Below, piece after piece: positions 1 to 64,000 of a DNA stretch of 64,000 nucleotides. The DNA comes from Actinomycetota bacterium (GTDB lineage: Bacteria; Actinomycetota; Humimicrobiia; Hakubellales; JAMDDV01): assembly GCA_023488455.1 (NCBI GenBank), contig JAMDDV010000014.1, positions 1 to 64,000 on the forward strand, read 5' to 3'. Made by a program: the position numbers and the translations under genes. Each line of letters opens with the position of its first letter. The first letter of the stretch is position 1. Below the pieces are notes generated by a model. It was not told the origin of the DNA. It worked only from the letters and a program-made list of their open reading frames with translations, and searched no databases.

Positions 1-191
1 TATATCATATTTATGATAAAATGCAATAATTTCTCGAATGCGAATTTGCTTTCTTAGAAAAAAGGGTATTTTAGGCTATATTTAAGCTTGATTTTGATGC
101 GTTAGAAAAGAAGATGCGGAATTGCTGGCTGTTGTAAAGTAAAATAATTTGTAGGTGTAAAATTAAAAGTAGTGCGGGAATAGAAAAATTA

Positions 192-1742
192 CTAAGCGAA
201 CTTAAATCCTCTTTCTCGGAAAAGCAATAAGCAGGCGTCAACCGCACCTGGGTCATAAAGAACACCTTTATTCTTTGAGATTTCTTCTAAAGCCTTACTT
301 ATACTAAAAGCCGGCCTGTACGGTCGATGAGAAACCATTGCCTCAACAACATCAGCCACAGCCAAGATTCTTGCCTCAGGAATAATCTCTTCACCGGAGA
401 TTCCCAAAGGATAACCAGAACCATCAATCCTTTCATGATGCTGTAATACAATTTGGGCAACTGGCCATGGGAAATTTATTGCGTTCAATGCTTTATGACC
501 GACTTGTGGGTGTGTCCTAATTATGCCAAGCTCATAATCATTTAACGCACCAGGTTTTGTGAGAATTTCCGCTGGGACAGCAATCTTACCGACATCATGA
601 AGCAATCCGGCTATCCGGATGCCCTCTCTTTGTCTTGCTGAAAACCTTCTTTCTTTGGCTATTGCACATGCAAGCTGAGAGACACGCTGCTGATGCCCTG
701 CCGTATAAGGATCCCTCATTTCACCGATCAAGGAAATGGCTTTAACTGTTTCGTCCAAAACCTTTTTTATATCTTCATAGCTTTGCTCAAGAGCTTTTTC
801 TAGTCTTAGAGATTTTATTCCAACAGCAATGTCACCAGCTACTTCCATAAAGAATCCAACTTCTTCATCTCCAAAGGCATCCTTTAACTCAGAGTACACA
901 TTAAGTGCACCCACAACATCTCCTCTATCCATAAGTGGCATAGCCATGCTTGATTTGTAACCTCTTCTTAATGCCTCTTCTCGCCAGGGTTTATATTTAG
1001 GGTCAGATTCAATATCCCCAATAATAAAAGGTTTTCTCATCTTAATGGTCATGCCTGTAGGTCCTTGACCATACTCGGAATCATCCCAGGTAACCTTGAT
1101 TGAAGAGAGATAACCAACTTCAAAACCTGCCTGAGCAACAAGCTTTACATCAAAGCTCCCCCTTTCTATAAGTCCAATCCATGCAAATTTAACATAGCCT
1201 ATTTTTGTAAGAATATTACAAACTCGTTGCAAAAGTTCATCTTCTCTCTTAGCCCTCAGAATAAACTGGTTTATTTTTCTAATAGTTTCTTGTAGAGAAT
1301 ACAATCTTTCTATTTTTTTCTCTGCCAGCTTGCGGTTGGTGATGTCTATGAATAAAGTGGCAAAATAACCTTTTTGTGGGCTGAAGGCAATAACGTCATA
1401 ATATCTATCAAGTTCTCTTGAATAATTCTCAAAGCGGACGGTTTCCCCGGTAAGTGCAACTTTTCCGTAGGTATCAATCCAGTACTGTTCCAACTTAGGC
1501 AGGACTTCACGCACTTTCTTCCCAATTATTTCAGCTTCCTTAAGTCCTGTAAGCACTTCAAAAGCAGGGTTTAATGCAAGAAAACGGTAATCGCAAGGCT
1601 TGCCCTTCATATCACAAATGATTTCGTGTAATGCGAAGCCCTCATGCATAGCGTCAAATAACAAGTGAATTGCTTCTTCGCTATTCCCTAACGGCTCTAA
1701 AACTTTTACGAACTGGGTCTTCTCCTTGTTCTTGTCGCTCAT
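192..1742 (-). CDS. PAS-GAF-HD-GYP c-di-GMP phosphodiesterase
   Basis: Soluble sensory protein of 516 residues, predicted to hydrolyse cyclic di-GMP. The sequence shows a PAS-like domain (about 25-140), a GAF domain (about 150-310) and a C-terminal HD-GYP domain (about 325-510). HD-GYP signatures are intact: LHDVGK at 381-386, HHE at 435-437, GSGYP at 441-445 and the downstream VADVVEAM and SHRPYRP blocks. No transmembrane segment is evident, so it should act in the cytoplasm. The ATG has a GAGG about 8 bases upstream. It lies 177 bases downstream of a second HD-GYP gene in the same direction and shares its GAF/HD-GYP architecture, so the two may be paralogues. The signal sensed by PAS/GAF cannot be read from sequence. 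Confidence 0.9.
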   Translation of the reverse strand: MSDKNKEKTQFVKVLEPLGNSEEAIHLLFDAMHEGFALHEIICDMKGKPCDYRFLALNPAFEVLTGLKEAEIIGKKVREVLPKLEQYWIDTYGKVALTGETVRFENYSRELDRYYDVIAFSPQKGYFATLFIDITNRKLAEKKIERLYSLQETIRKINQFILRAKREDELLQRVCNILTKIGYVKFAWIGLIERGSFDVKLVAQAGFEVGYLSSIKVTWDDSEYGQGPTGMTIKMRKPFIIGDIESDPKYKPWREEALRRGYKSSMAMPLMDRGDVVGALNVYSELKDAFGDEEVGFFMEVAGDIAVGIKSLRLEKALEQSYEDIKKVLDETVKAISLIGEMRDPYTAGHQQRVSQLACAIAKERRFSARQREGIRIAGLLHDVGKIAVPAEILTKPGALNDYELGIIRTHPQVGHKALNAINFPWPVAQIVLQHHERIDGSGYPLGISGEEIIPEARILAVADVVEAMVSHRPYRPAFSISKALEEISKNKGVLYDPGAVDACLLLFRERGFKFA

Positions 1743-1919
1743 CTTGAAACCTCACTAAAAAGGTAGGATTTCTTCTTACAAATTTTATACTACGACAATT
1801 ATTCTTATAATCCTCCATAATTTGGGTAAAGCGATGTTTAAAATAAAGTTTTCTTAACTATGTTATTCAACTCCTATAAAGATGGTAAATAGAGAAATGG
1901 ATACTAAATTATAATCTTC

Positions 1920-3959
1920 TTACTCGAACGTAAACCCTTTCGTAGTAATAAGCCCTACACAAGCATTTACAACATTAGGATCATAGAGAACAGCTTTGTT
2001 CTGAGATATTTCTTTTATAGCGTCATCTATGCCAAGAGCTGGCCTGTATGGTCTGTGAGAGCTCATTGCTTCAATAACATCAGCTACTGCTATGATCCTG
2101 GCTTCTAAGCAGATTTTATTGCCTGTCAAACCTCTTGGGTATCCAGAGCCATTTAACCTTTCATGATGTTGAAGAACAATATCTGCAATCGGCCATGGAA
2201 ACTCTATTGTTTTAAGTATATCGTAACCTACCTGGGGATGTGACTTTATGAGGCTCATTTCCGCCTCGGTCAAACTGCAAGGTTTGCTTAATATTTCTGC
2301 AGGAATTGATATCTTACCAATATCATGAATGCCGGCAGCTAATCGAAGAGCAGCAATTTGATCAGATGAAACTCCTATCTCCTCTCCTATTCTACAAGCC
2401 AGTTTCTCAACTTTCACCTGGTGACCTGCTGTGTAAAGATCTCTTTTTTCTAATGTTGTAGCCATAGCTTGAATGGTGCACTCCATCGCCTTTTGCAGCC
2501 TCTTCAGGTTCCTCTCAAGTTCCTCTCTCGTTCGTTTTAGGTCAACTCCCTTACGTAATGTGACTACACCAAAAGCTAAGTCATCTGCTAACTCCGTCAG
2601 AACTTTTACTTCTTCCTGGCTAAAAGCATCCTTCTCTGAAGCATAAATTACAAGCGAACCAAGCACATTTGAATCCACTATCAAAGGGAGCGCGATTATT
2701 GACATATAACCGTGTTCAAGATCATCCTTTCGCCATGGAGAATAGTTGGAATCAGTTTTAATGTCCGTTAAAATTGAGTAATTACGTGTTCGAACTGCTA
2801 TTCCCGCCGGATGGCGGCCAAATTCAGTATCAGCCCAAGTGATACTTGATCTCTTAAGATAGCTCACTTCATTTCCAGCCCAAGCCACCAGCTGGACAGT
2901 CTTTGCTCTATCATATTTAGCATAGCCGATCCATGCAAATCGATATTTTCCGAATCCTATGATGATTTTGCATATTTCACGCAAGAGTTCATGTTCATCT
3001 GTAGCACGAATTAAGGTCTGATTACCGCTGCTGAGTATCTTATATGCTTGATTAGCTATGTGTAATGCATCTAATGTCTGTCTATGCTCAACAACTTCTT
3101 TTTGAAGTTCAATATTTATCTTTTGAATTTCTGCAGTACGCTGACCCACAAGCCCCTCAAGGTGATCACGATGTTTTCTCAGTTCTTCCTCACTTTGTTT
3201 GAGATTCCTAAATAAAAGGCTATAAGGTTTTACAAGACCCATGACGATAATTGCTTCATATATGAGGTAAAATGAAACGATTTTAAAAATATGTCCTATC
3301 ATATTAAAAATACCATACACATCTACGTATAAGGTGAAAGAGAGTTCAGAAAATATCGTCACAATTATAGATGCGACTAATAACCTGGTTACTCCTGGGT
3401 CAAACACTCTTCTTTTCTTAAACAGCAGAAAAACAGAGGCTAACAAAATCATCGAGATCACGTATTCGCTTATCTTCTTAAATGGAGTTAGCCCTACGCC
3501 CTCTATATAACCGGCAGGAAATATTTTCCAGTAAAAGATTGAAACAAACATTAGCAAGACAGCAACTCCATAACCCAAAAATACGAGATTGACCTTAAGC
3601 TTTTTATTAATAAAAAATGGGGCCATGATTAGAGCTGTGCCTTCAAGAAAACGAGCTGAAATCCAAAGTTGGGTTGCGAGATTAGAGCCATATCCAGGAA
3701 ATACTCCCATACCTTTATATGCCAACGTATGAATCGTATCTATACCAGCAACAAAAAGATACGCTATTCCTATGAAAAGAAGGTAATTATTATCCAGGAA
3801 TTTACGTGAGTTCCATGCCAGCATGAAGATACCGCAAGCAATAATGATACTGAATAACTCAGCAAGGCTGTGAAAGAGGATATAGCTATAACGGCTTGCC
3901 AGATACAAAGCTAAAAGTATGAAAACACCCAGCAAAGAAATAGATAAATTTTTTCTCAT
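1920..3959 (-). CDS. Membrane MASE3-GAF-HD-GYP c-di-GMP phosphodiesterase
   Basis: Membrane-anchored HD-GYP protein of 679 residues. The N-terminal 240 residues contain about seven hydrophobic segments resembling the MASE3 membrane sensor domain. A charged coiled-coil (about 250-300), a GAF domain (about 310-470) and an HD-GYP domain (about 495-665) follow. Catalytic motifs are present: GIHDIGK, HHERLNGSGYP, VADVIEAM and SHRPYRP. The expected reaction is c-di-GMP hydrolysis at the inner face of the membrane. The ATG at 3959 was chosen; a GTG two codons earlier (3965) is an alternative and neither has a strong ribosome-binding site. Base composition is AT-rich compared with the housekeeping genes that follow. 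Confidence 0.88.
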   Translation of the reverse strand: MRKNLSISLLGVFILLALYLASRYSYILFHSLAELFSIIIACGIFMLAWNSRKFLDNNYLLFIGIAYLFVAGIDTIHTLAYKGMGVFPGYGSNLATQLWISARFLEGTALIMAPFFINKKLKVNLVFLGYGVAVLLMFVSIFYWKIFPAGYIEGVGLTPFKKISEYVISMILLASVFLLFKKRRVFDPGVTRLLVASIIVTIFSELSFTLYVDVYGIFNMIGHIFKIVSFYLIYEAIIVMGLVKPYSLLFRNLKQSEEELRKHRDHLEGLVGQRTAEIQKINIELQKEVVEHRQTLDALHIANQAYKILSSGNQTLIRATDEHELLREICKIIIGFGKYRFAWIGYAKYDRAKTVQLVAWAGNEVSYLKRSSITWADTEFGRHPAGIAVRTRNYSILTDIKTDSNYSPWRKDDLEHGYMSIIALPLIVDSNVLGSLVIYASEKDAFSQEEVKVLTELADDLAFGVVTLRKGVDLKRTREELERNLKRLQKAMECTIQAMATTLEKRDLYTAGHQVKVEKLACRIGEEIGVSSDQIAALRLAAGIHDIGKISIPAEILSKPCSLTEAEMSLIKSHPQVGYDILKTIEFPWPIADIVLQHHERLNGSGYPRGLTGNKICLEARIIAVADVIEAMSSHRPYRPALGIDDAIKEISQNKAVLYDPNVVNACVGLITTKGFTFE

Positions 3960-4134
3960 ACTCACATTCGCTTCTTGTCCTTTATGTTGAGTCCATTACT
4001 ATTATTACACGTGTAATTCTATTTCTATTATTTGGATTAAATCCCTCCTTCGCTAAAAATTAAATGAATTCCAACTGCAATCTATATCAATCAGTGCCGT
4101 ACCTGGTACTTGAAATCATTTACTCTTGACAATA

Positions 4135-4842
4135 CTATCTGACGACCTTGAAGTTGTTTACGATATCGCCAGTTTTGAACATGACTCTGAAGAAGTTCAT
4201 GGTGGCGATCCAGAGGAACTCCAGTGGGTTCGCCTTGAAGCGTCGAACGGAAGTATATGCCATTATATCGGGACAATATTCGATTTTCCCAAGCTTTTTC
4301 AACCTCTGGGCGAGCTCAAGGTCCTCATCCTGGTTCATGCGCAGGTTAAAACCGCCGCACTTCTTGAAATATTCTTTTCGCACCGCAAAGTTGCAACCAA
4401 AGAACGACCTGAGGCCCAAAAAGTAATTGGCCGACATGACATATCTAAAAGGACGGGCGGTGATCCATCTGGACAGTTTATCGCCATCGTAAAAGATCAT
4501 GTGTCCACAAAGAGCGATGAGCTCGTCGTCCTCATCAAACTTCCTTGCTATCTTGAGCAGCCAGTCCGACTCAAAAAGGGTATCGGCATCCGCGCTCACG
4601 ATTACCTCACCGTGGGCTGCCTCAAAACCCGCCTGTCTTGCGCGTGCCACACCGCACACAGGCTCAAATATGACCTTATCAGCAAAAAGTCTGGCGATCT
4701 GCGCGGTCCTGTCGGTGCTGGCATTGTCAACGACGATTATCTCAAAATTCGTGTAGATCTGGTGCTTCAAAGATGATAGGCAGACAGAAATGTATTTTTC
4801 CTCGTTATGTGCAGGAATGACAACCGATATCTTCGGGATCAT
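4135..4842 (-). CDS. Family 2 glycosyltransferase (GT-A fold)
   Basis: Protein of 235 residues with a typical family 2 start: ISVVIPAHNEE, then VDNASTDRT, then the metal-binding DAD triplet in VSADADTLF, and a later NQDEDLEL acceptor/base motif. It should transfer a nucleotide-activated sugar to an unknown acceptor (polysaccharide, lipid or protein). There is no convincing transmembrane segment. The ATG at 4842 was chosen because a GGAGGTG sits 5 bases upstream; the longer frame from a GTG at 4854 would start inside that ribosome-binding site. It is divergent from pcrA with only about 42 bases between starts. Confidence 0.85.
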   Translation of the reverse strand: MIPKISVVIPAHNEEKYISVCLSSLKHQIYTNFEIIVVDNASTDRTAQIARLFADKVIFEPVCGVARARQAGFEAAHGEVIVSADADTLFESDWLLKIARKFDEDDELIALCGHMIFYDGDKLSRWITARPFRYVMSANYFLGLRSFFGCNFAVRKEYFKKCGGFNLRMNQDEDLELAQRLKKLGKIEYCPDIMAYTSVRRFKANPLEFLWIATMNFFRVMFKTGDIVNNFKVVR

Positions 4843-4884
4843 TTTCACCTCCACAACACTTTTTTATTATATCATCATATAGAC

Positions 4885-7026
4885 ATGGAGATAGACGTAC
4901 TTAATAACTTAAATCCTGAGCAGCAGGAAGCTGTTTTGCATGAGAACAGTCCTCTTCTAATACTTGCAGGTGCCGGTTCCGGCAAGACGAGGGTGCTGAC
5001 GCATAGAATTGCATACCTCATCGCACAGGGAAAAGCCTTGCCATATGAAATACTGGCCATCACGTTCACAAATAAGGCCGCAAACCAGATGAAGGAGCGT
5101 CTTGCAGCAATCCTTGGTATTATGGCCAACGACATGTGGGTCAGCACATTTCACTCAGCCTGTGTACGGATACTGCGAGCTGAAATCGCAAAGCTGGGTT
5201 TAAGCAAGTATTTCACGATATACGACAGCAACGACAGCGAAAAGCTGATAACAAACATCCTGAAGAAGAACAACGCCTTAGGAGGACGGGTATCCCCAAA
5301 AGCAGTTGCTGCATATATTTCCACAGCAAAAAATGAACTTAAAGATCCCGATCAGTATGCAAAATATGCAAAAACCCCATTTGAGAAGGTCGTCGCTGAG
5401 GTCTACAGGGAGTATCAGGACGAGCTCTACAAAAGCAGCTGTCTTGATTTTGACGACCTCATCATGACCGTGGTCAATATATTTGAACTATTCCCTTCGA
5501 TCCTTGAAAAATACCAGAACCGATTCAGGCACGTTCTTGTTGATGAATATCAGGATACAAACAGAGCACAGTACGAATTCGTGAGGCTGATCAGTGAAAG
5601 ATACAGAAATCTATGCGTTGTTGGGGATGACGATCAGAGCATATATAGCTGGCGCGGCGCCGATATAAGAAACATACTGGAATTTGAGAAGGACTTCCCC
5701 GACGCCAGGGTTATAAAACTGGAGGAAAATTACAGGTCAGTACAAAATATATTGAGCGCTGCAAATGAGGTCATAAAAAATAACGCCTCGCGCAAACACA
5801 AGGTCCTCTGGACGCAGAAGGAGGACGGCGAGCTCTTAAGTTATTATCGCGCCAGGGACGAAAGAGACGAAGCCCAGTACGTGCTAAATGAGGTAATAAA
5901 GTTAACTACAGGAGATAAAGAATGTTCCCTGAAGGACATCGCGATTTTCTATCGCACGAATGCCCAATCACGAGTATTCGAGGAGACATGCATATCCTGT
6001 GGAGTTCCGTACCGAATATTCGGGGGTTTGAAGTTCTATGAGAGGATGGAGATCAAGGATGCACTTGCATATCTACGGGTGATATCAAATCCCGATGATA
6101 ACATTAGCTTGAAACGAATCATAAATACCCCCAGAAGAAGCGTAGGCCAGAGTACGCTATTAAAGCTTGAAGAGTTAGCAACGCGTCACAAGGTATCTCT
6201 TTATGAGGCGATATCAAAGTGTGCAGACTGCGCCGACTTCTCCAGAAAGACGAAGGAAAGCTTACTCAAATTCAAAGAGATGATGGAGACCTTTAAAAAG
6301 ACAAAACATGAAAAAGGCGCAAGCCAGTTAATTGAGCTTGTGCTCGAGGAAACTGGATACAGGAAAATGTACAACGATGGCAGCATCGATTCGCTGACAC
6401 GGCTTGAGAACCTTGACGAGTTGATAAGCGCAGCAAGGGATTTTGAGAAGAGGTCGGATGAGCCGAACCTGGACAACTTCCTCTCCGAGGTTGCATTGAT
6501 GACCGATATCGATAAATATTCAGAAGGCGAGCCTGCGCTTGTTTTAATGACGCTGCATAACGCCAAGGGCCTGGAGTTTGACACCATCTTTCTCACAGGG
6601 ATGGAGGAACAGATCCTCCCACACTACATGAGCATGACGAATCACAGGGAGATAGAAGAGGAAAGACGTCTCTGCTACGTTGGCATAACCAGGGCAAAGA
6701 AAAAGGTTTATCTTACCAATGCTGCCGCAAGAAGCCTGCACGGCCAGGATAGCTACAACAATGTCTCCCGTTTTATTTTTGAGATTCCCGATCACCTAAG
6801 GATCGAGGAAAAGTTCAATGCGACAACCGTCAGCGAAGACATATTTAATAGCGGCAGTAAACTTGATCTCAGGCCAGGAGACAGGATTCTCCATCAGAAA
6901 TTTGGAATCGGAGTTGTGCTTTCAACAACAAGCTCGGAAGGAGACACGGAACTTTCAGTGAATTTCGGAGGGGGGCAACAGAAGACACTGCTTGCATCCA
7001 TAGCTCCAATAAGCAAGATATCCTGA
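4885..7026 (+). CDS. pcrA: ATP-dependent 3'-5' DNA helicase PcrA/UvrD
   Basis: Superfamily 1A helicase of 713 residues used in nucleotide excision repair, mismatch repair and removal of recombinase filaments. Visible motifs: Walker A AGAGSGKT (about 28-35), Walker B DEYQDT, motif III DDDQSIYSWRGA, motif V LHNAKGLEF and motif VI GITRAKKK. The last 60 residues form the PcrA-type C-terminal tudor-like segment (LRPGDRILHQKFGIG), which favours PcrA over Rep. The reading frame is open upstream to 4807, but that extension would overlap the divergent glycosyltransferase start region, and homology begins at the ATG at 4885. No strong ribosome-binding site is seen. Its stop abuts the guaA stop with no intervening base. 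Confidence 0.93.
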   Translation: MEIDVLNNLNPEQQEAVLHENSPLLILAGAGSGKTRVLTHRIAYLIAQGKALPYEILAITFTNKAANQMKERLAAILGIMANDMWVSTFHSACVRILRAEIAKLGLSKYFTIYDSNDSEKLITNILKKNNALGGRVSPKAVAAYISTAKNELKDPDQYAKYAKTPFEKVVAEVYREYQDELYKSSCLDFDDLIMTVVNIFELFPSILEKYQNRFRHVLVDEYQDTNRAQYEFVRLISERYRNLCVVGDDDQSIYSWRGADIRNILEFEKDFPDARVIKLEENYRSVQNILSAANEVIKNNASRKHKVLWTQKEDGELLSYYRARDERDEAQYVLNEVIKLTTGDKECSLKDIAIFYRTNAQSRVFEETCISCGVPYRIFGGLKFYERMEIKDALAYLRVISNPDDNISLKRIINTPRRSVGQSTLLKLEELATRHKVSLYEAISKCADCADFSRKTKESLLKFKEMMETFKKTKHEKGASQLIELVLEETGYRKMYNDGSIDSLTRLENLDELISAARDFEKRSDEPNLDNFLSEVALMTDIDKYSEGEPALVLMTLHNAKGLEFDTIFLTGMEEQILPHYMSMTNHREIEEERRLCYVGITRAKKKVYLTNAAARSLHGQDSYNNVSRFIFEIPDHLRIEEKFNATTVSEDIFNSGSKLDLRPGDRILHQKFGIGVVLSTTSSEGDTELSVNFGGGQQKTLLASIAPISKIS

Positions 7027-8553
7027 TTACTCCCATTCAATTGTGCTCGGGGGCTTGGAGCTGATATCGTAAACCACCCGATTGATCCCACCTACCTCGT
7101 TTATTATCCTGTTTGATATCCTCGCAAGCAGCTCATATGGAAGCCGAGCCCAGTCCGCAGTCATGGCATCATCGCTTTTAACTGCCCTGACCACAATAGG
7201 ATATGCATAAGTTCTACTGTCCCCCATGACGCCCACGCTCTTTATCGCAGGGAGTACAGCAAAAGCCTGCCAAATCTCATTGTAGAGACCAACTCTCCTG
7301 ATCTCCTGTTCAATTATCGCATCCGACTCCCTCAGTATCTCAAGCCTTTCCTGCGTGACCTCGCCTATGATGCGAATGGCAAGTCCTGGCCCTGGAAATG
7401 GGTGGCGCTGGACTATATCATCAGTTATGCCAAGCCCCCTGGCTATCTCCCTGGCCTCATCCTTAAAAATATTTCGCAATGGCTCCAGGAGCTTTAATTT
7501 CATGACTTCAGGTAAGCCACCCACATTGTGATGAGATTTTATCTTCGCAGCGGTCCTGCTTCCGCTCTCAATTACATCCGAATAAAGCGTGCCCTGAATC
7601 AGGTAATCAATATCACCAATCTTCTCTGCCTGTTCCTCAAATACCCTTATGAACTCCTCGCCAATGATCTTCCTCTTGCGCTCGGGTTCTACTACTCCCT
7701 TTAATTTCGCCAAAAACCGTTCCCTGGCATCGATAACCGTTAGGTTCAATCTCATGTTTATCGTAAAGAAATTTTTGACTTCCTCGGCTTCATTCTTCCT
7801 GAGCAGGCCGTGATCTACAAACACACAGTTAAGCCTCTCGCCTATTGCCCGATGTGCAAGCACAGCAGCAGTTGATGAATCTATGCCGCCGCTTAACGCG
7901 CATACCGCCCTGCCGCTGCCAATCATCGTCCTGATCTCCTTCACAAGCGTCCCAATCAGGCCTGATGGTGTCCAATCCTGTTTACATCCACAGATATTTA
8001 CTGCGAAATTCTCCAGTATCCTCATGCCGAACTGGGTATGCCTTACCTCGGGATGAAACTGAACACCGTACATCTGCCTGGTCTTACTTTCCATAGATGC
8101 TATCTCACCGCTGCCGGTGCGTGCGGTTACCCTGAAATCACCAGGCACGCTGCTAACAAAATCGCCGTGGCTCATCCAACAGATCTGATCCTCTGGTGTT
8201 CCCTCGAACAATTTTGAGTTAGATACCACCTTCAGCTCCGCTCTCCCGTACTCCCTCGACTCACCGATGACCACTTCCCCGCCAAAAAACTTCGCCATCA
8301 ACTGATGCCCATAGCATATACCAAGGATGGGAATTCCGAGGCTAAACAGCTCGCTGTCCGGGAATATTGCGTCATCAGAATTTACGCTGGATGGTCCTCC
8401 CGAGAAGACCAGACCACAGGGTTGCAAATCTTTTACGCGGTCGGCCAGTTCATCGTAAGGAACAAGCAGCGAGTAGATTTTCAGTTCCCTTATCCTGCGC
8501 GCAATTAGCTGGCTGTACTGTCCACCAAAATCGATAACGGCAATGAGATTCAT
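7027..8553 (-). CDS. guaA: GMP synthase (glutamine-hydrolysing)
   Basis: Converts XMP, glutamine and ATP to GMP in de novo guanine nucleotide synthesis. The 508-residue protein has the class I amidotransferase domain (nucleophile in GICYGHQ, His/Glu in QFHPEV), the ATP-pyrophosphatase P-loop ALSGGIDSS (Ile where Val is usual), and the C-terminal dimerisation/XMP-binding domain ending in the conserved KPPSTIEWE. Length matches the family. It lies 11 bases downstream of the guaB3-like gene in the same direction, so the two are probably one transcript. The stop codon directly touches that of the convergent pcrA gene. Confidence 0.97.
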
Positions 8554-8564
8554 TAAAATTCGCC

Positions 8565-9713
8565 CTAACTGAACTGCCTTAACTGCAGGAATTTGCCCTC
8601 TGTTGAGATTGATGGAGCGATGACTATCTCAGCTTTCTGGAACTCTTTTATATCCCTGTATCCACATGTTGCCATTGAGGTCTTCAAGGCACCCATGAGA
8701 TTGAGGGTACCGTCATTCTCCGATGAAGGCCCGAGCAGAATAGTTTTAAGGCTTCCCACGACCTCCGTTTTAACCCGCATCCCCCTGGGAAGGGTAGGAT
8801 GATATGTAGCCATACCCCAGTGATAACCTTTTCCTGGAGATTCCTGTGCACGCGTCAGCGGCGACCCTATCATTACGGCATCTGCGCCACAGGCAATCGC
8901 CTTAGCAACATCCCCACCTATGCGCATACCACCATCTGAAATGACATGCACGTACCTGCCCATCTCCTCAAGATATCTGATCCTGGCCGTTGCTGCATCT
9001 GCAATAGCAGTGGCCATCGGCACTCCAACGCCGAGGACTGCTCTGGTTGTACACGCAGCTCCGGGGCCAACTCCAACCAGGATGCCAGCCGCACCTGTGC
9101 GCATGAGATGAAGTGCTGTCTGGTAAGACGCGCAGTTCCCGACGATCACGGGTATCTTGCAGTTTCCTATGAATTCATTTAAATCAAGCGGCGTCACTTT
9201 TGTGCTAACATGCTCTGCGCTGACCACCGTTCCCTGAATAACCAAAATGTCAAGCCCTGCATCAATGGCGATCTGTGCAAACTCCCTGACTTTCTGAGGG
9301 GTTAAAGACGCTGCTGTGATTATGCCGGCGTTCTTCATTTCTTTAACGCGTTTTGTTATTAGCTCCATCTTAACAGGTTCTCTATATACCTCCTGTATCG
9401 TACTCGTCGCCGCCTCCCTGGGAGCATTTCTGATCCTCTCGTAAATCTCCGCGGGTTCATCGTATCTTGTCTGAATGCCATCGAGGTTTAATACCGCAAG
9501 TCCGCCAAGCTTACCCAGCTCTATTGCAAACCCGACATCTACCACACCATCCATTGCAGATGCCAGTACAGGAATATCAAACTTATAACTAGCTATGCTC
9601 CATGAAATGTCTATATCCTCCAGATCACGCGTCCTCCTGCTGGGGACGATCGAGATCTCATCAAAACCGTACGCGATCCTGGCTAACCTGCCTTTGCCAA
9701 TTTCAACTTCCAA
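8565..9713 (-). CDS. guaB3: GuaB3-type IMP dehydrogenase/GMP reductase family protein
   Basis: A (beta/alpha)8 barrel protein of 382 residues. It has the catalytic loop GPGAACTTR, with its cysteine, and the phosphate-binding stretch [11 protein letters not shown], followed by [11 protein letters not shown]. It lacks the tandem CBS domains of classical GuaB, and its length and sequence match the GuaB3 group common in Actinomycetota and Cyanobacteria. That group is often annotated as IMP dehydrogenase, but a cyanobacterial member has been reported to act as a GMP reductase, so the direction of the reaction here is uncertain. Adjacency to guaA places it in guanine nucleotide balance. A terminator 57 bases upstream separates it from groEL. 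Confidence 0.9.
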
Positions 9714-9769
9714 TTAATCCTCCTAAATCCTTTTTAGAATTTTATCACCTATTCATAAAATTCAAGCAT

Positions 9770-9798
9770 AAAAAAAGCTCCCGGCGGACCGGGAGCTC
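9770..9798 (-). terminator. Rho-independent terminator after groEL
   Basis: Read leftward, a perfect 9-bp stem (AGCTCCCGG pairing with CCGGGAGCT) with a 4-base loop is followed by seven U residues. It lies about 26 bases past the groEL stop and separates the groESL transcript from guaB3-guaA. Confidence 0.92.
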
Positions 9799-9823
9799 TA
9801 ATACATATACTAATGCTGCATTT

Positions 9824-11455
<1,632 letters not shown>

Positions 11456-11743
11456 CTATTTAATAACGACGGCTAAAACGTCGCTCTCCCTTAAAATAAG
11501 ATGTTCTACTCCATCTATCTTAACTTCTGTGCCGCCGTATTTGGAGTAGATAATTTTATCTCCGACTTTTACTTCAATGGGGATCTTCTTCCCCTCTTCG
11601 AACCTTCCGGAACCGACTGCGATCACTTCACCTTCCTGCGGTTTTTCCTTTGCAGTATCCGGCAATACAATTCCGCTTTTCGTCATTTCCTCGCTTTCGC
11701 CTGGCTTAACAAGTATCCTGTCGCCTAAAGGCTGAACCTTCAT
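11456..11743 (-). CDS. groES: Co-chaperonin GroES (Hsp10)
   Basis: Lid of the GroEL chaperonin, 95 residues, full length. It carries the conserved start [11 protein letters not shown], the mobile-loop region and the terminal [14 protein letters not shown] strand. An AGGAGGG ribosome-binding site precedes the ATG. The gene heads the groES-groEL operon behind a good promoter and a double CIRCE operator. Confidence 0.98.
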
Positions 11744-11773
11744 TAAACATCCCTCCTATTAATTTAACTGAAT

Positions 11774-11823
11774 TTAGCACTCCAACTGATCGACTGTTAG
11801 CAGTCTCTAACTGAGAGTGCTAA
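11774..11823 (-). promoter_or_regulatory. Two overlapping CIRCE (HrcA) operators upstream of groES
   Basis: The CIRCE consensus is TTAGCACTC, nine bases, GAGTGCTAA. Site A (11774-11800) is TTAGCACTC-N9-GACTGTTAG, a perfect left arm with a weak right arm. Site B (11797-11823) is TTAGCAGTC-N9-GAGTGCTAA, one mismatch in the left arm and a perfect right arm. The sites share four bases (TTAG), and the outer perfect arms make the whole 50 bp an imperfect palindrome. Its position just downstream of the predicted -10 fits repression of groESL by HrcA, which is not encoded in this window. Confidence 0.88.
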
Positions 11824-11826
11824 TAG

Positions 11827-11855
11827 ATATTAAAATATTTGCTTTATCAGGTCAA
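11827..11855 (-). promoter_or_regulatory. Sigma-A-type promoter of groESL
   Basis: Read leftward: -35 TTGACC (11855-11850), 17-base spacer, -10 TAATAT (11832-11827). The expected start site falls at the edge of the CIRCE operator. The -35 hexamer overlaps the stop codon of lnt. Confidence 0.72.
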
Positions 11856-13378
11856 GAATATTTACAAAAAATTTTATACGGGATTACGGAGATTAGGGAA
11901 AGTAAACTGAAAATTATCACTCCCCAATCGCCAAATCTCGAATAAATAGTCGAAATCGAATACATGGGAATCTCTTCTATCAGCTCAGTTCTCTCCTCAA
12001 TCGATGATGAGAATAGCTTACTGCCATCTGGTAGAAATGCACCACTTATCCCCGTATTAGCCGACTGCACTACAGTAACTCCGTTCTCAATTGCCCTGAA
12101 AGCAGCCATGTAAAAATGCTGATCCAACGCAGGGCTTCTTTTAAACCATCCGTCATTTGTCAGCACAAATAAAAGCTGGGCACCTCTTGACCTCATCACC
12201 CGCATGGTGCCTGGCAGCGATGATTCAAAGCAGATGACACTTCCAAATGTGACATCATCTATTCTGAAGATTGTCTGCCGGTTTCCAGCAGAGAGATCAG
12301 CCGGGATATACTTTAACTGTGGAACCCAGAATAACAACTTACGAAGCGGAACGAATTCACCAAATGGAACAAGGTTTATCTTGTCGTACTGGTCGATGAG
12401 ATCGCCCTCCCTTGACATCAGCAGTATGGAGTTGTAATACGAATCTCCCTTTACCGTACTGCTGCCAACCAAAAACGGTTTGTTCCTTTCAAGGATTAAC
12501 CCCTTAAGCCACTCAGTTCCGCGTTCATCATAATTAATGATATAGGGCACAGCGCTTTCAGGAAGGACTATCAGATCGACATCGTCAGATTTGTTTTCCC
12601 TGAGAAGGTCTTCTATCACCTTAGATATATACTCCACATCCAAATTTAATTTCAACTCCTGAGGAATGTTTGGCTGCATCATCTCAACCTTTAAACTTCC
12701 AATCTTATAGTCATCCAGACCTCCTTCCCTTAACTTAAAATAGGAAGCTGATCCATAGACCAGAACAGAGATGAATATTACTGCGGAGATGATAATCGGT
12801 ACTATCCTCAAACGGATCCTGACCCTGAAAGCAATAAGGTACCACGCAGTTGTTGCAAAAAACACGACCAGAAAACTGATGCTGAAAACCCCACCTATCC
12901 TCAAAAACTGTAGGAGTATCAGATTACTTGACTGGGAATATCCGACCAGCCCCCAGGAAAATGCAAGCCGGGTGCTCGACCTTGCAATTTCAATAAGTGT
13001 CCACAGCGCAGGAAGAGCAAAAATGGAGGCTGCGGGCAATCTGTTTATCAGAAACCAGGCCAGCATCACAAAAATACAGACATATAAAGACATATAAAAC
13101 AAAAGCGGTATCCATGTTATGTAGCCCACATATATCATCCAGTAGATCAGGGGAGCATATACTGCCAGCCCGAAGATAATTCCAAGGAGCCATGCAAACT
13201 TAAAACGAACACCGTGAATAGCAAAATAAAGCGTTAAAAATGCAAAGAAGGGTGCTGGCCAGATGTTCATCCTGGGAAAGGAGATGAACAGCAAAAGCCC
13301 TGCAAAGATTACCAGCAATATCCTTACGTAAAGCTTCGCGCTAAAAAAAATGCGACAGCACCCTCTCTTTTCTTCCAT
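11852..13378 (-). CDS. lnt: Apolipoprotein N-acyltransferase
   Basis: Transfers a third acyl chain to the N-terminal cysteine of lipoproteins in the cytoplasmic membrane. The 508-residue protein has about six hydrophobic segments in the first 215 residues, then a nitrilase-type domain with the expected Glu-Lys-Cys triad: Glu in LPESA, Lys in YDKINLVPFGE and Cys in VICFESS. A last hydrophobic segment lies at the C-terminus. The ATG at 13378 was chosen; it follows the tsaD stop by one base, whereas the longest frame would overlap tsaD by 29 bases. Putative lipoprotein substrates in this window are the DUF3048 protein and the sugar-binding protein. Confidence 0.92.
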   Translation of the reverse strand: MEEKRGCCRIFFSAKLYVRILLVIFAGLLLFISFPRMNIWPAPFFAFLTLYFAIHGVRFKFAWLLGIIFGLAVYAPLIYWMIYVGYITWIPLLFYMSLYVCIFVMLAWFLINRLPAASIFALPALWTLIEIARSSTRLAFSWGLVGYSQSSNLILLQFLRIGGVFSISFLVVFFATTAWYLIAFRVRIRLRIVPIIISAVIFISVLVYGSASYFKLREGGLDDYKIGSLKVEMMQPNIPQELKLNLDVEYISKVIEDLLRENKSDDVDLIVLPESAVPYIINYDERGTEWLKGLILERNKPFLVGSSTVKGDSYYNSILLMSREGDLIDQYDKINLVPFGEFVPLRKLLFWVPQLKYIPADLSAGNRQTIFRIDDVTFGSVICFESSLPGTMRVMRSRGAQLLFVLTNDGWFKRSPALDQHFYMAAFRAIENGVTVVQSANTGISGAFLPDGSKLFSSSIEERTELIEEIPMYSISTIYSRFGDWGVIIFSLLSLISVIPYKIFCKYS

Positions 13379-13379
13379 G

Positions 13380-14390
13380 CTAATAATCCTTAAACAATGA
13401 GTAGGCATCCAAACTTATATCATCGATGAGCCCTTGATTAAGCTTGAAGATGCCGTAAAGACCGGTCATGACAGCATTATCGGTACAATATTTCACAGAC
13501 GGAGAACTGAATGAGATCCCTTCTTTTGAACACTCCGCAAGCATCCTTTCGCGAAGCCTCGAATTCGCTGCTACTCCACCTGCGATCATGATCTGACGCA
13601 CGCCATGAAATCTGGCCGCTTCAACCGTTTTAGACACAAGCGTATCGACTATCGCCTCCTGAAAGCTCGCCAGGATATCAAATAACGCAGGCTCCTTGCG
13701 GAGATAAGGATTTCTAGTCACCGTCCGCACAACTGCGGTCTTCAGACCGCTAAAACTGAAATTAAAATCAGTTGACCTTATCATCGGCCGCGGTAAATCA
13801 ACTGCTTCAGGGGAACCTTTCCTGGAGAGGTTATCAATTAACGGACCACCTGGGTAACCCAGACCAAGATATCTTGCTATCTTATCCATGGCTTCCCCCG
13901 CCGCATCATCTATTGTGCGACCAATGCAGCGTATATTTTCATTCTCATCGATCAAAAAAAGGCTCGTATGACCCCCTGATACGACCAGACAGACCGCAGG
14001 CCTGATCGACCAGCCATCCTGGTAAAAGTTTGCAAATATATGTGAAATGACATGGTCAACCCCAATCAGCGGCAATTCAAAGCAATAGGAGACGGTCTTT
14101 GCCGCGGTCAGGCCTATTAAAAGCGAGCCTATAAGCCCAGGGCCTGCGGTTACAACAACTGCGTCAAGCCCGTTATAACTAGTGTTTGCCAGATCAAGTG
14201 CTTCCTCGATCATGAAGTTAAGGACTTCTACGTGCCGCCTGGACGCGACCTCGGGGACAATACCACCATACTTCTGGTGGATGTATTCCTGGGATGCGAC
14301 AAGCTCTGACCTCACGCGGCCATCACGGCTGAGAACTGCAACCGCAGTCTCATCACATGAAGTTTCAATCGACATTACGTTATCAAGCAC
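13380..14390 (-). CDS. tsaD: tRNA threonylcarbamoyladenosine transferase TsaD
   Basis: Catalytic subunit that moves threonylcarbamoyl from its AMP adduct to A37 of ANN-decoding tRNAs. The 336 residues contain the hallmark IETSCDETAVAV, metal-binding histidines in HVISHI and the VSGGHTSLF loop. The GTG at 14390 overlaps the end of rimI; an ATG five codons later (14375) would leave only two residues before the first conserved strand, so the GTG is preferred. It is part of the run tsaE-tsaB-rimI-tsaD, which suggests joint expression of the t6A machinery. Confidence 0.95.
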   Translation of the reverse strand: MLDNVMSIETSCDETAVAVLSRDGRVRSELVASQEYIHQKYGGIVPEVASRRHVEVLNFMIEEALDLANTSYNGLDAVVVTAGPGLIGSLLIGLTAAKTVSYCFELPLIGVDHVISHIFANFYQDGWSIRPAVCLVVSGGHTSLFLIDENENIRCIGRTIDDAAGEAMDKIARYLGLGYPGGPLIDNLSRKGSPEAVDLPRPMIRSTDFNFSFSGLKTAVVRTVTRNPYLRKEPALFDILASFQEAIVDTLVSKTVEAARFHGVRQIMIAGGVAANSRLRERMLAECSKEGISFSSPSVKYCTDNAVMTGLYGIFKLNQGLIDDISLDAYSLFKDY

Positions 14391-14916
14391 CTGGATCAGT
14401 ACCCCTATCCCTAATCATATTCTTCCTAATGTTCTCTATTAGTTCCATCGCGTTGGAATCAGATGACATCTCAGAGGCCATAACGATCGCATCCTCAAGA
14501 TTGTCTGAGTAATACCTTCTCCTCACTGACACTTCAGCAAAACCGAACCTGCGATAAAACCTCTGGGCATTCGTATTTGACCTTCTTACGTCTAAAAGCA
14601 ACTTCTTAACCCCCAATTCTATTGCCTTTTCAAATACATGAGTTATAAGCAAAGTGCCCACTCCTTTCCGCCGGTAGCCATGCTCAACAGCGATATTTGT
14701 TATGTAGCCCTCGTCCTCGACGCCCACAAAACCGACGTACCCGATTACCTTGCCTGCCATTTTTGCTACCATATAATGGCAAAACGGATTTGATATCTCT
14801 GCCTTGAACTGAGATCGCGTCCATGGAGATGGAAATATCCGACTCTCCATCTCCGCAACCTCATTAAGGTCATCTTTCATCATCGGTTCAATTGAAAAAC
14901 CGCTAGAGCCATTCAA
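14383..14916 (-). CDS. rimI: Ribosomal-protein-alanine N-acetyltransferase RimI-like (GNAT)
   Basis: GNAT acetyltransferase of 177 residues. The acetyl-CoA loop reads RRKGVG, and the RimI-like segment RFYRRFGF followed by YYSDNLEDAIVM is present. RimI acetylates the N-terminal alanine of ribosomal protein S18; in many bacteria it sits among the t6A genes, as here. The start appears to be TTG at 14916, overlapping the tsaB stop (TTGA) with an AGGGG upstream; an ATG at 14912 is out of frame. About 30 extra residues follow the usual RimI end. Confidence 0.88.
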   Translation of the reverse strand: MNGSSGFSIEPMMKDDLNEVAEMESRIFPSPWTRSQFKAEISNPFCHYMVAKMAGKVIGYVGFVGVEDEGYITNIAVEHGYRRKGVGTLLITHVFEKAIELGVKKLLLDVRRSNTNAQRFYRRFGFAEVSVRRRYYSDNLEDAIVMASEMSSDSNAMELIENIRKNMIRDRGTDPGA

Positions 14917-15623
14917 TCTACCCCTGACCCCTTAAAAAACAGTTCAAAATTAGCCGGATAGATTGGGAATATTTTATGTGGATCAGATTCTCTATTTGAT
15001 AAACCTAAAAACAGCATAGAAGAGACAAGTCTGACTGCATTTATTAAATCACCTTCAATATAATTTATCCCCTCCAGCATATCCTTTAGTGAACTTTTGA
15101 CCTGATCTTTTTGGATCAACACCGTTTTTTCTTTAGGAACTGTAATGAGCCTTGCAACTATTTTCTCAATCTTCTCGCAGTCAGGCTTGAATACCTCAGC
15201 CAGCCCCTCCTGTCTCTTGCCGTTAACGCGTCTAACTCTTCTGAAACCACCAAAGTAATAATAGCCCCTCCGAACATCCAATATCGGTATGATAAGCCTT
15301 TCATTTGGAACCTCCATACTGCTGGCCATGACCTCAAGTGTGTTAAAACCATACAAAGATGCTCCTATGCTTAATGAAAGGGTCTTGGCAAAAATAACAC
15401 CGACCCTGGTGCCGGAAAAATCACCAGGGCCAATATTAACTATGACCCTATCGATATCCTTTACCGATAATCCACCCATATTCAGCAAATCCTGCAGCAG
15501 GGTAAAGATCACAACCACCCCCTGCCCACTGCCGTCCTTATTCACGGTTATTATCCTCTCATTATCTCCATGCAGAGCCAGCGAAATGACATTTGTGGTG
15601 GTCTCAACAGCTAACGTTTCCAT
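14913..15623 (-). CDS. tsaB: t6A biosynthesis protein TsaB
   Basis: Inactive TsaD paralogue that acts as platform for the bacterial t6A complex (TsaB-TsaD-TsaE). The 236 residues open with LAVETTTNVISLAL and carry the family block VNIGPGDFSGTRVGVIFAK. Overlaps both tsaE upstream (13 bases) and rimI downstream (4 bases), indicating translational coupling. Confidence 0.93.
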   Translation of the reverse strand: METLAVETTTNVISLALHGDNERIITVNKDGSGQGVVVIFTLLQDLLNMGGLSVKDIDRVIVNIGPGDFSGTRVGVIFAKTLSLSIGASLYGFNTLEVMASSMEVPNERLIIPILDVRRGYYYFGGFRRVRRVNGKRQEGLAEVFKPDCEKIEKIVARLITVPKEKTVLIQKDQVKSSLKDMLEGINYIEGDLINAVRLVSSMLFLGLSNRESDPHKIFPIYPANFELFFKGSGVD

Positions 15624-16084
15624 GATCTTCCCAACTCAGATAAACGATCTTGCCACTTTTTTGAATCGGAAAGTAATGTTATCCTCCGAGCTTCATCTCC
15701 AAGATATTCGATCTCAATGAAGAGGCACTCATCAGGCAGGATATCTGATATCCTATCACCCCATTCGATTATTGTGATACCGTCACCGAATATGTAGTCA
15801 TCAAGACCAAGGTGAAGGGCCTGAGCTGAGTCCTCCAACCGATATGCATCAAAGTGATAAATGGGAATAGATGCGTCATACCTGGAGAGCAGCGTAAAGC
15901 TCGCGCTGGTAACGTTCTGGCCTCCCCCAAGCGCCACTACCATCCCTCTTATCAGACAGGTCTTCCCTGCACCAAGCTCTCCACTGATCGATATGATATC
16001 CCCTTTTCTTAGAATTTTAGCAATGGTTGCACCAATCTCTTCTGTGGTTTCCGGAGAGTCACTGATAGTTAAAAATCTTTGCAT
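15611..16084 (-). CDS. tsaE: t6A biosynthesis ATPase TsaE
   Basis: Small P-loop ATPase of 157 residues that energises the t6A cycle through TsaB-TsaD. Visible: Walker A GELGAGKT, the HFDAYRLED strand and IIEWGDRI, all conserved in TsaE. It lies 12 bases downstream of the uracil-DNA glycosylase gene and overlaps tsaB. Confidence 0.94.
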   Translation of the reverse strand: MQRFLTISDSPETTEEIGATIAKILRKGDIISISGELGAGKTCLIRGMVVALGGGQNVTSASFTLLSRYDASIPIYHFDAYRLEDSAQALHLGLDDYIFGDGITIIEWGDRISDILPDECLFIEIEYLGDEARRITLLSDSKKWQDRLSELGRSWKR

Positions 16085-16096
16085 GAGAAATCATTG

Positions 16097-16753
16097 TCAA
16101 AAAAGCCCCAGCTGATCCGAACTCTTTTCCTTCTCCTCAACCTTAGCAGGAGGAATCGACTCCTTCTCCAAGATGAAAGATGCATCTTCCTTTTCTTCTC
16201 CACTTAAAATCCTCTTGATGCGCTGGAAATCAGATTTGATCACCTGAAGATTTGATGCTGTGTATAACGCTGCAGCAGGATGGAATATCGGCAGCACGAT
16301 CCTGCCGTCAACAATGAACTTGTTGCCCCTCAATTTAGAGATTGGCTGTTCGGTCTTGAGCAAAAGAGATGTTGAGTGGCGGCCCAGGGTACATATCAGT
16401 TGCGGATCTATTATCTCTATCTGCCTGAACAGGTAATCTTTACAGAGCTCTATCTCCTCTTTCCTCGGATCCCGATTATCAGGTGGCCTGCATTTAAGCA
16501 CATTTGCTATGAATACTTCATCCCTGGACAACCCTATTTCGTTCAATAAACTATCCAAAAGTTTCCCGGCTGCGCCCACAAAGGGCTTCCCCTGAATATC
16601 TTCATTGTATCCAGGTGCCTCACCTATGAATATCAACTCTGCATTCTGAGAGCCGCTCCCAAAGACAAAGTTGGTCCTGCTGCGGGCAAGGTCACACTTC
16701 TGACAGCCGCTTATTTCCTTGCAATATTCAAGTAATGTGGTCCAGTCCTTCAA
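16097..16753 (-). CDS. Family 4 uracil-DNA glycosylase with [4Fe-4S] cluster
   Basis: Removes uracil from DNA as the first step of base excision repair. Family 4/5 features are visible: GEAPGYNEDIQGKPFVG (uracil pocket) and HPAA near the end. Four cysteines, in GCQKCDLA, LKCRPP and IELCKDY, can hold a [4Fe-4S] cluster. The TTG at 16753 was chosen (218 residues) because a GGAGG lies 7 bases upstream; the longer frame would start with GTG at 16768 before this site. The last 35 residues are a charged tail. It leads into tsaE. Confidence 0.9.
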   Translation of the reverse strand: MKDWTTLLEYCKEISGCQKCDLARSRTNFVFGSGSQNAELIFIGEAPGYNEDIQGKPFVGAAGKLLDSLLNEIGLSRDEVFIANVLKCRPPDNRDPRKEEIELCKDYLFRQIEIIDPQLICTLGRHSTSLLLKTEQPISKLRGNKFIVDGRIVLPIFHPAAALYTASNLQVIKSDFQRIKRILSGEEKEDASFILEKESIPPAKVEEKEKSSDQLGLF

Positions 16754-16789
16754 CAGTCTACCTCCCACCCAAAATATCAGCTCATATAT

Positions 16790-17032
16790 CTATCTTCTAC
16801 ATGTTGCACAGCTGGATGAACTGCAGGTCGAACATGATGAGCCTCCGGACAATTGCGCGGAGCTCAGGCTCTCCGTGTTCTTCGATGAATGATCATAAAA
16901 CGTCGAAAAAGCACGCACCTTTTTCATGCTTCCACAACTTGGGCATTTTAATTTCTCCTCACTCTGTAAACCTGAGACCAGTTCCTCGTATTTTAAGTTG
17001 CAATCGCAACATGAATATTCGTATATCGGCAT
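16790..17032 (-). CDS. FmdB-family zinc-ribbon protein
   Basis: Small protein of 80 residues starting MPIYEYSC, the hallmark of the FmdB/CxxC_CxxC_SSSS family. Zinc-binding pairs are CCDC and CPSC, and the tail is rich in Ser and Cys. The family is a putative regulatory zinc ribbon of unclear function. The ATG at 17032 follows a GGAGG at 17038-17042; the longer frame would begin upstream of that site. Confidence 0.85.
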   Translation of the reverse strand: MPIYEYSCCDCNLKYEELVSGLQSEEKLKCPSCGSMKKVRAFSTFYDHSSKNTESLSSAQLSGGSSCSTCSSSSCATCRR

Positions 17033-17132
17033 CCATTCCTCCAATTAAACAAATCAATCTTACTATTATAAATTCAACTAGCTCAATCTTCTAATAAATT
17101 TGATTTTCATTAAATGTTGAGACTCATCTTTA

Positions 17133-17894
17133 TTAACTAAGTTTAGACAATAAATAAGCGGAGAGAAATCCAATTACTGTAATAAGTCCAGCGTAATCAT
17201 GTGCTTGTTCAAAAGCTTCAGGCATCATTGTATCTACCAGCATTGCCAAAATACCTCCCGCACCTACTGCTGTTGTTGCTGCGATTACTCCGGGAGAAAA
17301 ATACCTGAAAGTTGTGTATCCCATCAGCGAAGCTATACCAGAAATTATTGCAATACTGCCCCAGATACCAAGGATATATGCTTTTGATCTTCCAGCTTTT
17401 TTCATACCTGCTGTGCTGGAAAGACTCTCAGGAATATTTGACATGAAAATTGCTATTACTACCACGATGCTCACACCTACACCCTGTAGCAAACTTAAAC
17501 CTATCACTATCGATTCAGGAATACCATCTAATATTGCACCAATAGCAATTGATAAACCGCTGCCACTAAATTTCTCCTCTGAGGGATGTAGATCACCAGA
17601 TCGTTTTCGGTGCTTTGCTCCAAAACGTGCCAGTAACAAATTTATTATGGTATAAACAACAGCTCCGCTTATAAAACCGATTGCCATTGAGCTAAATCCG
17701 CCGCGCTGATAGGCTTTCTCAAGCAACTCAAAAGATAGTGCAGAGATAAGCACTCCACTTCCAAATGCAGTGATTAATGCAATCAGTCTCTGGGGAACAT
17801 GTGCTATATAAGCTACGGCAGAACCTATTATGAGAGCAGCGCCTGCTAATAAACCCCATAAGTCTGCCTCTAACCAAGTTGGAATCATGTGCAT
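17133..17894 (-). CDS. ZIP-family metal transporter
   Basis: Membrane protein of 253 residues with about eight hydrophobic segments. It contains the two ZIP metal-site helices as LDGIPESIVIG and MSNIPESLSS, variants of the HNxPEG motif, with a charged cytoplasmic loop (about residues 95-115). The likely role is uptake of zinc or another divalent cation. A GGAGGTG lies 9 bases before the ATG. The histidine of the first motif is replaced by Asp, so metal preference may differ from classical members. Confidence 0.78.
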   Translation of the reverse strand: MHMIPTWLEADLWGLLAGAALIIGSAVAYIAHVPQRLIALITAFGSGVLISALSFELLEKAYQRGGFSSMAIGFISGAVVYTIINLLLARFGAKHRKRSGDLHPSEEKFSGSGLSIAIGAILDGIPESIVIGLSLLQGVGVSIVVVIAIFMSNIPESLSSTAGMKKAGRSKAYILGIWGSIAIISGIASLMGYTTFRYFSPGVIAATTAVGAGGILAMLVDTMMPEAFEQAHDYAGLITVIGFLSAYLLSKLS

Positions 17895-17971
17895 TTTTTA
17901 ACACCTCCGAAATGAAATTTCTGGGCACCAGTTGCCATATTTATTTTATTTATTTTGTGAGTACATATTTA

Positions 17972-18421
17972 TTAATAGAAGAGTAGGCCTATACCAACAA
18001 AAAGACACCCACTCATTTTCCCGAGCGAAGAGCCTATCGGAGTGCGCGCTTCATCTATGTTTTTTGTACGTAACCATTGAGATATCCAGCCTTCAAAAAA
18101 ACCTGCTATTGCATCTGAAATTGCATTTCCTACAACGGCTCCGACAAGAGCTCCAAGCGCCCCAAGTATTTCAGCACCTATGATTGCAGGTATAATGAGA
18201 ATTAAGTTATCAACGATGCCAAATATAATATCAGGAGCCATTCTTTTGATATCAATTTTTAAAACAAAAGCTAATAGAATTGGAAGCAGTCCCTGACCAA
18301 ATATTGCGATGCCAATAAATTTGCCAATACCAAATGAAAAGTACGTCAAGACTCCAACAATTGCGGAAATTAGTAAGATTAAAAGGGCATTTTTAAAAAG
18401 ATTTTTGTTGACCGTCTTCAT
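17972..18421 (-). CDS. Small integral membrane protein of unknown function
   Basis: I do not recognise this 149-residue protein. It has four or five hydrophobic segments with glycine- and alanine-rich helices (for example EILGALGALVGAVVGNAISDA), a lysine-rich N-terminus and few polar residues. It is read in the same direction as the ZIP transporter, 77 bases further upstream, and might be a partner or simply a neighbour. Codon use is AT-rich like its surroundings. Confidence 0.6.
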   Translation of the reverse strand: MKTVNKNLFKNALLILLISAIVGVLTYFSFGIGKFIGIAIFGQGLLPILLAFVLKIDIKRMAPDIIFGIVDNLILIIPAIIGAEILGALGALVGAVVGNAISDAIAGFFEGWISQWLRTKNIDEARTPIGSSLGKMSGCLFVGIGLLFY

Positions 18422-18709
18422 TTTAGCTCCATTTCATACATATATTGATAACTTCATTTATTTCGTTAATTTTATAATAAGCCATTCAAAAAGCTTAAGT
18501 AAGAGCCTCTGACTCGGGCCGGGAGACAAGGGACTTGTGAGATGGGGTAGATTAATTGATAGAATAAAAAAGGTGTGAATATTTGTCTATAATTATAATT
18601 AATTACTTTACAAATATTGAAGGATTTTATGCATTTTTGATATATAAATATATATGTGTGTATTACTGTAGTAAAAGCATGATTTTTGTAAAAAAAGGAA
18701 AGATTTGGG

Positions 18710-20719
18710 ATGAATGACAAACACGAAACAGGAGCTCAGCCATTTAATGAGCTCAAGAAGTTGCGTAAAAGAATTTCTGAACTGGAATCACTTGAAGTTG
18801 GATACAAGAAAATTATAGAAGAAAACAAAAAGCTTGAGGTTGAGCGCTTTCTTATATTTGATAGGTTAATTAAAGAAAATGAAGACCTTTCGTTTCTTAC
18901 TCAAGTAACCGAAAATGTTATAAGTACATTGGAATTAGATAAATTACTAAAAGTTTTGATTGATCATTTGGTTCAAGTATCAAAAGCAGATATCGGTGTG
19001 ATCTTGCTTAAAGAAAATGATAGGCTTCATTACAAGACAAGCGTTGGGCTGGATGAGGCAGTGTACCAAGACTACGTCCTAACTTTTGGCAAGGGTTTTT
19101 CTGGAATAATTGCAGAAACGATGAAGCCCCTATATATAGAAGACGCACAGACTGATGAAAGAGTGATAGATCCATTTACAAAGCAGCGCGGTATTCGTTC
19201 AATGCTTGGCGTGCCGCTAAAACAAAATGCAAATTTCATTGGCGTCCTGCATATTGACTGGTTAAGCAACCATCCATTTAACGAGAGGGAACTTCACCTC
19301 CTTGAGTCAACCACAGGAAGATGTGCCAGGGCAATCCTAAATTCACAGCTGTATGAAAAGACAAAGGAACTAAAAGAGCGACTCCAGCTTCAAATAGATA
19401 GAATGCCATTGGCCTACATATTCTTTGATACAGATTATTTAATTCAGGGTTGGAATCCAGCTGCTGAGAAGATATTTGGCTTCTCCGAGGACGAGGTGCT
19501 TGGTAAACATCCTTATAAGTTAATCGTACCTGAAGAGGCCAGAGCTCATGTAAATGGTATATGGAGCCGCATACTTGAAGGGGATATGAGCGCAAACAGC
19601 ATAAATGAAAACATAACCAAAGATGGCCGTAAGATCATCTGTGATTGGACAAATACACCTATTAAAAAAGAAGATGGAACAGTAATAGGGCTTATTTCAA
19701 TGATAAAGGATATAACAGAGCAAAAACAGGCAGAGGAAGCACTAAAAAAAAGCGAATACAAATACCATATGCTGGTTGAAAACCTTCAAGAGGGCATTTG
19801 GGCAATTGATGCCGACTACAGAACCACTTATGTAAACCAGCGACTGGCAGAAATGCTGGGATATCACGTGGATGAAATGTTGGGCAAGTCTTTGTTTTCA
19901 TTTATTGATGAAAGTGTTCTGAACGTCGCTAAGAAAAATATGGAGCATAGAAAAAAGGGAATTAGTGAACAGCTTGATTTTGAGTTCCTCAGAAAAGATG
20001 GAGATAAGATCTATGTTACCTTTACGTCATCACCAGTTATGGATGATGGTGGAAATTTTATAGGAGCTTTCGCTTGCGTTACAGATATCACTAATCGAAA
20101 AAAAGCAGAGGATGAGTTAAGGCAAAGTTATGAGAAATTAGATAAGACCCTAGATAGTTTCATCCTGGCCATGGCAGCGACAATTGAAATGAGAGATCCC
20201 TATACATCTGGTCATCAACGGCGCGTTGCCGATATCGCATCCAAAATAGCAAAGAGGTTAGATCTAAAAGAGAATCAAATTCAAGGAATACGCATGGCTG
20301 CATTAATTCATGATATTGGAAAGATAGTTGTTCCTTCTGAGATTCTAAGTAAACCAGGTAGAATAACCGAAAATGAATTTAACATAATAAAATCACATCC
20401 CAAAGTTGGTTTTGACATACTTAACACAATAGAATTCCCGTTGCCAATTGCCAAAATTGTACTTCAGCACCATGAAAGGATGAACGGCTCAGGTTATCCG
20501 AATCGAAATGAAGCTGACAAAATTTGTATCGAAGCAAGGATTTTGGCAGTAGCTGATGTCATAGAGGCTATGAGTTCGCACAGGCCTTATAGACCTGCCC
20601 TGGGAATAGATAAAGCCATTGAGGAGATCTCAAATAACAGAGGAATCCTCTATGATACAGAAATAGTAGATGTCTGCTTAATGCTTTACAAGAAAGGTAC
20701 TCTAAAGAGTATTTTGTAA
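18710..20719 (+). CDS. GAF-PAS-PAS-HD-GYP c-di-GMP phosphodiesterase
   Basis: Cytoplasmic sensory protein of 669 residues. Order: N-terminal coiled coil (1-60), GAF (about 65-220), PAS (about 225-345), second PAS (about 350-470), short coiled coil and HD-GYP (about 480-660). Phosphodiesterase motifs are intact: LIHDIGK, HHERMNGSGYP, VADVIEAM and SHRPYRP. It closely resembles the two HD-GYP proteins at 0.2-4 kb in the catalytic domain but has different sensors. A purine-rich AAAGGAAAG lies upstream of the ATG. The 288 bases before it are AT-rich and hold nothing I can name. Confidence 0.9.
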   Translation: MNDKHETGAQPFNELKKLRKRISELESLEVGYKKIIEENKKLEVERFLIFDRLIKENEDLSFLTQVTENVISTLELDKLLKVLIDHLVQVSKADIGVILLKENDRLHYKTSVGLDEAVYQDYVLTFGKGFSGIIAETMKPLYIEDAQTDERVIDPFTKQRGIRSMLGVPLKQNANFIGVLHIDWLSNHPFNERELHLLESTTGRCARAILNSQLYEKTKELKERLQLQIDRMPLAYIFFDTDYLIQGWNPAAEKIFGFSEDEVLGKHPYKLIVPEEARAHVNGIWSRILEGDMSANSINENITKDGRKIICDWTNTPIKKEDGTVIGLISMIKDITEQKQAEEALKKSEYKYHMLVENLQEGIWAIDADYRTTYVNQRLAEMLGYHVDEMLGKSLFSFIDESVLNVAKKNMEHRKKGISEQLDFEFLRKDGDKIYVTFTSSPVMDDGGNFIGAFACVTDITNRKKAEDELRQSYEKLDKTLDSFILAMAATIEMRDPYTSGHQRRVADIASKIAKRLDLKENQIQGIRMAALIHDIGKIVVPSEILSKPGRITENEFNIIKSHPKVGFDILNTIEFPLPIAKIVLQHHERMNGSGYPNRNEADKICIEARILAVADVIEAMSSHRPYRPALGIDKAIEEISNNRGILYDTEIVDVCLMLYKKGTLKSIL

Positions 20720-20725
20720 TATAGA

Positions 20726-20800
20726 TTTAACAATTAGATAGAATGTATTCCCTATTTTGCCCTAAAATTAATTAGCAAAAACCTATTTCAAATTGTTAAA
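20726..20800. repeat. 10-bp inverted repeat downstream of the HD-GYP gene
   Basis: TTTAACAATT (20726-20735) and AATTGTTAAA (20791-20800) are perfect reverse complements 55 bases apart in an AT-rich gap. This could be chance in such sequence, or a weak terminator arm for either flanking gene. No transposase is nearby. Confidence 0.3.
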
Positions 20801-20869
20801 TTTAATGTTTAAGACTATTTTGAATTATTTTTTTTTAGATGATATTTGGATATATTTCTCTTCTTTTAC

Positions 20870-21265
20870 TTATTCCGAGAAGTCACTTTTATTTCCTTGA
20901 GCAGCTTGCATTATCTCATTTATCGAAGGTTCATCTTTATAAATAATAGGATGATCTATATCAACTAGCTTCAAAAAAATCTTTTTTTCTTCATTTGAAA
21001 GCAACCTATACCATCCTCTCTCCTCACAATAAAATTCTGGTCTCTTCTTCCAATCTCTATTTTGATCTTTATCCTTGTTATTTGGATTCCAAAACCTTGA
21101 ACGAATGTTTATCGTATGATAAGCAACAATTGCATTAAAACTTCCACTCTTAATATTTTTTCCTGTTATTTCATTGGCCTTAAAACGAATTTCGCTAAGT
21201 CTTACAATACTTTTATTTGCTCCAAGTAATTTTGCTGCCTCAACAGCAATGTCAATAATTGCCAT
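20870..21265 (-). CDS. Hypothetical protein, possible winged-helix-like domain
   Basis: A 131-residue protein that I cannot assign. The first 80 residues have the helix-helix-strand pattern of a small DNA-binding domain (IRFKANEITGKN followed by AYHTINIRS), and the rest is charged with a short aromatic motif (EERGWYRLL). It has no membrane segments. Isolated between the HD-GYP gene and a gene-poor stretch. Composition is strongly AT-rich, compatible with recent transfer. Confidence 0.55.
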   Translation of the reverse strand: MAIIDIAVEAAKLLGANKSIVRLSEIRFKANEITGKNIKSGSFNAIVAYHTINIRSRFWNPNNKDKDQNRDWKKRPEFYCEERGWYRLLSNEEKKIFLKLVDIDHPIIYKDEPSINEIMQAAQGNKSDFSE

Positions 21266-21426
21266 ATTAATCCTCCCCTAACAATAAAAATAATATTTAT
21301 AACCACCCTTTTCTTAGTGGCACCCAATTTTTCCTGTAATTTCTCTATAGTTTAGTGCACCAATATTGTTATTTTACTACTTTCTCTTCATCTACAATGA
21401 CCAGCCAATCCCTTTGAAATTTTTAA

Positions 21427-21615
21427 TGTAATAAAGCTGTCATACTTCCTCATATATATATTTTTAGCTTAGCATCGGGTTTAATAATGGGACTTGGAGG
21501 CCAAGCCACCTGGCTTGCAGTTTTACTAATCATAATTGGCGCAGTCGCATTGATAGTAATTTTTTATGTCCAAGGGAAGAAGATAGTTTTTTCCTTTATA
21601 ATTAGCCATAACTAA
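21427..21615 (+). pseudogene. Possible remnant of a membrane-protein gene
   Basis: An open frame after a TAA at 21424 encodes a C-terminal-looking membrane piece. From the only ATG (21487) it gives 42 residues, beginning MGLGGQATWLAVLLIIIGAV. The upstream in-frame residues (LPHIYIFSLASGLI) also read like membrane protein but have no start codon. The pattern is reminiscent of the last helices of DUF4956/MgtC-like proteins. A terminator hairpin follows 18 bases after the stop. I infer a 5'-truncated gene; a genuine 42-residue membrane peptide is the alternative. Confidence 0.3.
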
Positions 21616-21633
21616 ATATCGGATAAACTAAAG

Positions 21634-21671
21634 TTCAGTCATCATCTCAAATATGATGGCTGAATTTTTTA
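21634..21671 (+). terminator. Terminator hairpin after the gene remnant
   Basis: TTCAGTCATCAT pairs with ATGATGGCTGAA across a 7-base loop (12 pairs, one a wobble) and is followed by six T residues. Rightward orientation matches the remnant frame ending at 21615. Confidence 0.75.
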
Positions 21672-21770
21672 TTTTCAGGTAAGCATTTTAATTTGACAGA
21701 TTATTTATTCGCAGGTTTTTACCGGTTTATTTGATTATAACGAAAAAGGATAAACTTAAAATTACGAAAT

Positions 21771-21794
21771 AGAGGCTTAGTTGCCCTCTTTTTG
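21771..21794 (+). terminator. Second small rightward terminator hairpin
   Basis: AGAGGC pairs with GCCTCT (one bulged C) around a short loop, followed by a run of T. It overlaps the -35 of the candidate promoter for the next gene. The rest of the 21.27-21.86 kb interval is AT-rich and shows no further gene. Confidence 0.45.
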
Positions 21795-21809
21795 TCATGC
21801 TAATATGAT
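21781..21809 (+). promoter_or_regulatory. Candidate promoter of the P1 peptidase-nfo pair
   Basis: -35-like TTGCCC (21781-21786), 17-base spacer, -10 TATGAT (21804-21809), 49 bases before the ATG at 21859. Matches are 4/6 and 5/6. Confidence 0.4.
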
Positions 21810-21858
21810 ATAAAATATGTTGAACCTTATCGTCCTGCTTTAATATAAAATATATGAG

Positions 21859-22797
21859 ATGATACCAAAGACTTTAATTGGACACTTTACCAATCAGAAA
21901 GATGCCACGGGCTGCACGGTGATAATCTTCGAAGGTAGAGCGATCTGTGGTTACCATCTCATGGGCGGCGCTCCGGGTACGCGAGAAACTGACCTGCTCA
22001 AGCCCGGCCAGCTTGTTAATAACATAAACGCGATCATGCTCTCCGGCGGCAGCGCATTCGGGCTTGCGGCTGCAGATGGCGCAGTACGATTCTTAAGTGA
22101 AAAGGGCATCGGCTATAATACGCACATAACTAAAGTGCCCATCGTCCCCGCTGCAATCATCTTTGACTTCATAATTGGGAGTAGAACTGTATATCCCGAT
22201 TCTGACGCTGGCTATGCTGCATGCATGGCTGCCAGTGATAAGTTTGAGAGAGGCTGCGTAGGCGCAGGCACTGGAGCAACTGTCGGCAAGATCAGGGGTC
22301 CCTTCACGATGATGAAATCCGGGCTGGGCTACAGCTCGATTGAACTTGGATTTGGTGCAAGCATCCATGCGATCGCCGTGGCCAACGCCTATGGTGACAT
22401 CATAGATGAAGGCGGGAAGATAATAGCAGGCGCATATAATAAGCGCAGCGGTCTGATGAACACGGCCGAGATGATATTGAAAAAAACATCCGCAATATCA
22501 CCCTTCCTGCAAAACACCACTTTGATCACGGTCATCACAGATGCGAAACTCGATAAGTCCCAGGCAAATTTTGTCGCGCAAGCTGCACACGATGGTATGG
22601 CAAGATCCATCTCCCCCTCGCACACGATCCTTGATGGCGACCTCTGTTTTGCAGTATCAGTGGGCAATAAAGCGGCGAAGATGATCACAATTTCACATGC
22701 AGCTGCCGTAGTTACCCAGCATGCGATCATCGACGCAGTAAAAAGTGCTGAGAGCCTTCACGGTGTTCTCTCTGCACGTGACATCGGCACTATTTAG
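21859..22797 (+). CDS. P1 family (DmpA-like) N-terminal nucleophile peptidase
   Basis: Protein of 312 residues of the DmpA/L-aminopeptidase group, which self-cleave to expose a Ser/Thr nucleophile and release N-terminal residues from peptides or amides. Recognisable segments: APGTRETDLL, the glycine-rich LSGGSAFGLAAADG, GAGTGATVGK and, before the predicted processed subunit, NTTLITVITDAKLDK. In many members the last block reads NTTxxVVxTNA, so cleavage next to this Thr pair is expected. Substrate unknown. It lies 11 bases upstream of the endonuclease IV gene, likely co-transcribed. Confidence 0.85.
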   Translation: MIPKTLIGHFTNQKDATGCTVIIFEGRAICGYHLMGGAPGTRETDLLKPGQLVNNINAIMLSGGSAFGLAAADGAVRFLSEKGIGYNTHITKVPIVPAAIIFDFIIGSRTVYPDSDAGYAACMAASDKFERGCVGAGTGATVGKIRGPFTMMKSGLGYSSIELGFGASIHAIAVANAYGDIIDEGGKIIAGAYNKRSGLMNTAEMILKKTSAISPFLQNTTLITVITDAKLDKSQANFVAQAAHDGMARSISPSHTILDGDLCFAVSVGNKAAKMITISHAAAVVTQHAIIDAVKSAESLHGVLSARDIGTI

Positions 22798-22808
22798 CAC
22801 AAACAGAG

Positions 22809-23645
22809 ATGAGATTTGGTTTTCACGTGAGCATCGAAGGGAGCCTGCATAAATGCGTCCAGCGAGCAGTTGATCGAGGATGCGAAGTATTTCAAATTTT
22901 CTTCACGGGCCCGCTTACATGGAAACAGAGGATCTTCAGCGAAGATGAAATAGATGAATTCAAACGTCAACTTAAAATTTCAGGCAACATGAGCTTTTAC
23001 ACCCATGCTCCGTATCTTGTTAACCTCTGCTCACAAGATGATCAGATCTACAAAAGGTCACTTGACATGATGTTATTTGGTGTCAGGCAATCGATCGGGA
23101 TCGGAGCCAGGGCTCTGTCTTTTCACATCGGCAGCCACCGCACCATGGACTACAAACAGGCTTTAAAAAGGCTAACAGGTGCGCTGGATTTAATCTGCCA
23201 GGAAGCCTCAGGAAAGCTTTTGATTGCCCTTGAAAATTCCTCTGGACAGGGCAACAGCATCGGTTCATCTTTTAATCAGATCGCAGAGATACTCTCCATG
23301 ATCAATACCAACAACATTGGCATCTGCATTGATACCTGTCATGCATATGCTGCTGGCTACGACCTGGTCAGCGCGGACGGATATGAAAAATTTAAGAACG
23401 AAATCGAGAAAAACCTCGGATACAACAGGATATTCCTCATCCACCTGAACGACTCTAAAAAGCCGCTTTCATCCGGCACTGACAGACATGAGAACATCGG
23501 ATCTGGCTATATTGGCCTCGATGGCTTTAGAAAAATAGCCAATGATGAGGTTTTAAAGGGCATAGATGCGATAATGGAGACGCCTGGTCGAACCCTGGAT
23601 TTAGACCTCCAGAACATGAAAACAATAAGATCACTGGTGAGTTAG
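22809..23645 (+). CDS. nfo: Endonuclease IV (AP endonuclease)
   Basis: Zinc-dependent TIM-barrel enzyme that cleaves DNA 5' of abasic sites in base excision repair. The 278-residue protein keeps the family metal-site segments: FGFHVSIEG, ALENSSGQG, CIDTCHAYAAGYD and HLNDSKKPLSSGTDRHENIGSG. Length is normal. The window also encodes a family 4 uracil-DNA glycosylase that would feed it substrates. Its stop is 3 bases from that of the convergent 3D-domain gene. Confidence 0.95.
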   Translation: MRFGFHVSIEGSLHKCVQRAVDRGCEVFQIFFTGPLTWKQRIFSEDEIDEFKRQLKISGNMSFYTHAPYLVNLCSQDDQIYKRSLDMMLFGVRQSIGIGARALSFHIGSHRTMDYKQALKRLTGALDLICQEASGKLLIALENSSGQGNSIGSSFNQIAEILSMINTNNIGICIDTCHAYAAGYDLVSADGYEKFKNEIEKNLGYNRIFLIHLNDSKKPLSSGTDRHENIGSGYIGLDGFRKIANDEVLKGIDAIMETPGRTLDLDLQNMKTIRSLVS

Positions 23646-23648
23646 TCT

Positions 23649-24155
23649 TCAGTTGATCTGCTCACTATTGATAAGAATGGCTACCTGCACATATCTCGTG
23701 CCCCACAGTTTAATCGCATCCTCATGAGTCGGGTAAGCAATATCTATCCTGTGTCCCCTGATCTTGCCGCCCGTGTCCACAGCATGAAAGATACCATAAC
23801 CTTTGATTAATACCCACGACCCAAGGGGAATGACATCTGGATCAACTGCTATATCGCCAAAATGAATCTCAGTTCCCATCGCACCTATGCCATCGGTGCC
23901 GTCGCGAAAATCATTTGCTGCATATGCAGTTGCCAGAAATGTCTCGTATTTCAGGTCTTTAATCAGAGTATCAGGGAGTTTGTATGCATAATCAGTCGTA
24001 TATGTAGTTGTGAATTCGCCGAAGGGGTAAATCCCATTTGAACTGAGATCAGTTGTCAGAGTCTGCTGAGGTAAGGCGTTCGTCAAGTTCATCGCAGTTG
24101 AAAACAGAGCCAGAACAGCAAAAGCGACGAGCATAACTATGCTGTATACCTTCAT
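23649..24155 (-). CDS. Secreted 3D-domain protein (cell-wall lytic type)
   Basis: 168 residues with an N-terminal signal or anchor helix (about 5-27) and a C-terminal 3D domain. The three conserved aspartates fall in IAVDPDVIPLG, HAVDTGGKIRG and HRIDIAY; the fold is a double-psi beta barrel as in MltA and RpfB/YabE-type proteins. Family members cleave or bind peptidoglycan. No LysM or G5 domain is present, so this is a minimal form. Confidence 0.85.
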   Translation of the reverse strand: MKVYSIVMLVAFAVLALFSTAMNLTNALPQQTLTTDLSSNGIYPFGEFTTTYTTDYAYKLPDTLIKDLKYETFLATAYAANDFRDGTDGIGAMGTEIHFGDIAVDPDVIPLGSWVLIKGYGIFHAVDTGGKIRGHRIDIAYPTHEDAIKLWGTRYVQVAILINSEQIN

Positions 24156-24270
24156 AAATCAGTACCTCCATGTAACATTTTATTTCAAACTTTCAACATA
24201 AGTTGCGGAGTTTAACTTTCAAATCCGTATTTGTCAAGCACAAGGAAACAGTTGCAGAGCGACTTACGAT

Positions 24271-24564
24271 ATGCAAAACTATCATCTAAGGCGAAAAGAT
24301 GATCTAGAAATAATGAGTAAGATATTTTGCGGACTCTGTGCGTATCACAGCGATTACAAGAAAAAGAAGCAAGTTTGCTATTACCCGTTCACCGAACGAG
24401 ACGTCGGTTTTGCTCGCGATAACGGAATATTGCTTGAAGGCATATCCCTGAAAGGATCGTTTCACTGTCCCCACTTTGACGAGAACGAATTCATCGAGGC
24501 CATAAAGAAATGCGGGTGGTACAACGTCGTTTACAACAACAGAAGAAGCAGAAAAATAAGATAG
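24271..24564 (+). CDS. Small cysteine-containing hypothetical protein
   Basis: 97 residues, not recognised. Cysteines in FCGLCAYHSDY, VCYYP and FHCPHFDE could form a metal site (C-x2-C, C, C-x-H pattern). Translation may start at the second ATG (24313, MSKIFCGLC). It is 7 bases before the M48 protease gene in the same direction, which hints at an operon. No strong ribosome-binding site for either start. Confidence 0.5.
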   Translation: MQNYHLRRKDDLEIMSKIFCGLCAYHSDYKKKKQVCYYPFTERDVGFARDNGILLEGISLKGSFHCPHFDENEFIEAIKKCGWYNVVYNNRRSRKIR

Positions 24565-24571
24565 ATCGACC

Positions 24572-25723
24572 ATGCTCCTAAATATTCAAAAATACCACTT
24601 TCTTTTTTCCTTTCCGATGGCAGATGCCAAAAATTATACGAAGTTAAAGATCATCCTTTACTGCAGCCAGATGGTCGTCATCATCTCAGTCATGGCCTAT
24701 CTTTACTTTTCGGGCAGATCCTATTCCATCTCCAAAACAATCATGGATGGCATGAAAAATAGATGGGTGGCCTTTTACCTCATTATCCTGGTCGTATACA
24801 TAATTTTCCTCATATCGGAGCTTCCCATCTCAATCATCTCGGGATTTTATTTGGAGCGTGCATTCAACCTATCGGAAATCAGCTTTGGCACATGGGCAAT
24901 CAAATATCTGAAAGGAGCTGGCATCGGGATACTGCTCTCACCGGGAGCGGCATTTCTACTGTATATATGCATAAATAAATCCCCAAAGTTCTGGTTTGCA
25001 ATCGTGATGGCAGGGACCATATTCTTCCAGATAGCATACAGCTACCTGTATCCAAACATCGGCATACCGATCTTCTACACCCCAAAGCCAATCAGTTCAA
25101 CAGAGCTATCCGCTGACATAAAGGAGCTTGCATCCAGAGCAGGATATAAAAACACAAAGGTATACGAGATCGATTACAGCAGATACACAAATAAGTCCAA
25201 TGCCTTTTTCACCGGAATTCTGGGTAACAGGAAGATATTTTTGAGCGATAACCTGCTAAACAATTTTTCAAACAATGAGGTTAAATTCGTGCTTGCACAC
25301 GAAATTGCGCACGATAAACTAAGACATATCCCAACAATGCTCACCCTGGGCATATTATCGTCAGCTGCATTCCTGCTTTTATACTGGCAGATATTCTTAA
25401 AAGTTGGCATTGTTAGCTCAAGAGGCAGCTTCAGAGACCCATCGTCTCTTGCTTTCATGATCCTGCTCATATTTCTGCTCTCCGCAATCGTTATGCCGTT
25501 GCAAAACTCCATCTCACGAAAAATGGAGGCAGACGCAGATAGAATGGCCCTGGGGTTGACCAACGATCCCGACTCGATGCGCTCCACAATAACAAAACTA
25601 TCACAGATGAACAAAAGCGACCCAAACCCACCAGGATGGGTTGAGTTCATATTTTATTCCCATCCCTCGGCGCAAAATAGAATCGAGATGGCTAATAACT
25701 ACGTAAAAGCTGGAGGTCAATAG
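24572..25723 (+). CDS. M48 family membrane zinc metalloprotease
   Basis: 383 residues, about six hydrophobic segments (four in the first 160 residues, two near 260-315). The zinc-protease motif is HEIAH in FVLAHEIAHDKLRH, with the third ligand in the downstream KMEADADRMAL. This matches Ste24/HtpX-type proteases that cleave membrane or misfolded proteins on the cytoplasmic side. Start at 24572 is uncertain; an ATG at 24617 is possible and neither has a clear ribosome-binding site. The end overlaps the convergent DUF3048 gene by 7 bases. Confidence 0.88.
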   Translation: MLLNIQKYHFLFSFPMADAKNYTKLKIILYCSQMVVIISVMAYLYFSGRSYSISKTIMDGMKNRWVAFYLIILVVYIIFLISELPISIISGFYLERAFNLSEISFGTWAIKYLKGAGIGILLSPGAAFLLYICINKSPKFWFAIVMAGTIFFQIAYSYLYPNIGIPIFYTPKPISSTELSADIKELASRAGYKNTKVYEIDYSRYTNKSNAFFTGILGNRKIFLSDNLLNNFSNNEVKFVLAHEIAHDKLRHIPTMLTLGILSSAAFLLLYWQIFLKVGIVSSRGSFRDPSSLAFMILLIFLLSAIVMPLQNSISRKMEADADRMALGLTNDPDSMRSTITKLSQMNKSDPNPPGWVEFIFYSHPSAQNRIEMANNYVKAGGQ

Positions 25724-26817
25724 ACGACTGCCTGCTCGCTTGCTAGCACTCCAACCCATACAGGACCTCTATTAAGGGGAATGGGATTCCCATCCTTATC
25801 CAGCAGCTTAAAGGGTTCATTTACTGATTTGCGTTCCCAAGTACCTTCGACGAGATTACCATCACGAAAAACAAAGGCTTTCCCCTGCCCGGTTGTTCTT
25901 ATGATCATATGCCCTGCGCCATCACCAGAGTTCGCGATATCACTGATGAGCGCAACAACATTTTTCACCGCGATCTGTTCTCCGGTCTCCCTGTCAATAT
26001 GAGGTATATCGCCTACGAACCTGAGGTACTCATTACTGCTCGAGTCAAACCTGTAAGTAACGTTGTACATCTTGGATGAAAAAAGAAGGCTCACTTCGCT
26101 ATACGCGCCAAACTCAGATGGGTTTGCATCATCCTTGAATTCAAAGGAGCTTAATCCACCTTCAAGTGAATATTTCCACTTCCCTGCTAATTCGTACAGT
26201 TTCTGCGTGGAAGAATATCCATTATGCGGGGCTATTCGTGAACCATCGCGCCAATATGTAGCGTTGCCTATGTCCTTGCTCATCTGGTCAAGATCGGGAA
26301 TTCCAAGGTTTGCTATCAACTGGTATGCCTGATCCGATCCTCCCCAGTGCGAGAACAGTGCATCATATCCCTTCACTATTTCAACAAAATAAGGCCTTGC
26401 GCTCCTGATCGGCCCCACGACCTCAGCGGAATCATGACCAAAGATAGCAAGCGTCCTGGTTATGCCGCCTTCTGCAACCATTTCAAACACGACGCACGCA
26501 TGCTGATAACCTGACTGCGGCCTTGCATCTGAGCTGTTCTCGATGATGACTGCAAGTGGCCTTTTTATATTTGCTTCAATCATCGCACCGTCATAAGGAC
26601 AGGCTAAATAGGCGGCCGTTTCTGCAGGATCAACCTCCGTGGAGTCAGTGGGCTGAGCATCAGCTCCTTGTTGACCACCCGCATCCTGATCTTCCTGTAT
26701 CAGCTCCTCGACTTCACCCTGACCTGCTGCCGTGCTGCAAGAAACAAGAAAAGGAAGAACAAAAATAATTACCACAAGTAAACTTATCAATCTCTTGAAA
26801 TAGACTCTCTTTTGCAA
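25717..26817 (-). CDS. DUF3048 (YerB-like) lipoprotein
   Basis: 366 residues. A lipoprotein signal peptide ends in FLVSC at about residue 27, followed by a 45-residue acidic and Gln/Pro-rich linker. The globular part carries the YerB/DUF3048 features: RPLAVIIENSSDARPQSG, GPIRSARPYFVEI, LFSHWGGSDQAYQ and the C-terminal block with NRGPVWVGV. It should be anchored to the outer face of the membrane; B. subtilis YerB function is unknown. Tail-to-tail overlap of 7 bases with the M48 gene. Confidence 0.88.
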   Translation of the reverse strand: MQKRVYFKRLISLLVVIIFVLPFLVSCSTAAGQGEVEELIQEDQDAGGQQGADAQPTDSTEVDPAETAAYLACPYDGAMIEANIKRPLAVIIENSSDARPQSGYQHACVVFEMVAEGGITRTLAIFGHDSAEVVGPIRSARPYFVEIVKGYDALFSHWGGSDQAYQLIANLGIPDLDQMSKDIGNATYWRDGSRIAPHNGYSSTQKLYELAGKWKYSLEGGLSSFEFKDDANPSEFGAYSEVSLLFSSKMYNVTYRFDSSSNEYLRFVGDIPHIDRETGEQIAVKNVVALISDIANSGDGAGHMIIRTTGQGKAFVFRDGNLVEGTWERKSVNEPFKLLDKDGNPIPLNRGPVWVGVLASEQAVVY

Positions 26818-26857
26818 AGCGTATGCACCCTTTCTAAGAATTAAGTTGTCCTACTAA

Positions 26858-27298
26858 TTATTTTGAATCGAGAATTATGGTAACTGGACCATCATTTACG
26901 ATCTCAACCACCATATGCGCACCAAAAATACCGCTCTCAACCCTCAGACCTGACTCCCTCAACTTCTCAACCAGAACATCTATTATGCCCTGAGCCTGTT
27001 CGGGGCGAGCAGCGCTGGTAAAGCTTGGCCTTCTCCCCTTCTCGCAGTCCGCATAAAGAGTGAACTGCGATACAACCAGGACATCACCGCCGACCTCCAG
27101 TATTGATCTATTGAATTTGCCTTCATCATCCTCAAATATGCGAAGGTTTAATATCTTCTGCGCAAGAAAAACGGCATCCTTTTGTTCATCATTCGCATTG
27201 ACGCCAGCAAGGACATTGAAGCCCCTGCCTATCCTTGCGATCTCTCTACCCCCAATGCTAACTGAAGATGAGGTTACCCTTTGTATTAAAGTCCGCAT
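26858..27298 (-). CDS. dtd: D-aminoacyl-tRNA deacylase
   Basis: Hydrolyses D-aminoacyl-tRNAs, protecting translation from D-amino acids. 146 residues with both family signatures: SQFTLYADCEKGRRPSF and the cross-subunit NDGPVTIIL near the end. The start MRTLIQRV at 27298 matches the family; the frame is open 11 codons further upstream but without homology. Confidence 0.95.
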   Translation of the reverse strand: MRTLIQRVTSSSVSIGGREIARIGRGFNVLAGVNANDEQKDAVFLAQKILNLRIFEDDEGKFNRSILEVGGDVLVVSQFTLYADCEKGRRPSFTSAARPEQAQGIIDVLVEKLRESGLRVESGIFGAHMVVEIVNDGPVTIILDSK

Positions 27299-27379
27299 TT
27301 GCAAAAATATATCACAACTGCATGTATCCAATTAAATATTTTATATTAAAATGGACGAGGTTATTTTGGAGAAATGAAG

Positions 27380-28564
27380 ATGGCTAAAAATAAGAACTCA
27401 CGCAAAAAAGGGGAAATATTAGCAGGTATAAGGCAAAACGTATTCGTTTTGGGAATAGTCAGCTTCCTACAAGATGTGTCAAGCGATTCAATATACCCAA
27501 TTTTACCCATTTTTTTATCAGTAATACTTGGAGTGAGCAAATCTTTTATCGGCCTCATCGAAGGAATTGCTGAGAGCACCGCTTCAATACTCAAAGTCTT
27601 CTCTGGATGGCTTTCGGATAGAACCAAAAAAAGAAAAGCAATAGTGGTCGGTGGATACTCCCTCTCTACCTTTGGGAAACCTCTCCTTGCTCTAACTACG
27701 GCTGGCTGGCAGGTACTGCTCATCAGGTTCCTGGATAGACTTGGTAAGGGCATACGTACATCACCCCGCGACGCGCTAATCGCTGATTCATGCAGCGACG
27801 ACCGCAGAGGGACTGCATTTGGCCTGCACAGGGCAATGGACACTGCTGGTGCAATCGTCGGGCCACTGCTCGCGTTCTGGTTGCTTAGCATCCTTAAGGA
27901 CAATTATCGACAGCTGTTCCTCCTTGCATCAATACCTGCTATCCTTGCAGTGATCGTCCTGATAATTTTCGTGCGCGAAAGAAAGCCAGAATGTCCTTCA
28001 ACGGAAACTCCAGACCTCAGCCTGAAATCACTGGACAGACGGTTCAAGCTCTTCGTCCTGATAGCAATGCTATTTGCGCTGGGCAATTCAAGCGATGCAT
28101 TCCTACTGCTGCGCGCCCAGAGCCTCGGCATCGCCACTGCTTTGATACCGCTGACCTGGCTGGTCTTCAACGTAACCTCCACTTTGATGTCAATCCCTGG
28201 TGGGAGGCTCTCGGACAGGATAGGAAGAAAACGCGTGATAACGATCGGTTTTTTTATTTATGCACTGGCTTACTTTGGCTTTGCGTTCGCCGCAAAGAGA
28301 TGGCACGCTTGGGCTCTCTTTGCATTTTATGGATTCTACTACGGTATCAATGAAGGTGTAATGAAAGCAATGGTCGCGGATATTGTGCCATCGGAAAAGA
28401 GAGGAACTGCTTATGGGATATTTAACACAGCCATCGGCATCACAGCCCTACCTGCAAGTTTAATCCTGGGCTTGCTCTGGCAGTTTGCAGGACCCAAACT
28501 GGCATTCTCATTTGGCGCGACCCTAGCGCTCGTAGCCTCGATATTATTGTTCTTTCTTAAATAA
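27380..28564 (+). CDS. MFS transporter
   Basis: 394 residues with about 12 hydrophobic segments. The loop 2-3 motif is GWLSDRTKKRK, and a second copy GRLSDRIGRKR appears in the C-terminal half, as expected for a duplicated MFS fold. Conserved DRLGKGIRTSPRDAL and RGTAFGLHRAMD point to the bacterial YajR/UMF1-adjacent drug or solute transporter group; substrate unknown. The second ATG at 27380 was chosen because GGAG lies 8 bases before it; the ATG at 27374 is too close to that site. Confidence 0.85.
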   Translation: MAKNKNSRKKGEILAGIRQNVFVLGIVSFLQDVSSDSIYPILPIFLSVILGVSKSFIGLIEGIAESTASILKVFSGWLSDRTKKRKAIVVGGYSLSTFGKPLLALTTAGWQVLLIRFLDRLGKGIRTSPRDALIADSCSDDRRGTAFGLHRAMDTAGAIVGPLLAFWLLSILKDNYRQLFLLASIPAILAVIVLIIFVRERKPECPSTETPDLSLKSLDRRFKLFVLIAMLFALGNSSDAFLLLRAQSLGIATALIPLTWLVFNVTSTLMSIPGGRLSDRIGRKRVITIGFFIYALAYFGFAFAAKRWHAWALFAFYGFYYGINEGVMKAMVADIVPSEKRGTAYGIFNTAIGITALPASLILGLLWQFAGPKLAFSFGATLALVASILLFFLK

Positions 28565-28585
28565 TGCCACGATAACTTTGCGCCC

Positions 28586-28616
28586 CTTATAGGGATATTA
28601 ATAATATCCCTATAAG
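28586..28616. terminator. Perfect 15-bp inverted repeat between convergent genes
   Basis: CTTATAGGGATATTA (28586-28600), one central base, then its exact reverse complement (28602-28616). It lies between the stops of the MFS gene (rightward) and the SIS gene (leftward). It may be a bidirectional terminator; neither side has a long T run, so an operator or other function cannot be excluded. Confidence 0.5.
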
Positions 28617-28650
28617 ATACGAAAAAAGAGTTCAGCCAGGGGAAAACTAC

Positions 28651-29724
28651 TCATAATCGGACAACTTGAACAAGATTACGTGGTCTATCAACATCCAATC
28701 CTTTCTTTATAGCACAGTAAAATGCAAAAAACTGTAAGAATGGCATTACAAGCACACAGCTGACTTCATCCGAAAGACCTGTTTTTAGAAAATATGAATA
28801 GTCAGGCTTAAAGTTACCAAGCTGTTCGACATCATCGCTGATCGTCATAATCTTCGCTCCAAGAGCCTTCATATCGCGCAGTACCGATACTTGATATTGT
28901 GGGTTATTTTTTGAAACTAGCCCGATGATAAGTGATGAATCGGTTACCATTGACATCGGACCATGTCTTAATTCCAGAAAGTGATAACTTTCAGAAAAAG
29001 TCAAAGACATCTCTTTTGCCTTAAGCATCCCCTCATTTGATATCCCATAAAATGGGCCATTGCCAAGATAAAAAAGTCTGTCAATTTCAATAGAATCAGA
29101 TATTTCAAGGGATAATTTAGAACTTTCATTAATCACTCTCTTAATTTCCTTAACAACAGCACCTATTTCACCAAATAAACTTTTGCTATTGCCAATATGT
29201 GCTGTGATCATCAATGCAATGATAAGCATTGTTGAAAAGGATTTCGTCATCACCACGCTTTCTTCCATACTGCTTTCCTCATATAAAATCAAATCAGCGA
29301 TCTCATTTATCGGAGGTAATGAACGACAGGATATTGCAACAACTTTTCCACCAACCTTATTTTTAAAAAATCTTGAGGCTTCAACCGTCTCGGATGTTGT
29401 TGCTGATCTCGATACTGTAATCAGTCTGTATTTATGGCTTTTCCGCAGGTAATTATCAGCAGATAGAAAGATTTCAGATGCAGGCACTGCATAAGATGGA
29501 TGACCTGTGATCTTATTAAAGGAGGCTGAGATGCACTGACTTAAGTAATATGATGAACCACAACCTGCAAAAACCGTTGTAATGCTTTCATTATCTTCAA
29601 ATGTCTCATATTTATTTTTATTGAAATTACAAAGAAAGTCTCTATATTTGTCAAACGCACTTTTTATAGATTCCTTCTGCCCAAAAATTTCATTATAAGT
29701 TGCAAATTTTTCATGTTTATTCAT
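28651..29724 (-). CDS. SIS-domain sugar-phosphate isomerase/deaminase (AgaS/FrlB-like)
   Basis: 357 residues with two SIS domains (about 40-190 and 215-345). Family blocks: VFAGCGSSYY, VSRSATTSET, KEMSLTFSESYHFLELRHGPMSM and the C-terminal GLDVDRPRNLVQVV. These match AgaS/GlmS-type proteins, including tagatose-6-phosphate isomerase/galactosamine-6-phosphate deaminase and the fructoselysine-6-phosphate deglycase FrlB. It probably isomerises, deaminates or deglycates the phosphorylated sugar made by the PfkB kinase two genes upstream. The ATG at 29724 overlaps the end of the UroD-family gene by 8 bases. Last gene of the leftward island operon. Confidence 0.82.
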   Translation of the reverse strand: MNKHEKFATYNEIFGQKESIKSAFDKYRDFLCNFNKNKYETFEDNESITTVFAGCGSSYYLSQCISASFNKITGHPSYAVPASEIFLSADNYLRKSHKYRLITVSRSATTSETVEASRFFKNKVGGKVVAISCRSLPPINEIADLILYEESSMEESVVMTKSFSTMLIIALMITAHIGNSKSLFGEIGAVVKEIKRVINESSKLSLEISDSIEIDRLFYLGNGPFYGISNEGMLKAKEMSLTFSESYHFLELRHGPMSMVTDSSLIIGLVSKNNPQYQVSVLRDMKALGAKIMTISDDVEQLGNFKPDYSYFLKTGLSDEVSCVLVMPFLQFFAFYCAIKKGLDVDRPRNLVQVVRL

Positions 29725-30790
29725 GTTTGTTCTTACTTCCAGCTCCACTAATTTTCATAAATTTCGTTCTCATTGTTTCAAAGTTCGCCATGGGACAGTC
29801 AGACGTGACTTCGTGAGAAGGAGAAACTATATATCCACCATTAATGCCAAGAGCTTTAACCTTTTCTCTAATCTCATTAATAACTTCTTCTCTAGTTCCA
29901 AAAGGGAGAACCCGCTGAGTCGATATCCCTCCAAAGAAGCTGACTTTATCAGAATACTCATCTGAAAGAACTTTAATATTCATTGCTTCAGGTTGAACAG
30001 GGTTAATGACATCAAGCCCAATCTCAATCAAATCATCCAGTATTTCCATAGTATTCCCACAGGAATGATGAAATATTTTTTTACCCTTAGATCTGTAAAA
30101 TCCCCATAGTTTTTCATATCTAGCCTTAAAATATTTTCGAAATATTGCAGGAGAAAATGCCAATGCAAGTTGATTTCCAAAATCATCACCAGTCCAAACA
30201 GCATCTATCTCATATTCAACTGCTTTTCGGGCTATCTCCATCTGAACACCCAAAATTCCATCAAGAAGATAGTTAACTTCTTTACTGTTTGTATAAAAAT
30301 ATATCATAAGTTCCTCGTATCCTAATAAAAGGTAGGCTCTTTCAAAGAGGGTCCAGCCATGGTCAAAAGCAATAAAATAGGAAAGTTTTTGTGCAGAATT
30401 AACGTTATCGGCAAATCCCGAAAATAACTCCTTGAAATTAAGTGATGGGAATTTATATGACCAAATCTCGTCAATTCCATTGATTGGTTTTTTTAAAGCA
30501 AGAAAACCCTCGCTTCTTTTTATATCCCAACCAACTCCCCATATATCATATGAAATGCCATTCTGCTCATCTACCAAGACCTTATCATTGCACAAAAGAT
30601 AAAACAGGTGGTTATGCAAAAATTCGCTTAAGGACAATTTTTCTTTAATGCCATAATATCTTTTCACTATTTCCTGCATAGATGAAGTCATATCAATCTG
30701 GGTTGGTAAAAAATCTACTTTTTGCCTATTAATTGCACTAAGCACCAACTGCTTTTTACTTGGAATATTGCTATCTGAAACTTTCTTCAT
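29717..30790 (-). CDS. UroD-family methyltransferase homologue, HxC...C type (copy d)
   Basis: 357 residues of the uroporphyrinogen decarboxylase fold. It keeps the zinc ligands of MtaA/MtbA-type cobalamin methyltransferases: His242-x-Cys244 in HHSCGN and Cys332 in SDCPM. The motif AVWTGDDFGNQ and NPVQPEAM mark the active-site barrel. Haem synthesis is unlikely given the context and this motif. I infer transfer of a methyl group from or to a corrinoid protein. Among the four UroD-family proteins here it is the only one with all three cysteine/histidine ligands. Situated between the PfkB kinase and SIS genes, overlapping the latter. Confidence 0.75.
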   Translation of the reverse strand: MKKVSDSNIPSKKQLVLSAINRQKVDFLPTQIDMTSSMQEIVKRYYGIKEKLSLSEFLHNHLFYLLCNDKVLVDEQNGISYDIWGVGWDIKRSEGFLALKKPINGIDEIWSYKFPSLNFKELFSGFADNVNSAQKLSYFIAFDHGWTLFERAYLLLGYEELMIYFYTNSKEVNYLLDGILGVQMEIARKAVEYEIDAVWTGDDFGNQLALAFSPAIFRKYFKARYEKLWGFYRSKGKKIFHHSCGNTMEILDDLIEIGLDVINPVQPEAMNIKVLSDEYSDKVSFFGGISTQRVLPFGTREEVINEIREKVKALGINGGYIVSPSHEVTSDCPMANFETMRTKFMKISGAGSKNKHE

Positions 30791-30810
30791 TTTTAATAAC
30801 TAACACACCA

Positions 30811-31773
30811 TTAATTATCAAACCTGTTTGTTTTTAGGTGATGTTTTTTTAAAAAATTCTTTAATTCCTTCAGGCCAGGTGAAGCTGTAGTTCCGCCTAT
30901 CTTGGTAGTAGAAATTGCTCCACAAGCATTGGCTATCTCCAGACACTTTCTGGCACCAAATCCATTTAGAAAGCCGTAAATAAATCCTGCATTGAAATTA
31001 TCTCCAGCGCCAGTGGTATCAATAGACTTAACTTTAAAAGCTCCAACCGAGATTAAACCATCTTTTGAATAAGATACTGCACCTTCTTCGCCGAGTTTAA
31101 CCACAACATTTTCACAATAATTTCCAAGAAATTTTACTGCCTCCTCAACACCTGTTTTTTTCTGAATACGTAGCGCTTCGATGTTATTTGGTAAAAAAAT
31201 ATCAACATTAGGCAGAACCTTTTTTAAATTCATCTCCCACATATTATCGGGATCAAATCCTGTATCCAGTGATGTGGTTAGACCACATTTTTTTGCGATT
31301 TCGAAAATATAAGGTATATCCTTTTTCAAACCTTTTAACAAAAAATAGGATGAAATATGCAGATGTTTAAAATTCAGAAAATAAGAGATATCAATATCAT
31401 TGATGTTTAGCTGGCTAATACTTCCCAAAAATGTCACAAAACTTCTATCCTCAGGCGTAGATAGTGATACCGTTATCCCGGTCCGAATCTCCCTATCAAC
31501 AATTATCTTACCTGTACCAACACCATTTTCTTCCAACCCTTTAATAGTAAAATCGCCAAAAAAATCAGCACCAACCCTACTGGCCATCTCAACTTTTATA
31601 CCTAACCTTGAGAGAGCAACTGCAAAAATTGCTGAAGAAGAACCAAGAGTTAAATTCAGATCTTTTGCAAGAGTTTCCTCTCCTGGTGCAGGAAATTTCC
31701 GAAGACCAGATAATATAAGATCGGGGTTAAGTTCACCAATTACATGCACTTTGGCATTTTCCATTAAACTCAT
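30811..31773 (-). CDS. PfkB-family carbohydrate kinase
   Basis: 320 residues of the ribokinase fold. Visible: the sugar-binding start VIGELNPDLIL, a glycine-rich loop LTLGSSSAIFA, and the ATP/anion-hole motif DTTGAGDNF (252-260) with catalytic Asp258. It should phosphorylate a ketose, ketose phosphate or sugar derivative; members include tagatose-6-phosphate kinase and fructoselysine kinase. The ATG at 31773 overlaps the MttB-family stop (ATGA); an ATG at 31764 behind GGATGAG is an equally good choice. The tight overlap ties the kinase to the methyltransferase homologue in expression. Confidence 0.85.
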   Translation of the reverse strand: MSLMENAKVHVIGELNPDLILSGLRKFPAPGEETLAKDLNLTLGSSSAIFAVALSRLGIKVEMASRVGADFFGDFTIKGLEENGVGTGKIIVDREIRTGITVSLSTPEDRSFVTFLGSISQLNINDIDISYFLNFKHLHISSYFLLKGLKKDIPYIFEIAKKCGLTTSLDTGFDPDNMWEMNLKKVLPNVDIFLPNNIEALRIQKKTGVEEAVKFLGNYCENVVVKLGEEGAVSYSKDGLISVGAFKVKSIDTTGAGDNFNAGFIYGFLNGFGARKCLEIANACGAISTTKIGGTTASPGLKELKNFLKKHHLKTNRFDN

Positions 31774-33188
31774 CCACATAGGTCTCTCATGGCTCGCTCA
31801 TATATCCTATCAAGCTGTCTTTTGATTTGGCTATCTACCTCATGTGAATGGTTTTTGATTCTTTCGAGTGCTATTTCTTTAGCAATCTTCGTAATTTTCT
31901 TTCCCCCATCTTCTTGCCACTGTCTCAATGTCGAATGCAGAAAAAGATTGGGGTCCCAGTATTTTCTAAAATCTTGATATGTAGAATCATGAGATAGAAA
32001 AGTGCTTGAATGGCCTACCTCCTGGATGATTTTTAATACAGATAAATCATCATCAAACTCATCCCCTTTAACTACCCTCTGACAATATTGAACAATCTCA
32101 TAATCAATAACAAGTTGTTCTGCGCTATAAATTTCATCTACTGACAATAAACCACCATTTGTAAATACATATGCACCTGCAAGTGCAGCTGCCAATGTAT
32201 GTGCAGATTTTTCTGCTGCAGCGTGGGCGTCAGGTAACTTCGATGTTGTCAATAATGATTTCGCCACTACTGGAATACCAAAATAGTTATTTAATTGAAC
32301 CTGGTAAAGTGTAGCCAGAAGATCCTCAGGTGATCCGTAAACAAAAGCACCGTACTTCATATCGAAGGGATATGACCTTATACTATCAATAACTGCGCAT
32401 TTTAACCTTCCTTTTAAAGGCTTAGTTTCGTTTATCAGACAGACTAAGGTTAGGGCTGAAAAAAGCTCACCAATACTTTGTATATATGAATCAATCATAT
32501 TAATTGGAGAAGTAGTCCCAGCTACTGGCATGGTTGCAACCCACATATCCACAGGCTCATTTCTGAATTCAAATAATAGCTCCAAATTTTCTTGTGTTGC
32601 TAGGAATGGACTAATTACCCACAACCCCAGACTGAATGGTTTATTTACTACTTCTGACATCTCTTTTATATACCTTGCTTTCTTAGGAGTGCTCATTGGG
32701 TTTGCATCAAATATACCACCTGGCCTCATGCTACTATATTCGTAAGAGATTTTGTAAAGAATGATTTCCTGCAATTCCTGTGGGATATCTTGTGGTTTTA
32801 CGGGTGCGGAACCGTAAATTCCATACGAGTCGCATAGCTTTGTGTAATCAACAAGATCCTGCAAATTAGCAGGTCTGATATTCTCATCTTTTAAATCTAT
32901 AACGTTTAATTCATAAGCGCCTGAGACCATACCAAACTTGTTAGGACCCAAATCTCGTGGCCAATCTGAATAATCCTGGCTTTTTAGTGCTCTTGAAACA
33001 AGTTCTTGGCTAAAATAGGCAATATCATCCTTAAGTTTAACTCCATCTATCTCACTAATCATATTTCTAATTCCGGAATGAGGAACTCTTAACCCAAATT
33101 TTTCAATTAGGGAAAGTGCCCCTTCCCACATTTTTTCTATATCCTTTGTTGAAAGCCCACCTTGGAGGCTAAACTTTATCTTTTCCAA
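31770..33188 (-). CDS. MttB-family methyltransferase homologue (island copy 2)
   Basis: 472 residues, related to trimethylamine:corrinoid methyltransferase MttB and its non-pyrrolysine relatives (MtgB, MtcB), but of a divergent subgroup. The frame is continuous, so no amber-encoded pyrrolysine is needed. It is clearly paralogous to the island copy at 38.9-40.3 kb; shared blocks include MWVATMP, a DSIR..FDM segment and SVDEIYS.E.LV.DYEIVQ. Presumably it moves a methyl group from a quaternary amine or methylated sugar to a corrinoid protein. The TTG at 33188 was chosen because GGGAGG lies 6 bases upstream; the frame extends to 33209 over the preceding stop. Confidence 0.72.
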   Translation of the reverse strand: MEKIKFSLQGGLSTKDIEKMWEGALSLIEKFGLRVPHSGIRNMISEIDGVKLKDDIAYFSQELVSRALKSQDYSDWPRDLGPNKFGMVSGAYELNVIDLKDENIRPANLQDLVDYTKLCDSYGIYGSAPVKPQDIPQELQEIILYKISYEYSSMRPGGIFDANPMSTPKKARYIKEMSEVVNKPFSLGLWVISPFLATQENLELLFEFRNEPVDMWVATMPVAGTTSPINMIDSYIQSIGELFSALTLVCLINETKPLKGRLKCAVIDSIRSYPFDMKYGAFVYGSPEDLLATLYQVQLNNYFGIPVVAKSLLTTSKLPDAHAAAEKSAHTLAAALAGAYVFTNGGLLSVDEIYSAEQLVIDYEIVQYCQRVVKGDEFDDDLSVLKIIQEVGHSSTFLSHDSTYQDFRKYWDPNLFLHSTLRQWQEDGGKKITKIAKEIALERIKNHSHEVDSQIKRQLDRIYERAMRDLCG

Positions 33189-33205
33189 TTTCTTCCTCCC
33201 ACTAA

Positions 33206-34258
33206 TCAAAAATTAATTGGATATCTACCAAATTTTTCGACTACTTTATAAAACCTTTGCAAATTTACGACTGCATTCTCTGAGGGCTGGACATTATGAG
33301 TTGAACCCAAAATTAACCCTCCCCCTGGTGCAATAGTCTTAAGCCTTAATAAGACCTCTCGTTCAACATCTTCGAGAGCTCCAAATGAGAGAGTGTGCTG
33401 TACATCAATCGTGCCCCAGATTGAAAGCTTATCTCCATATCTCTTTTTAATTTGAGCTGGATCCATGCAGTCTGGTTGGACTGGATTTAATATGTCAACA
33501 CCGATTTCAACAAGATCATCGATCAATGGCAGTATATAACCATCACTATGGAAAGCAACTTTTACTCCTGGCCTTCTCTTTTTAAATTTACTAATTAACT
33601 CAGCCCATCTTGGGTATAAAAACTCCTTCCACAAATCTGGCGATATTAAAAGACCGGTTTGCATACCAACATCGTCACCAGCATAGAGAATATCTACTCC
33701 TGCATCCAGAATTTTAAATCCAAGATTTAAGTTATATTTCATTATCAAATCCATTAAATATTGGGCTGCCTCCTTATTTAACGTCATATCCATTAAGAAA
33801 TTTTCCATTCCGCGCAAGTACCATGAGTTCTCAAATATTGAAATACTGCCACCAATGATTGCGAAATCTTTACCATATTTTTTGCAGACCGTTTTTAGTT
33901 CACTATAAAAAGGCTCCTCTTTAATATTAGGTAACCTGTAATCATATACATCTTCTATTTGCTTAATTGGAGGTTCATCCATCTCCATATAGCAACCGTA
34001 TTGGTGACTTATCTTCCTCCATCTAATTCCCCATCTGTCAATATATGAGTCCTTTGAAAAATCCATGTAAAACCCATTAAAAATTCCAAGCTCAACAAGC
34101 ATGCAATCATGTCCAAGCACAATATCAAGCTCAAATGCTTTTTCTTTATATATATTTGAAAGAGTACCCGATACTTCTGGCGTAAAAGTATTATATATGG
34201 GTACTCTATCTGGTTCTTTATGATCTAAAGAGATTAAAACCCTTTCTTTGCTATTCAT
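33206..34258 (-). CDS. UroD-family protein, HSDG type (copy c)
   Basis: 350 residues of the UroD fold. The position that holds HxC in zinc methyltransferases reads His237-Ser-Asp239-Gly, and no cysteine replaces the third ligand (STHNVQPSEN). The start KEPDRVPIYN and the end KFGRYPINF are typical of UroD-family proteins found in carbohydrate clusters. The function is unproven; a different metal site or methyl acceptor is possible. It lies between the transporter and MttB copy 2 genes, with the stop 17 bases from the latter's start. Confidence 0.72.
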   Translation of the reverse strand: MNSKERVLISLDHKEPDRVPIYNTFTPEVSGTLSNIYKEKAFELDIVLGHDCMLVELGIFNGFYMDFSKDSYIDRWGIRWRKISHQYGCYMEMDEPPIKQIEDVYDYRLPNIKEEPFYSELKTVCKKYGKDFAIIGGSISIFENSWYLRGMENFLMDMTLNKEAAQYLMDLIMKYNLNLGFKILDAGVDILYAGDDVGMQTGLLISPDLWKEFLYPRWAELISKFKKRRPGVKVAFHSDGYILPLIDDLVEIGVDILNPVQPDCMDPAQIKKRYGDKLSIWGTIDVQHTLSFGALEDVEREVLLRLKTIAPGGGLILGSTHNVQPSENAVVNLQRFYKVVEKFGRYPINF

Positions 34259-34282
34259 TTATTATTCATTTATATAATTTAA

Positions 34283-35185
34283 TTACTCACCCTTCAGTGA
34301 GCCAGCAACTAACCCCCTGATAAAAAACCTCTGCCCAAAAAGATATAGAAGTAACATTGGTAATGTGGCAGTGAATAATCCAGCCATCAAAACAGGTTGA
34401 TCTATCTTATATCTACCTCTAAAAACTGAGAGACCAACCATCAATGTCCTGAGCTCAGCTCGCTGAAGGAAGATAAGTGCTATTAATAATTCGTTCCAAA
34501 CCCAGAGCGCGTTTACGATTATGAGAGTAATAAGGGCCGGGGCACTAATCGGAAGTACAATTTTTGTAAATGCTTTAAATCTCGAACAACCATCTATCAT
34601 CGCTGACTCAACAATCGATTCTGGGATTGTTATGAAGAAATTTCTAAGAAGATATATCGAAAATGGTAGTAACAGTCCGGTATAAATTACGATAGCCCCA
34701 AAGTAAGTATTTACGAGCTTCATCTTTACCATTACCACAAATAGTGGGATTACCATTACAATTGGGGGTATCACCATCAATGAAATCACAAAATTAAATA
34801 TCTTTTCTTTCCCTATAAACCTTATCCTGCTGAATGCATACGCTGCAATTGCAGCGATCATTGTGCTTATTATTACTGAACCAACAGTCATTATTACTGA
34901 ATTCATAAACCAGATTAAAAAAGTCTTTCCCTCGAAGGCAGCCGTAAAGTTAGTCAAAATGAATTCTTTCGGAAGACCAATTTTATTTGTGACATAATCC
35001 ATCTTTGTCTTAAAGGAGGTCATTATCATGAAATAGATTGGATAGATTGTAATCAATACTGCGATTATCATTATCGAGTGTTTAAGCAAACTGGCAAAAA
35101 AATTCTTTACTCTAAGTATCAAATTTTCCTCTGATATATACTTATGTTTCGCGCCATTAAAATCTGTTTTATTCATATTCTGCAT
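34283..35185 (-). CDS. Sugar ABC transporter permease (MalG type)
   Basis: 300 residues, six predicted membrane segments, cytoplasmic N-terminal extension of about 35 residues. The ATPase-docking EAA loop reads ESAMIDGCSRFKAFTKIVLPIS. Forms a heterodimeric channel with the permease encoded just upstream, overlapping it by 17 bases. The start is uncertain among ATG 35185, ATG 35176 and a longer frame to 35239. CUT1 family (oligosaccharides or sugar derivatives). Confidence 0.9.
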   Translation of the reverse strand: MQNMNKTDFNGAKHKYISEENLILRVKNFFASLLKHSIMIIAVLITIYPIYFMIMTSFKTKMDYVTNKIGLPKEFILTNFTAAFEGKTFLIWFMNSVIMTVGSVIISTMIAAIAAYAFSRIRFIGKEKIFNFVISLMVIPPIVMVIPLFVVMVKMKLVNTYFGAIVIYTGLLLPFSIYLLRNFFITIPESIVESAMIDGCSRFKAFTKIVLPISAPALITLIIVNALWVWNELLIALIFLQRAELRTLMVGLSVFRGRYKIDQPVLMAGLFTATLPMLLLYLFGQRFFIRGLVAGSLKGE

Positions 35186-36059
35186 ATAATCTTTTTCTGA
35201 AATTATATGAAAGGAATGCAAGTATTGCTGTAATGGCAAATAATACTATTGCTACAGCAGCAGATATACCAATGTCATTTTGCCTGAATGCCTGAGTATA
35301 AATATAAAGTTCCGATATATAAGAGCTATATCCTGGGCCACCATTGGTCATTACATAGACATAATTGAATACCCAGCTAAGCATCGTTATTAAGCTTATA
35401 AAAATATAAAATTCAATAACCGTACTAAGTTGAGGTATAGTTATATACCAAAGTCTCTGAACCCATCCAGCACCATCGATTTTAGCAGCATCATACAACT
35501 CTTCAGAAACTGTCATTAATCTTGCCAAAAAAAGTACAACGCCAAACCCAAGCTCCCTCCAGATAATAACAAGCATTATTGTCGGTAGTGCCAGATGAGT
35601 CTTACCAAGCCAATCAAATACTAAAAAATCTAATTTTAATACTCTTAAAATGGTATTCAGTACACCGTTAAACTGAAAAAAGAAAGAAAAAAATATCCCA
35701 ACCACAGTAATAGAAAGAATGTAAGGCATAAACAAAAAAGTTCTATATACCTTCCATCCTTTTATTTTCTCATAAAGAAGAACCGAAAATATCAGTGAAA
35801 TAGCTACAAGCACAGGTACGATTAAAAACAGCAGTAAGTTATTTTTTAATGAAATAAAAAATACTTTATCATTTACCATACTAATATAATTTTTGAGGCC
35901 CACAAATGGTGCACCTTTTATGCTCAAATCTATAAAGCTAAACCTTAGATTTTGAAATATGGGGTAAAAATAGACCCAGATGATGAAAATTACAGCAGGT
36001 AATACATAAATATAGCCAAATATATTATCAATTTGTCTTGTGGTAACTTTTATTTTCAT
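35169..36059 (-). CDS. Sugar ABC transporter permease (MalF type)
   Basis: 296 residues with six membrane segments. The EAA loop reads YDAAKIDGAGWVQRLWYITIPQ. Pairs with the MalG-type permease and the binding protein gene located 89 bases upstream, from which it is separated by a terminator-like hairpin. No ABC ATPase gene accompanies them in this window. Confidence 0.92.
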   Translation of the reverse strand: MKIKVTTRQIDNIFGYIYVLPAVIFIIWVYFYPIFQNLRFSFIDLSIKGAPFVGLKNYISMVNDKVFFISLKNNLLLFLIVPVLVAISLIFSVLLYEKIKGWKVYRTFLFMPYILSITVVGIFFSFFFQFNGVLNTILRVLKLDFLVFDWLGKTHLALPTIMLVIIWRELGFGVVLFLARLMTVSEELYDAAKIDGAGWVQRLWYITIPQLSTVIEFYIFISLITMLSWVFNYVYVMTNGGPGYSSYISELYIYTQAFRQNDIGISAAVAIVLFAITAILAFLSYNFRKRLYAEYE

Positions 36060-36099
36060 CCAATACCCTAGATAATAAAACTATTCCAAAATATTATAA

Positions 36100-36140
36100 A
36101 AAATAAAAAAAGGGGGTCTGGAAAGTACCAGTTACCCCCC
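36100..36140 (-). terminator. Internal (attenuating) terminator after the binding-protein gene
   Basis: Read leftward, GGGGGT-AA-CTGG pairs with CCAG-ACCCCC around a 6-base loop, followed by TTTTTTTATTTTTT. It lies directly after the binding-protein stop and before the permease genes. Partial readthrough would give more binding protein than permease, a common arrangement in sugar ABC operons. Confidence 0.82.
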
Positions 36141-36148
36141 ATTCAAAA

Positions 36149-37552
36149 TTAAACTCCTGGAAGTGGATTTTCGACCCAGATCTTAAAATTCTCCATTGCT
36201 TCAGGATTTTCTTTCCTCCACTTCTCCGCAGTTTCCTCGTACCTCATTGCAGCTTCTCCTGCGTCAATATCACCAGTTATTAGCAGTTGACTAATTGAAT
36301 AAAGCGCTTCTTCAAATGCTCCTGGATAGTTGTAATTATAAGTCATAGCAGATTTTTCCATAATCCATTGTAAGATGAGCTTATCCTGTTGAGTCTTTAC
36401 AACAGAAGGAGCCAGTAAATCTGAAGCTGGGAAAGCACCTGTTTGTTCCTTCATAGCAGCAATTCTTTCTGGTGAATACATAAATTTAAGGAACTCTGCA
36501 GCTTCTTTCTTATGTTTTGCTAGTGCTGGGATGGCTAGGTCAACACCAGGTATTGGCAAATGTCCTTTTAGCTTACCCTGCCCTGGAGAAGGTGGTATCA
36601 TGACCCCAATTACATCCTCGCCCATCTCCCTGACATACCAGGATATAACAGGCTGCACACCAAGAACAAAACCTACTTTACCCTCAAGGAATAGATCATT
36701 GCCCTCTGCAAGAGTTAGGGACGCAGCATCATCATTGAAAAGACCTTTATCCCTTATTTCCTGAATATCTTTCCACCATGCAGCATGTTTCGGATCTGTA
36801 AGCTTTTCTTCTCCAATTACAGCTTTATGCTCATCCGTAGCAGAATCATAATATTGGTATTGGATCAACGATGGAAACCAAGCTCCATAATATCCATCTT
36901 TTATGCCAACAGCCCAGGGTATATATCCTGCTGCCTTTATTTTCTCTAAAGCTGCAACAAAATCAGCCCATTCTGTCGGTGGGTTGTCAGGATCAAGACC
37001 AGAATCCTTCCATACTTTCTTATTTATCGCTGCAAGCCAAGGGTCAAGATAGTGTGGAATTAGCCACTGCTTTCCGTTCCAGTATCCTTCTGCTCTTGTC
37101 GCGGGATAAATATGTGAAAGTTCTTCTTCGGACCAGTAATCGCTGATTGGTGTAATGTTTCCAGCCCATGCTTCCTCAAGACCAAGCACTCCTCCCCATA
37201 GCACGTGGATATCCGGAGTTTCTCCTGCAGCAACTGCAGCCTTAAACCCTGGGTACATTGCATCAATGTGAATTAATGTTTCTTCAAACTTTATGTTAGG
37301 ATTTTGCTTAGTAAAAAGTTCCCCTGTTTCCTGTAAAAATTTCTGCATGCCAGGAGCTTCATCCTCACCCCACCACCACATGCGTAGTGTTATTTTTTCC
37401 TCAGCAGCTTCTGCTTCTTTAACTGACTCCGTTGCCTCCATTTCTTCTGCTGGCTTAGTCTCTGGGGCTACAACAGGTTTACAACCATTTATTATTGCTA
37501 TTGTTGAAAGTAGAACAATTACCATAATAAAACACGTGATCTTCTTATGCAT
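36149..37552 (-). CDS. Sugar ABC transporter solute-binding lipoprotein
   Basis: 467 residues. A lipoprotein signal ends at Cys24 (AIINGC), followed by a Glu-rich linker and a family 1 solute-binding domain. Typical parts are ITLRMWWWGE, the hinge LIPHYLDPWLAAINKKVW and KEAAEFLKFMYSPE near the end. Several Trp/Tyr residues (WWW, WNGKQW, GYYGAWFP) could stack on sugar rings or form an aromatic cage. The ATG at 37552 follows AAAGGAGGGAG; the frame open to 37576 begins inside that site. Captures the unknown island substrate outside the membrane. Confidence 0.92.
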   Translation of the reverse strand: MHKKITCFIMVIVLLSTIAIINGCKPVVAPETKPAEEMEATESVKEAEAAEEKITLRMWWWGEDEAPGMQKFLQETGELFTKQNPNIKFEETLIHIDAMYPGFKAAVAAGETPDIHVLWGGVLGLEEAWAGNITPISDYWSEEELSHIYPATRAEGYWNGKQWLIPHYLDPWLAAINKKVWKDSGLDPDNPPTEWADFVAALEKIKAAGYIPWAVGIKDGYYGAWFPSLIQYQYYDSATDEHKAVIGEEKLTDPKHAAWWKDIQEIRDKGLFNDDAASLTLAEGNDLFLEGKVGFVLGVQPVISWYVREMGEDVIGVMIPPSPGQGKLKGHLPIPGVDLAIPALAKHKKEAAEFLKFMYSPERIAAMKEQTGAFPASDLLAPSVVKTQQDKLILQWIMEKSAMTYNYNYPGAFEEALYSISQLLITGDIDAGEAAMRYEETAEKWRKENPEAMENFKIWVENPLPGV

Positions 37553-37666
37553 ATCACTCCCTCCTTTCCTTAACAAAATTCAATAAATATCAAACATTCA
37601 CCCCCTCTCTTGAAATAATCTTTGGTCAAAGTTTAAATAATTTATCAATACTTCTTTTGCTTTAAA

Positions 37667-38800
37667 TTAAGGGAAAACAAGATATCGTTCAAATTTAGTT
37701 AAAACTTCATTTCCATCTTCTGTAACCAAAACAATGTCTTCTGTTCGAACACCGCCAACATTAGGCAGATATACACCAGGCTCTACCGAAAAAACCATTC
37801 CTGGTTTCAGCACCAGATAATTATGCTGCTCAATAAATGGATCTTCATGTAAACTCAACCCAATACCATGACCCGTATAATGATTAAAATATTGTCCATA
37901 ACCTCCTTCTTCTATTATGCCTCTAGCTATCTTATCTATATCTTCTGCGATTACTCCTGGACGAACTGCCTTCAAAGCTGCCATTTGTGCTTTATTTACT
38001 AAATCATAAATTCTTTTTAACTTGTTATTAGCTTTACCTATAAGCACTGTTCGACTTTCATCTCCAGCATAATAACCATATATAATACCCATATCAAACA
38101 TAGCCATATCATTTTCCTTAAGGCGATTTTTGGAGGCAGGGGTCATACAAACGTAGGTATTCTCGCCGAATGACACTTGTGGTGTAAATGCGATTTCATC
38201 TGCTCCACCTATGAGCATAGCATTTATAGCACTAGCGAGCACCTCGAGCTCTGTCCTACCTGGCTGGAGGTTTTCCACAGCAGTTCCAATACCTAAATCC
38301 ATAAGACGTGCAGCATCTCTTAACAATGTTATTTCTGAAGGACTCTTTATTAATCTAAACTCTTCTATCATTTCTGTAACAGATATAATGTGCTTAGGGT
38401 GTAAAGTCTCTGTCAGCTTTTGGTATAAGTTGTAGGGCATGTAGGACTCTCCAACCAGTCCTAATTCATCTTGTTTTATACTATAACTCTGTATAATTTT
38501 GGCTGCCGCATCGCTTAAATTAGATGTGGAAATCACATCGTCTGCTACACTCGTAAGTTTAGCTCGATTTACATCCCATTCTATATTCATTATCAAATGC
38601 ATCTGTCCTTCTATTAATAGAATAAGCAAAGCCTGCCCATATGGATCAAACATGTAATAATTAGACAAGTAGAGAACATTTGAATACATATTTCTATTTC
38701 CTGAAGCGTAAATTATCAGTGCTTTTAGACCGGCTTCTTCCATTTTTGCTTTGACTTTTTCAACTCTTTGTTTTATCTCTTCTTTGCTAATACTATTCAT
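37667..38800 (-). CDS. M24 family metallopeptidase (Xaa-Pro aminopeptidase/creatinase fold)
   Basis: 377 residues. N-terminal creatinase-like domain (about 1-135) and a pita-bread domain with all five metal ligands apparent: Asp in MFDMGI, Asp in YAGDESRT, His in HYTGHGIG, Glu in SVEPGVYLP and Glu in VRTEDIV. Retention of these ligands favours a metal-dependent peptidase or amidase over metal-free creatinase. Its role in a sugar and methyl-transfer operon is not obvious; hydrolysis of a C-N bond in the substrate is one possibility. It sits between MttB copy 1 and the transporter genes. Confidence 0.85.
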
Positions 38801-38927
38801 CTTTTTAACCTCTTAGTTTTTTTCTCTTCCTTAATAAAATCTTTATAAAATTTAACCAATAGAAATATCTATTTCACCACCTCTTAAATAAATTTAGAAT
38901 GAAGATTCCAATAATTGCTCAATTGAT

Positions 38928-40337
38928 CTAGCTTCCAAATTCCTCAACTGCTTTTCTGAAAATTTTCTCAAGTTCTTTCTTTACATCTCTATCCATCTCA
39001 TAAGAATGCTCTTCTATTCGTTTCTTTGCTGCCTTTCTTAAGACATCTTTTAGCCTTGGGCTACCCAATTCCTTCCACTGCCCCAACATGGTTCTATCAA
39101 AAACATCCGGTATCCAGAATGCCTCTTTGTAATTATCAAGAGTACTATCGTGCGAAATAAAGGAGCCTCCGATTCCAACCTCTTTAATGATATCCAAAGA
39201 AAGATCTTTATCGCTAAACTCAAACCCTTCAACTATGTTCTTTACATGTTGCACAATTTCGTAATCAAGAACCAACTTTTCACCACTGTAAACCTCATCT
39301 ACTGAAAGAAAACCACCGCCGGTAAAAATTCTGGCGCCTGAGAGTGCTGCTGCAAGAGTATGCGATGCAAGCTCTACGCCAAGTTGAGCATCGGGAAATT
39401 TTGCTGAGGTCATAAGCGATTTGGCAACCAATGGTATTCCATACCTCTTGTTTAATTGAGCCTGGAAAATTGTGCCAATAATATCATCGGGTGTCCCATA
39501 CACAAAAGATGCATATCTCATATCAAAAGCATAAGCCCTGATAGAGTCAATTATCAGACAATGTGGGGTTTCATTACTTGTATTTATAAGACCTAACATA
39601 GTGAGACCAGCGAAGAGTTCAGCCATGCTCTGAACATAGGCACCCACCATGTAAACCGGGGCAGTGGCACCTGCAATCGGCATCGTTGCAACCCACATGG
39701 GAACTCCCTTATCCAAAAACCTGTAAATTATATCGAGCTCCCTGAAATCCGTTCTAAACGGGCTCTTTATCCAAAATCCAAGTGAAAAACGTTTGTCAGC
39801 AATCTTGGACATTTCGTAAACATACTCAGCAACCCTGACAGAAGATTTTTCATTAGCCTCAAATATACTATTTGAAATTCTTGGACCATTCTCCCAACAG
39901 AGTTTATACATTGTGACTTCTTGCAATTCTGTTGATTTAATATCCTGAGGTCTCACTGGTGAGGAGCCGTACATACCATATGAATCAGATAATTTCACCA
40001 TCTCAACGAGATCTTTTGTTGTCGAAGGCCTGATTTCCCCCGTTTCTAAATCTAGCACGTTCATCTCGTATGCGCCCTGATTTATCAAATAATCGGCATT
40101 TTTTACGTAATCTGGATATTGCATTTGCGAAATAGCCTTTTCAACAAGATCAGCAGAGAACATTACGTTTTCACCAGAAATATTAACCCCTGCAATTCCA
40201 GAAAGCTCCCTTAGAATTCCATCATGTTGAATATTAAGGCCGACATTTTCTACGACATCAAGCATCGCAGAGTGCATTTTTTCAATATCATCTGCAGTGA
40301 ACCCACCAGACAGCCAATATTTTCTGTTCTTATCCAT
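38928..40337 (-). CDS. MttB-family methyltransferase homologue (island copy 1)
   Basis: 469 residues, same divergent MttB subgroup as the copy at 31.8-33.2 kb, with matching segments over most of the length (for example SLGFWIKSPF, MWVATMPIAGAT, DSIRAYAFDM, ASHTLAAALSGA). No in-frame amber codon. An AGAGGGA precedes the ATG. Presumed corrinoid-dependent methyltransferase acting on a methylated substrate. Two such paralogues in one operon could act on different methylation states or positions of the substrate. Confidence 0.72.
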   Translation of the reverse strand: MDKNRKYWLSGGFTADDIEKMHSAMLDVVENVGLNIQHDGILRELSGIAGVNISGENVMFSADLVEKAISQMQYPDYVKNADYLINQGAYEMNVLDLETGEIRPSTTKDLVEMVKLSDSYGMYGSSPVRPQDIKSTELQEVTMYKLCWENGPRISNSIFEANEKSSVRVAEYVYEMSKIADKRFSLGFWIKSPFRTDFRELDIIYRFLDKGVPMWVATMPIAGATAPVYMVGAYVQSMAELFAGLTMLGLINTSNETPHCLIIDSIRAYAFDMRYASFVYGTPDDIIGTIFQAQLNKRYGIPLVAKSLMTSAKFPDAQLGVELASHTLAAALSGARIFTGGGFLSVDEVYSGEKLVLDYEIVQHVKNIVEGFEFSDKDLSLDIIKEVGIGGSFISHDSTLDNYKEAFWIPDVFDRTMLGQWKELGSPRLKDVLRKAAKKRIEEHSYEMDRDVKKELEKIFRKAVEEFGS

Positions 40338-40364
40338 CTTTTTCCCTCTTGATCAAAAATCTTT

Positions 40365-41726
40365 TCAGGAAACTGTAGGTTCTATATTAAGCACATCACA
40401 TATAGCCAATAGCTCATCTTTCAAATTGCCATATACCATATGGATATACTCACTCCTTAAATTCTGTATGAATTTTTCAATATCCCCATCTAATTTTATG
40501 AATGCATGTGGCCACATAGGATAACCACACTCATAGACCAACTTAGGATCAGCCTCAATGGCTTCACCGGTAACTATATGCATCTGGTAATATCCCATCA
40601 CTCTCTGAAATCTTGCTAAGGTTACCCTTCCTGGTTTGCAGATAAGGCCAGTGCAAACTCCACTTGCTTTAGCTTCAAGGGTAGGCTGAAAGTCAAGTTT
40701 TACGTCTTTTGGATTTTTAGCTAAATTTATGGACGCGGAACCATCATCTATGAGTCTTATGATTTTTTCTTTTTTCTGTATGAAGTTGACATCAGCCATA
40801 AATAATGGTTCTTTGGTTAGAAGCCTGAGCATATACATTGTTAGTGCACCATTTGAATCGTTAAGGCAGGCTGTGACATAACCACGCGAACTCAATCTAC
40901 TCTGCGCTAAGCACGCCGAGCAATAGTTATCACTTAAATCAAATGTGCACTTAACGCCAGTGAAATCGTATTTTTCCCGCTTTATTATCTCCTCAAGGCT
41001 CAAATAAAGCCTTATCGATCTTTCTGTAACATCATTTAATGGAGGAACCTGACCATACGCTGATTTCAAAAGATTGTGATACGCAGTAACCTTATCTCTT
41101 TCGATCTTTTCTGCTTCGACTACTACAGCGTATTGATCCGTAAAACTAACAAGTATTCCAAACTCTTCCATCCACTGATTAGCATCAATTATGCCCGTAT
41201 GAATGCCCATTCCCTGACCACCAATGGAACCATAAGTTGATTTGGAGAGAATGTTCTTTACATAGCATGCTTTTATATAGCTTTTAATTCTTTCTAGAAC
41301 ATCCTCTTCATCGACACTTCCATAAACCGTTAAATGTTTATATCCAACTTCATCAAATGACCCATGGGTTACTGCAAGGCCCCCAATATTCCAGGCCGGT
41401 GGTATGGGAATTGCCCATAATATGACAGGTTTCCCAATTTTTCTAACAGCTTGCATTATTTGCGCTGCCCAATTCCATGTAGCAATAAATATGATCACGC
41501 AGTCAACATCTTCCTTAATCATCAAATCTGCAGCTTCAAAAGAATCCTCTACTGAATCTACAATTTTATTAAATCGAACGACGTCAAAATCCATGTTTTC
41601 GATTGCATTATTAGCATTATCCACAGTTTCTTTATTTACCCAATCTATGCCTGTTTCAGTCTTAGCTTCAATATGTGTTGGACAAGTAACTGAAATGAAG
41701 CCAACTTTTGCTTTCTCTCTTTGCAT
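40365..41726 (-). CDS. L-fucose/L-arabinose isomerase-like protein
   Basis: 453 residues of the FucI/AraA-like group (COG2407 type). N-terminal Rossmann-like domains read VGFISVTCPTH and VDCVIIFIATWNW; the C-terminal half has GMGIHTGIIDANQW, CTFDLSDNYCSACLAQ and a beta-rich end with PHAFIKLDGD. The family interconverts aldoses and ketoses with Mn2+, but many members have no tested activity. AGGAGG lies 6 bases before the ATG. Its position among methyltransferase genes suggests action on the demethylated or partly methylated sugar. Confidence 0.75.
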   Translation of the reverse strand: MQREKAKVGFISVTCPTHIEAKTETGIDWVNKETVDNANNAIENMDFDVVRFNKIVDSVEDSFEAADLMIKEDVDCVIIFIATWNWAAQIMQAVRKIGKPVILWAIPIPPAWNIGGLAVTHGSFDEVGYKHLTVYGSVDEEDVLERIKSYIKACYVKNILSKSTYGSIGGQGMGIHTGIIDANQWMEEFGILVSFTDQYAVVVEAEKIERDKVTAYHNLLKSAYGQVPPLNDVTERSIRLYLSLEEIIKREKYDFTGVKCTFDLSDNYCSACLAQSRLSSRGYVTACLNDSNGALTMYMLRLLTKEPLFMADVNFIQKKEKIIRLIDDGSASINLAKNPKDVKLDFQPTLEAKASGVCTGLICKPGRVTLARFQRVMGYYQMHIVTGEAIEADPKLVYECGYPMWPHAFIKLDGDIEKFIQNLRSEYIHMVYGNLKDELLAICDVLNIEPTVS

Positions 41727-41830
41727 GGCTCCTCCTGATTATTGCTTTGAGTGTTCGTTTGTTAATATTATAATCAAAGTTAAAATAAAGTCAAACATTC
41801 AAAATTAAGCCATTATCTAGAAAATAACAT

Positions 41831-42982
41831 TTATCCAAAAATCATCTTTGAATACTTCATCGAAATAGAAAGTATCTCATTAAAGATCTTGCGATTTTCT
41901 TTCCTATCTTTGTTTTGAGTCGTAAAAGTTGCTATTGCTATAACATCAGGAGCAAGAACATCTACCATTTTAGAATATTCTGAAATTTGAAAATCAATCG
42001 GTTTGTCATACCACTCAATCATTAATATAGCTTTATATTCAGGGAAAATCTCCTTAATTCTCTTAAAGTCTTCTGAAGTATGGGTTCCATCAACATGAAG
42101 TGCCTTTATTGGAGGATTATGTTCAAAGTACTCTTTAAGCGAAGGATGGGGGCCACAATTGTGAAGAATGCCCATTCCATACTTTTGATAAATCCTATTA
42201 TTTGCAGGAACACTATATTTTAAAAATAGCTCTGGTGAAATTGTAGCGCTTAAATCATCACAGACCAGACATCTATATTCCTCTGGACACCAAATATGTA
42301 TAAATCCAGTTGTTGCCACTTTAGATATACCACCCGTTATATTAAGTTGAGCATCCAAGAAATCCATAAATGCATCAACCTGTACATCCAAAAGTCTTTT
42401 TACAGCATCGGGCATATCATAAAGCATCAAATAAAGTTCCGTGTTCTCTATTAAGTCTATGGCTGTATTAAATGGTCCATTTAACTCTAAAAGACATGTC
42501 TCAAACATCCCTTTGGTTTCTTTAATAAAAAGATCCAGCCTCTCTAATGCTTTTGGCATGAGACCATCACTTCTAGGGTCTATTCTTTTCAACTCAAATA
42601 TATCTTCTGGCTTTTTTATTATATGATCCACTACTCTTGGATACTGACCTTCAATATTGCTGTACTTCCATTTTGATCCCCATCCACTTTGCAATATTAC
42701 ACATCCCATTTCAGGTCTAAGCGTAGGTATAAAAGATTCAGGACCTGCCTCCAAACCTAATTTAATTCGCTCGATGTTATACAAAAGATCAGCTTCATGA
42801 CGTTCAAAACGATCATTCAATGTAATTTCTGTTGGATAAGGGAGCACATTAAGAGTAAATGGAATAAAATCCACTTTTTGGTAGTTCCAAACCCTTTTAA
42901 TTCGTTCTTTATTTTCATCATTTACATTTTCAGAAAATATTGGGACGTCAATGACATTTCTTTTATAAGACGCTAATCTCAT
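41831..42982 (-). CDS. UroD-family methyltransferase homologue, HxC type (copy b)
   Basis: 383 residues, the most divergent of the four UroD-family proteins. It has His274-x-Cys276 in LHNCGPHP, as in zinc-dependent cobalamin methyltransferases, but no later cysteine for the third ligand. A Cys-rich stretch (WCPEEYRCLVCDD, residues 231-243) precedes it and may contribute instead. A role in methyl transfer with a corrinoid protein is inferred. Second gene of the leftward operon. Confidence 0.68.
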   Translation of the reverse strand: MRLASYKRNVIDVPIFSENVNDENKERIKRVWNYQKVDFIPFTLNVLPYPTEITLNDRFERHEADLLYNIERIKLGLEAGPESFIPTLRPEMGCVILQSGWGSKWKYSNIEGQYPRVVDHIIKKPEDIFELKRIDPRSDGLMPKALERLDLFIKETKGMFETCLLELNGPFNTAIDLIENTELYLMLYDMPDAVKRLLDVQVDAFMDFLDAQLNITGGISKVATTGFIHIWCPEEYRCLVCDDLSATISPELFLKYSVPANNRIYQKYGMGILHNCGPHPSLKEYFEHNPPIKALHVDGTHTSEDFKRIKEIFPEYKAILMIEWYDKPIDFQISEYSKMVDVLAPDVIAIATFTTQNKDRKENRKIFNEILSISMKYSKMIFG

Positions 42983-43003
42983 TATCCATGTCCAAAATTA
43001 ATA

Positions 43004-44077
43004 TTACTCCCAATTCAGTGGATATCTTCCATATTTTCTGATTGCGTCATAAAATGTGCGAACATTTTCAAGTGGAACTCCTTCATGCATTTCTGTGCTA
43101 GTTCCAAGAAACAAACCGGAGTACTTCCCTATCTCCTTTATAATTTTGCGGACCTCATTTTCAATTTGTTCCGGTGTTCCAAACGGCAACAGTTCAGAAA
43201 CATCCACTCCGCCAAATAACAAGAGCTTAGGATATCTATGTCTTAAATCAATAAGATTCATTCCAGCAGCAACCTCAATTGGGTTTAATCCGTCAATATT
43301 CAGTTCATTGACAAGATCGTCAAGAATTAGATCAAGATTACCATCACTATGATACATGACCTTAATTCCATGTTTTTTTAAGGGTTCAATAATATATTTG
43401 GTTCTTGGTATGAATTCCTTTCTTAAAAAATCCAATGAGAATATCAAAGAAGTTTTGTAAGCAATATCATCACCAATAAAGAATATGAGCCCAAGCTCAT
43501 TTTCTGCATAAGCCTTTGCCACTGTGAAAGCCCAATCGGCAAAAAGATCTAACAGGTAACTAACAATATCGGGAGCATCGAATATGGCTTCACAAAAAAG
43601 CTGTAGGTCTGAATACATAAATGCGTTAGTAACACATCCCTCAACGGCTCCAATATACATTACCTCTGGAGCAAATGCATCCCTTACTTTCCTAAAACCC
43701 TTAACGTAGTTCTTATAAAGTTGATCCTTGTTAAAGGATCTTGGTAGATTCTTTTTTAAACCTTTTATATCGTTAAATGGCCTCTTTGAAATCCAATATG
43801 TCCCAGATGAAGCTTCAACGCCCCATTTATTTTTGTCCACGCCCATATAGTGGTCCCACTCATTAATTATGGCCTGAACCCAATTCTCATCAAAATCAAC
43901 ATGAAACCTAGTCATATCTATTCCAAATTCTTTGTAGGTATTTACAGCCCTACAAAGCTGATTGCCCCTGCCACCATAAAGCTCATATAGCAATGGGTTG
44001 TTGAGAAGATCATATATCGGAATCCTATCGGGTTCTTTAAATTCCAAAGTGGTTGTAATTCTATCGAAAGTATTCAT
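43004..44077 (-). CDS. UroD-family protein, HSDG type (copy a)
   Basis: 357 residues. Begins KEPDRIPIYDLL and ends RKYGRYPLNWE, the same frame as copy c. The metal-site position reads His243-Ser-Asp245-Gly, without cysteines. A GAVEGCVTNAF segment lines the barrel. Function unproven; see the HSDG/HxC comparison in the findings. First gene of the leftward island operon, divergent from the ROK regulator gene. Confidence 0.72.
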   Translation of the reverse strand: MNTFDRITTTLEFKEPDRIPIYDLLNNPLLYELYGGRGNQLCRAVNTYKEFGIDMTRFHVDFDENWVQAIINEWDHYMGVDKNKWGVEASSGTYWISKRPFNDIKGLKKNLPRSFNKDQLYKNYVKGFRKVRDAFAPEVMYIGAVEGCVTNAFMYSDLQLFCEAIFDAPDIVSYLLDLFADWAFTVAKAYAENELGLIFFIGDDIAYKTSLIFSLDFLRKEFIPRTKYIIEPLKKHGIKVMYHSDGNLDLILDDLVNELNIDGLNPIEVAAGMNLIDLRHRYPKLLLFGGVDVSELLPFGTPEQIENEVRKIIKEIGKYSGLFLGTSTEMHEGVPLENVRTFYDAIRKYGRYPLNWE

Positions 44078-44173
44078 ATTATTTTAATTACTGGTTGAAA
44101 ACTAATTTAAAATTGAAAAATTATTAAAATGATTGTAATATTAACTAACAAAGAAATCAATATATACATAATG

Positions 44174-44187
44174 ATATTTGAAAATAT
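44174..44187. promoter_or_regulatory. Candidate operator in the ROK-UroD divergent region
   Basis: A perfect inverted repeat, ATATTT-GA-AAATAT, lies in the 149-base AT-rich space between the two divergent genes, 40 bases before the ROK start. It is a plausible site for the ROK protein but could be chance in such AT-rich sequence. Confidence 0.35.
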
Positions 44188-44226
44188 TGATATAAAATTT
44201 ATAAAACTAAAGAGAAAGTGCTAATT

Positions 44227-45444
44227 ATGGCTATAAAATCACATACCCCGCAAAGTTTGATGAAAAAAAGAAATCTACAAATATTGCTTGAGTCTATTCG
44301 AAACAATGTGCCAATATCACGTGCAGATCTTGAAAAAGTGACCGGTCTGGCAAGACCCACAATATCAGCATTAGTTTCCGAGTTAATCTCAGCAGATTTA
44401 GTTACAGAAATAGGATATGGCAATTCAAGGGGTGGAAAGAAACCGATCCTGTTAGAGTTCAACAAAGATTTTGGTTTTATCACAGCTCTTGATTTAGGAG
44501 CTGTTAAATACATTGCAGCCCTTCTTGACTTAAACGGCAATATCTTGGATGAAAAGAGAGTTGACCTTGAAAACGAACTGTGGGCTAAAGAAATTCTCGA
44601 TAGCGCCATGTCAACTTTAAAAAAAATGATATCTGATTATGGACTTTCTGATAAAAGATTGATCGGGATCGGGGTTGCATCACCTGGCGCAATAAACCCA
44701 AACACCGGAGCAATCTCCATTGCCCCAAACATAAAAGGATTGGATGAAATAGATGTAAGAGGAACAGTCAAAAAAAGCTTTGATGCTCCTGTATTCATAG
44801 ACAGTTCATTTAAACTTGCCGCTCTTGGCGAGAAAAGTCAGGAGTACGCAAAAAATTCCAAAGTTCTGATGTATGTGGATTATGGTATTGGAATTGGACT
44901 TGGGATCATTATAGATAATAAAATTTTCAGAGGTGCAACGTACGCCGGGGGTGAAATTGGATACTTATATATACCAGGGGAACCTGACCCCGTAGACATG
45001 GCTGATCCCAAGAAATTTGGTTACTTTGAGAATACGACATCTGGATTGGCTTATGCAAAATTAGCACAAGAGAAAATCAAGACAGGAATAAAATCCATTA
45101 TGCTAGATGAAGTTGAAGGAAATCTCAAAAAAATTTCAGCAAAAACGGTATTTGATTGCGCAAAAAAGGGCGATCTGCTTGCTAATGAGATTATTGATCA
45201 AATATTACCACGATTTGCAATTGGAATTGCAAATGCAGTTATCTTATTCAACCCGGACCTTTTAATTATTGGCGGTGGAATATCAAGAGCAGGAGAGATC
45301 CTATTAGAACCATTAAAAAAAGAAATTTCAAAACTTGTGCCCATTACACCACAAATAATGATAACAAAAATTGAAGATAGAGCACCTCTTATCGGTGCAT
45401 GGGATATTGTAAACAGAAATATAGATCTGATATCTTTTGTTTAA
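44227..45444 (+). CDS. ROK-family transcriptional regulator
   Basis: 405 residues: an N-terminal winged helix (about 10-70, SRADLEKVTGLARPTISALVSE), then a sugar-kinase-like ROK domain with ALDLGAVK and IGVASPGAIN. ROK repressors usually sense a sugar or sugar phosphate. The zinc-binding cluster normally following GGEIGH (C-x-C-G-x2-G-C) is absent: here GGEIGYLYIPGEP continues without cysteines. The ATG at 44227 was preferred to GTG at 44218 because GAGAAAG lies 8 bases before it. Divergent from the 13-gene island operon, which it probably controls. Confidence 0.85.
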   Translation: MAIKSHTPQSLMKKRNLQILLESIRNNVPISRADLEKVTGLARPTISALVSELISADLVTEIGYGNSRGGKKPILLEFNKDFGFITALDLGAVKYIAALLDLNGNILDEKRVDLENELWAKEILDSAMSTLKKMISDYGLSDKRLIGIGVASPGAINPNTGAISIAPNIKGLDEIDVRGTVKKSFDAPVFIDSSFKLAALGEKSQEYAKNSKVLMYVDYGIGIGLGIIIDNKIFRGATYAGGEIGYLYIPGEPDPVDMADPKKFGYFENTTSGLAYAKLAQEKIKTGIKSIMLDEVEGNLKKISAKTVFDCAKKGDLLANEIIDQILPRFAIGIANAVILFNPDLLIIGGGISRAGEILLEPLKKEISKLVPITPQIMITKIEDRAPLIGAWDIVNRNIDLISFV

Positions 45445-45521
45445 AATCCTAAATTGCTAATTAATATTAGACACTTTAACCCATCCTCTAGAATTAACAA
45501 GGTCTGGAGGACTGCGGAATT

Positions 45522-46805
45522 TTATAATGATTGAATTTTTTTATTTAAATTTATCAAATTAAATGCTCTGAAGTACTTGTCCATACTTTCTTCTATTTTT
45601 AATAATACCCAATTTTCAGCATCTATGCCTTCTAATTCTAAATTTTTGTAAAGTTGGGTCTGCGCACATATCACTTTGGGATTTGCCCATACATAGCGGC
45701 TGGAGGTTTTAAGAAGCCACTCTTTTCTATCACTGCTGAGTGAATCAAAATCGTTTTCTCCAGGTAAAAGCCATTTTCGCCACCTGTTTGAGTCCAGCAC
45801 CTCTTGAGTAAGAATCTTTTTGAAGTTCGATCTACATGCAATTCTATTATTTTCATACAGTTTTTCTTCAATCTGCCAGAGCTCTAATAATGCATCGTAT
45901 TCGTATATGGTAAATTCTGGTCCTACATTTGCTGCACCCATTCCGCTTTTAGGGTAATCTTCAGGATTGGAAACAAAGTCGGTATAATGGCCTTTAATAT
46001 ATGAGCCATAATCTTTTGCGATATCTACTATTATTTCTGCAGTTGGCGAGTCAAATGTAGTGGTGTGGAGATCGGTTCCCACCTTTCCCACAATAAATAT
46101 TGGCCAGATATAGCCCAACTGTTTATCTGTCAATTTATCTTTTAAGAGTGCCGGGAGTCTCTTAAATACGCTGATATCAGCCAGACCACCGTGAACTTCT
46201 TCTGTCCCAATCTCATACGATATCGGTTTTATTTTTTTATTATTTCGAAAATTCTCAACATGTGCTATTAACTCGACTGTCCTTTCAACAACCGTTTCTA
46301 TCTTTATATTCTTCTCATAAATATCAACGGTCGCATCGATGTGCAGCAGATCATAACCTGCCAAAAGTGCGGCTTCAAATGACCTCTTAGCCCATTCCAT
46401 ACAACGATCGAGCTTCCATCTCTCTATTGTCTGAAGATCCTTTACCCAAGGGCCTCCATGATCGACTGCAACTATTATTGGTCCCTCATAACCAATTCTG
46501 TATGACTCTTCCTTTATCTTTCTTATGAGGTCATCTTGGGTCCAGCCTGTATAGCCGCCGTCTATATCAACTTGATTTAGTGTTGCAGCAAACTTTATGG
46601 GTGCATCTGCTCTTTTTGCAGCACGCAGAGCTGCTTTAAGCACGTTAAGAGAATTTGGACATACTGCAAAAAGTGTATGGCTAAAACCTTCTTTTTTAGA
46701 AATTTCCTGGATTTTGCTTAAAAGGTAATCTAGTATGGGTATGCCCATACCTCCGGATTTTCTTCTTATCTGGCTATTATCAATACTTTGTCCTATTTCC
46801 ATCAT
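45522..46805 (-). CDS. GatZ/KbaZ-like tagatose-bisphosphate aldolase subunit family protein
   Basis: 427 residues of the class II D-tagatose-bisphosphate aldolase Z-subunit family. Visible: GIPILDYLLSKIQE start, NQVDIDGGYTGWT, VAVDHGGPWVKD and HIDATVD. In E. coli the Z subunit supports the catalytic KbaY/GatY subunit, but no Y-type gene is present here, and many island-type relatives stand alone. It could cleave a ketose bisphosphate made by the SIS and PfkB enzymes. It is convergent with the ROK gene and has its own leader of about 135 bases. Confidence 0.78.
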   Translation of the reverse strand: MMEIGQSIDNSQIRRKSGGMGIPILDYLLSKIQEISKKEGFSHTLFAVCPNSLNVLKAALRAAKRADAPIKFAATLNQVDIDGGYTGWTQDDLIRKIKEESYRIGYEGPIIVAVDHGGPWVKDLQTIERWKLDRCMEWAKRSFEAALLAGYDLLHIDATVDIYEKNIKIETVVERTVELIAHVENFRNNKKIKPISYEIGTEEVHGGLADISVFKRLPALLKDKLTDKQLGYIWPIFIVGKVGTDLHTTTFDSPTAEIIVDIAKDYGSYIKGHYTDFVSNPEDYPKSGMGAANVGPEFTIYEYDALLELWQIEEKLYENNRIACRSNFKKILTQEVLDSNRWRKWLLPGENDFDSLSSDRKEWLLKTSSRYVWANPKVICAQTQLYKNLELEGIDAENWVLLKIEESMDKYFRAFNLINLNKKIQSL

Positions 46806-46941
46806 TCAGCACCCTCTCACATTTTCTAGACTCTATGCTTTATAGACACATTTACTACCTTCTAATTTCAGTAGAGTGTCTTAACTTTTTGTGCAATGCA
46901 AGTGGGTTCACCCCAAAATTATGCTTATTCTCTGCCTGAAA

Positions 46942-48126
46942 CTAAATGATATTCAGCTCACGATGCTTCTCAAGGATTCTGTCAGCTAACCCATCAAGCG
47001 CTTTATAGTCGGTTTCCTTTGGAATCCCTTTCGCAATGACAGGCTCTAACCACTCTGCCTTTAAATTGGCAAGCATGCCGGTCAGGTTCTCAACCATCTT
47101 ACTGCCCCAACCATACGAACCAATTATTGAGATGAACTTGGTCTTAGGACGCAGGATATTGGTGATATAAGCTGCATATACAGCAGCAGGGTGAGCACCG
47201 ACCAGCACCGTAGGTGAGCCAATTACAACTGTTGCTGCATCAACAAGTTCCATTGCCAGCTCACCGATATCGGAATTTATAAGACTGAACTTCCTGACAC
47301 CAATTTTGCGTTTGATCAATGCATCGACGAAATAATCTACCATCGCCTTCGTGCTGTGATGCATTGATACGTAGGGAATGATCACCCTGTTTGTAACCTT
47401 ATCGGAGACCCAGTCCCTGTAAGCATCAATAATAGATTCAGGCTTGTTGTACAGAGGTCCATGGCTTGGAGCAGCGATCTCTACCTTCAAACTTTTCAAC
47501 TTCTCAAGGTGCGCCACTATGCTTGTCCGAAATGGCATCATTATCTCAGCATAATAGCGCTTGGCAGCTCTATACACATCATCATAATTGCTTACGAAGA
47601 GATCGCTGGTGGCCAGGTGTGATCCTAAAAAATCACAGGTAAACAATATCTTTTCATCCTCCAGATACGTGAACATCGTCTCTGGCCAGTGCACCCACGG
47701 GGCGTAGATGAATTCAAGAGTTATATTCCCAAGAGAAACTTTCTCGCGGTCAACCACAGTAATGAACTTCTCATCAGGAATTAACAGCAGATTCATAAGC
47801 ATGTCTTTACACTTTGGATTCGTCAGTATTTTCGCAGCAGAAAAATTCGCAAGCACATCCGGAATCGAACCAGAGTGATCCTGCTCAGCATGGTTTACGA
47901 TGATGAAATCAATTTTATCCACTCCCAGTTCTTTTAAATTTCCAAAAAACTCATCGATCTTTGATGGATCAACGGTATCTATCAAGGCAGTTTTTTCGCT
48001 TCCCTTCACAAGATAGGAGTTATAACTGGTACCGTCTGGCAGCAGAATCAATTCATCGAATAACCTTCGGTCCCAGTCAATAGAACCTACCCAGTAAACA
48101 TCTGGTCTTATCTCTCGAACAGACAT
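46942..48126 (-). CDS. fprA: A-type flavodiiron protein (FprA)
   Basis: 394 residues. The N-terminal metallo-beta-lactamase domain has the diiron ligands HAEQDH, HWPE, CDFLGSH and PSHGP, and the C-terminal domain is flavodoxin-like (IGSYGWGSKM). Such enzymes reduce O2 to water or NO to N2O in anaerobes. The start overlaps the stop of the upstream flavoreductase-rubredoxin gene by one base (TAATG), consistent with the known FprA-Hrb electron-transfer pair. Confidence 0.95.
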   Translation of the reverse strand: MSVREIRPDVYWVGSIDWDRRLFDELILLPDGTSYNSYLVKGSEKTALIDTVDPSKIDEFFGNLKELGVDKIDFIIVNHAEQDHSGSIPDVLANFSAAKILTNPKCKDMLMNLLLIPDEKFITVVDREKVSLGNITLEFIYAPWVHWPETMFTYLEDEKILFTCDFLGSHLATSDLFVSNYDDVYRAAKRYYAEIMMPFRTSIVAHLEKLKSLKVEIAAPSHGPLYNKPESIIDAYRDWVSDKVTNRVIIPYVSMHHSTKAMVDYFVDALIKRKIGVRKFSLINSDIGELAMELVDAATVVIGSPTVLVGAHPAAVYAAYITNILRPKTKFISIIGSYGWGSKMVENLTGMLANLKAEWLEPVIAKGIPKETDYKALDGLADRILEKHRELNII

Positions 48127-48815
48127 TAGCCCTCCTTTTCAAACTGATCTTTGCTTGCACCACACACAGGACACACCCAGTCATCGGGCAACTCCTCAAA
48201 AGGAGTACCGGGTTTTACGCCCGAATCAGGATCGCCCTTCTCTGGGTCATAAACGTAACCGCAGACGCTGCATTTATACCTTTGCATTCCAGTTTTAGCT
48301 GGTTCAACCTCAGGTTTTATATAGGTTGGGGCAGTTTTTGGAGATGCCCCTCCCTTTATCTGGTGATAGTAAGCATAGGTCATGGGTTCATCATCACTCA
48401 ATACCTCCGCCTCCACAATATTGCCAACATACAGAGTATGCGTATCGACATCCATGCTGTTGGTAACTTTGGCCTCCAGGTAGCCAACAGCATTGTCGAG
48501 CACTATAGGCGAACTGGTCGAACCTATTTTATATTTTACATCCTTGAATTTATCCAGGTCCCGGCCACCCCTAAAACCAAATAGTCCGATGAAATTGAGC
48601 GGAGTATCGATGGAGAGTATTGACACAGAAAACGCCTTGCTCTCATTAATGCACTCACATGTCAAGTTTTGCTTGTTTATGCAAACTGCTATTGCAGGAG
48701 GTTCTGATGTCACCTGGAAGACGGTATTTGCAATCTGCCCATTTAACTTATCGCCTTTCCTTGAACTGACGACATACATACCATAACTTATTTTATACAG
48801 CGTCTTAGGATTCAC
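48126..48815 (-). CDS. hrb: Flavin reductase-rubredoxin fusion (high-molecular-weight rubredoxin)
   Basis: 229 residues: an FMN-binding split-barrel flavin reductase (about 1-155) fused to a rubredoxin domain with [11 protein letters not shown] and [11 protein letters not shown]. It passes NAD(P)H electrons to FprA, as described for Moorella Hrb. The GTG at 48815 ([12 protein letters not shown]) fits the family start and has AAGGAG 7 bases upstream; the longer frame to 48854 is rejected. Confidence 0.93.
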
Positions 48816-48963
48816 AGCATCTCTCCTTCTGACTTTAGATATTTCAAACCGCAACTACATTCTCTTGCTTGAACAAATATAGACCTTTATTGTATCTTAA
48901 TAAATTGATGAGTTCATTTTAATTCCTCGATATTATTTAAAAACCAATACCATGGAGGTATCA

Positions 48964-49284
48964 ATGAGCAGGGTGGGATTTCTATTCAGGATCAAACCAG
49001 AGCTAAAGGACGAGTACAAGAAAGCACACGATGAAATTTGGTCGGAAATGATCTCGGAGATGAGACGGGTTGGACTGAGGAACTATTCAATATTCTTCAG
49101 AAAAGATGGGCTACTTTTTGCTTACCTTGAGACAGATGACTTTGATAAAGCCATGTCTGAATTCTCCAAGACCGAGGCCAACGAACGATGGCAGAAATAC
49201 ATGGAAAAATACTTTGTAAAGGAGGATAAATCAATCCTCGGGCCAGAAACCGAGATGCTCGAAGAAGTATTCCACATGGATTAG
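48964..49284 (+). CDS. L-rhamnose mutarotase-like protein (RhaM family)
   Basis: 106 residues of the RhaM/DUF718 dimeric alpha-beta barrel family. Key parts: GFLFRIKPELKDEYKKAH, NYSIFFRKDGLLFAYLE and MEKYF. RhaM interconverts anomers of L-rhamnose; relatives act on other sugars. The ATG at 48964 has GGAGG 5 bases upstream; the ATG at 48952 lies inside that site and is rejected. It precedes a corrinoid protein gene by 49 bases, an unusual pairing. Confidence 0.87.
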   Translation: MSRVGFLFRIKPELKDEYKKAHDEIWSEMISEMRRVGLRNYSIFFRKDGLLFAYLETDDFDKAMSEFSKTEANERWQKYMEKYFVKEDKSILGPETEMLEEVFHMD

Positions 49285-49333
49285 CTTGTGACACGATTAA
49301 CTGCTTAAAAGCAAGACGGGAGAGAATGGATAA

Positions 49334-49981
49334 GTGGGAAGCGAGATCTTAAACCAATTAAAGAAGATGGTCATGGACTTCGATATCGATAATGCTGAGA
49401 ACCTGGCAAAGGAAGCACTAACGCAGAGAACTGACCCATTAAGGTGCGCAGAAGCCCTGACCGATGGCATAAAGGAGATAGGAGAAGGATTTGAAAAAGG
49501 AGACCTGTTTTTGCCCGACCTGGTAGCAGCATCAGAAGTATTGAAGAGAGCCTTTCCAGTGATCAATGATGCAATCCTCAAAAAAGGCGAGAAGACGAAA
49601 TCGCTTGGCAAGGTCGTCATTGGGACAGTCTCTGGTGACATTCACAGCATCGGAAAGGAAATGGTGGGCACGCTCCTTTTCGCCTCAGGTTTTGAGGTGA
49701 TCGATTTGGGGGTGAACGTGGGAAGCGAGACATTCATAGAAGCAATCAAGAAAAATAAAGCTAATGTCCTTGCGATGTCAGCCCTTCTGACCACGACAGC
49801 CATGGAACAGAAGAACGTGATAGAAAAGCTAAAGAAAGAGGGTTTGAGGGAAAGCGTCAAGATAATTGTTGGAGGAGCTCCCATTAACAAGGAGTTCGCG
49901 GACAGCATCGGTGCTGACGGATACGGTGCCACAGCAATTGACGGCGTGGCGATAGTAAAAGAGTTACTGAGTGTTGGATAA
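49334..49981 (+). CDS. Methyl-transfer corrinoid protein (MttC/MtqC-like)
   Basis: 215 residues that carry a cobalamin cofactor between methyltransferases. N-terminal four-helix cap (about 1-85, GDLFLPDLVAASEV) and a Rossmann-like B12 domain with DIHSIG at 102-107 (His104 as lower cobalt ligand), then GFEVIDLGVNV and SALLTTT. The start is GTG at 49334 with GGGAGAG upstream. Directly coupled to the MttB-family gene that follows. No activating ferredoxin-type protein (RamA/RACo) is present in the window. Confidence 0.93.
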   Translation: MGSEILNQLKKMVMDFDIDNAENLAKEALTQRTDPLRCAEALTDGIKEIGEGFEKGDLFLPDLVAASEVLKRAFPVINDAILKKGEKTKSLGKVVIGTVSGDIHSIGKEMVGTLLFASGFEVIDLGVNVGSETFIEAIKKNKANVLAMSALLTTTAMEQKNVIEKLKKEGLRESVKIIVGGAPINKEFADSIGADGYGATAIDGVAIVKELLSVG

Positions 49982-49991
49982 GGGAGACAAA

Positions 49992-51443
49992 ATGAGAAGA
50001 GGATTCACTCGAAATATACCTCCCGTAAAGGTACTTACGGATTCACAGGTCGAAGCGATCCATCGAGCGACGTTGGATGTGCTTGAGGAAACCGGCTGCA
50101 GATTTGAGAGCAAAAGGGCATTGCAGCTTTTTGAAAAAAACGGCTGCATAGTTGACTATGAAGACTACATGGTAAGAATTCCTTCCTACCTGGTCGAAGA
50201 ATGCACAAGAATAACCCCAAACAGCTTCCTGGTCAGGGCGAGGAATCCAAAAAACAACCTAATGATGGGAGGAAATAACTTATACTACATGTCATCTGCT
50301 GGCGCCAGGATCTGTGATCCTTACAGCGGTGAGGCTCGCATGGCAACCATGGAGGAGAACGACCAGGCAGTTTTAATATCTGATGCTCTTGACAGCCTTG
50401 ACTGTTTTCCTTCTTACACCCCTTATTTTGAAATAGAAGGTGTTGAACCGGTAATGCTCTGCCCCACAAGCTGTGCAAGCAGGCTGAGGTTCTCCTCCAA
50501 GGTTTCAAGAGGTGCACAACCCACAGAGACGTACATATGGGAGACACAGCTAGCACAGGCAGTTGGAGCGCAACTTTTTGGAAACATGGAAGCTGCCCCA
50601 CCTCTCTCCTATCCAGAAGATGCCATAAACGCTGGATGGGGATACGCAGAAGCCGGGTTTCCAATCTACATCGCTGCTGGTGCAGTGATGGGCGGAACAG
50701 CCCCGGTCACGCTCGCTGGTTCAACCATTAGCAACAGCGCTGAACTGCTCGCTGCGCTCGTATTCCTGCAGCTCGTGAAGCCTGGTATCGGGATCATCGC
50801 AAACGACTTCGTAACCCCAATGGACATGAGGAGCGGTAACCTGTTCTTCGGTGCACTGGGTGCAAGCCTGCATCAGATGGCGTTCAACCAGATATGGAAC
50901 GGCTTTTACAAAATTCCAACAAATAATACTGGCTCAGCATTCCCTAATTCAAAGATAATTGACTACCAGTGCGGGTACGAGAAGACACATCTCGCAATGG
51001 CATCCGCTCTATCCGGTGCAAACATGATAGTCCTACACGGTGGGGTGAGCTCGGAGCTGGCATATCATCCACTACAGGCGATACTTGACGATGACATGGC
51101 ACATATTGTTGGCAGGACGATAGAAGGATTCGATGTCAACTACGAAACAATGGCACTTGAACTGATCAAGGAGGTTGGGCCTGTCCCTGGAACTTACCTT
51201 AACAAACCTCATACAAGAGAGCACTGGAAAAAAGAATACTTCGTACCAAAGTCATCCGACAGATTGATGTATCCGGACTGGCTCAAATCAGGCAAGAAAA
51301 AAGCGATCGACTACGCCAGGGAGAGAATGGAATATATCCTTGCAAATCATAAGGTGGAACCGATCACTCCGCAGCAGGATAAGGAGCTTGATAGGATACT
51401 GCAGGAAGCAAGAAACTACTACAGGAAAAAAGGCCTGTTATAA
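49992..51443 (+). CDS. MttB-family corrinoid methyltransferase, non-pyrrolysine
   Basis: 483 residues with full-length similarity to the MttB/MtgB superfamily: IHRATLDVLEETGCRF, VRARNPKNNLMMGG and the C-terminal RILQEARNYYRKKG. No in-frame amber codon is used, so it belongs to the non-pyrrolysine branch whose characterised members demethylate glycine betaine, proline betaine, carnitine and related compounds. ATG 49992 lies 10 bases past the corrinoid stop, with a GGGAG overlapping that stop, so translation is coupled. Substrate not predictable from sequence. Confidence 0.88.
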   Translation: MRRGFTRNIPPVKVLTDSQVEAIHRATLDVLEETGCRFESKRALQLFEKNGCIVDYEDYMVRIPSYLVEECTRITPNSFLVRARNPKNNLMMGGNNLYYMSSAGARICDPYSGEARMATMEENDQAVLISDALDSLDCFPSYTPYFEIEGVEPVMLCPTSCASRLRFSSKVSRGAQPTETYIWETQLAQAVGAQLFGNMEAAPPLSYPEDAINAGWGYAEAGFPIYIAAGAVMGGTAPVTLAGSTISNSAELLAALVFLQLVKPGIGIIANDFVTPMDMRSGNLFFGALGASLHQMAFNQIWNGFYKIPTNNTGSAFPNSKIIDYQCGYEKTHLAMASALSGANMIVLHGGVSSELAYHPLQAILDDDMAHIVGRTIEGFDVNYETMALELIKEVGPVPGTYLNKPHTREHWKKEYFVPKSSDRLMYPDWLKSGKKKAIDYARERMEYILANHKVEPITPQQDKELDRILQEARNYYRKKGLL

Positions 51444-51454
51444 GCTAAATTTAT

Positions 51455-51934
51455 TTAAACGTTTCTTTCCAGCAGCACGATATTTATACTGTATCCGAGC
51501 TTCTCGGCTTCACTTTTTATTACATTTCGTATCTTTGCAAAGTCAAAAGAATATTTATATTCCTTACCAAAGAGATTTGAGAGCTCGGTTATATTCCCCT
51601 CTCGCTCCTTTCCGCTAATCTTTGATACTCCGGCTTTGAACCCAAATCCAGGACTCATATCATCACTAGAAGATAAACCTGCACCCGACTCCTTGAGGAT
51701 TTCAAAGAAATTGACCACCTTATTCTCATCGTTAACCCTTAGCCTTGCCCTGTACTTCAACGTCTTCCTCGACAGAAAAGCTTTCCGCTCAGCCACAATG
51801 AACTCAAGTGATAGGCTACCATCCTTCTCAGTCCTGAACTCTGCAGGGAAACTTTTGCTCACCTCTAAAATCTTTTCCTTAAGATCCAATTTAAACTCCT
51901 GATTAACTTTTAAAGACCATATTTTACTTTTCAT
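51455..51934 (-). CDS. Hypothetical protein
   Basis: 159 residues, soluble, charged and not recognised. Central segment SLEFIVAERKAFLSRKTLKYRARLRV suggests a beta-strand-rich domain, and the C-terminus (SEAEKLGYSINIVLLERN) looks alpha/beta. A TTG at 51889 with AGGAG upstream is an alternative start. Ends 12 bases from the stop of the convergent MttB-family gene. Confidence 0.6.
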   Translation of the reverse strand: MKSKIWSLKVNQEFKLDLKEKILEVSKSFPAEFRTEKDGSLSLEFIVAERKAFLSRKTLKYRARLRVNDENKVVNFFEILKESGAGLSSSDDMSPGFGFKAGVSKISGKEREGNITELSNLFGKEYKYSFDFAKIRNVIKSEAEKLGYSINIVLLERNV

Positions 51935-51998
51935 AAGTCTACATGCAAAATAATTGCATATCCAATTATTTTAGCAAGGTGAGGTAAACCAAATTTTT

Positions 51999-52253
51999 TT
52001 GGGCACTAGATATCTTAAACTGAACTCGCAAAAGCTCTCGGAAATCATTTACCATCAGCTTGAAAAGCTTGGATATGAAGAACACAAGAGGACAAAAAAC
52101 GCCATCACTTTCATAAGAAGACCAGCAAGGATAAAAATCTACGTGAGACCAGATATCTACACCGGGTACGCCAGAATCTGGTACCTGACCAATGACGTTC
52201 CAACAGGCAGAATGATGAGATTCCTGTTCGAATCCCTTGAACGAATTTACTAA
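51999..52253 (+). CDS. Small hypothetical protein
   Basis: 84 residues from a TTG start at 51999; basic, no membrane segment, not recognised. Pattern: one helix (LSEIIYHQLEKLGYEEH), then strands with Arg/Lys (ARIKIYVRPD), then a helix. Divergent from the previous hypothetical gene. The start is weak, and an AGGTGAGG lies about 15 bases before it. Confidence 0.45.
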   Translation: MGTRYLKLNSQKLSEIIYHQLEKLGYEEHKRTKNAITFIRRPARIKIYVRPDIYTGYARIWYLTNDVPTGRMMRFLFESLERIY

Positions 52254-52290
52254 CTGGCAGTCTCCCTAAATAAGCCAGCCAAAAAATAAA

Positions 52291-53214
52291 TTAATGGACT
52301 TCCACTCCGATCTTTCTTGCAAGCATGGTCGCCATTCGAATCTCATCTCCATTTAGAGGCCTTGCAATCTCAGGGTAATTATAAGCAAGATGGCACGGCC
52401 TGTACTGAAACATGAGATTGAAATAGCAGTTCGGAAGATTTTCCTTAATCCACCTCAAAACAGGTTCGCTGCAGCACCCTAAATGGTTTGGTAACACAAG
52501 ATGTCTGATCATGATATCGGCCTGCGCATCTGCATGACGCAGGTTCCTGGTGACGACCTCAAGATAGTTATTAACTCCTGAAAGCCGCCTTGCGCAGTCG
52601 TCATTTCCGTATTTAAAGTCAGCAAGGTAAACATCGACAAAATAATCCAGCACCTGAGATGCCTCCGGGGTGTGATACACGTTGGAGTTCCACACCACAG
52701 GTATATATTTGAAATTTTCATCGAACCTGGAAACCAGGGACATTATGAAATGCAGATTTGGGATCGGGTCACCGCCAACCAGGTTTACATTCCTCGCACC
52801 CTGTCTGTTTCGCCTCAGGATGATCTCCGCCAGCTCATTCTCACCTATCCTTATGCCGGCAAGTGGCTGCGTTGATATATCATGATTCTGGCAGAACACA
52901 CATCTAAAGTTACATCCACTGAAAAATATGGTGTGAGAGGGAATTAGCTCCAGTTCCTCACCGAAATGGAGGAATTCGGACGAAATTCTCGATTTATCTG
53001 AGACCGCGCAATTGCCATATTCTTCATTTGTCCGATCCACACGACACCTGAATTCGCAGAACTGACAGTTTTGCAGTATATCCCTCGCAAACTGAAGAGG
53101 CCATCTGAGCATCAATTTTCTCTCACTGTGCGAGATCTCACCGATTCCATCTCTAGCTAAAAATGATCTTGAAGGTAGTTTCTTGGACAAAATCCGTATA
53201 TATCTATCCAGCAT
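52291..53214 (-). CDS. PflX-like radical SAM protein
   Basis: 307 residues. The radical SAM cluster is CNFRCVFC (C-x3-C-x2-C), followed by GGDPIPN. An additional N-terminal cysteine set (CQFCEFRC and GNCAV) precedes it. This matches COG1313-type proteins related to pyruvate-formate-lyase activases, function unproven. The ATG at 53214 lies within the end of the fumarase beta gene; a GTG at 53238 is an alternative. Third gene of a leftward run after the fumarase genes. Confidence 0.83.
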   Translation of the reverse strand: MLDRYIRILSKKLPSRSFLARDGIGEISHSERKLMLRWPLQFARDILQNCQFCEFRCRVDRTNEEYGNCAVSDKSRISSEFLHFGEELELIPSHTIFFSGCNFRCVFCQNHDISTQPLAGIRIGENELAEIILRRNRQGARNVNLVGGDPIPNLHFIMSLVSRFDENFKYIPVVWNSNVYHTPEASQVLDYFVDVYLADFKYGNDDCARRLSGVNNYLEVVTRNLRHADAQADIMIRHLVLPNHLGCCSEPVLRWIKENLPNCYFNLMFQYRPCHLAYNYPEIARPLNGDEIRMATMLARKIGVEVH

Positions 53215-53737
53215 CGTTATAAGGGAAAATAGAGTCACCTCTTTGATCTATGGCAACCCAAACGGGAAAATCAACTACATCAAAAGACATGAATGCCTCT
53301 GGTCCAAGCTCATCATATGCCAGTACTCTGGCATGTCTTATGAACTGACCCAAATATGCACCTGCTCCTCCAACTGCAACCAGATACAGTGCTCTGTTTC
53401 TTTTTATGCTCTCAACAACCTGCGGCGAGCGCGGGCCTTTACCAATCGTAGCCATAACTCCAAGATCATAGAGCTTCGAAGCAAATTCATCCATCCTCGA
53501 GCTCGTGGTTGGACCAGCAGATCCAACACCGGCCTTTAAAAGCGAAGACGTCGGTCCGCAGTAGTAAATAAATGCGCCTTCCAAATCCACAGGCACCTGC
53601 TTTCTTTCAACATCTTCCAGCAGCCTCTTGTGCGCAAGATCTCTTGCAACCAGGATCTCACCGGTTATGCTCAATGCATCCCCTGCCCTAAATTCAGATG
53701 TTTTTTCTTTGGAAAGTGGTAGTTTCACGTACTTCAT
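53204..53737 (-). CDS. Class I fumarate hydratase (or tartrate dehydratase) beta subunit
   Basis: 177 residues, the C-terminal half of iron-sulfur class I fumarases. Markers: VARDLAHKR, YYCGPT and SAGPTTSSRMD. It pairs with the alpha subunit to interconvert fumarate and malate in an incomplete TCA cycle. ATG 53737 overlaps the alpha stop (ATGA) and has AAGGAG 8 bases upstream; the longer frame from GTG 53746 is rejected. L-tartrate dehydratase cannot be excluded from sequence alone. Confidence 0.9.
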   Translation of the reverse strand: MKYVKLPLSKEKTSEFRAGDALSITGEILVARDLAHKRLLEDVERKQVPVDLEGAFIYYCGPTSSLLKAGVGSAGPTTSSRMDEFASKLYDLGVMATIGKGPRSPQVVESIKRNRALYLVAVGGAGAYLGQFIRHARVLAYDELGPEAFMSFDVVDFPVWVAIDQRGDSIFPYNDAG

Positions 53738-54585
53738 CCAGCCCACTCCTTTGGCAGATCGATGATCGTCCTGCGAAGCGAATGACAGCTAACAGATACA
53801 GCCACAGGAAGACAGGCAATATGCGTTGGGAGCTCAGTCATGTGAACTGCCAGCGTCGTCGTCACTCCACCTGTTCCTCCTGGACCTATGTCAAGACCGT
53901 TTATCTTATTCAGCATATCTTTTTCCATTGTTGCCAGCATTGAATTGGGATTCGAGCTCCCAACCTCCCTGAATAAGGCGAGCCTTGAATGCAATACAGT
54001 CTGCTCTGACATTCCACCAAAGCAAATACCAATAATAAGCGGGGGGCAGCTTCCAGGGGCTACCTTGCTCACGTGTCTTAGTATCACGTTCTCGATCTCC
54101 CGCTGATCTGTCGTCGGGTTCATCTTAAAGAGCGCACTGGCGTTCTCACTTCCTCCCCCCCTTGCCATGACGTAAACTTGCGGTCTGCTGATGACTGTAT
54201 TAAATGTGGCAAAAACCGGGGTATTGCGCCCAGTGTTCTCGCGCAAAGTAAACGCAGCCCTGACGATCGACGGCCTGAGTTTTCCGACCTCCACGGCACT
54301 GCTAACTGCCCTGTTCGCACAAGCAAGAAGCTCATCTTTTGGCACCGAGTCAAGATAGAAGTCAATCAACGCTGCACCTGTGTCCTGGCAGAGCGGGACA
54401 TTCTTTTTTCTGGCAATTTCGCCATTCTTCAGAATTATACCCAAAATCTCTTTTGCCCTTGCCAGACTTTCTTCTTCCAGAGAACGCTCGAGTGCTGACC
54501 TGATATCTTCTGAAATCTCAATGTTAATTTTCACGTATGCATCGCGAATTAATTCTTCAATTTTTAACAGATTCTCGCCTGTCAA
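53734..54585 (-). CDS. Class I fumarate hydratase (or tartrate dehydratase) alpha subunit
   Basis: 283 residues carrying the oxygen-sensitive [4Fe-4S] cluster: Cys in PLCQDTG, Cys in GSCPP and Cys in SVSCHSLR. Other conserved parts: NTGRNTPVF, ARGGGSENAS and GIGPGGTG-like DIGPGGTGG. Starts with TTG at 54585, GAGG 5 bases upstream. A 12-bp palindrome lies just before this start. Confidence 0.9.
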   Translation of the reverse strand: MTGENLLKIEELIRDAYVKINIEISEDIRSALERSLEEESLARAKEILGIILKNGEIARKKNVPLCQDTGAALIDFYLDSVPKDELLACANRAVSSAVEVGKLRPSIVRAAFTLRENTGRNTPVFATFNTVISRPQVYVMARGGGSENASALFKMNPTTDQREIENVILRHVSKVAPGSCPPLIIGICFGGMSEQTVLHSRLALFREVGSSNPNSMLATMEKDMLNKINGLDIGPGGTGGVTTTLAVHMTELPTHIACLPVAVSVSCHSLRRTIIDLPKEWAG

Positions 54586-54594
54586 TTAATCCTC

Positions 54595-54606
54595 AACTGT
54601 ACAGTT
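54595..54606. promoter_or_regulatory. 12-bp palindrome before the fumarase genes
   Basis: AACTGTACAGTT, a perfect palindrome 9 bases upstream of the fumarase alpha start and 100 bases before the divergent ligase gene. May be an operator; no regulator is identified. Confidence 0.3.
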
Positions 54607-54705
54607 AAGACTAATTTAAAATATAAAAATGAATTAAACAATAGCAATGTAAATTTTTGGGTTTTTTGTTAAACTTTTTTGATACAGGCTTAAAGAAGAA
54701 TAATT

Positions 54706-55653
54706 ATGGATGAACTTATTAAACCCATGCTTGCGACGCTAAAAAAAGTTGAAGAACACCCTGGTTGGTTCTTGGAACCGAAATTTGATGGAATAAGAAT
54801 ACTAGCATACAAAAATAATGGAAATGTAATATTAAAAAGCAGAAACCAAAAAGACAACACAGATCGTTTTCCTGAAATTCGCGATGCAGTTTTATCTCAA
54901 CAGGCTAGGCAAATAATATTAGATGGGGAAATAGTCACTCGTACCAAAGAAGGGGTAACTTCTTTTCAGGAGCTTCAAAATCGAATTGGATTGATGAGAG
55001 AAGAAGATATTAAAGAAGCAATTAAAAAGTATCCAGTTGTATATTACGTATTTGATATTTTGTATCTAAACAACAAAGATTTAAAAAATTTACCCCTCAA
55101 AGAAAGAAAGGAAATTCTAAGGAACACTCTGAAGGAAAGCTCAAAAATTCAGTATGTTCCTCATCAAATGGGCAGCGCAAAAAATTATTTTCAAAAAATA
55201 ATAAAAACGGGAGAAGAAGGAATTATCGCAAAAGACCCTGAATCAAAATATTTAGAGGGGTATCGCGGCAGTTACTGGCTTAAGTTTAAGGGAAGACAGG
55301 AACAGGAATTCGTTGTTGGTGGTTACACCAGAGGAACAGGTGCTCGGGAAAGGTATTTCGGATCTCTAATAATTGGTTATTATGAAGGAAACAAATTAAT
55401 TTATGCAGCCCATACAGGTTCTGGATTTAACACAAAAATTCTGAATGAATTAACCCCAAAATTAAAATCCTTAGAACAGGATAAATGTCCATTTTCATCT
55501 ACCCCAAAATCTCGAGAAAAGCAATACTGGATTATTCCAAAATTAGTTGTTCAGGTTAAATTTGCCGAATGGACTAAAGATGGACATCTGCGAGTTCCAA
55601 TTTACCTTGGACTTCGAACTGATAAAGATCCTAAAACCATAAGAAGAGAGTGA
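54706..55653 (+). CDS. ATP-dependent DNA ligase (LigD ligase-domain type)
   Basis: 315 residues: nucleotidyltransferase domain with the adenylated lysine in EPKFDGIR, motif III DGEIV, motif IV EEGIIAKD and motif V YWLKFKG, then an OB-fold with IPKLVVQVKFAEWT. Corresponds to the ligase module of LigD that seals breaks in non-homologous end joining. AT-rich compared with its neighbours. Followed after 3 bases by the LigD-type polymerase gene. No Ku gene is seen. Confidence 0.93.
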   Translation: MDELIKPMLATLKKVEEHPGWFLEPKFDGIRILAYKNNGNVILKSRNQKDNTDRFPEIRDAVLSQQARQIILDGEIVTRTKEGVTSFQELQNRIGLMREEDIKEAIKKYPVVYYVFDILYLNNKDLKNLPLKERKEILRNTLKESSKIQYVPHQMGSAKNYFQKIIKTGEEGIIAKDPESKYLEGYRGSYWLKFKGRQEQEFVVGGYTRGTGARERYFGSLIIGYYEGNKLIYAAHTGSGFNTKILNELTPKLKSLEQDKCPFSSTPKSREKQYWIIPKLVVQVKFAEWTKDGHLRVPIYLGLRTDKDPKTIRRE

Positions 55654-55656
55654 TAA

Positions 55657-56619
55657 ATGGAAGAATTATTGAACCAATTAAAAAGTCAGGAGAAATTCAA
55701 AATTAGACTTAAGGGTGAAGAGGTTGAATTTAACAATCTGGATAAAATTTACTATCCTAAGAATAAAATTACAAAGCGAGAAGTTATCTTACACTATGCT
55801 AAAATTGCCCATTTGATGCTCCCTCATCTAGAAGATAGGCCAGTAACGCTTAACCGATTCCCTGAAGGTGTCGAAAAAGAGGGGTTTTTCCAAAGAAATG
55901 TTGACGAAACTAACTTACCAAAGTTTGTTAAAACCGTTGATGTTTACGTTGAAGAAAAAAATGGCATCTCAACTTTTCCATTGGTTAATAACCTTGAAAG
56001 TTTGGTTCTCTTTGCCCAATGGGGAACACTTGAGTTTCATCCCTGGTATTCAAAAGTCTCAGGCCCACATGGCAAAAATTTTACAAATAAATCCGCTCTG
56101 CTTAAGTCAAATTTAAACTATCCAGATTATCTGGTGTTTGACCTTGATCCATACATTTATGATGGAGAGACAAAGGGCAACAAAGAGTTGGATCTAAATC
56201 GAAACTCATACATAAAAACTGTTGAAGCTGCCAAGGCCTTAAAAAAAGAACTGGATTCTCTAGGAATGCTAAAACAACAGTACAAACTATCCGGCAAGAC
56301 TGGAATTCATTGTTTCTGCCCAATCTCGGGTAAGACCTATGAAGAAACTCGGGCTCTTGCCCAGGAAATTGGAGAACAATTATCTAAGAAATATTCGGAT
56401 CTGATGACTACTGAATGGAGAAAGAACAAGCGAAAGGGAAAAGTCTTTTTCGATGCTAATCAAAACTCGCGTGGGAAAACCCTGGCTTCGGTCTATTCAT
56501 TAAGGATAACCGATGATGCAACTGTCTCGTTCCCGGTTAAATTCTCCGATCTTGACCGCGTACACCCAACTGATTATACGATTAAGAATATATTTTCTAA
56601 AATCCATCCTGATATCTAA
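55657..56619 (+). CDS. LigD-type primase-polymerase
   Basis: 320 residues of the archaeo-eukaryotic primase superfamily as found in LigD. Visible: LDKIYYPKNKITKREV, RPVTLNRFPEG, FFQRNV, the metal-binding DLDP, LSGKTGIHCFCPI and SFPVKFSDLD near the end. It fills gaps or adds nucleotides at broken DNA ends. In mycobacterial LigD the polymerase, phosphoesterase and ligase are fused; here polymerase and ligase are separate genes and no phosphoesterase is seen. Confidence 0.93.
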   Translation: MEELLNQLKSQEKFKIRLKGEEVEFNNLDKIYYPKNKITKREVILHYAKIAHLMLPHLEDRPVTLNRFPEGVEKEGFFQRNVDETNLPKFVKTVDVYVEEKNGISTFPLVNNLESLVLFAQWGTLEFHPWYSKVSGPHGKNFTNKSALLKSNLNYPDYLVFDLDPYIYDGETKGNKELDLNRNSYIKTVEAAKALKKELDSLGMLKQQYKLSGKTGIHCFCPISGKTYEETRALAQEIGEQLSKKYSDLMTTEWRKNKRKGKVFFDANQNSRGKTLASVYSLRITDDATVSFPVKFSDLDRVHPTDYTIKNIFSKIHPDI

Positions 56620-56703
56620 AAATAATGAGAAATGAAGTTTGAATTGAAGTACAGACTCAATTAAAATTACACAAATTGTTTGGATGGCCAGGAGTGATTG
56701 AAA

Positions 56704-57621
56704 ATGCAAAAACCTCAATACGCATATTTTCATGGAAATATAATTAACATCGATGATGCAAACGTTAATATCAGGACTCATTCCCTGCAGTACGGTACTG
56801 CTGTATTCGAAGGGATCAGGGGCTACTGGAACGAGAATGAAAAAACCTCGTATATATTTAAAGTACGCGAACATTATGAAAGGCTTTTTTCCAATTGCAA
56901 GATAATGATGATAAGCATCAAGTACGATGTCGATGAGCTGATAGACATAACGTTGAAGTTATGTAAAAAAGAGGACTACCGTGAGGATTATTATATAAGA
57001 CCCTATGCTTATAAGAGCAGCCTTACCATAGGTCCCAAGCTTGTTGGACTTGAAGATGACTTCTTCATATACACAACCCCTCTTGGGGACTACATAGACA
57101 CCGAGAACGGAATAAAGGTATGCGTCTCCTCCTGGCAACGCGTTTCTGATAATGCCCTGCCAGCACGCGGCAAAATCGCCGGCTCCTACGTCAACGCAGC
57201 CCTGCATAAAACAGAGGCAATCCTAGATGGTTACGATGAAGCTATAGTGCTGACACAGGACGGCCATGTGTCCGAGGGAAGCGCAATGAACCTTTTTCTT
57301 GTTAAAAATAACAGATTAAACACACCACTGACCACTGACGACATACTGGAAGGCATCACCCGAAGAACGATAATCGAGCTATGCCGCAGCGAACTGGGGA
57401 TAGAAACAGTGGAGAGAAAGATAGATCGCACCGAACTTTACACCGCAGACGAGATGTTCTTTGTTGGAACAGGAGCCCAGGTCTCAGCAATAGTAGAGGT
57501 TGACCACAGGAGCATCGGCAGCGGCAGGGTCGGAGAGCTAACGAAAAAAATCATGCAGCTCTACTTCGACGTCGTTCGCGGAAAGATAAAAAAATATTCA
57601 AACTGGCTCACGAAAGTATAA
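56704..57621 (+). CDS. ilvE: Branched-chain amino acid aminotransferase
   Basis: 305 residues, fold type IV PLP enzyme. Markers: THSLQYGTAVFEGIRGY, YIRPYAYKS, the PLP-lysine region ARGKIAGSYVNAALHKTEA and EGSAMNLFLV. Performs the last step of Val, Leu and Ile synthesis. The ATG at 56704 has AGGAG 9 bases upstream; a TTG at 56698 is too close to it. The 3' end overlaps the convergent GTPase gene by 14 bases. Confidence 0.93.
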   Translation: MQKPQYAYFHGNIINIDDANVNIRTHSLQYGTAVFEGIRGYWNENEKTSYIFKVREHYERLFSNCKIMMISIKYDVDELIDITLKLCKKEDYREDYYIRPYAYKSSLTIGPKLVGLEDDFFIYTTPLGDYIDTENGIKVCVSSWQRVSDNALPARGKIAGSYVNAALHKTEAILDGYDEAIVLTQDGHVSEGSAMNLFLVKNNRLNTPLTTDDILEGITRRTIIELCRSELGIETVERKIDRTELYTADEMFFVGTGAQVSAIVEVDHRSIGSGRVGELTKKIMQLYFDVVRGKIKKYSNWLTKV

Positions 57622-58927
57622 ATTTCTCCACCACCGACCTCAACTTTTCAGAGGCCTCCTCACCCAGCTCGTACCGCACACGGACGGTCTCCTTGTTTAT
57701 CTTTATGAGCTTGTTTAAATCAATCGGAGTGGCAATTATAACGACTTCTGCATCTGACCTTTTTATGGTCTTCTCAAGATCGCGGATCTGCTTCGATCCG
57801 TAGCCCATACATGGCAGAAGCGCACCAATATCCGGGTAATCTTTAAATGTATCAATCAGGCTGCCGGATAGAAATGGTCTTGGGTCAACCACCTCACCTG
57901 CACCGAATTTCCTGGCTGCCACGACCCCTGCACCGAACTTCATCTCACCGTGTGTTAGCGTTGGGCCATCCTCAACAACTAGCACCCTCTTGCCCCTTAT
58001 CTTTTCACCATCAGAGACAAAGATAGGAGATGTAGCCTCAATGACAACTGCATCCGGGTTAACCTGGGCAATATTATTTCTAACCATTTCCATATCCTGT
58101 GGCCTTGCACTATCAACCTTGTTTATCACTATGACATCTGCTGTCCTTAAGTTCACTTCACCAGGGTAATAGCTGACCTCATTACCCGGCCTCAGGGGAT
58201 CAACAACCACTATGCTTAAATCAGGCTTGTAAAAGGAGAAGTCGTTGTTGCCTCCATCCCATACTATTACCTGAGCTTCTGCTTCAGCCATCTCTAATAT
58301 TTTCAGATAGTCCACCCCAGCATACACAACCATACCTCGCTCGATATGCTGCTCGTACTCCTCTCTCTCTTCTATGGTGCATTCATATCGGTCCAAATCA
58401 GCAATCGTTTGATATCGCTGGATTGCCTGCTTGCTTAAATTTCCATACGGCATTGGATGTCGAACAATGACGACCCTTACGCCGAGTTCCTTCAGGTACT
58501 CGCAAACCCTGCTGGTCGTCTGGCTCTTCCCCGACCCTGTCCGCACAGCACAAACCGATATTACCGGCCTATTCGCCTTCAGCATCGTTGATTTTGGCCC
58601 CATAAGCATGAAATCGATCCCCATTGAAAGTACCCACATGGCCTTTTTTATCACATAACTTTGCGAAACATCGCTGTATGCAAAAACTGCTTTGTCAACG
58701 TCAAATTTCTCCACAATCGTCTGCAGATCAGATTCGGGATAGATAGGAATACCGTTTGGATATAGCTTCCCTGAAAGTTCGGGTGGGTATGTACGCGAGT
58801 CAATGTTTGGTATCTGTATTGCTGTGAACGCAACGACTTCATAATCTCGATTCTCGCGAAAATACACGTTGAAGTTATGAAAATCGCGGCCTGCTGCCCC
58901 CATGATCACTACTTTCTCCCTGCTCAT
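57608..58927 (-). CDS. COG2403-type GTPase, cyclic 2,3-diphosphoglycerate synthetase-like
   Basis: 439 residues. N-terminal Rossmann-like region (VVIMGAAGRDFHNFNVYF), then a P-loop VRTGSGKSQT, VWDGGNNDFSFY and VINKVDSA, and a C-terminal alpha/beta part with DLNKLIKINK. The family includes the cyclic 2,3-diphosphoglycerate synthetase of thermophilic methanogens, but most bacterial members have no known role. Overlaps the Cas4-like nuclease gene by 4 bases at its start and ilvE at its end. Confidence 0.82.
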   Translation of the reverse strand: MSREKVVIMGAAGRDFHNFNVYFRENRDYEVVAFTAIQIPNIDSRTYPPELSGKLYPNGIPIYPESDLQTIVEKFDVDKAVFAYSDVSQSYVIKKAMWVLSMGIDFMLMGPKSTMLKANRPVISVCAVRTGSGKSQTTSRVCEYLKELGVRVVIVRHPMPYGNLSKQAIQRYQTIADLDRYECTIEEREEYEQHIERGMVVYAGVDYLKILEMAEAEAQVIVWDGGNNDFSFYKPDLSIVVVDPLRPGNEVSYYPGEVNLRTADVIVINKVDSARPQDMEMVRNNIAQVNPDAVVIEATSPIFVSDGEKIRGKRVLVVEDGPTLTHGEMKFGAGVVAARKFGAGEVVDPRPFLSGSLIDTFKDYPDIGALLPCMGYGSKQIRDLEKTIKRSDAEVVIIATPIDLNKLIKINKETVRVRYELGEEASEKLRSVVEKFILS

Positions 58928-59703
58928 TCACTGCCTCTTTCCTCGCATCTCCTCGCATAATCGCAATACCTGCAGTCTAACCCCTCTTTAGCAGAGTAGA
59001 TGCCTCTTCGAATGTTGTCTACTGCTTCAATCATCTCATCCCTGAAACTGTAAAGCTCATCCTGGGGAAACTTAAAACTAAACTCTTGCAAATTGGTAAG
59101 CGAAACAAGTGTACATTTTATTTTTGAAGGGTCAATATCTCTGGAATCACTCAGTGCAAGTACATAGCCGCGAAGCTGCCTTCGATGAAGCTCGATTGAC
59201 TCCTCATTTACAGAACTCGTTTTGAAATCAACCAGTTCCACACTCTCATTGCTGAATACGTAAGCCAGATCAATCTTTGCGACGATGAAGAAGTTATTGA
59301 GTCTATAATTTATTCTCTGTTCACTTATCACCTTGCAATCGTCCGGAAGGGTAGAAAACCTGCTCTTTTGGAAATTCAGGGCGAGCTCCATCGCGCTTTG
59401 CTCGACATCACTGGACCTCTGGTCGAACAAAGATTCACCCTCATCTATGATATCTTCCGCAGACTGAAAGCTTGAGGGAAAGTCCAGATCCATGATGCTG
59501 GAACTTTGCTTCAACACCTGCTCTATCTTTCTGTGAATCAAAATCCCAATCTCCATCATCTTGCTCGGTCTCTGCGGAAGCCTGAAAACGTATAGATAGA
59601 GATACCTCCTTGGACATGCAATATAGGTGAGAATTTCAGTAATGCTGTAAACCTGTTTGTCTACTTCGTATACAGTATGGGATAAATCAAAAGATCTCAG
59701 CAA
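58924..59703 (-). CDS. Cas4/RecB-like PD-(D/E)XK nuclease with probable [4Fe-4S] cluster
   Basis: 259 residues. Nuclease motifs: IHRKIEQ, KIDLAYV, ELVDFKTS and RRQLRGYVLAL (Q-x3-Y). Cysteines in YIACPRRY and in DCRYCDYARRC can hold an iron-sulfur cluster as in AddB, AdnA/B and Cas4 nucleases. Starts with TTG at 59703, overlapping the helicase gene by 7 bases. I infer it is the detached nuclease domain of the neighbouring helicase; it is not a CRISPR Cas4 given the context. Confidence 0.85.
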   Translation of the reverse strand: MLRSFDLSHTVYEVDKQVYSITEILTYIACPRRYLYLYVFRLPQRPSKMMEIGILIHRKIEQVLKQSSSIMDLDFPSSFQSAEDIIDEGESLFDQRSSDVEQSAMELALNFQKSRFSTLPDDCKVISEQRINYRLNNFFIVAKIDLAYVFSNESVELVDFKTSSVNEESIELHRRQLRGYVLALSDSRDIDPSKIKCTLVSLTNLQEFSFKFPQDELYSFRDEMIEAVDNIRRGIYSAKEGLDCRYCDYARRCEERGSE

Positions 59704-61835
59704 ACTTCGTTTTCCTCCTCAAGTAATCCCGACTCAAGAACTTCCTGCATGAATACGGATGGCTCCTTAATGCTCTGGTTTTCGTCCTTTCGGTAGCAGG
59801 AAAAAAACAATTTTTCTCTTGCACGCGTACAGCCAACGAAAAAAAGCCGCCTTTCCTCCTCCAATTTTCTTTCCTTTCTGGCTTTCTCGTACTGGCTGAA
59901 ATTGCTAAAGGCACGCTCAGACAAAAAAATCTCAAGATCGGAGTCCCTGGCCACTGGTAGAGGATATCCCGGGTCAGATTTTCTTGGTGGAAATATCCAC
60001 TCAACAAGACCAGGGAGAAAGACTACCCTGAACTCCAGTCCTTTTGCTGCATGTATTGACATTAACTTTACGCTATCCTCCTGGCCAACCACGATCTCCC
60101 CTGGCTCCTTTTCAGAGGCCTTGATAACCTCCCTGATGTAAGCCACGAAATCCTTAAAGGCAAAACCACTGGATCTGTATTCAAATTCAGCAGCCATCCT
60201 AACGAGCTTCTCCAGATTTCTTTTTCTTCTGTTGACCTCAGCATCATTACCGATATCAGGAGCACTCAGCATCCTGGTCTCAATAATTACCCTCCTGATC
60301 AAACCGGCGAGCGAAAGCTTCCTTGAAAGTGATATGCAGTCCGATATCCTGTCCGCAATCCACCTTAGCCTCCCCAGCCCAACTATGCCGATATTTTTCA
60401 CATCTTCAGACAACTTAAAAAACTCTAGAAAATCGGCATGACGATCACGGCTCTCCTTCAATGCGAAATAGATATCGCGATCACAGAGCAAGATTGGATA
60501 AGACTTCAAAACGATAACAAGAGAAAGTTCATCACTGGGATCATCAATCAGCTTGAGGTAGGAAAGTGCAAGCACGACCTCGGGCCGATGGTAGAAACCT
60601 ACGTCTCCCACCACTTCATAGGGTATTCCACTTTGCGCCAGAGCCCCTGATATTGCTGGAAATCCCGATTTCTGCCTGCAAAGTATAGCGATCTCACCAA
60701 AGGGGCACTTGCAATTTACATTGACCTCAACGACTTTCCTTGCTACCCACGTAGCTTCATCTCCCTTATCCTCGCCAATGAAAAAAGCAACGTTTGAATC
60801 CATATTCTCTGCAGGGATCAGCATCTTATCTGATCTGTTAACATTTCGCGAAATTATGAGATTGGCCAGCTCCAGTATCCTGGAACCAGACCTGAAATTT
60901 TTCTCAATTTTAAAATCTTTAAATCCATCTACCGCAAAGACTCCAGCTTTACCAAAACTTAAAAATCCCCTGTTCGTAGCGCCTCTCCACTCATAAATAC
61001 ACTGATCATCATCCCCAACGACAGTTATCCGCCTGTGAGAACCAGCTACCAGCTCACAGAGCCTTATCTGCGCAAGATTTACGTCCTGAAACTCATCAAC
61101 AAAGACAAATTTATACTTGCTCTGATATGAATTGCGCAACTTTGCTTTTGACTCCAGAAGAAGGACGGGGAGCATTATCTGATCACCATAATCTATATAG
61201 TTATTTTCTCGCTTAACTTCCTCATAACGCTTGTACACGGTAAAGAGCTCGGCTTGCTTTTGAAAGTTTGACATGGCAAAATCTCGCAGCTTATCTGTTT
61301 CGATCTGGTCAACCACCTCGGCCTGACACTTAAGGTAGTCAGCATAGGAAAAAAGGTCTATGCACCGATCCTTTAACCCAACAATGTAGTCGATGACCCT
61401 ATCCAGGAATGCGCCTAGATCTGCTTTTATCTCCAGGTATCTGAAATCAAACTCATCCAGGATATCATATAGGAGTTGCCATGACTGCGCTCTGTTCAAT
61501 ACCGTAACATTTCTCTCCAGTCCCAGCATCAAATAATTCTCCCTGATAAATTCCTGACCAAATGAGTGAAACGTGGAAATGTTCAACGAATAGCTCAGGA
61601 CATCATCGTTTAGCTTCCGGGAAAGCCTTTTTGCCATATTCCATGCCGCCTGATTTGTGAATGTGAGGCCCAGTATCTCATCAGACCTGCACAGGCCCTG
61701 CTCGATCACGTGTGCGATCTTCTCGGCCATGACAGTGGTCTTACCTGAACCTGCACAGGCTATTACGCGGCACGGACCTTCTGTGTAACAAATCGCAGCC
61801 TTCTGCTCGTCAGTCAAATCAACCGATTTCATCAT
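59697..61835 (-). CDS. UvrD/REP-family DNA helicase (AdnA/AdnB-like motor)
   Basis: 712 residues, complete SF1A motor: CAGSGKTT, FTNQAA, DEFQDVN, DDDQCIYEWRGA, IHAAKGLEF and CTRAREKL. No nuclease domain follows, unlike mycobacterial AdnA/AdnB; instead a nuclease gene overlaps its 3' end. ATG at 61835 overlaps the stop of the upstream helicase-nuclease gene (ATGA). Likely part of an end-resection complex feeding homologous recombination. Confidence 0.9.
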   Translation of the reverse strand: MMKSVDLTDEQKAAICYTEGPCRVIACAGSGKTTVMAEKIAHVIEQGLCRSDEILGLTFTNQAAWNMAKRLSRKLNDDVLSYSLNISTFHSFGQEFIRENYLMLGLERNVTVLNRAQSWQLLYDILDEFDFRYLEIKADLGAFLDRVIDYIVGLKDRCIDLFSYADYLKCQAEVVDQIETDKLRDFAMSNFQKQAELFTVYKRYEEVKRENNYIDYGDQIMLPVLLLESKAKLRNSYQSKYKFVFVDEFQDVNLAQIRLCELVAGSHRRITVVGDDDQCIYEWRGATNRGFLSFGKAGVFAVDGFKDFKIEKNFRSGSRILELANLIISRNVNRSDKMLIPAENMDSNVAFFIGEDKGDEATWVARKVVEVNVNCKCPFGEIAILCRQKSGFPAISGALAQSGIPYEVVGDVGFYHRPEVVLALSYLKLIDDPSDELSLVIVLKSYPILLCDRDIYFALKESRDRHADFLEFFKLSEDVKNIGIVGLGRLRWIADRISDCISLSRKLSLAGLIRRVIIETRMLSAPDIGNDAEVNRRKRNLEKLVRMAAEFEYRSSGFAFKDFVAYIREVIKASEKEPGEIVVGQEDSVKLMSIHAAKGLEFRVVFLPGLVEWIFPPRKSDPGYPLPVARDSDLEIFLSERAFSNFSQYEKARKERKLEEERRLFFVGCTRAREKLFFSCYRKDENQSIKEPSVFMQEVLESGLLEEENEVC

Positions 61836-64000
61836 TCCTGCAAAAGCTCGCTTCCATGATGCTTTGGACAGACAATCTTGAAATCACAAGTATGACACAC
61901 GCTCTTATTCCTGGGATTTGGCTCAAATCTTTCCATAAATATCTTCGAGATTATGTTCTTTATCTGTTCCTTAACCTCAAGTACACGTTGAGGTTCGCAG
62001 GAACCAGGGCGTTCGGGTTCCCTCATTTCACCGATGTATATATATGACATTCTCTTGATCCTGCCTCTATAGTCTGAGAGCTGCTGTGACAGATCTGTGG
62101 CCAGCAAATAAGACCCGAGCTGTAAATCGCAAGCAGCATCCTCAAAGCTGAGCGCGGTCTGAGAAGACTTGAAATCCACGATCTCAAAACCATCTTCAAA
62201 CCTGCCTATCATGTCTGTTTTACCGCTGAACCTGATCCGGTCCATTTCAAATTCAAACTTCTTCTCAACTTCAACAGGCATAACTCCTCTTTCCATAAAC
62301 CATCCGTGAAACGCCTCAAATCTGCTCAGACACTCCCGCTTCTGCTCCTTTGAAATGATAAGAAACTCAAAAAGTGATTCATCCCATATATTATCAATGG
62401 AATCAAACAACGATCGAAGCGTCATGTCACCCTTTAAGATAAAATCCTGTATGATTTCGTGATAAAGCTTCCCACGAGCAAGCGCGATGGTCCTGGGCAT
62501 CCTTATATTAAGAAAATGTTCGTATTTGTACTTCAATGGACAGTCCTCATAGGAGCTCAGCGCGGTAAAGGAAGTTTTAAATTCCCCGTCGCAAAATGGG
62601 TTCACTGAATTTTCGGTAACCTCATCACCAGCAAAAAAAGATGGTAATATATGCCTATCTTCTTTCTTATCTTCCTTCACAAAACATGTTTGCAGGACAC
62701 ATTCCGGCGATAGATCCAGCATACCTATAAACCTTGATGGTCGGACATCTTCCTGTCCCAAATATCTGTCCGAAAGGGAAATTACCGCACCCCTCCTCTG
62801 CCTTCCAAGAATATAGTAGAGAAGTGATATCTCATCTTTAAGGCTATCCATCCGTGGTACACCAGAAATTTTATCCCATGAAAAAACATCGAACATGCTC
62901 CCATAATCCCTGGCGGGGAAAACATTCTCTATGAACTTTGGGATGAATATCAGGTCAAATTCTCTCCCCTTGATCCTGTGACCGGTAATAACGCTGACTG
63001 CATCAATCTCCTCACCGAGGTCCGATATCTCAGGGTCCTCTATGAATCCCTTGCTGTCTTCTATAAAAGAGATAAAATCCGTGATGCCTGCGTTCGGGTT
63101 TTCATCGGAGAACCTGGAGGCAACAAAGCAAAGTTCCCGTATATCCTCAAGGTCACTGTAATCTGATATCCTCTCAAATGCCGGGCTTTTCTTCAAGATA
63201 AAGGGACCAATCAGATTGAAATAAAAAAGCGCATCGAATATGACCGCAGCGGGCTTATCACTTAACCGATCTTTAAATCGATAAATCGCACTCTTAAACC
63301 TCCTCAGATGGCGATTAGCACCGCTCAATCTATATAACGACTCGATGTCAACTCGCCTGCCTCCCGACTTCCTCTGGCTCTCAACTAACTTCTCAAACCT
63401 CTTAACGAAAAATGGGTCGATTCTGAACAACCTTGATAAAAGAAGATCGACCAGTGCTTCATGGCTGACATCTCCATTGCTTAAATCGATGAGGAATTTA
63501 AAAAAGTTTAAAAGATTAAAGGATATCTCGCCTGATAACGGTTTGGCGGGAAGGGAAAACTTATAGGGAACCCCATTCTCATCAAGAATTGAGGTAAGCA
63601 TTTCAATGTCCTGGTTAGCAGTGCGGAGCACAATGGCAATGTTCCTGTAGCAGAGATCTCCCCTGTCATGTTCATCGCGTATGTATCTGGCAATGAATTC
63701 GTACTCTGTGAGTTCTGAATCAAAACGAAACAGTTTCATGCCACCCCTACCATCTCGTCCTTTCTTCATTTTCAAACGATCTACACTGTAAATACAATCA
63801 ACAAGCTTTGTTGTCCTACTGACTATCTCCTCTGATACCCTGCGGCTATCCGTCAAATAATTAACGCCCACATCTCTGCATCCATCTATAATTTCATCAA
63901 GGCCCTCCCTGCTTGCACCCCTGAAGCCAAATATTCTGCTTCCTTCATCAAAAGCCACACATGCACCTCTGCACAGGTTTAATAACTTTTTAAATAGCAA
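61832..64000 (-). CDS. Helicase-nuclease (UvrD_C plus PD-(D/E)XK), 5' end beyond the window
   Basis: The 722 visible residues are the C-terminal part; the frame is still open at the window edge, so the Walker A half is not seen. Motor motifs visible are modified: EGSRIFGFRGA in place of DQSIYxFRGA, and ITGHRIKGREFD as motif V. The C-terminal nuclease has YHEIIQDF, GKTDMIG, EIVDFKSS and QLGSYLLA. Cysteines in YEDCPLKY and CHTCDFKIVC form a probable [4Fe-4S] site. The arrangement resembles AdnAB or AddB-type partners in double-strand break resection. Confidence 0.85.
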   Translation of the reverse strand: MLFKKLLNLCRGACVAFDEGSRIFGFRGASREGLDEIIDGCRDVGVNYLTDSRRVSEEIVSRTTKLVDCIYSVDRLKMKKGRDGRGGMKLFRFDSELTEYEFIARYIRDEHDRGDLCYRNIAIVLRTANQDIEMLTSILDENGVPYKFSLPAKPLSGEISFNLLNFFKFLIDLSNGDVSHEALVDLLLSRLFRIDPFFVKRFEKLVESQRKSGGRRVDIESLYRLSGANRHLRRFKSAIYRFKDRLSDKPAAVIFDALFYFNLIGPFILKKSPAFERISDYSDLEDIRELCFVASRFSDENPNAGITDFISFIEDSKGFIEDPEISDLGEEIDAVSVITGHRIKGREFDLIFIPKFIENVFPARDYGSMFDVFSWDKISGVPRMDSLKDEISLLYYILGRQRRGAVISLSDRYLGQEDVRPSRFIGMLDLSPECVLQTCFVKEDKKEDRHILPSFFAGDEVTENSVNPFCDGEFKTSFTALSSYEDCPLKYKYEHFLNIRMPRTIALARGKLYHEIIQDFILKGDMTLRSLFDSIDNIWDESLFEFLIISKEQKRECLSRFEAFHGWFMERGVMPVEVEKKFEFEMDRIRFSGKTDMIGRFEDGFEIVDFKSSQTALSFEDAACDLQLGSYLLATDLSQQLSDYRGRIKRMSYIYIGEMREPERPGSCEPQRVLEVKEQIKNIISKIFMERFEPNPRNKSVCHTCDFKIVCPKHHGSELLQE

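What the first reader, a model, noticed from the sequence alone, without database searches (positions are those of the whole stretch)
28651..46805. Candidate corrinoid-dependent catabolic island for a methylated sugar or amino sugar
Seen: a leftward operon with two MttB-family and four UroD-family genes interleaved, with overlapping starts and stops, with a CUT1 sugar transporter, PfkB kinase, SIS isomerase/deaminase, fucose-isomerase-like protein and M24 peptidase; a divergent ROK regulator and a GatZ/KbaZ-like aldolase gene lie alongside. Known: MttB relatives demethylate quaternary amines via corrinoid proteins, some UroD-family proteins transfer methyl groups to or from corrinoids, and AgaS-like, PfkB and KbaZ enzymes form galactosamine/tagatose routes. 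Inference: the cell imports an N- or O-methylated sugar (for example a trimethylated amino sugar or its glycoside), strips methyl groups and degrades the sugar. I know of no described pathway with this gene set.
Basis: partly seen in the sequence, partly recalled or inferred. Interest (0 to 1): 0.85.

Follow-up and report, generated by a model that had tools for sequence, protein, structure and literature searches.

The report
Methylated-sugar demethylation operon in bacterium
A 13-gene bacterial operon combines sugar uptake and sugar-breaking enzymes with two odd relatives of vitamin-B12-dependent demethylases, suggesting a still untested way for oxygen-free microbes to eat sugars that carry methyl groups.

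Summary
A tightly packed 13-gene leftward operon (28651-44077) encodes two MttB-family and four UroD-family proteins, a CUT1 importer, PfkB kinase, SIS phosphosugar enzyme, fucose-isomerase-like protein and M24 peptidase; a ROK regulator diverges from it and a KbaZ-like gene lies beyond. No corrinoid-protein gene is in the operon; the only one that BLAST found in the window (49334-49981) is paired with its own ordinary MttB.
New here: both operon MttBs belong to a rare MttB clade with an altered active-site signature (D264, R267, K306-S307, D347-E348) absent from solved MttB and MtgB. The clade and its sister group lie near sugar or UroD genes in 11 of 19 loci, against 1 of 19 for ordinary MttBs (9 of 19 with window-derived queries only). 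Three of four UroD proteins lack the His-Cys-Cys zinc site of thiol methyltransferases; the fourth is unresolved.
Most likely: import and breakdown of a methylated (amino)sugar with corrinoid-dependent demethylation. The substrate is undetermined, and the missing corrinoid partner is the main weakness. Known enzyme families in a combination I found in no paper searched: a new variant of a known kind.

The parts
43004..44077 (-). UroD1, UroD-superfamily protein, metal residues H243, D245, T328 by alignment
   Evidence: Pfam PF01208 71 bits; A3-profile alignment
41831..42982 (-). UroD2, divergent UroD-superfamily protein with an HNCG motif
   Evidence: Pfam PF01208 48 bits; motif; not alignable to the UroD3 profile over the metal site
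40365..41726 (-). FucIL, fucose-isomerase-like protein (SftI-like), probable aldose-ketose isomerase
   Evidence: Pfam PF02952 49.5 bits; NCBIfam SftI 101 bits, below its cut-off of 700
38928..40337 (-). MttB1, MttB superfamily, signature clade
37667..38800 (-). M24 metallopeptidase-family protein (PepQ/creatinase type)
   Evidence: Pfam PF00557 208 bits; NCBIfam PepQ_Arch 234.5 bits, below its cut-off of 630
36149..37576 (-). CUT1 solute-binding lipoprotein
   Evidence: Pfam PF01547 88 bits; PDB relatives include sugar and oligosaccharide binders
35169..36059 (-). CUT1 permease (MalF/UgpA type)
   Evidence: Pfam PF00528 32 bits, NCBIfam
34283..35239 (-). CUT1 permease (MalG/UgpE type); no ATPase gene in the operon
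   Evidence: Pfam PF00528 58 bits, NCBIfam
33206..34258 (-). UroD3, UroD-superfamily protein with predicted H237-D239-H321 metal site
   Evidence: Pfam 94 bits; 120-row alignment; profile alignment to MtbA 4ay7; model pLDDT 95.7
31770..33209 (-). MttB2, MttB superfamily, same signature clade as MttB1
   Evidence: Pfam PF06253 145 bits; tree and signature
30811..31779 (-). PfkB-family sugar kinase
   Evidence: Pfam PF00294 170 bits
29717..30790 (-). UroD4, UroD-superfamily protein with predicted H242-C244-H326 metal site
   Evidence: Pfam 70 bits
28651..29748 (-). SIS protein, GlmD/GlmS-isomerase-like phosphosugar deaminase or isomerase
   Evidence: Pfam PF01380 73 bits; NCBIfam; PDB alignments
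44218..45444 (+). ROK-family regulator (NagC-like), divergent from the operon
   Evidence: Pfam PF00480 159 bits; NCBIfam NagC 145 bits, below cut-off
45522..46805 (-). KbaZ/GatZ-like protein with the GatZ zinc ligands kept; probable sugar-phosphate C4 epimerase; separate transcription unit
   Evidence: Pfam PF08013 107 bits; alignment to 2fiq
49334..49981 (+). Corrinoid protein (MttC/MtgC type): possible but unproven methyl acceptor for the operon
   Evidence: TIGR02370 192.5 bits (cut-off 215.3); Pfam B12-binding domains
49971..51443 (+). MttB3, ordinary MttB without the signature; likely cognate of the corrinoid protein
   Evidence: signature absent

Best explanation
An operon for uptake and catabolism of a methylated sugar, probably an amino sugar or a glycoside of one. 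A CUT1 importer brings it in; PfkB phosphorylates it; MttB1/MttB2 (probably at a quaternary nitrogen) and the UroD-type proteins (probably at oxygen, using a metal) pass methyl groups to a corrinoid protein encoded outside the operon; the demethylated sugar phosphate goes through the SIS deaminase/isomerase, the fucose-isomerase-like enzyme and the KbaZ-like C4 epimerase toward glycolysis. Shown: gene content and packing, family membership, altered MttB active-site residues, recurrence with sugar genes. Inferred: methylated substrate, corrinoid partner, order of steps. A chemical reason for MttB before SIS (inference): a quaternary ammonium cannot form the iminium that sugar-phosphate deaminases need, a tertiary amine can, so one demethylation would unlock deamination.
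For: Thirteen packed same-strand genes. Both operon MttBs in a 48-row clade (SH-aLRT 97; some rows near-duplicates) with D264/R267/K306-S307/D347-E348 in most rows; 88 of 118 listed relatives of MttB1 with all six columns filled have exactly D-R-K-S-D-E. K306, S307 and M309 align to A331, G332 and Pyl334 of MttB, and D347 to Gly372, a corrinoid contact (PMC9842639, passages). Sugar/UroD genes near 11 of 19 loci of the clade plus its sister group versus 1 of 19 ordinary-MttB loci from seven of the same genomes, Fisher p 0.0011. Recurring neighbours: UroD, PfkB, MttB in an Armatimonadota genome; uridine-kinase-like, UroD, MttB in an Anaerolineae genome; MttB, BadF-type kinase, SBP in a Halanaerobiaceae genome; MttB, UroD, DUF4432, FGGY in another Anaerolineae genome. 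Sister-group MttBs with CUT1 permeases and GH4 glycosidases in 4 of 5 loci. UroD3 family (120 listed of 6,284 hits): H237 in 120, D239 in 98 (C in 22), H321 in 118. Precedent: MthB acts on kinase-made phosphocholine but not choline (PMC12155760, passages). Members of the clade lie near corrinoid proteins in 3 of 14 loci. RACo in 13 of 13 carrier genomes.
Against: No corrinoid-protein gene in the operon or found in the 9 loci that keep R267 and D347; the 3 adjacent cases are all in a Spirochaetota subclade that lost both. The neighbour contrast weakens when only window-derived queries are counted: 9 of 19 against 1 of 19, p 0.0078; for the clade without its sister group 5 of 14, p 0.06. Within the clade, sugar neighbours in 6 of 9 signature-keeping against 1 of 5 signature-losing loci is not significant (p 0.27). 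RACo is common anyway: 93 of 120 (class of an Anaerolineae genome), 86 of 121 Armatimonadota, 28 of 120 Spirochaetota. The full gene set was found in no other genome; loci are few, not independent (14 clade loci from 9 genomes), some on short contigs. The SIS protein has Gln where GlmS and PH0510 have a C-terminal Lys. The O-type reading of the UroD metal site rests on alignment and on a rule from one preprint.
Confidence: 0.43

Rival explanations
1. A sugar operon in which the MttB-like and UroD-like TIM barrels were recruited to non-methyl chemistry (for example epimerase, isomerase or lyase steps) and no corrinoid is used.
For: No corrinoid-protein gene in the operon or found near any of 9 loci that keep R267 and D347, against 7 of 19 ordinary-MttB loci; active-site positions replaced by charged residues; His-Cys-Cys not kept in UroD1, UroD3, UroD4.
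Against: Full-length MttB fold kept in the MttB1 model; a subclade of the same clade lies near corrinoid proteins; corrinoid proteins serving several methyltransferases have precedent (MtqC in E. limosum, PMC12155760; MtgC in Ruegeria, PMC12478193, passages).
Confidence: 0.28
2. A route for a sugar conjugate of an ordinary quaternary amine or betaine: sugar and methylamine parts are separated first, and the MttBs demethylate the small amine.
For: Non-pyrrolysine MttBs with known substrates act on quaternary amines bearing a carboxylate or phosphate (PMC12155760, passages); the operon's M24 protein is of PepQ/creatinase type; in one Spirochaetota genome related MttBs lie near M24 proteins (L048 96.5 bits; L047 22.0 bits, just under the cut-off of 23) and in L047 near a transporter that looks peptide-type by eye.
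Against: No glycoside hydrolase among the 13 operon proteins; the signature residues differ from MtgB and 4yyc.
Confidence: 0.13
3. Two unrelated functions that happen to be neighbours: a sugar operon and stray methyltransferase paralogues.
For: No other genome with the whole set was found; apart from the window, the listed FucIL and MttB1 relatives share no longest-contig length.
Against: MttB2 overlaps the UroD3 and PfkB genes at the called starts; 3 of the 10 lengths typed for the closest UroD3 relatives (6780, 17664, 12460) recur in the MttB1 list; PfkB, MttB and UroD are neighbours in another phylum.
Confidence: 0.1

Closest known systems
MttB superfamily quaternary-amine methyltransferases (MttB, MtgB, MtpB, MtcB, MtyB, MthB)
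   Different: Separate clade with K-S and D-E where MttB, MtgB and 4yyc have A-G/G-G/G-G and G-M/F-M/G-L; sits with sugar genes, without a corrinoid gene. MtpB, MtcB, MtyB and MthB sequences were not compared
UroD-superfamily corrinoid methyltransferases (MtaA/MtbA, OdmB/VdmB/MtvB, CdmB)
   Different: No His-Cys-Cys in three of four; His-Asp-His in UroD3, His-Cys-His in UroD4; CdmB only a weak profile hit (E 0.077)
Choline to phosphocholine route of Eubacterium limosum (MthK-MthB-MthC-MthA)
   Same: Kinase gene next to an MttB-family gene; phosphate may anchor the substrate
   Different: No corrinoid-protein or pterin-binding gene in the operon; sugar kinase instead of choline kinase
Aga/Gat/Kba amino-sugar and tagatose pathways
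   Same: SIS, PfkB and KbaZ families
   Different: SIS nearer GlmD/GlmS than AgaS; KbaZ-like protein likely a C4 epimerase (PMC11907403); no catalytic class II aldolase family among the 30 window proteins scanned with Pfam
Sulfoquinovose isomerase SftI
   Same: Best NCBIfam model for the fucose-isomerase-like protein (101 bits)
   Different: Far below the model's cut-off of 700

Membership tests
MttB superfamily (PF06253) | Pfam score above gathering cut-off | tested here: met
   MttB1 206, MttB2 145 bits, cut-off 25
MttB superfamily (PF06253) | MttB fold over the full length | tested here: met
MttB superfamily (PF06253) | Corrinoid protein partner encoded in the operon | tested here: not met
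   None among the 13 operon proteins (BLAST); some known members use a shared partner
MttB superfamily (PF06253) | Methyl transfer from a quaternary amine to Co(I) | not testable with these tools
   needs purified proteins
Trimethylamine methyltransferase (TIGR02369) | NCBIfam equivalog cut-off 525 bits | tested here: not met
   MttB1 226, MttB2 177 bits
UroD-superfamily S-methyltransferases (MtaA type) | His-Cys-Cys zinc site | tested here: not met
   UroD1 H-D-T, UroD3 H-D-H, UroD4 H-C-H. UroD2: HNCG, third ligand not placed by the profile, Ile in the coarser alignment, so open
UroD-superfamily O-demethylases | Cys ligands replaced by carboxylate or non-coordinating residue | tested here: inconclusive
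   Fits UroD1 and UroD3 by the rule in PMC10418091; no aromatic O-demethylase sequence was compared directly
AgaS | NCBIfam TIGR02815 cut-off 529 bits | tested here: not met
   90.8 bits
GlmD deaminase | NCBIfam NF041128 cut-off 580 bits | tested here: not met
   150.5 bits, best of the 9 models listed
GatZ/KbaZ C4 epimerases | Zinc site of GatZ: Asp87, His88, Glu171, His257 | tested here: met
   Asp-His, Glu (IGTE) and His (H-x-T-D) align to 2fiq; residue list from PMC11907403 passages, itself a model
GatZ/KbaZ C4 epimerases | NCBIfam agaZ_gatZ cut-off 568.8 bits | tested here: not met
   86 bits
Sulfoquinovose isomerase SftI | NCBIfam NF048012 cut-off 700 bits | tested here: not met
   101.1 bits

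The most novel reading that the evidence does not exclude
The K-S/D-E MttB clade, together with metal-dependent UroD partners, is a family of carbohydrate demethylases: corrinoid-dependent enzymes that take methyl groups off sugars or sugar phosphates, so that anaerobes feed on methylated sugars and gain both a sugar and a C1 unit.
Probability: 0.33. Interest if true: 0.85.

Novelty: new variant of a known kind. Interest (0 to 1): 0.62.

Why it matters
The function of non-pyrrolysine MttB relatives is called an open question, with six members of the superfamily having an identified substrate (PMC12155760, passages). If this clade works on sugars, it would give an oxygen-free route for removing methyl groups from carbohydrates, link sugar catabolism to C1 metabolism in sediment bacteria, and give a testable substrate class for a rare MttB subfamily. 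The signature residues and the kinase next door make specific predictions.

Tried and rejected
FrlB/fructoselysine (Amadori) reading of SIS + PfkB: FrlB model only 24.8 bits against 150.5 for GlmD; set aside. DMSP-lyase (DddP) reading of the M24 protein: 40.6 bits against a cut-off of 600, PepQ 234.5; set aside.

RACo as evidence: 13 of 13 carriers, 1 of 14 control genomes looked strong until base rates of 93/120, 28/120 and 86/121 were measured (these samples include some carriers); only the three Spirochaetota carriers stand out.

First alignment of UroD metal residues put the third ligand of UroD3 at a Gly; the profile alignment puts it at H321, and I use the latter.

Neighbour control: 7 of the 21 queries came from loci outside the window (L003, L008 twice, L047, L053, L055, L063), which favours the test loci; with window-derived queries alone the contrast is 9 of 19 against 1 of 19.

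Shared operator between KbaZ and operon promoters: none found; a 19-base AT-rich near-palindrome at 44122-44140 is no more than a candidate.

Genome-contig scan with the fucose-isomerase-like protein alone: none of 64 stretches; with A1: 9 of 40. Viral-contig scan with A1: none of 157 stretches. Plasmids, tblastn with FucIL: 7 of 72,556 records, all under 60% identity. I had no handle to a genome of the window's own lineage, so neighbourhoods there were not seen. FucIL-type loci: UroD genes within about 9 kb in 4 of 18 (L060, L063, L064, L065), no matched control. FucIL catalytic residues were not tested. OdmB and MtoB are absent from the rows shown for UroD3, which says nothing either way.

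Papers: searches listed no report that I recognised of this gene set or of corrinoid demethylation of sugars; I saw titles and starts of abstracts, and passages of six papers. Only the open library was searched.
Full report
WHAT IS THERE. Window 28651-44077 holds thirteen leftward genes with gaps between -71 and +127 bases at the called starts: UroD1, UroD2, FucIL, MttB1, M24, SBP, two permeases, UroD3, MttB2, PfkB, UroD4, SIS. All match their Pfam families above the curated cut-off. A ROK regulator (44218-45444, +) diverges from it. A KbaZ/GatZ-like gene (45522-46805, -) lies beyond, convergent to the ROK gene and so outside the operon. The island is 36.5% GC, the rest of the window 43.4%, which fits an acquired island but is no proof. 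FucIL relatives carry the name Candidatus Humimicrobiaceae in 3 of the 120 listed rows, so an uncultured actinobacterial lineage is my guess.

WHAT IS MISSING. None of the 15 proteins from SIS to KbaZ has a B12-binding, RACo or pterin-binding domain by Pfam. Thirty window proteins were scanned with Pfam in all, not every ORF; BLAST of three corrinoid proteins against all window ORFs of 60 residues or more finds one convincing hit, 49334-49981. That gene overlaps its own MttB (49971-51443), on the + strand.

RARITY. At E <= 1e-90 the A1 profile is found in 3 of 296 genomes of the Spirochaetota phylum, 5 of 298 of the class of an Anaerolineae genome, 3 of 251 of the phylum of an Armatimonadota genome and 1 of 149 of the phylum of a Halanaerobiaceae genome. 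The counts include the seed genomes and sister-group or outlying members.

NEIGHBOURHOODS. Fourteen loci of the clade (9 genomes) and five of its sister group (4 genomes) were compared with 19 ordinary-MttB loci that I picked from the weaker matches in seven of the same genomes. Genes for UroD, CUT1 permease, fucose-isomerase-like protein, SIS, KbaZ, sugar kinase, DUF4432 or GH4 were seen by BLAST in 7 of 14, 4 of 5 and 1 of 19. Fisher p is 0.0011 for 11/19 against 1/19 and 0.0049 for 7/14 against 1/19. Some loci come from one genome, some contigs are short, and 7 of 21 queries were taken from such loci; counting window-derived queries only gives 9/19 (p 0.0078) and 5/14 (p 0.06). Corrinoid genes lie near 3 of 14, 0 of 5 and 7 of 19. 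The three are in a Spirochaetota subclade that lost R267 and D347 (5 loci); the nine loci that keep both have none (p 0.027). Sugar neighbours in 6 of these nine against 1 of the five is not significant (p 0.27). Best single cases: UroD, PfkB and MttB side by side in an Armatimonadota genome (L059); uridine-kinase-like, UroD and MttB in an Anaerolineae genome (L005); MttB, ABC ATPase, three UroD, DUF4432 and FGGY (L008); MttB, BadF-type kinase and SBP (L003, L006); CUT1 permeases, GH4 and sister-group MttB (L053-L056). UroD3 and MttB1 orthologues share exact contig lengths in three cases, an indirect sign that they travel together; FucIL and MttB1 lists share none apart from the window, which counts against a fixed set, though many contigs are short. 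FucIL relatives at about 27-36% identity lie with SIS and PfkB (L069, L060), with UroD (L060, L063-L065) or with a CUT1 importer whose permeases are 49-52% identical to the window's (L070).

SUGAR ENZYMES. The SIS protein keeps E-x-x-x-K-x-x-E and the His of the HGP motif, aligned to catalytic segments of GlmS (residue roles recalled), but has Gln where GlmS and PH0510 have a C-terminal Lys. The KbaZ-like protein keeps the Asp-His, Glu and His of the GatZ zinc site; GatZ and KbaZ are reported as fructose-6-phosphate C4 epimerases in E. coli (PMC11907403, abstract and passages). The 42 PDB relatives of the SBP include chitin-oligosaccharide, maltose- and other sugar-binding proteins, and UgpB lower down.

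MECHANISM. I favour import, phosphorylation, demethylation to a corrinoid protein encoded elsewhere, then deamination or isomerisation and epimerisation. MthB in E. limosum demethylates phosphocholine but not choline, and three other MttB enzymes of that species share one corrinoid protein, MtqC (PMC12155760, passages); in Ruegeria one corrinoid protein serves two pathways (PMC12478193, passages). These fit a kinase beside MttB and no dedicated corrinoid gene. Whether N- or O-methyl groups are removed cannot be told. RACo in 13 of 13 carriers is weak support given base rates of 93/120, 28/120 and 86/121.

VERDICT. The enzyme families are known; the clade, its signature and its pairing with sugar genes I found in no paper of the searches listed.

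Noticed in passing
49334-51443: A separate canonical corrinoid protein and MttB pair on the + strand, just beyond the island; likely an ordinary quaternary-amine demethylase.
   Followed up: partly
46942-48854: Flavoprotein (ODP-type beta-lactamase fold) and flavin reductase-rubredoxin fusion next to the island; probably oxygen or NO defence.
   Followed up: no
28651-46805: Island GC 36.5% against 43.4% for the rest of the window, suggesting acquisition.
   Followed up: partly
L047 638-5481; L050 8997-11228: A Spirochaetota subclade of the same MttB clade lost R267 and D347 and sits near corrinoid proteins and, in L047, an M24-like protein: a natural contrast for assays.
   Followed up: partly
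L053-L056: Sister-group MttB genes in genomes of the Anaerolineae class near CUT1 permeases and two or three GH4 glycosidase genes; function unknown.
   Followed up: partly
L063, L064, L008, L070: DUF4432-type proteins (Pfam-tested in L008 only, others by eye) recur beside UroD-family and/or fucose-isomerase-like genes, perhaps marking a wider sugar module.
   Followed up: no
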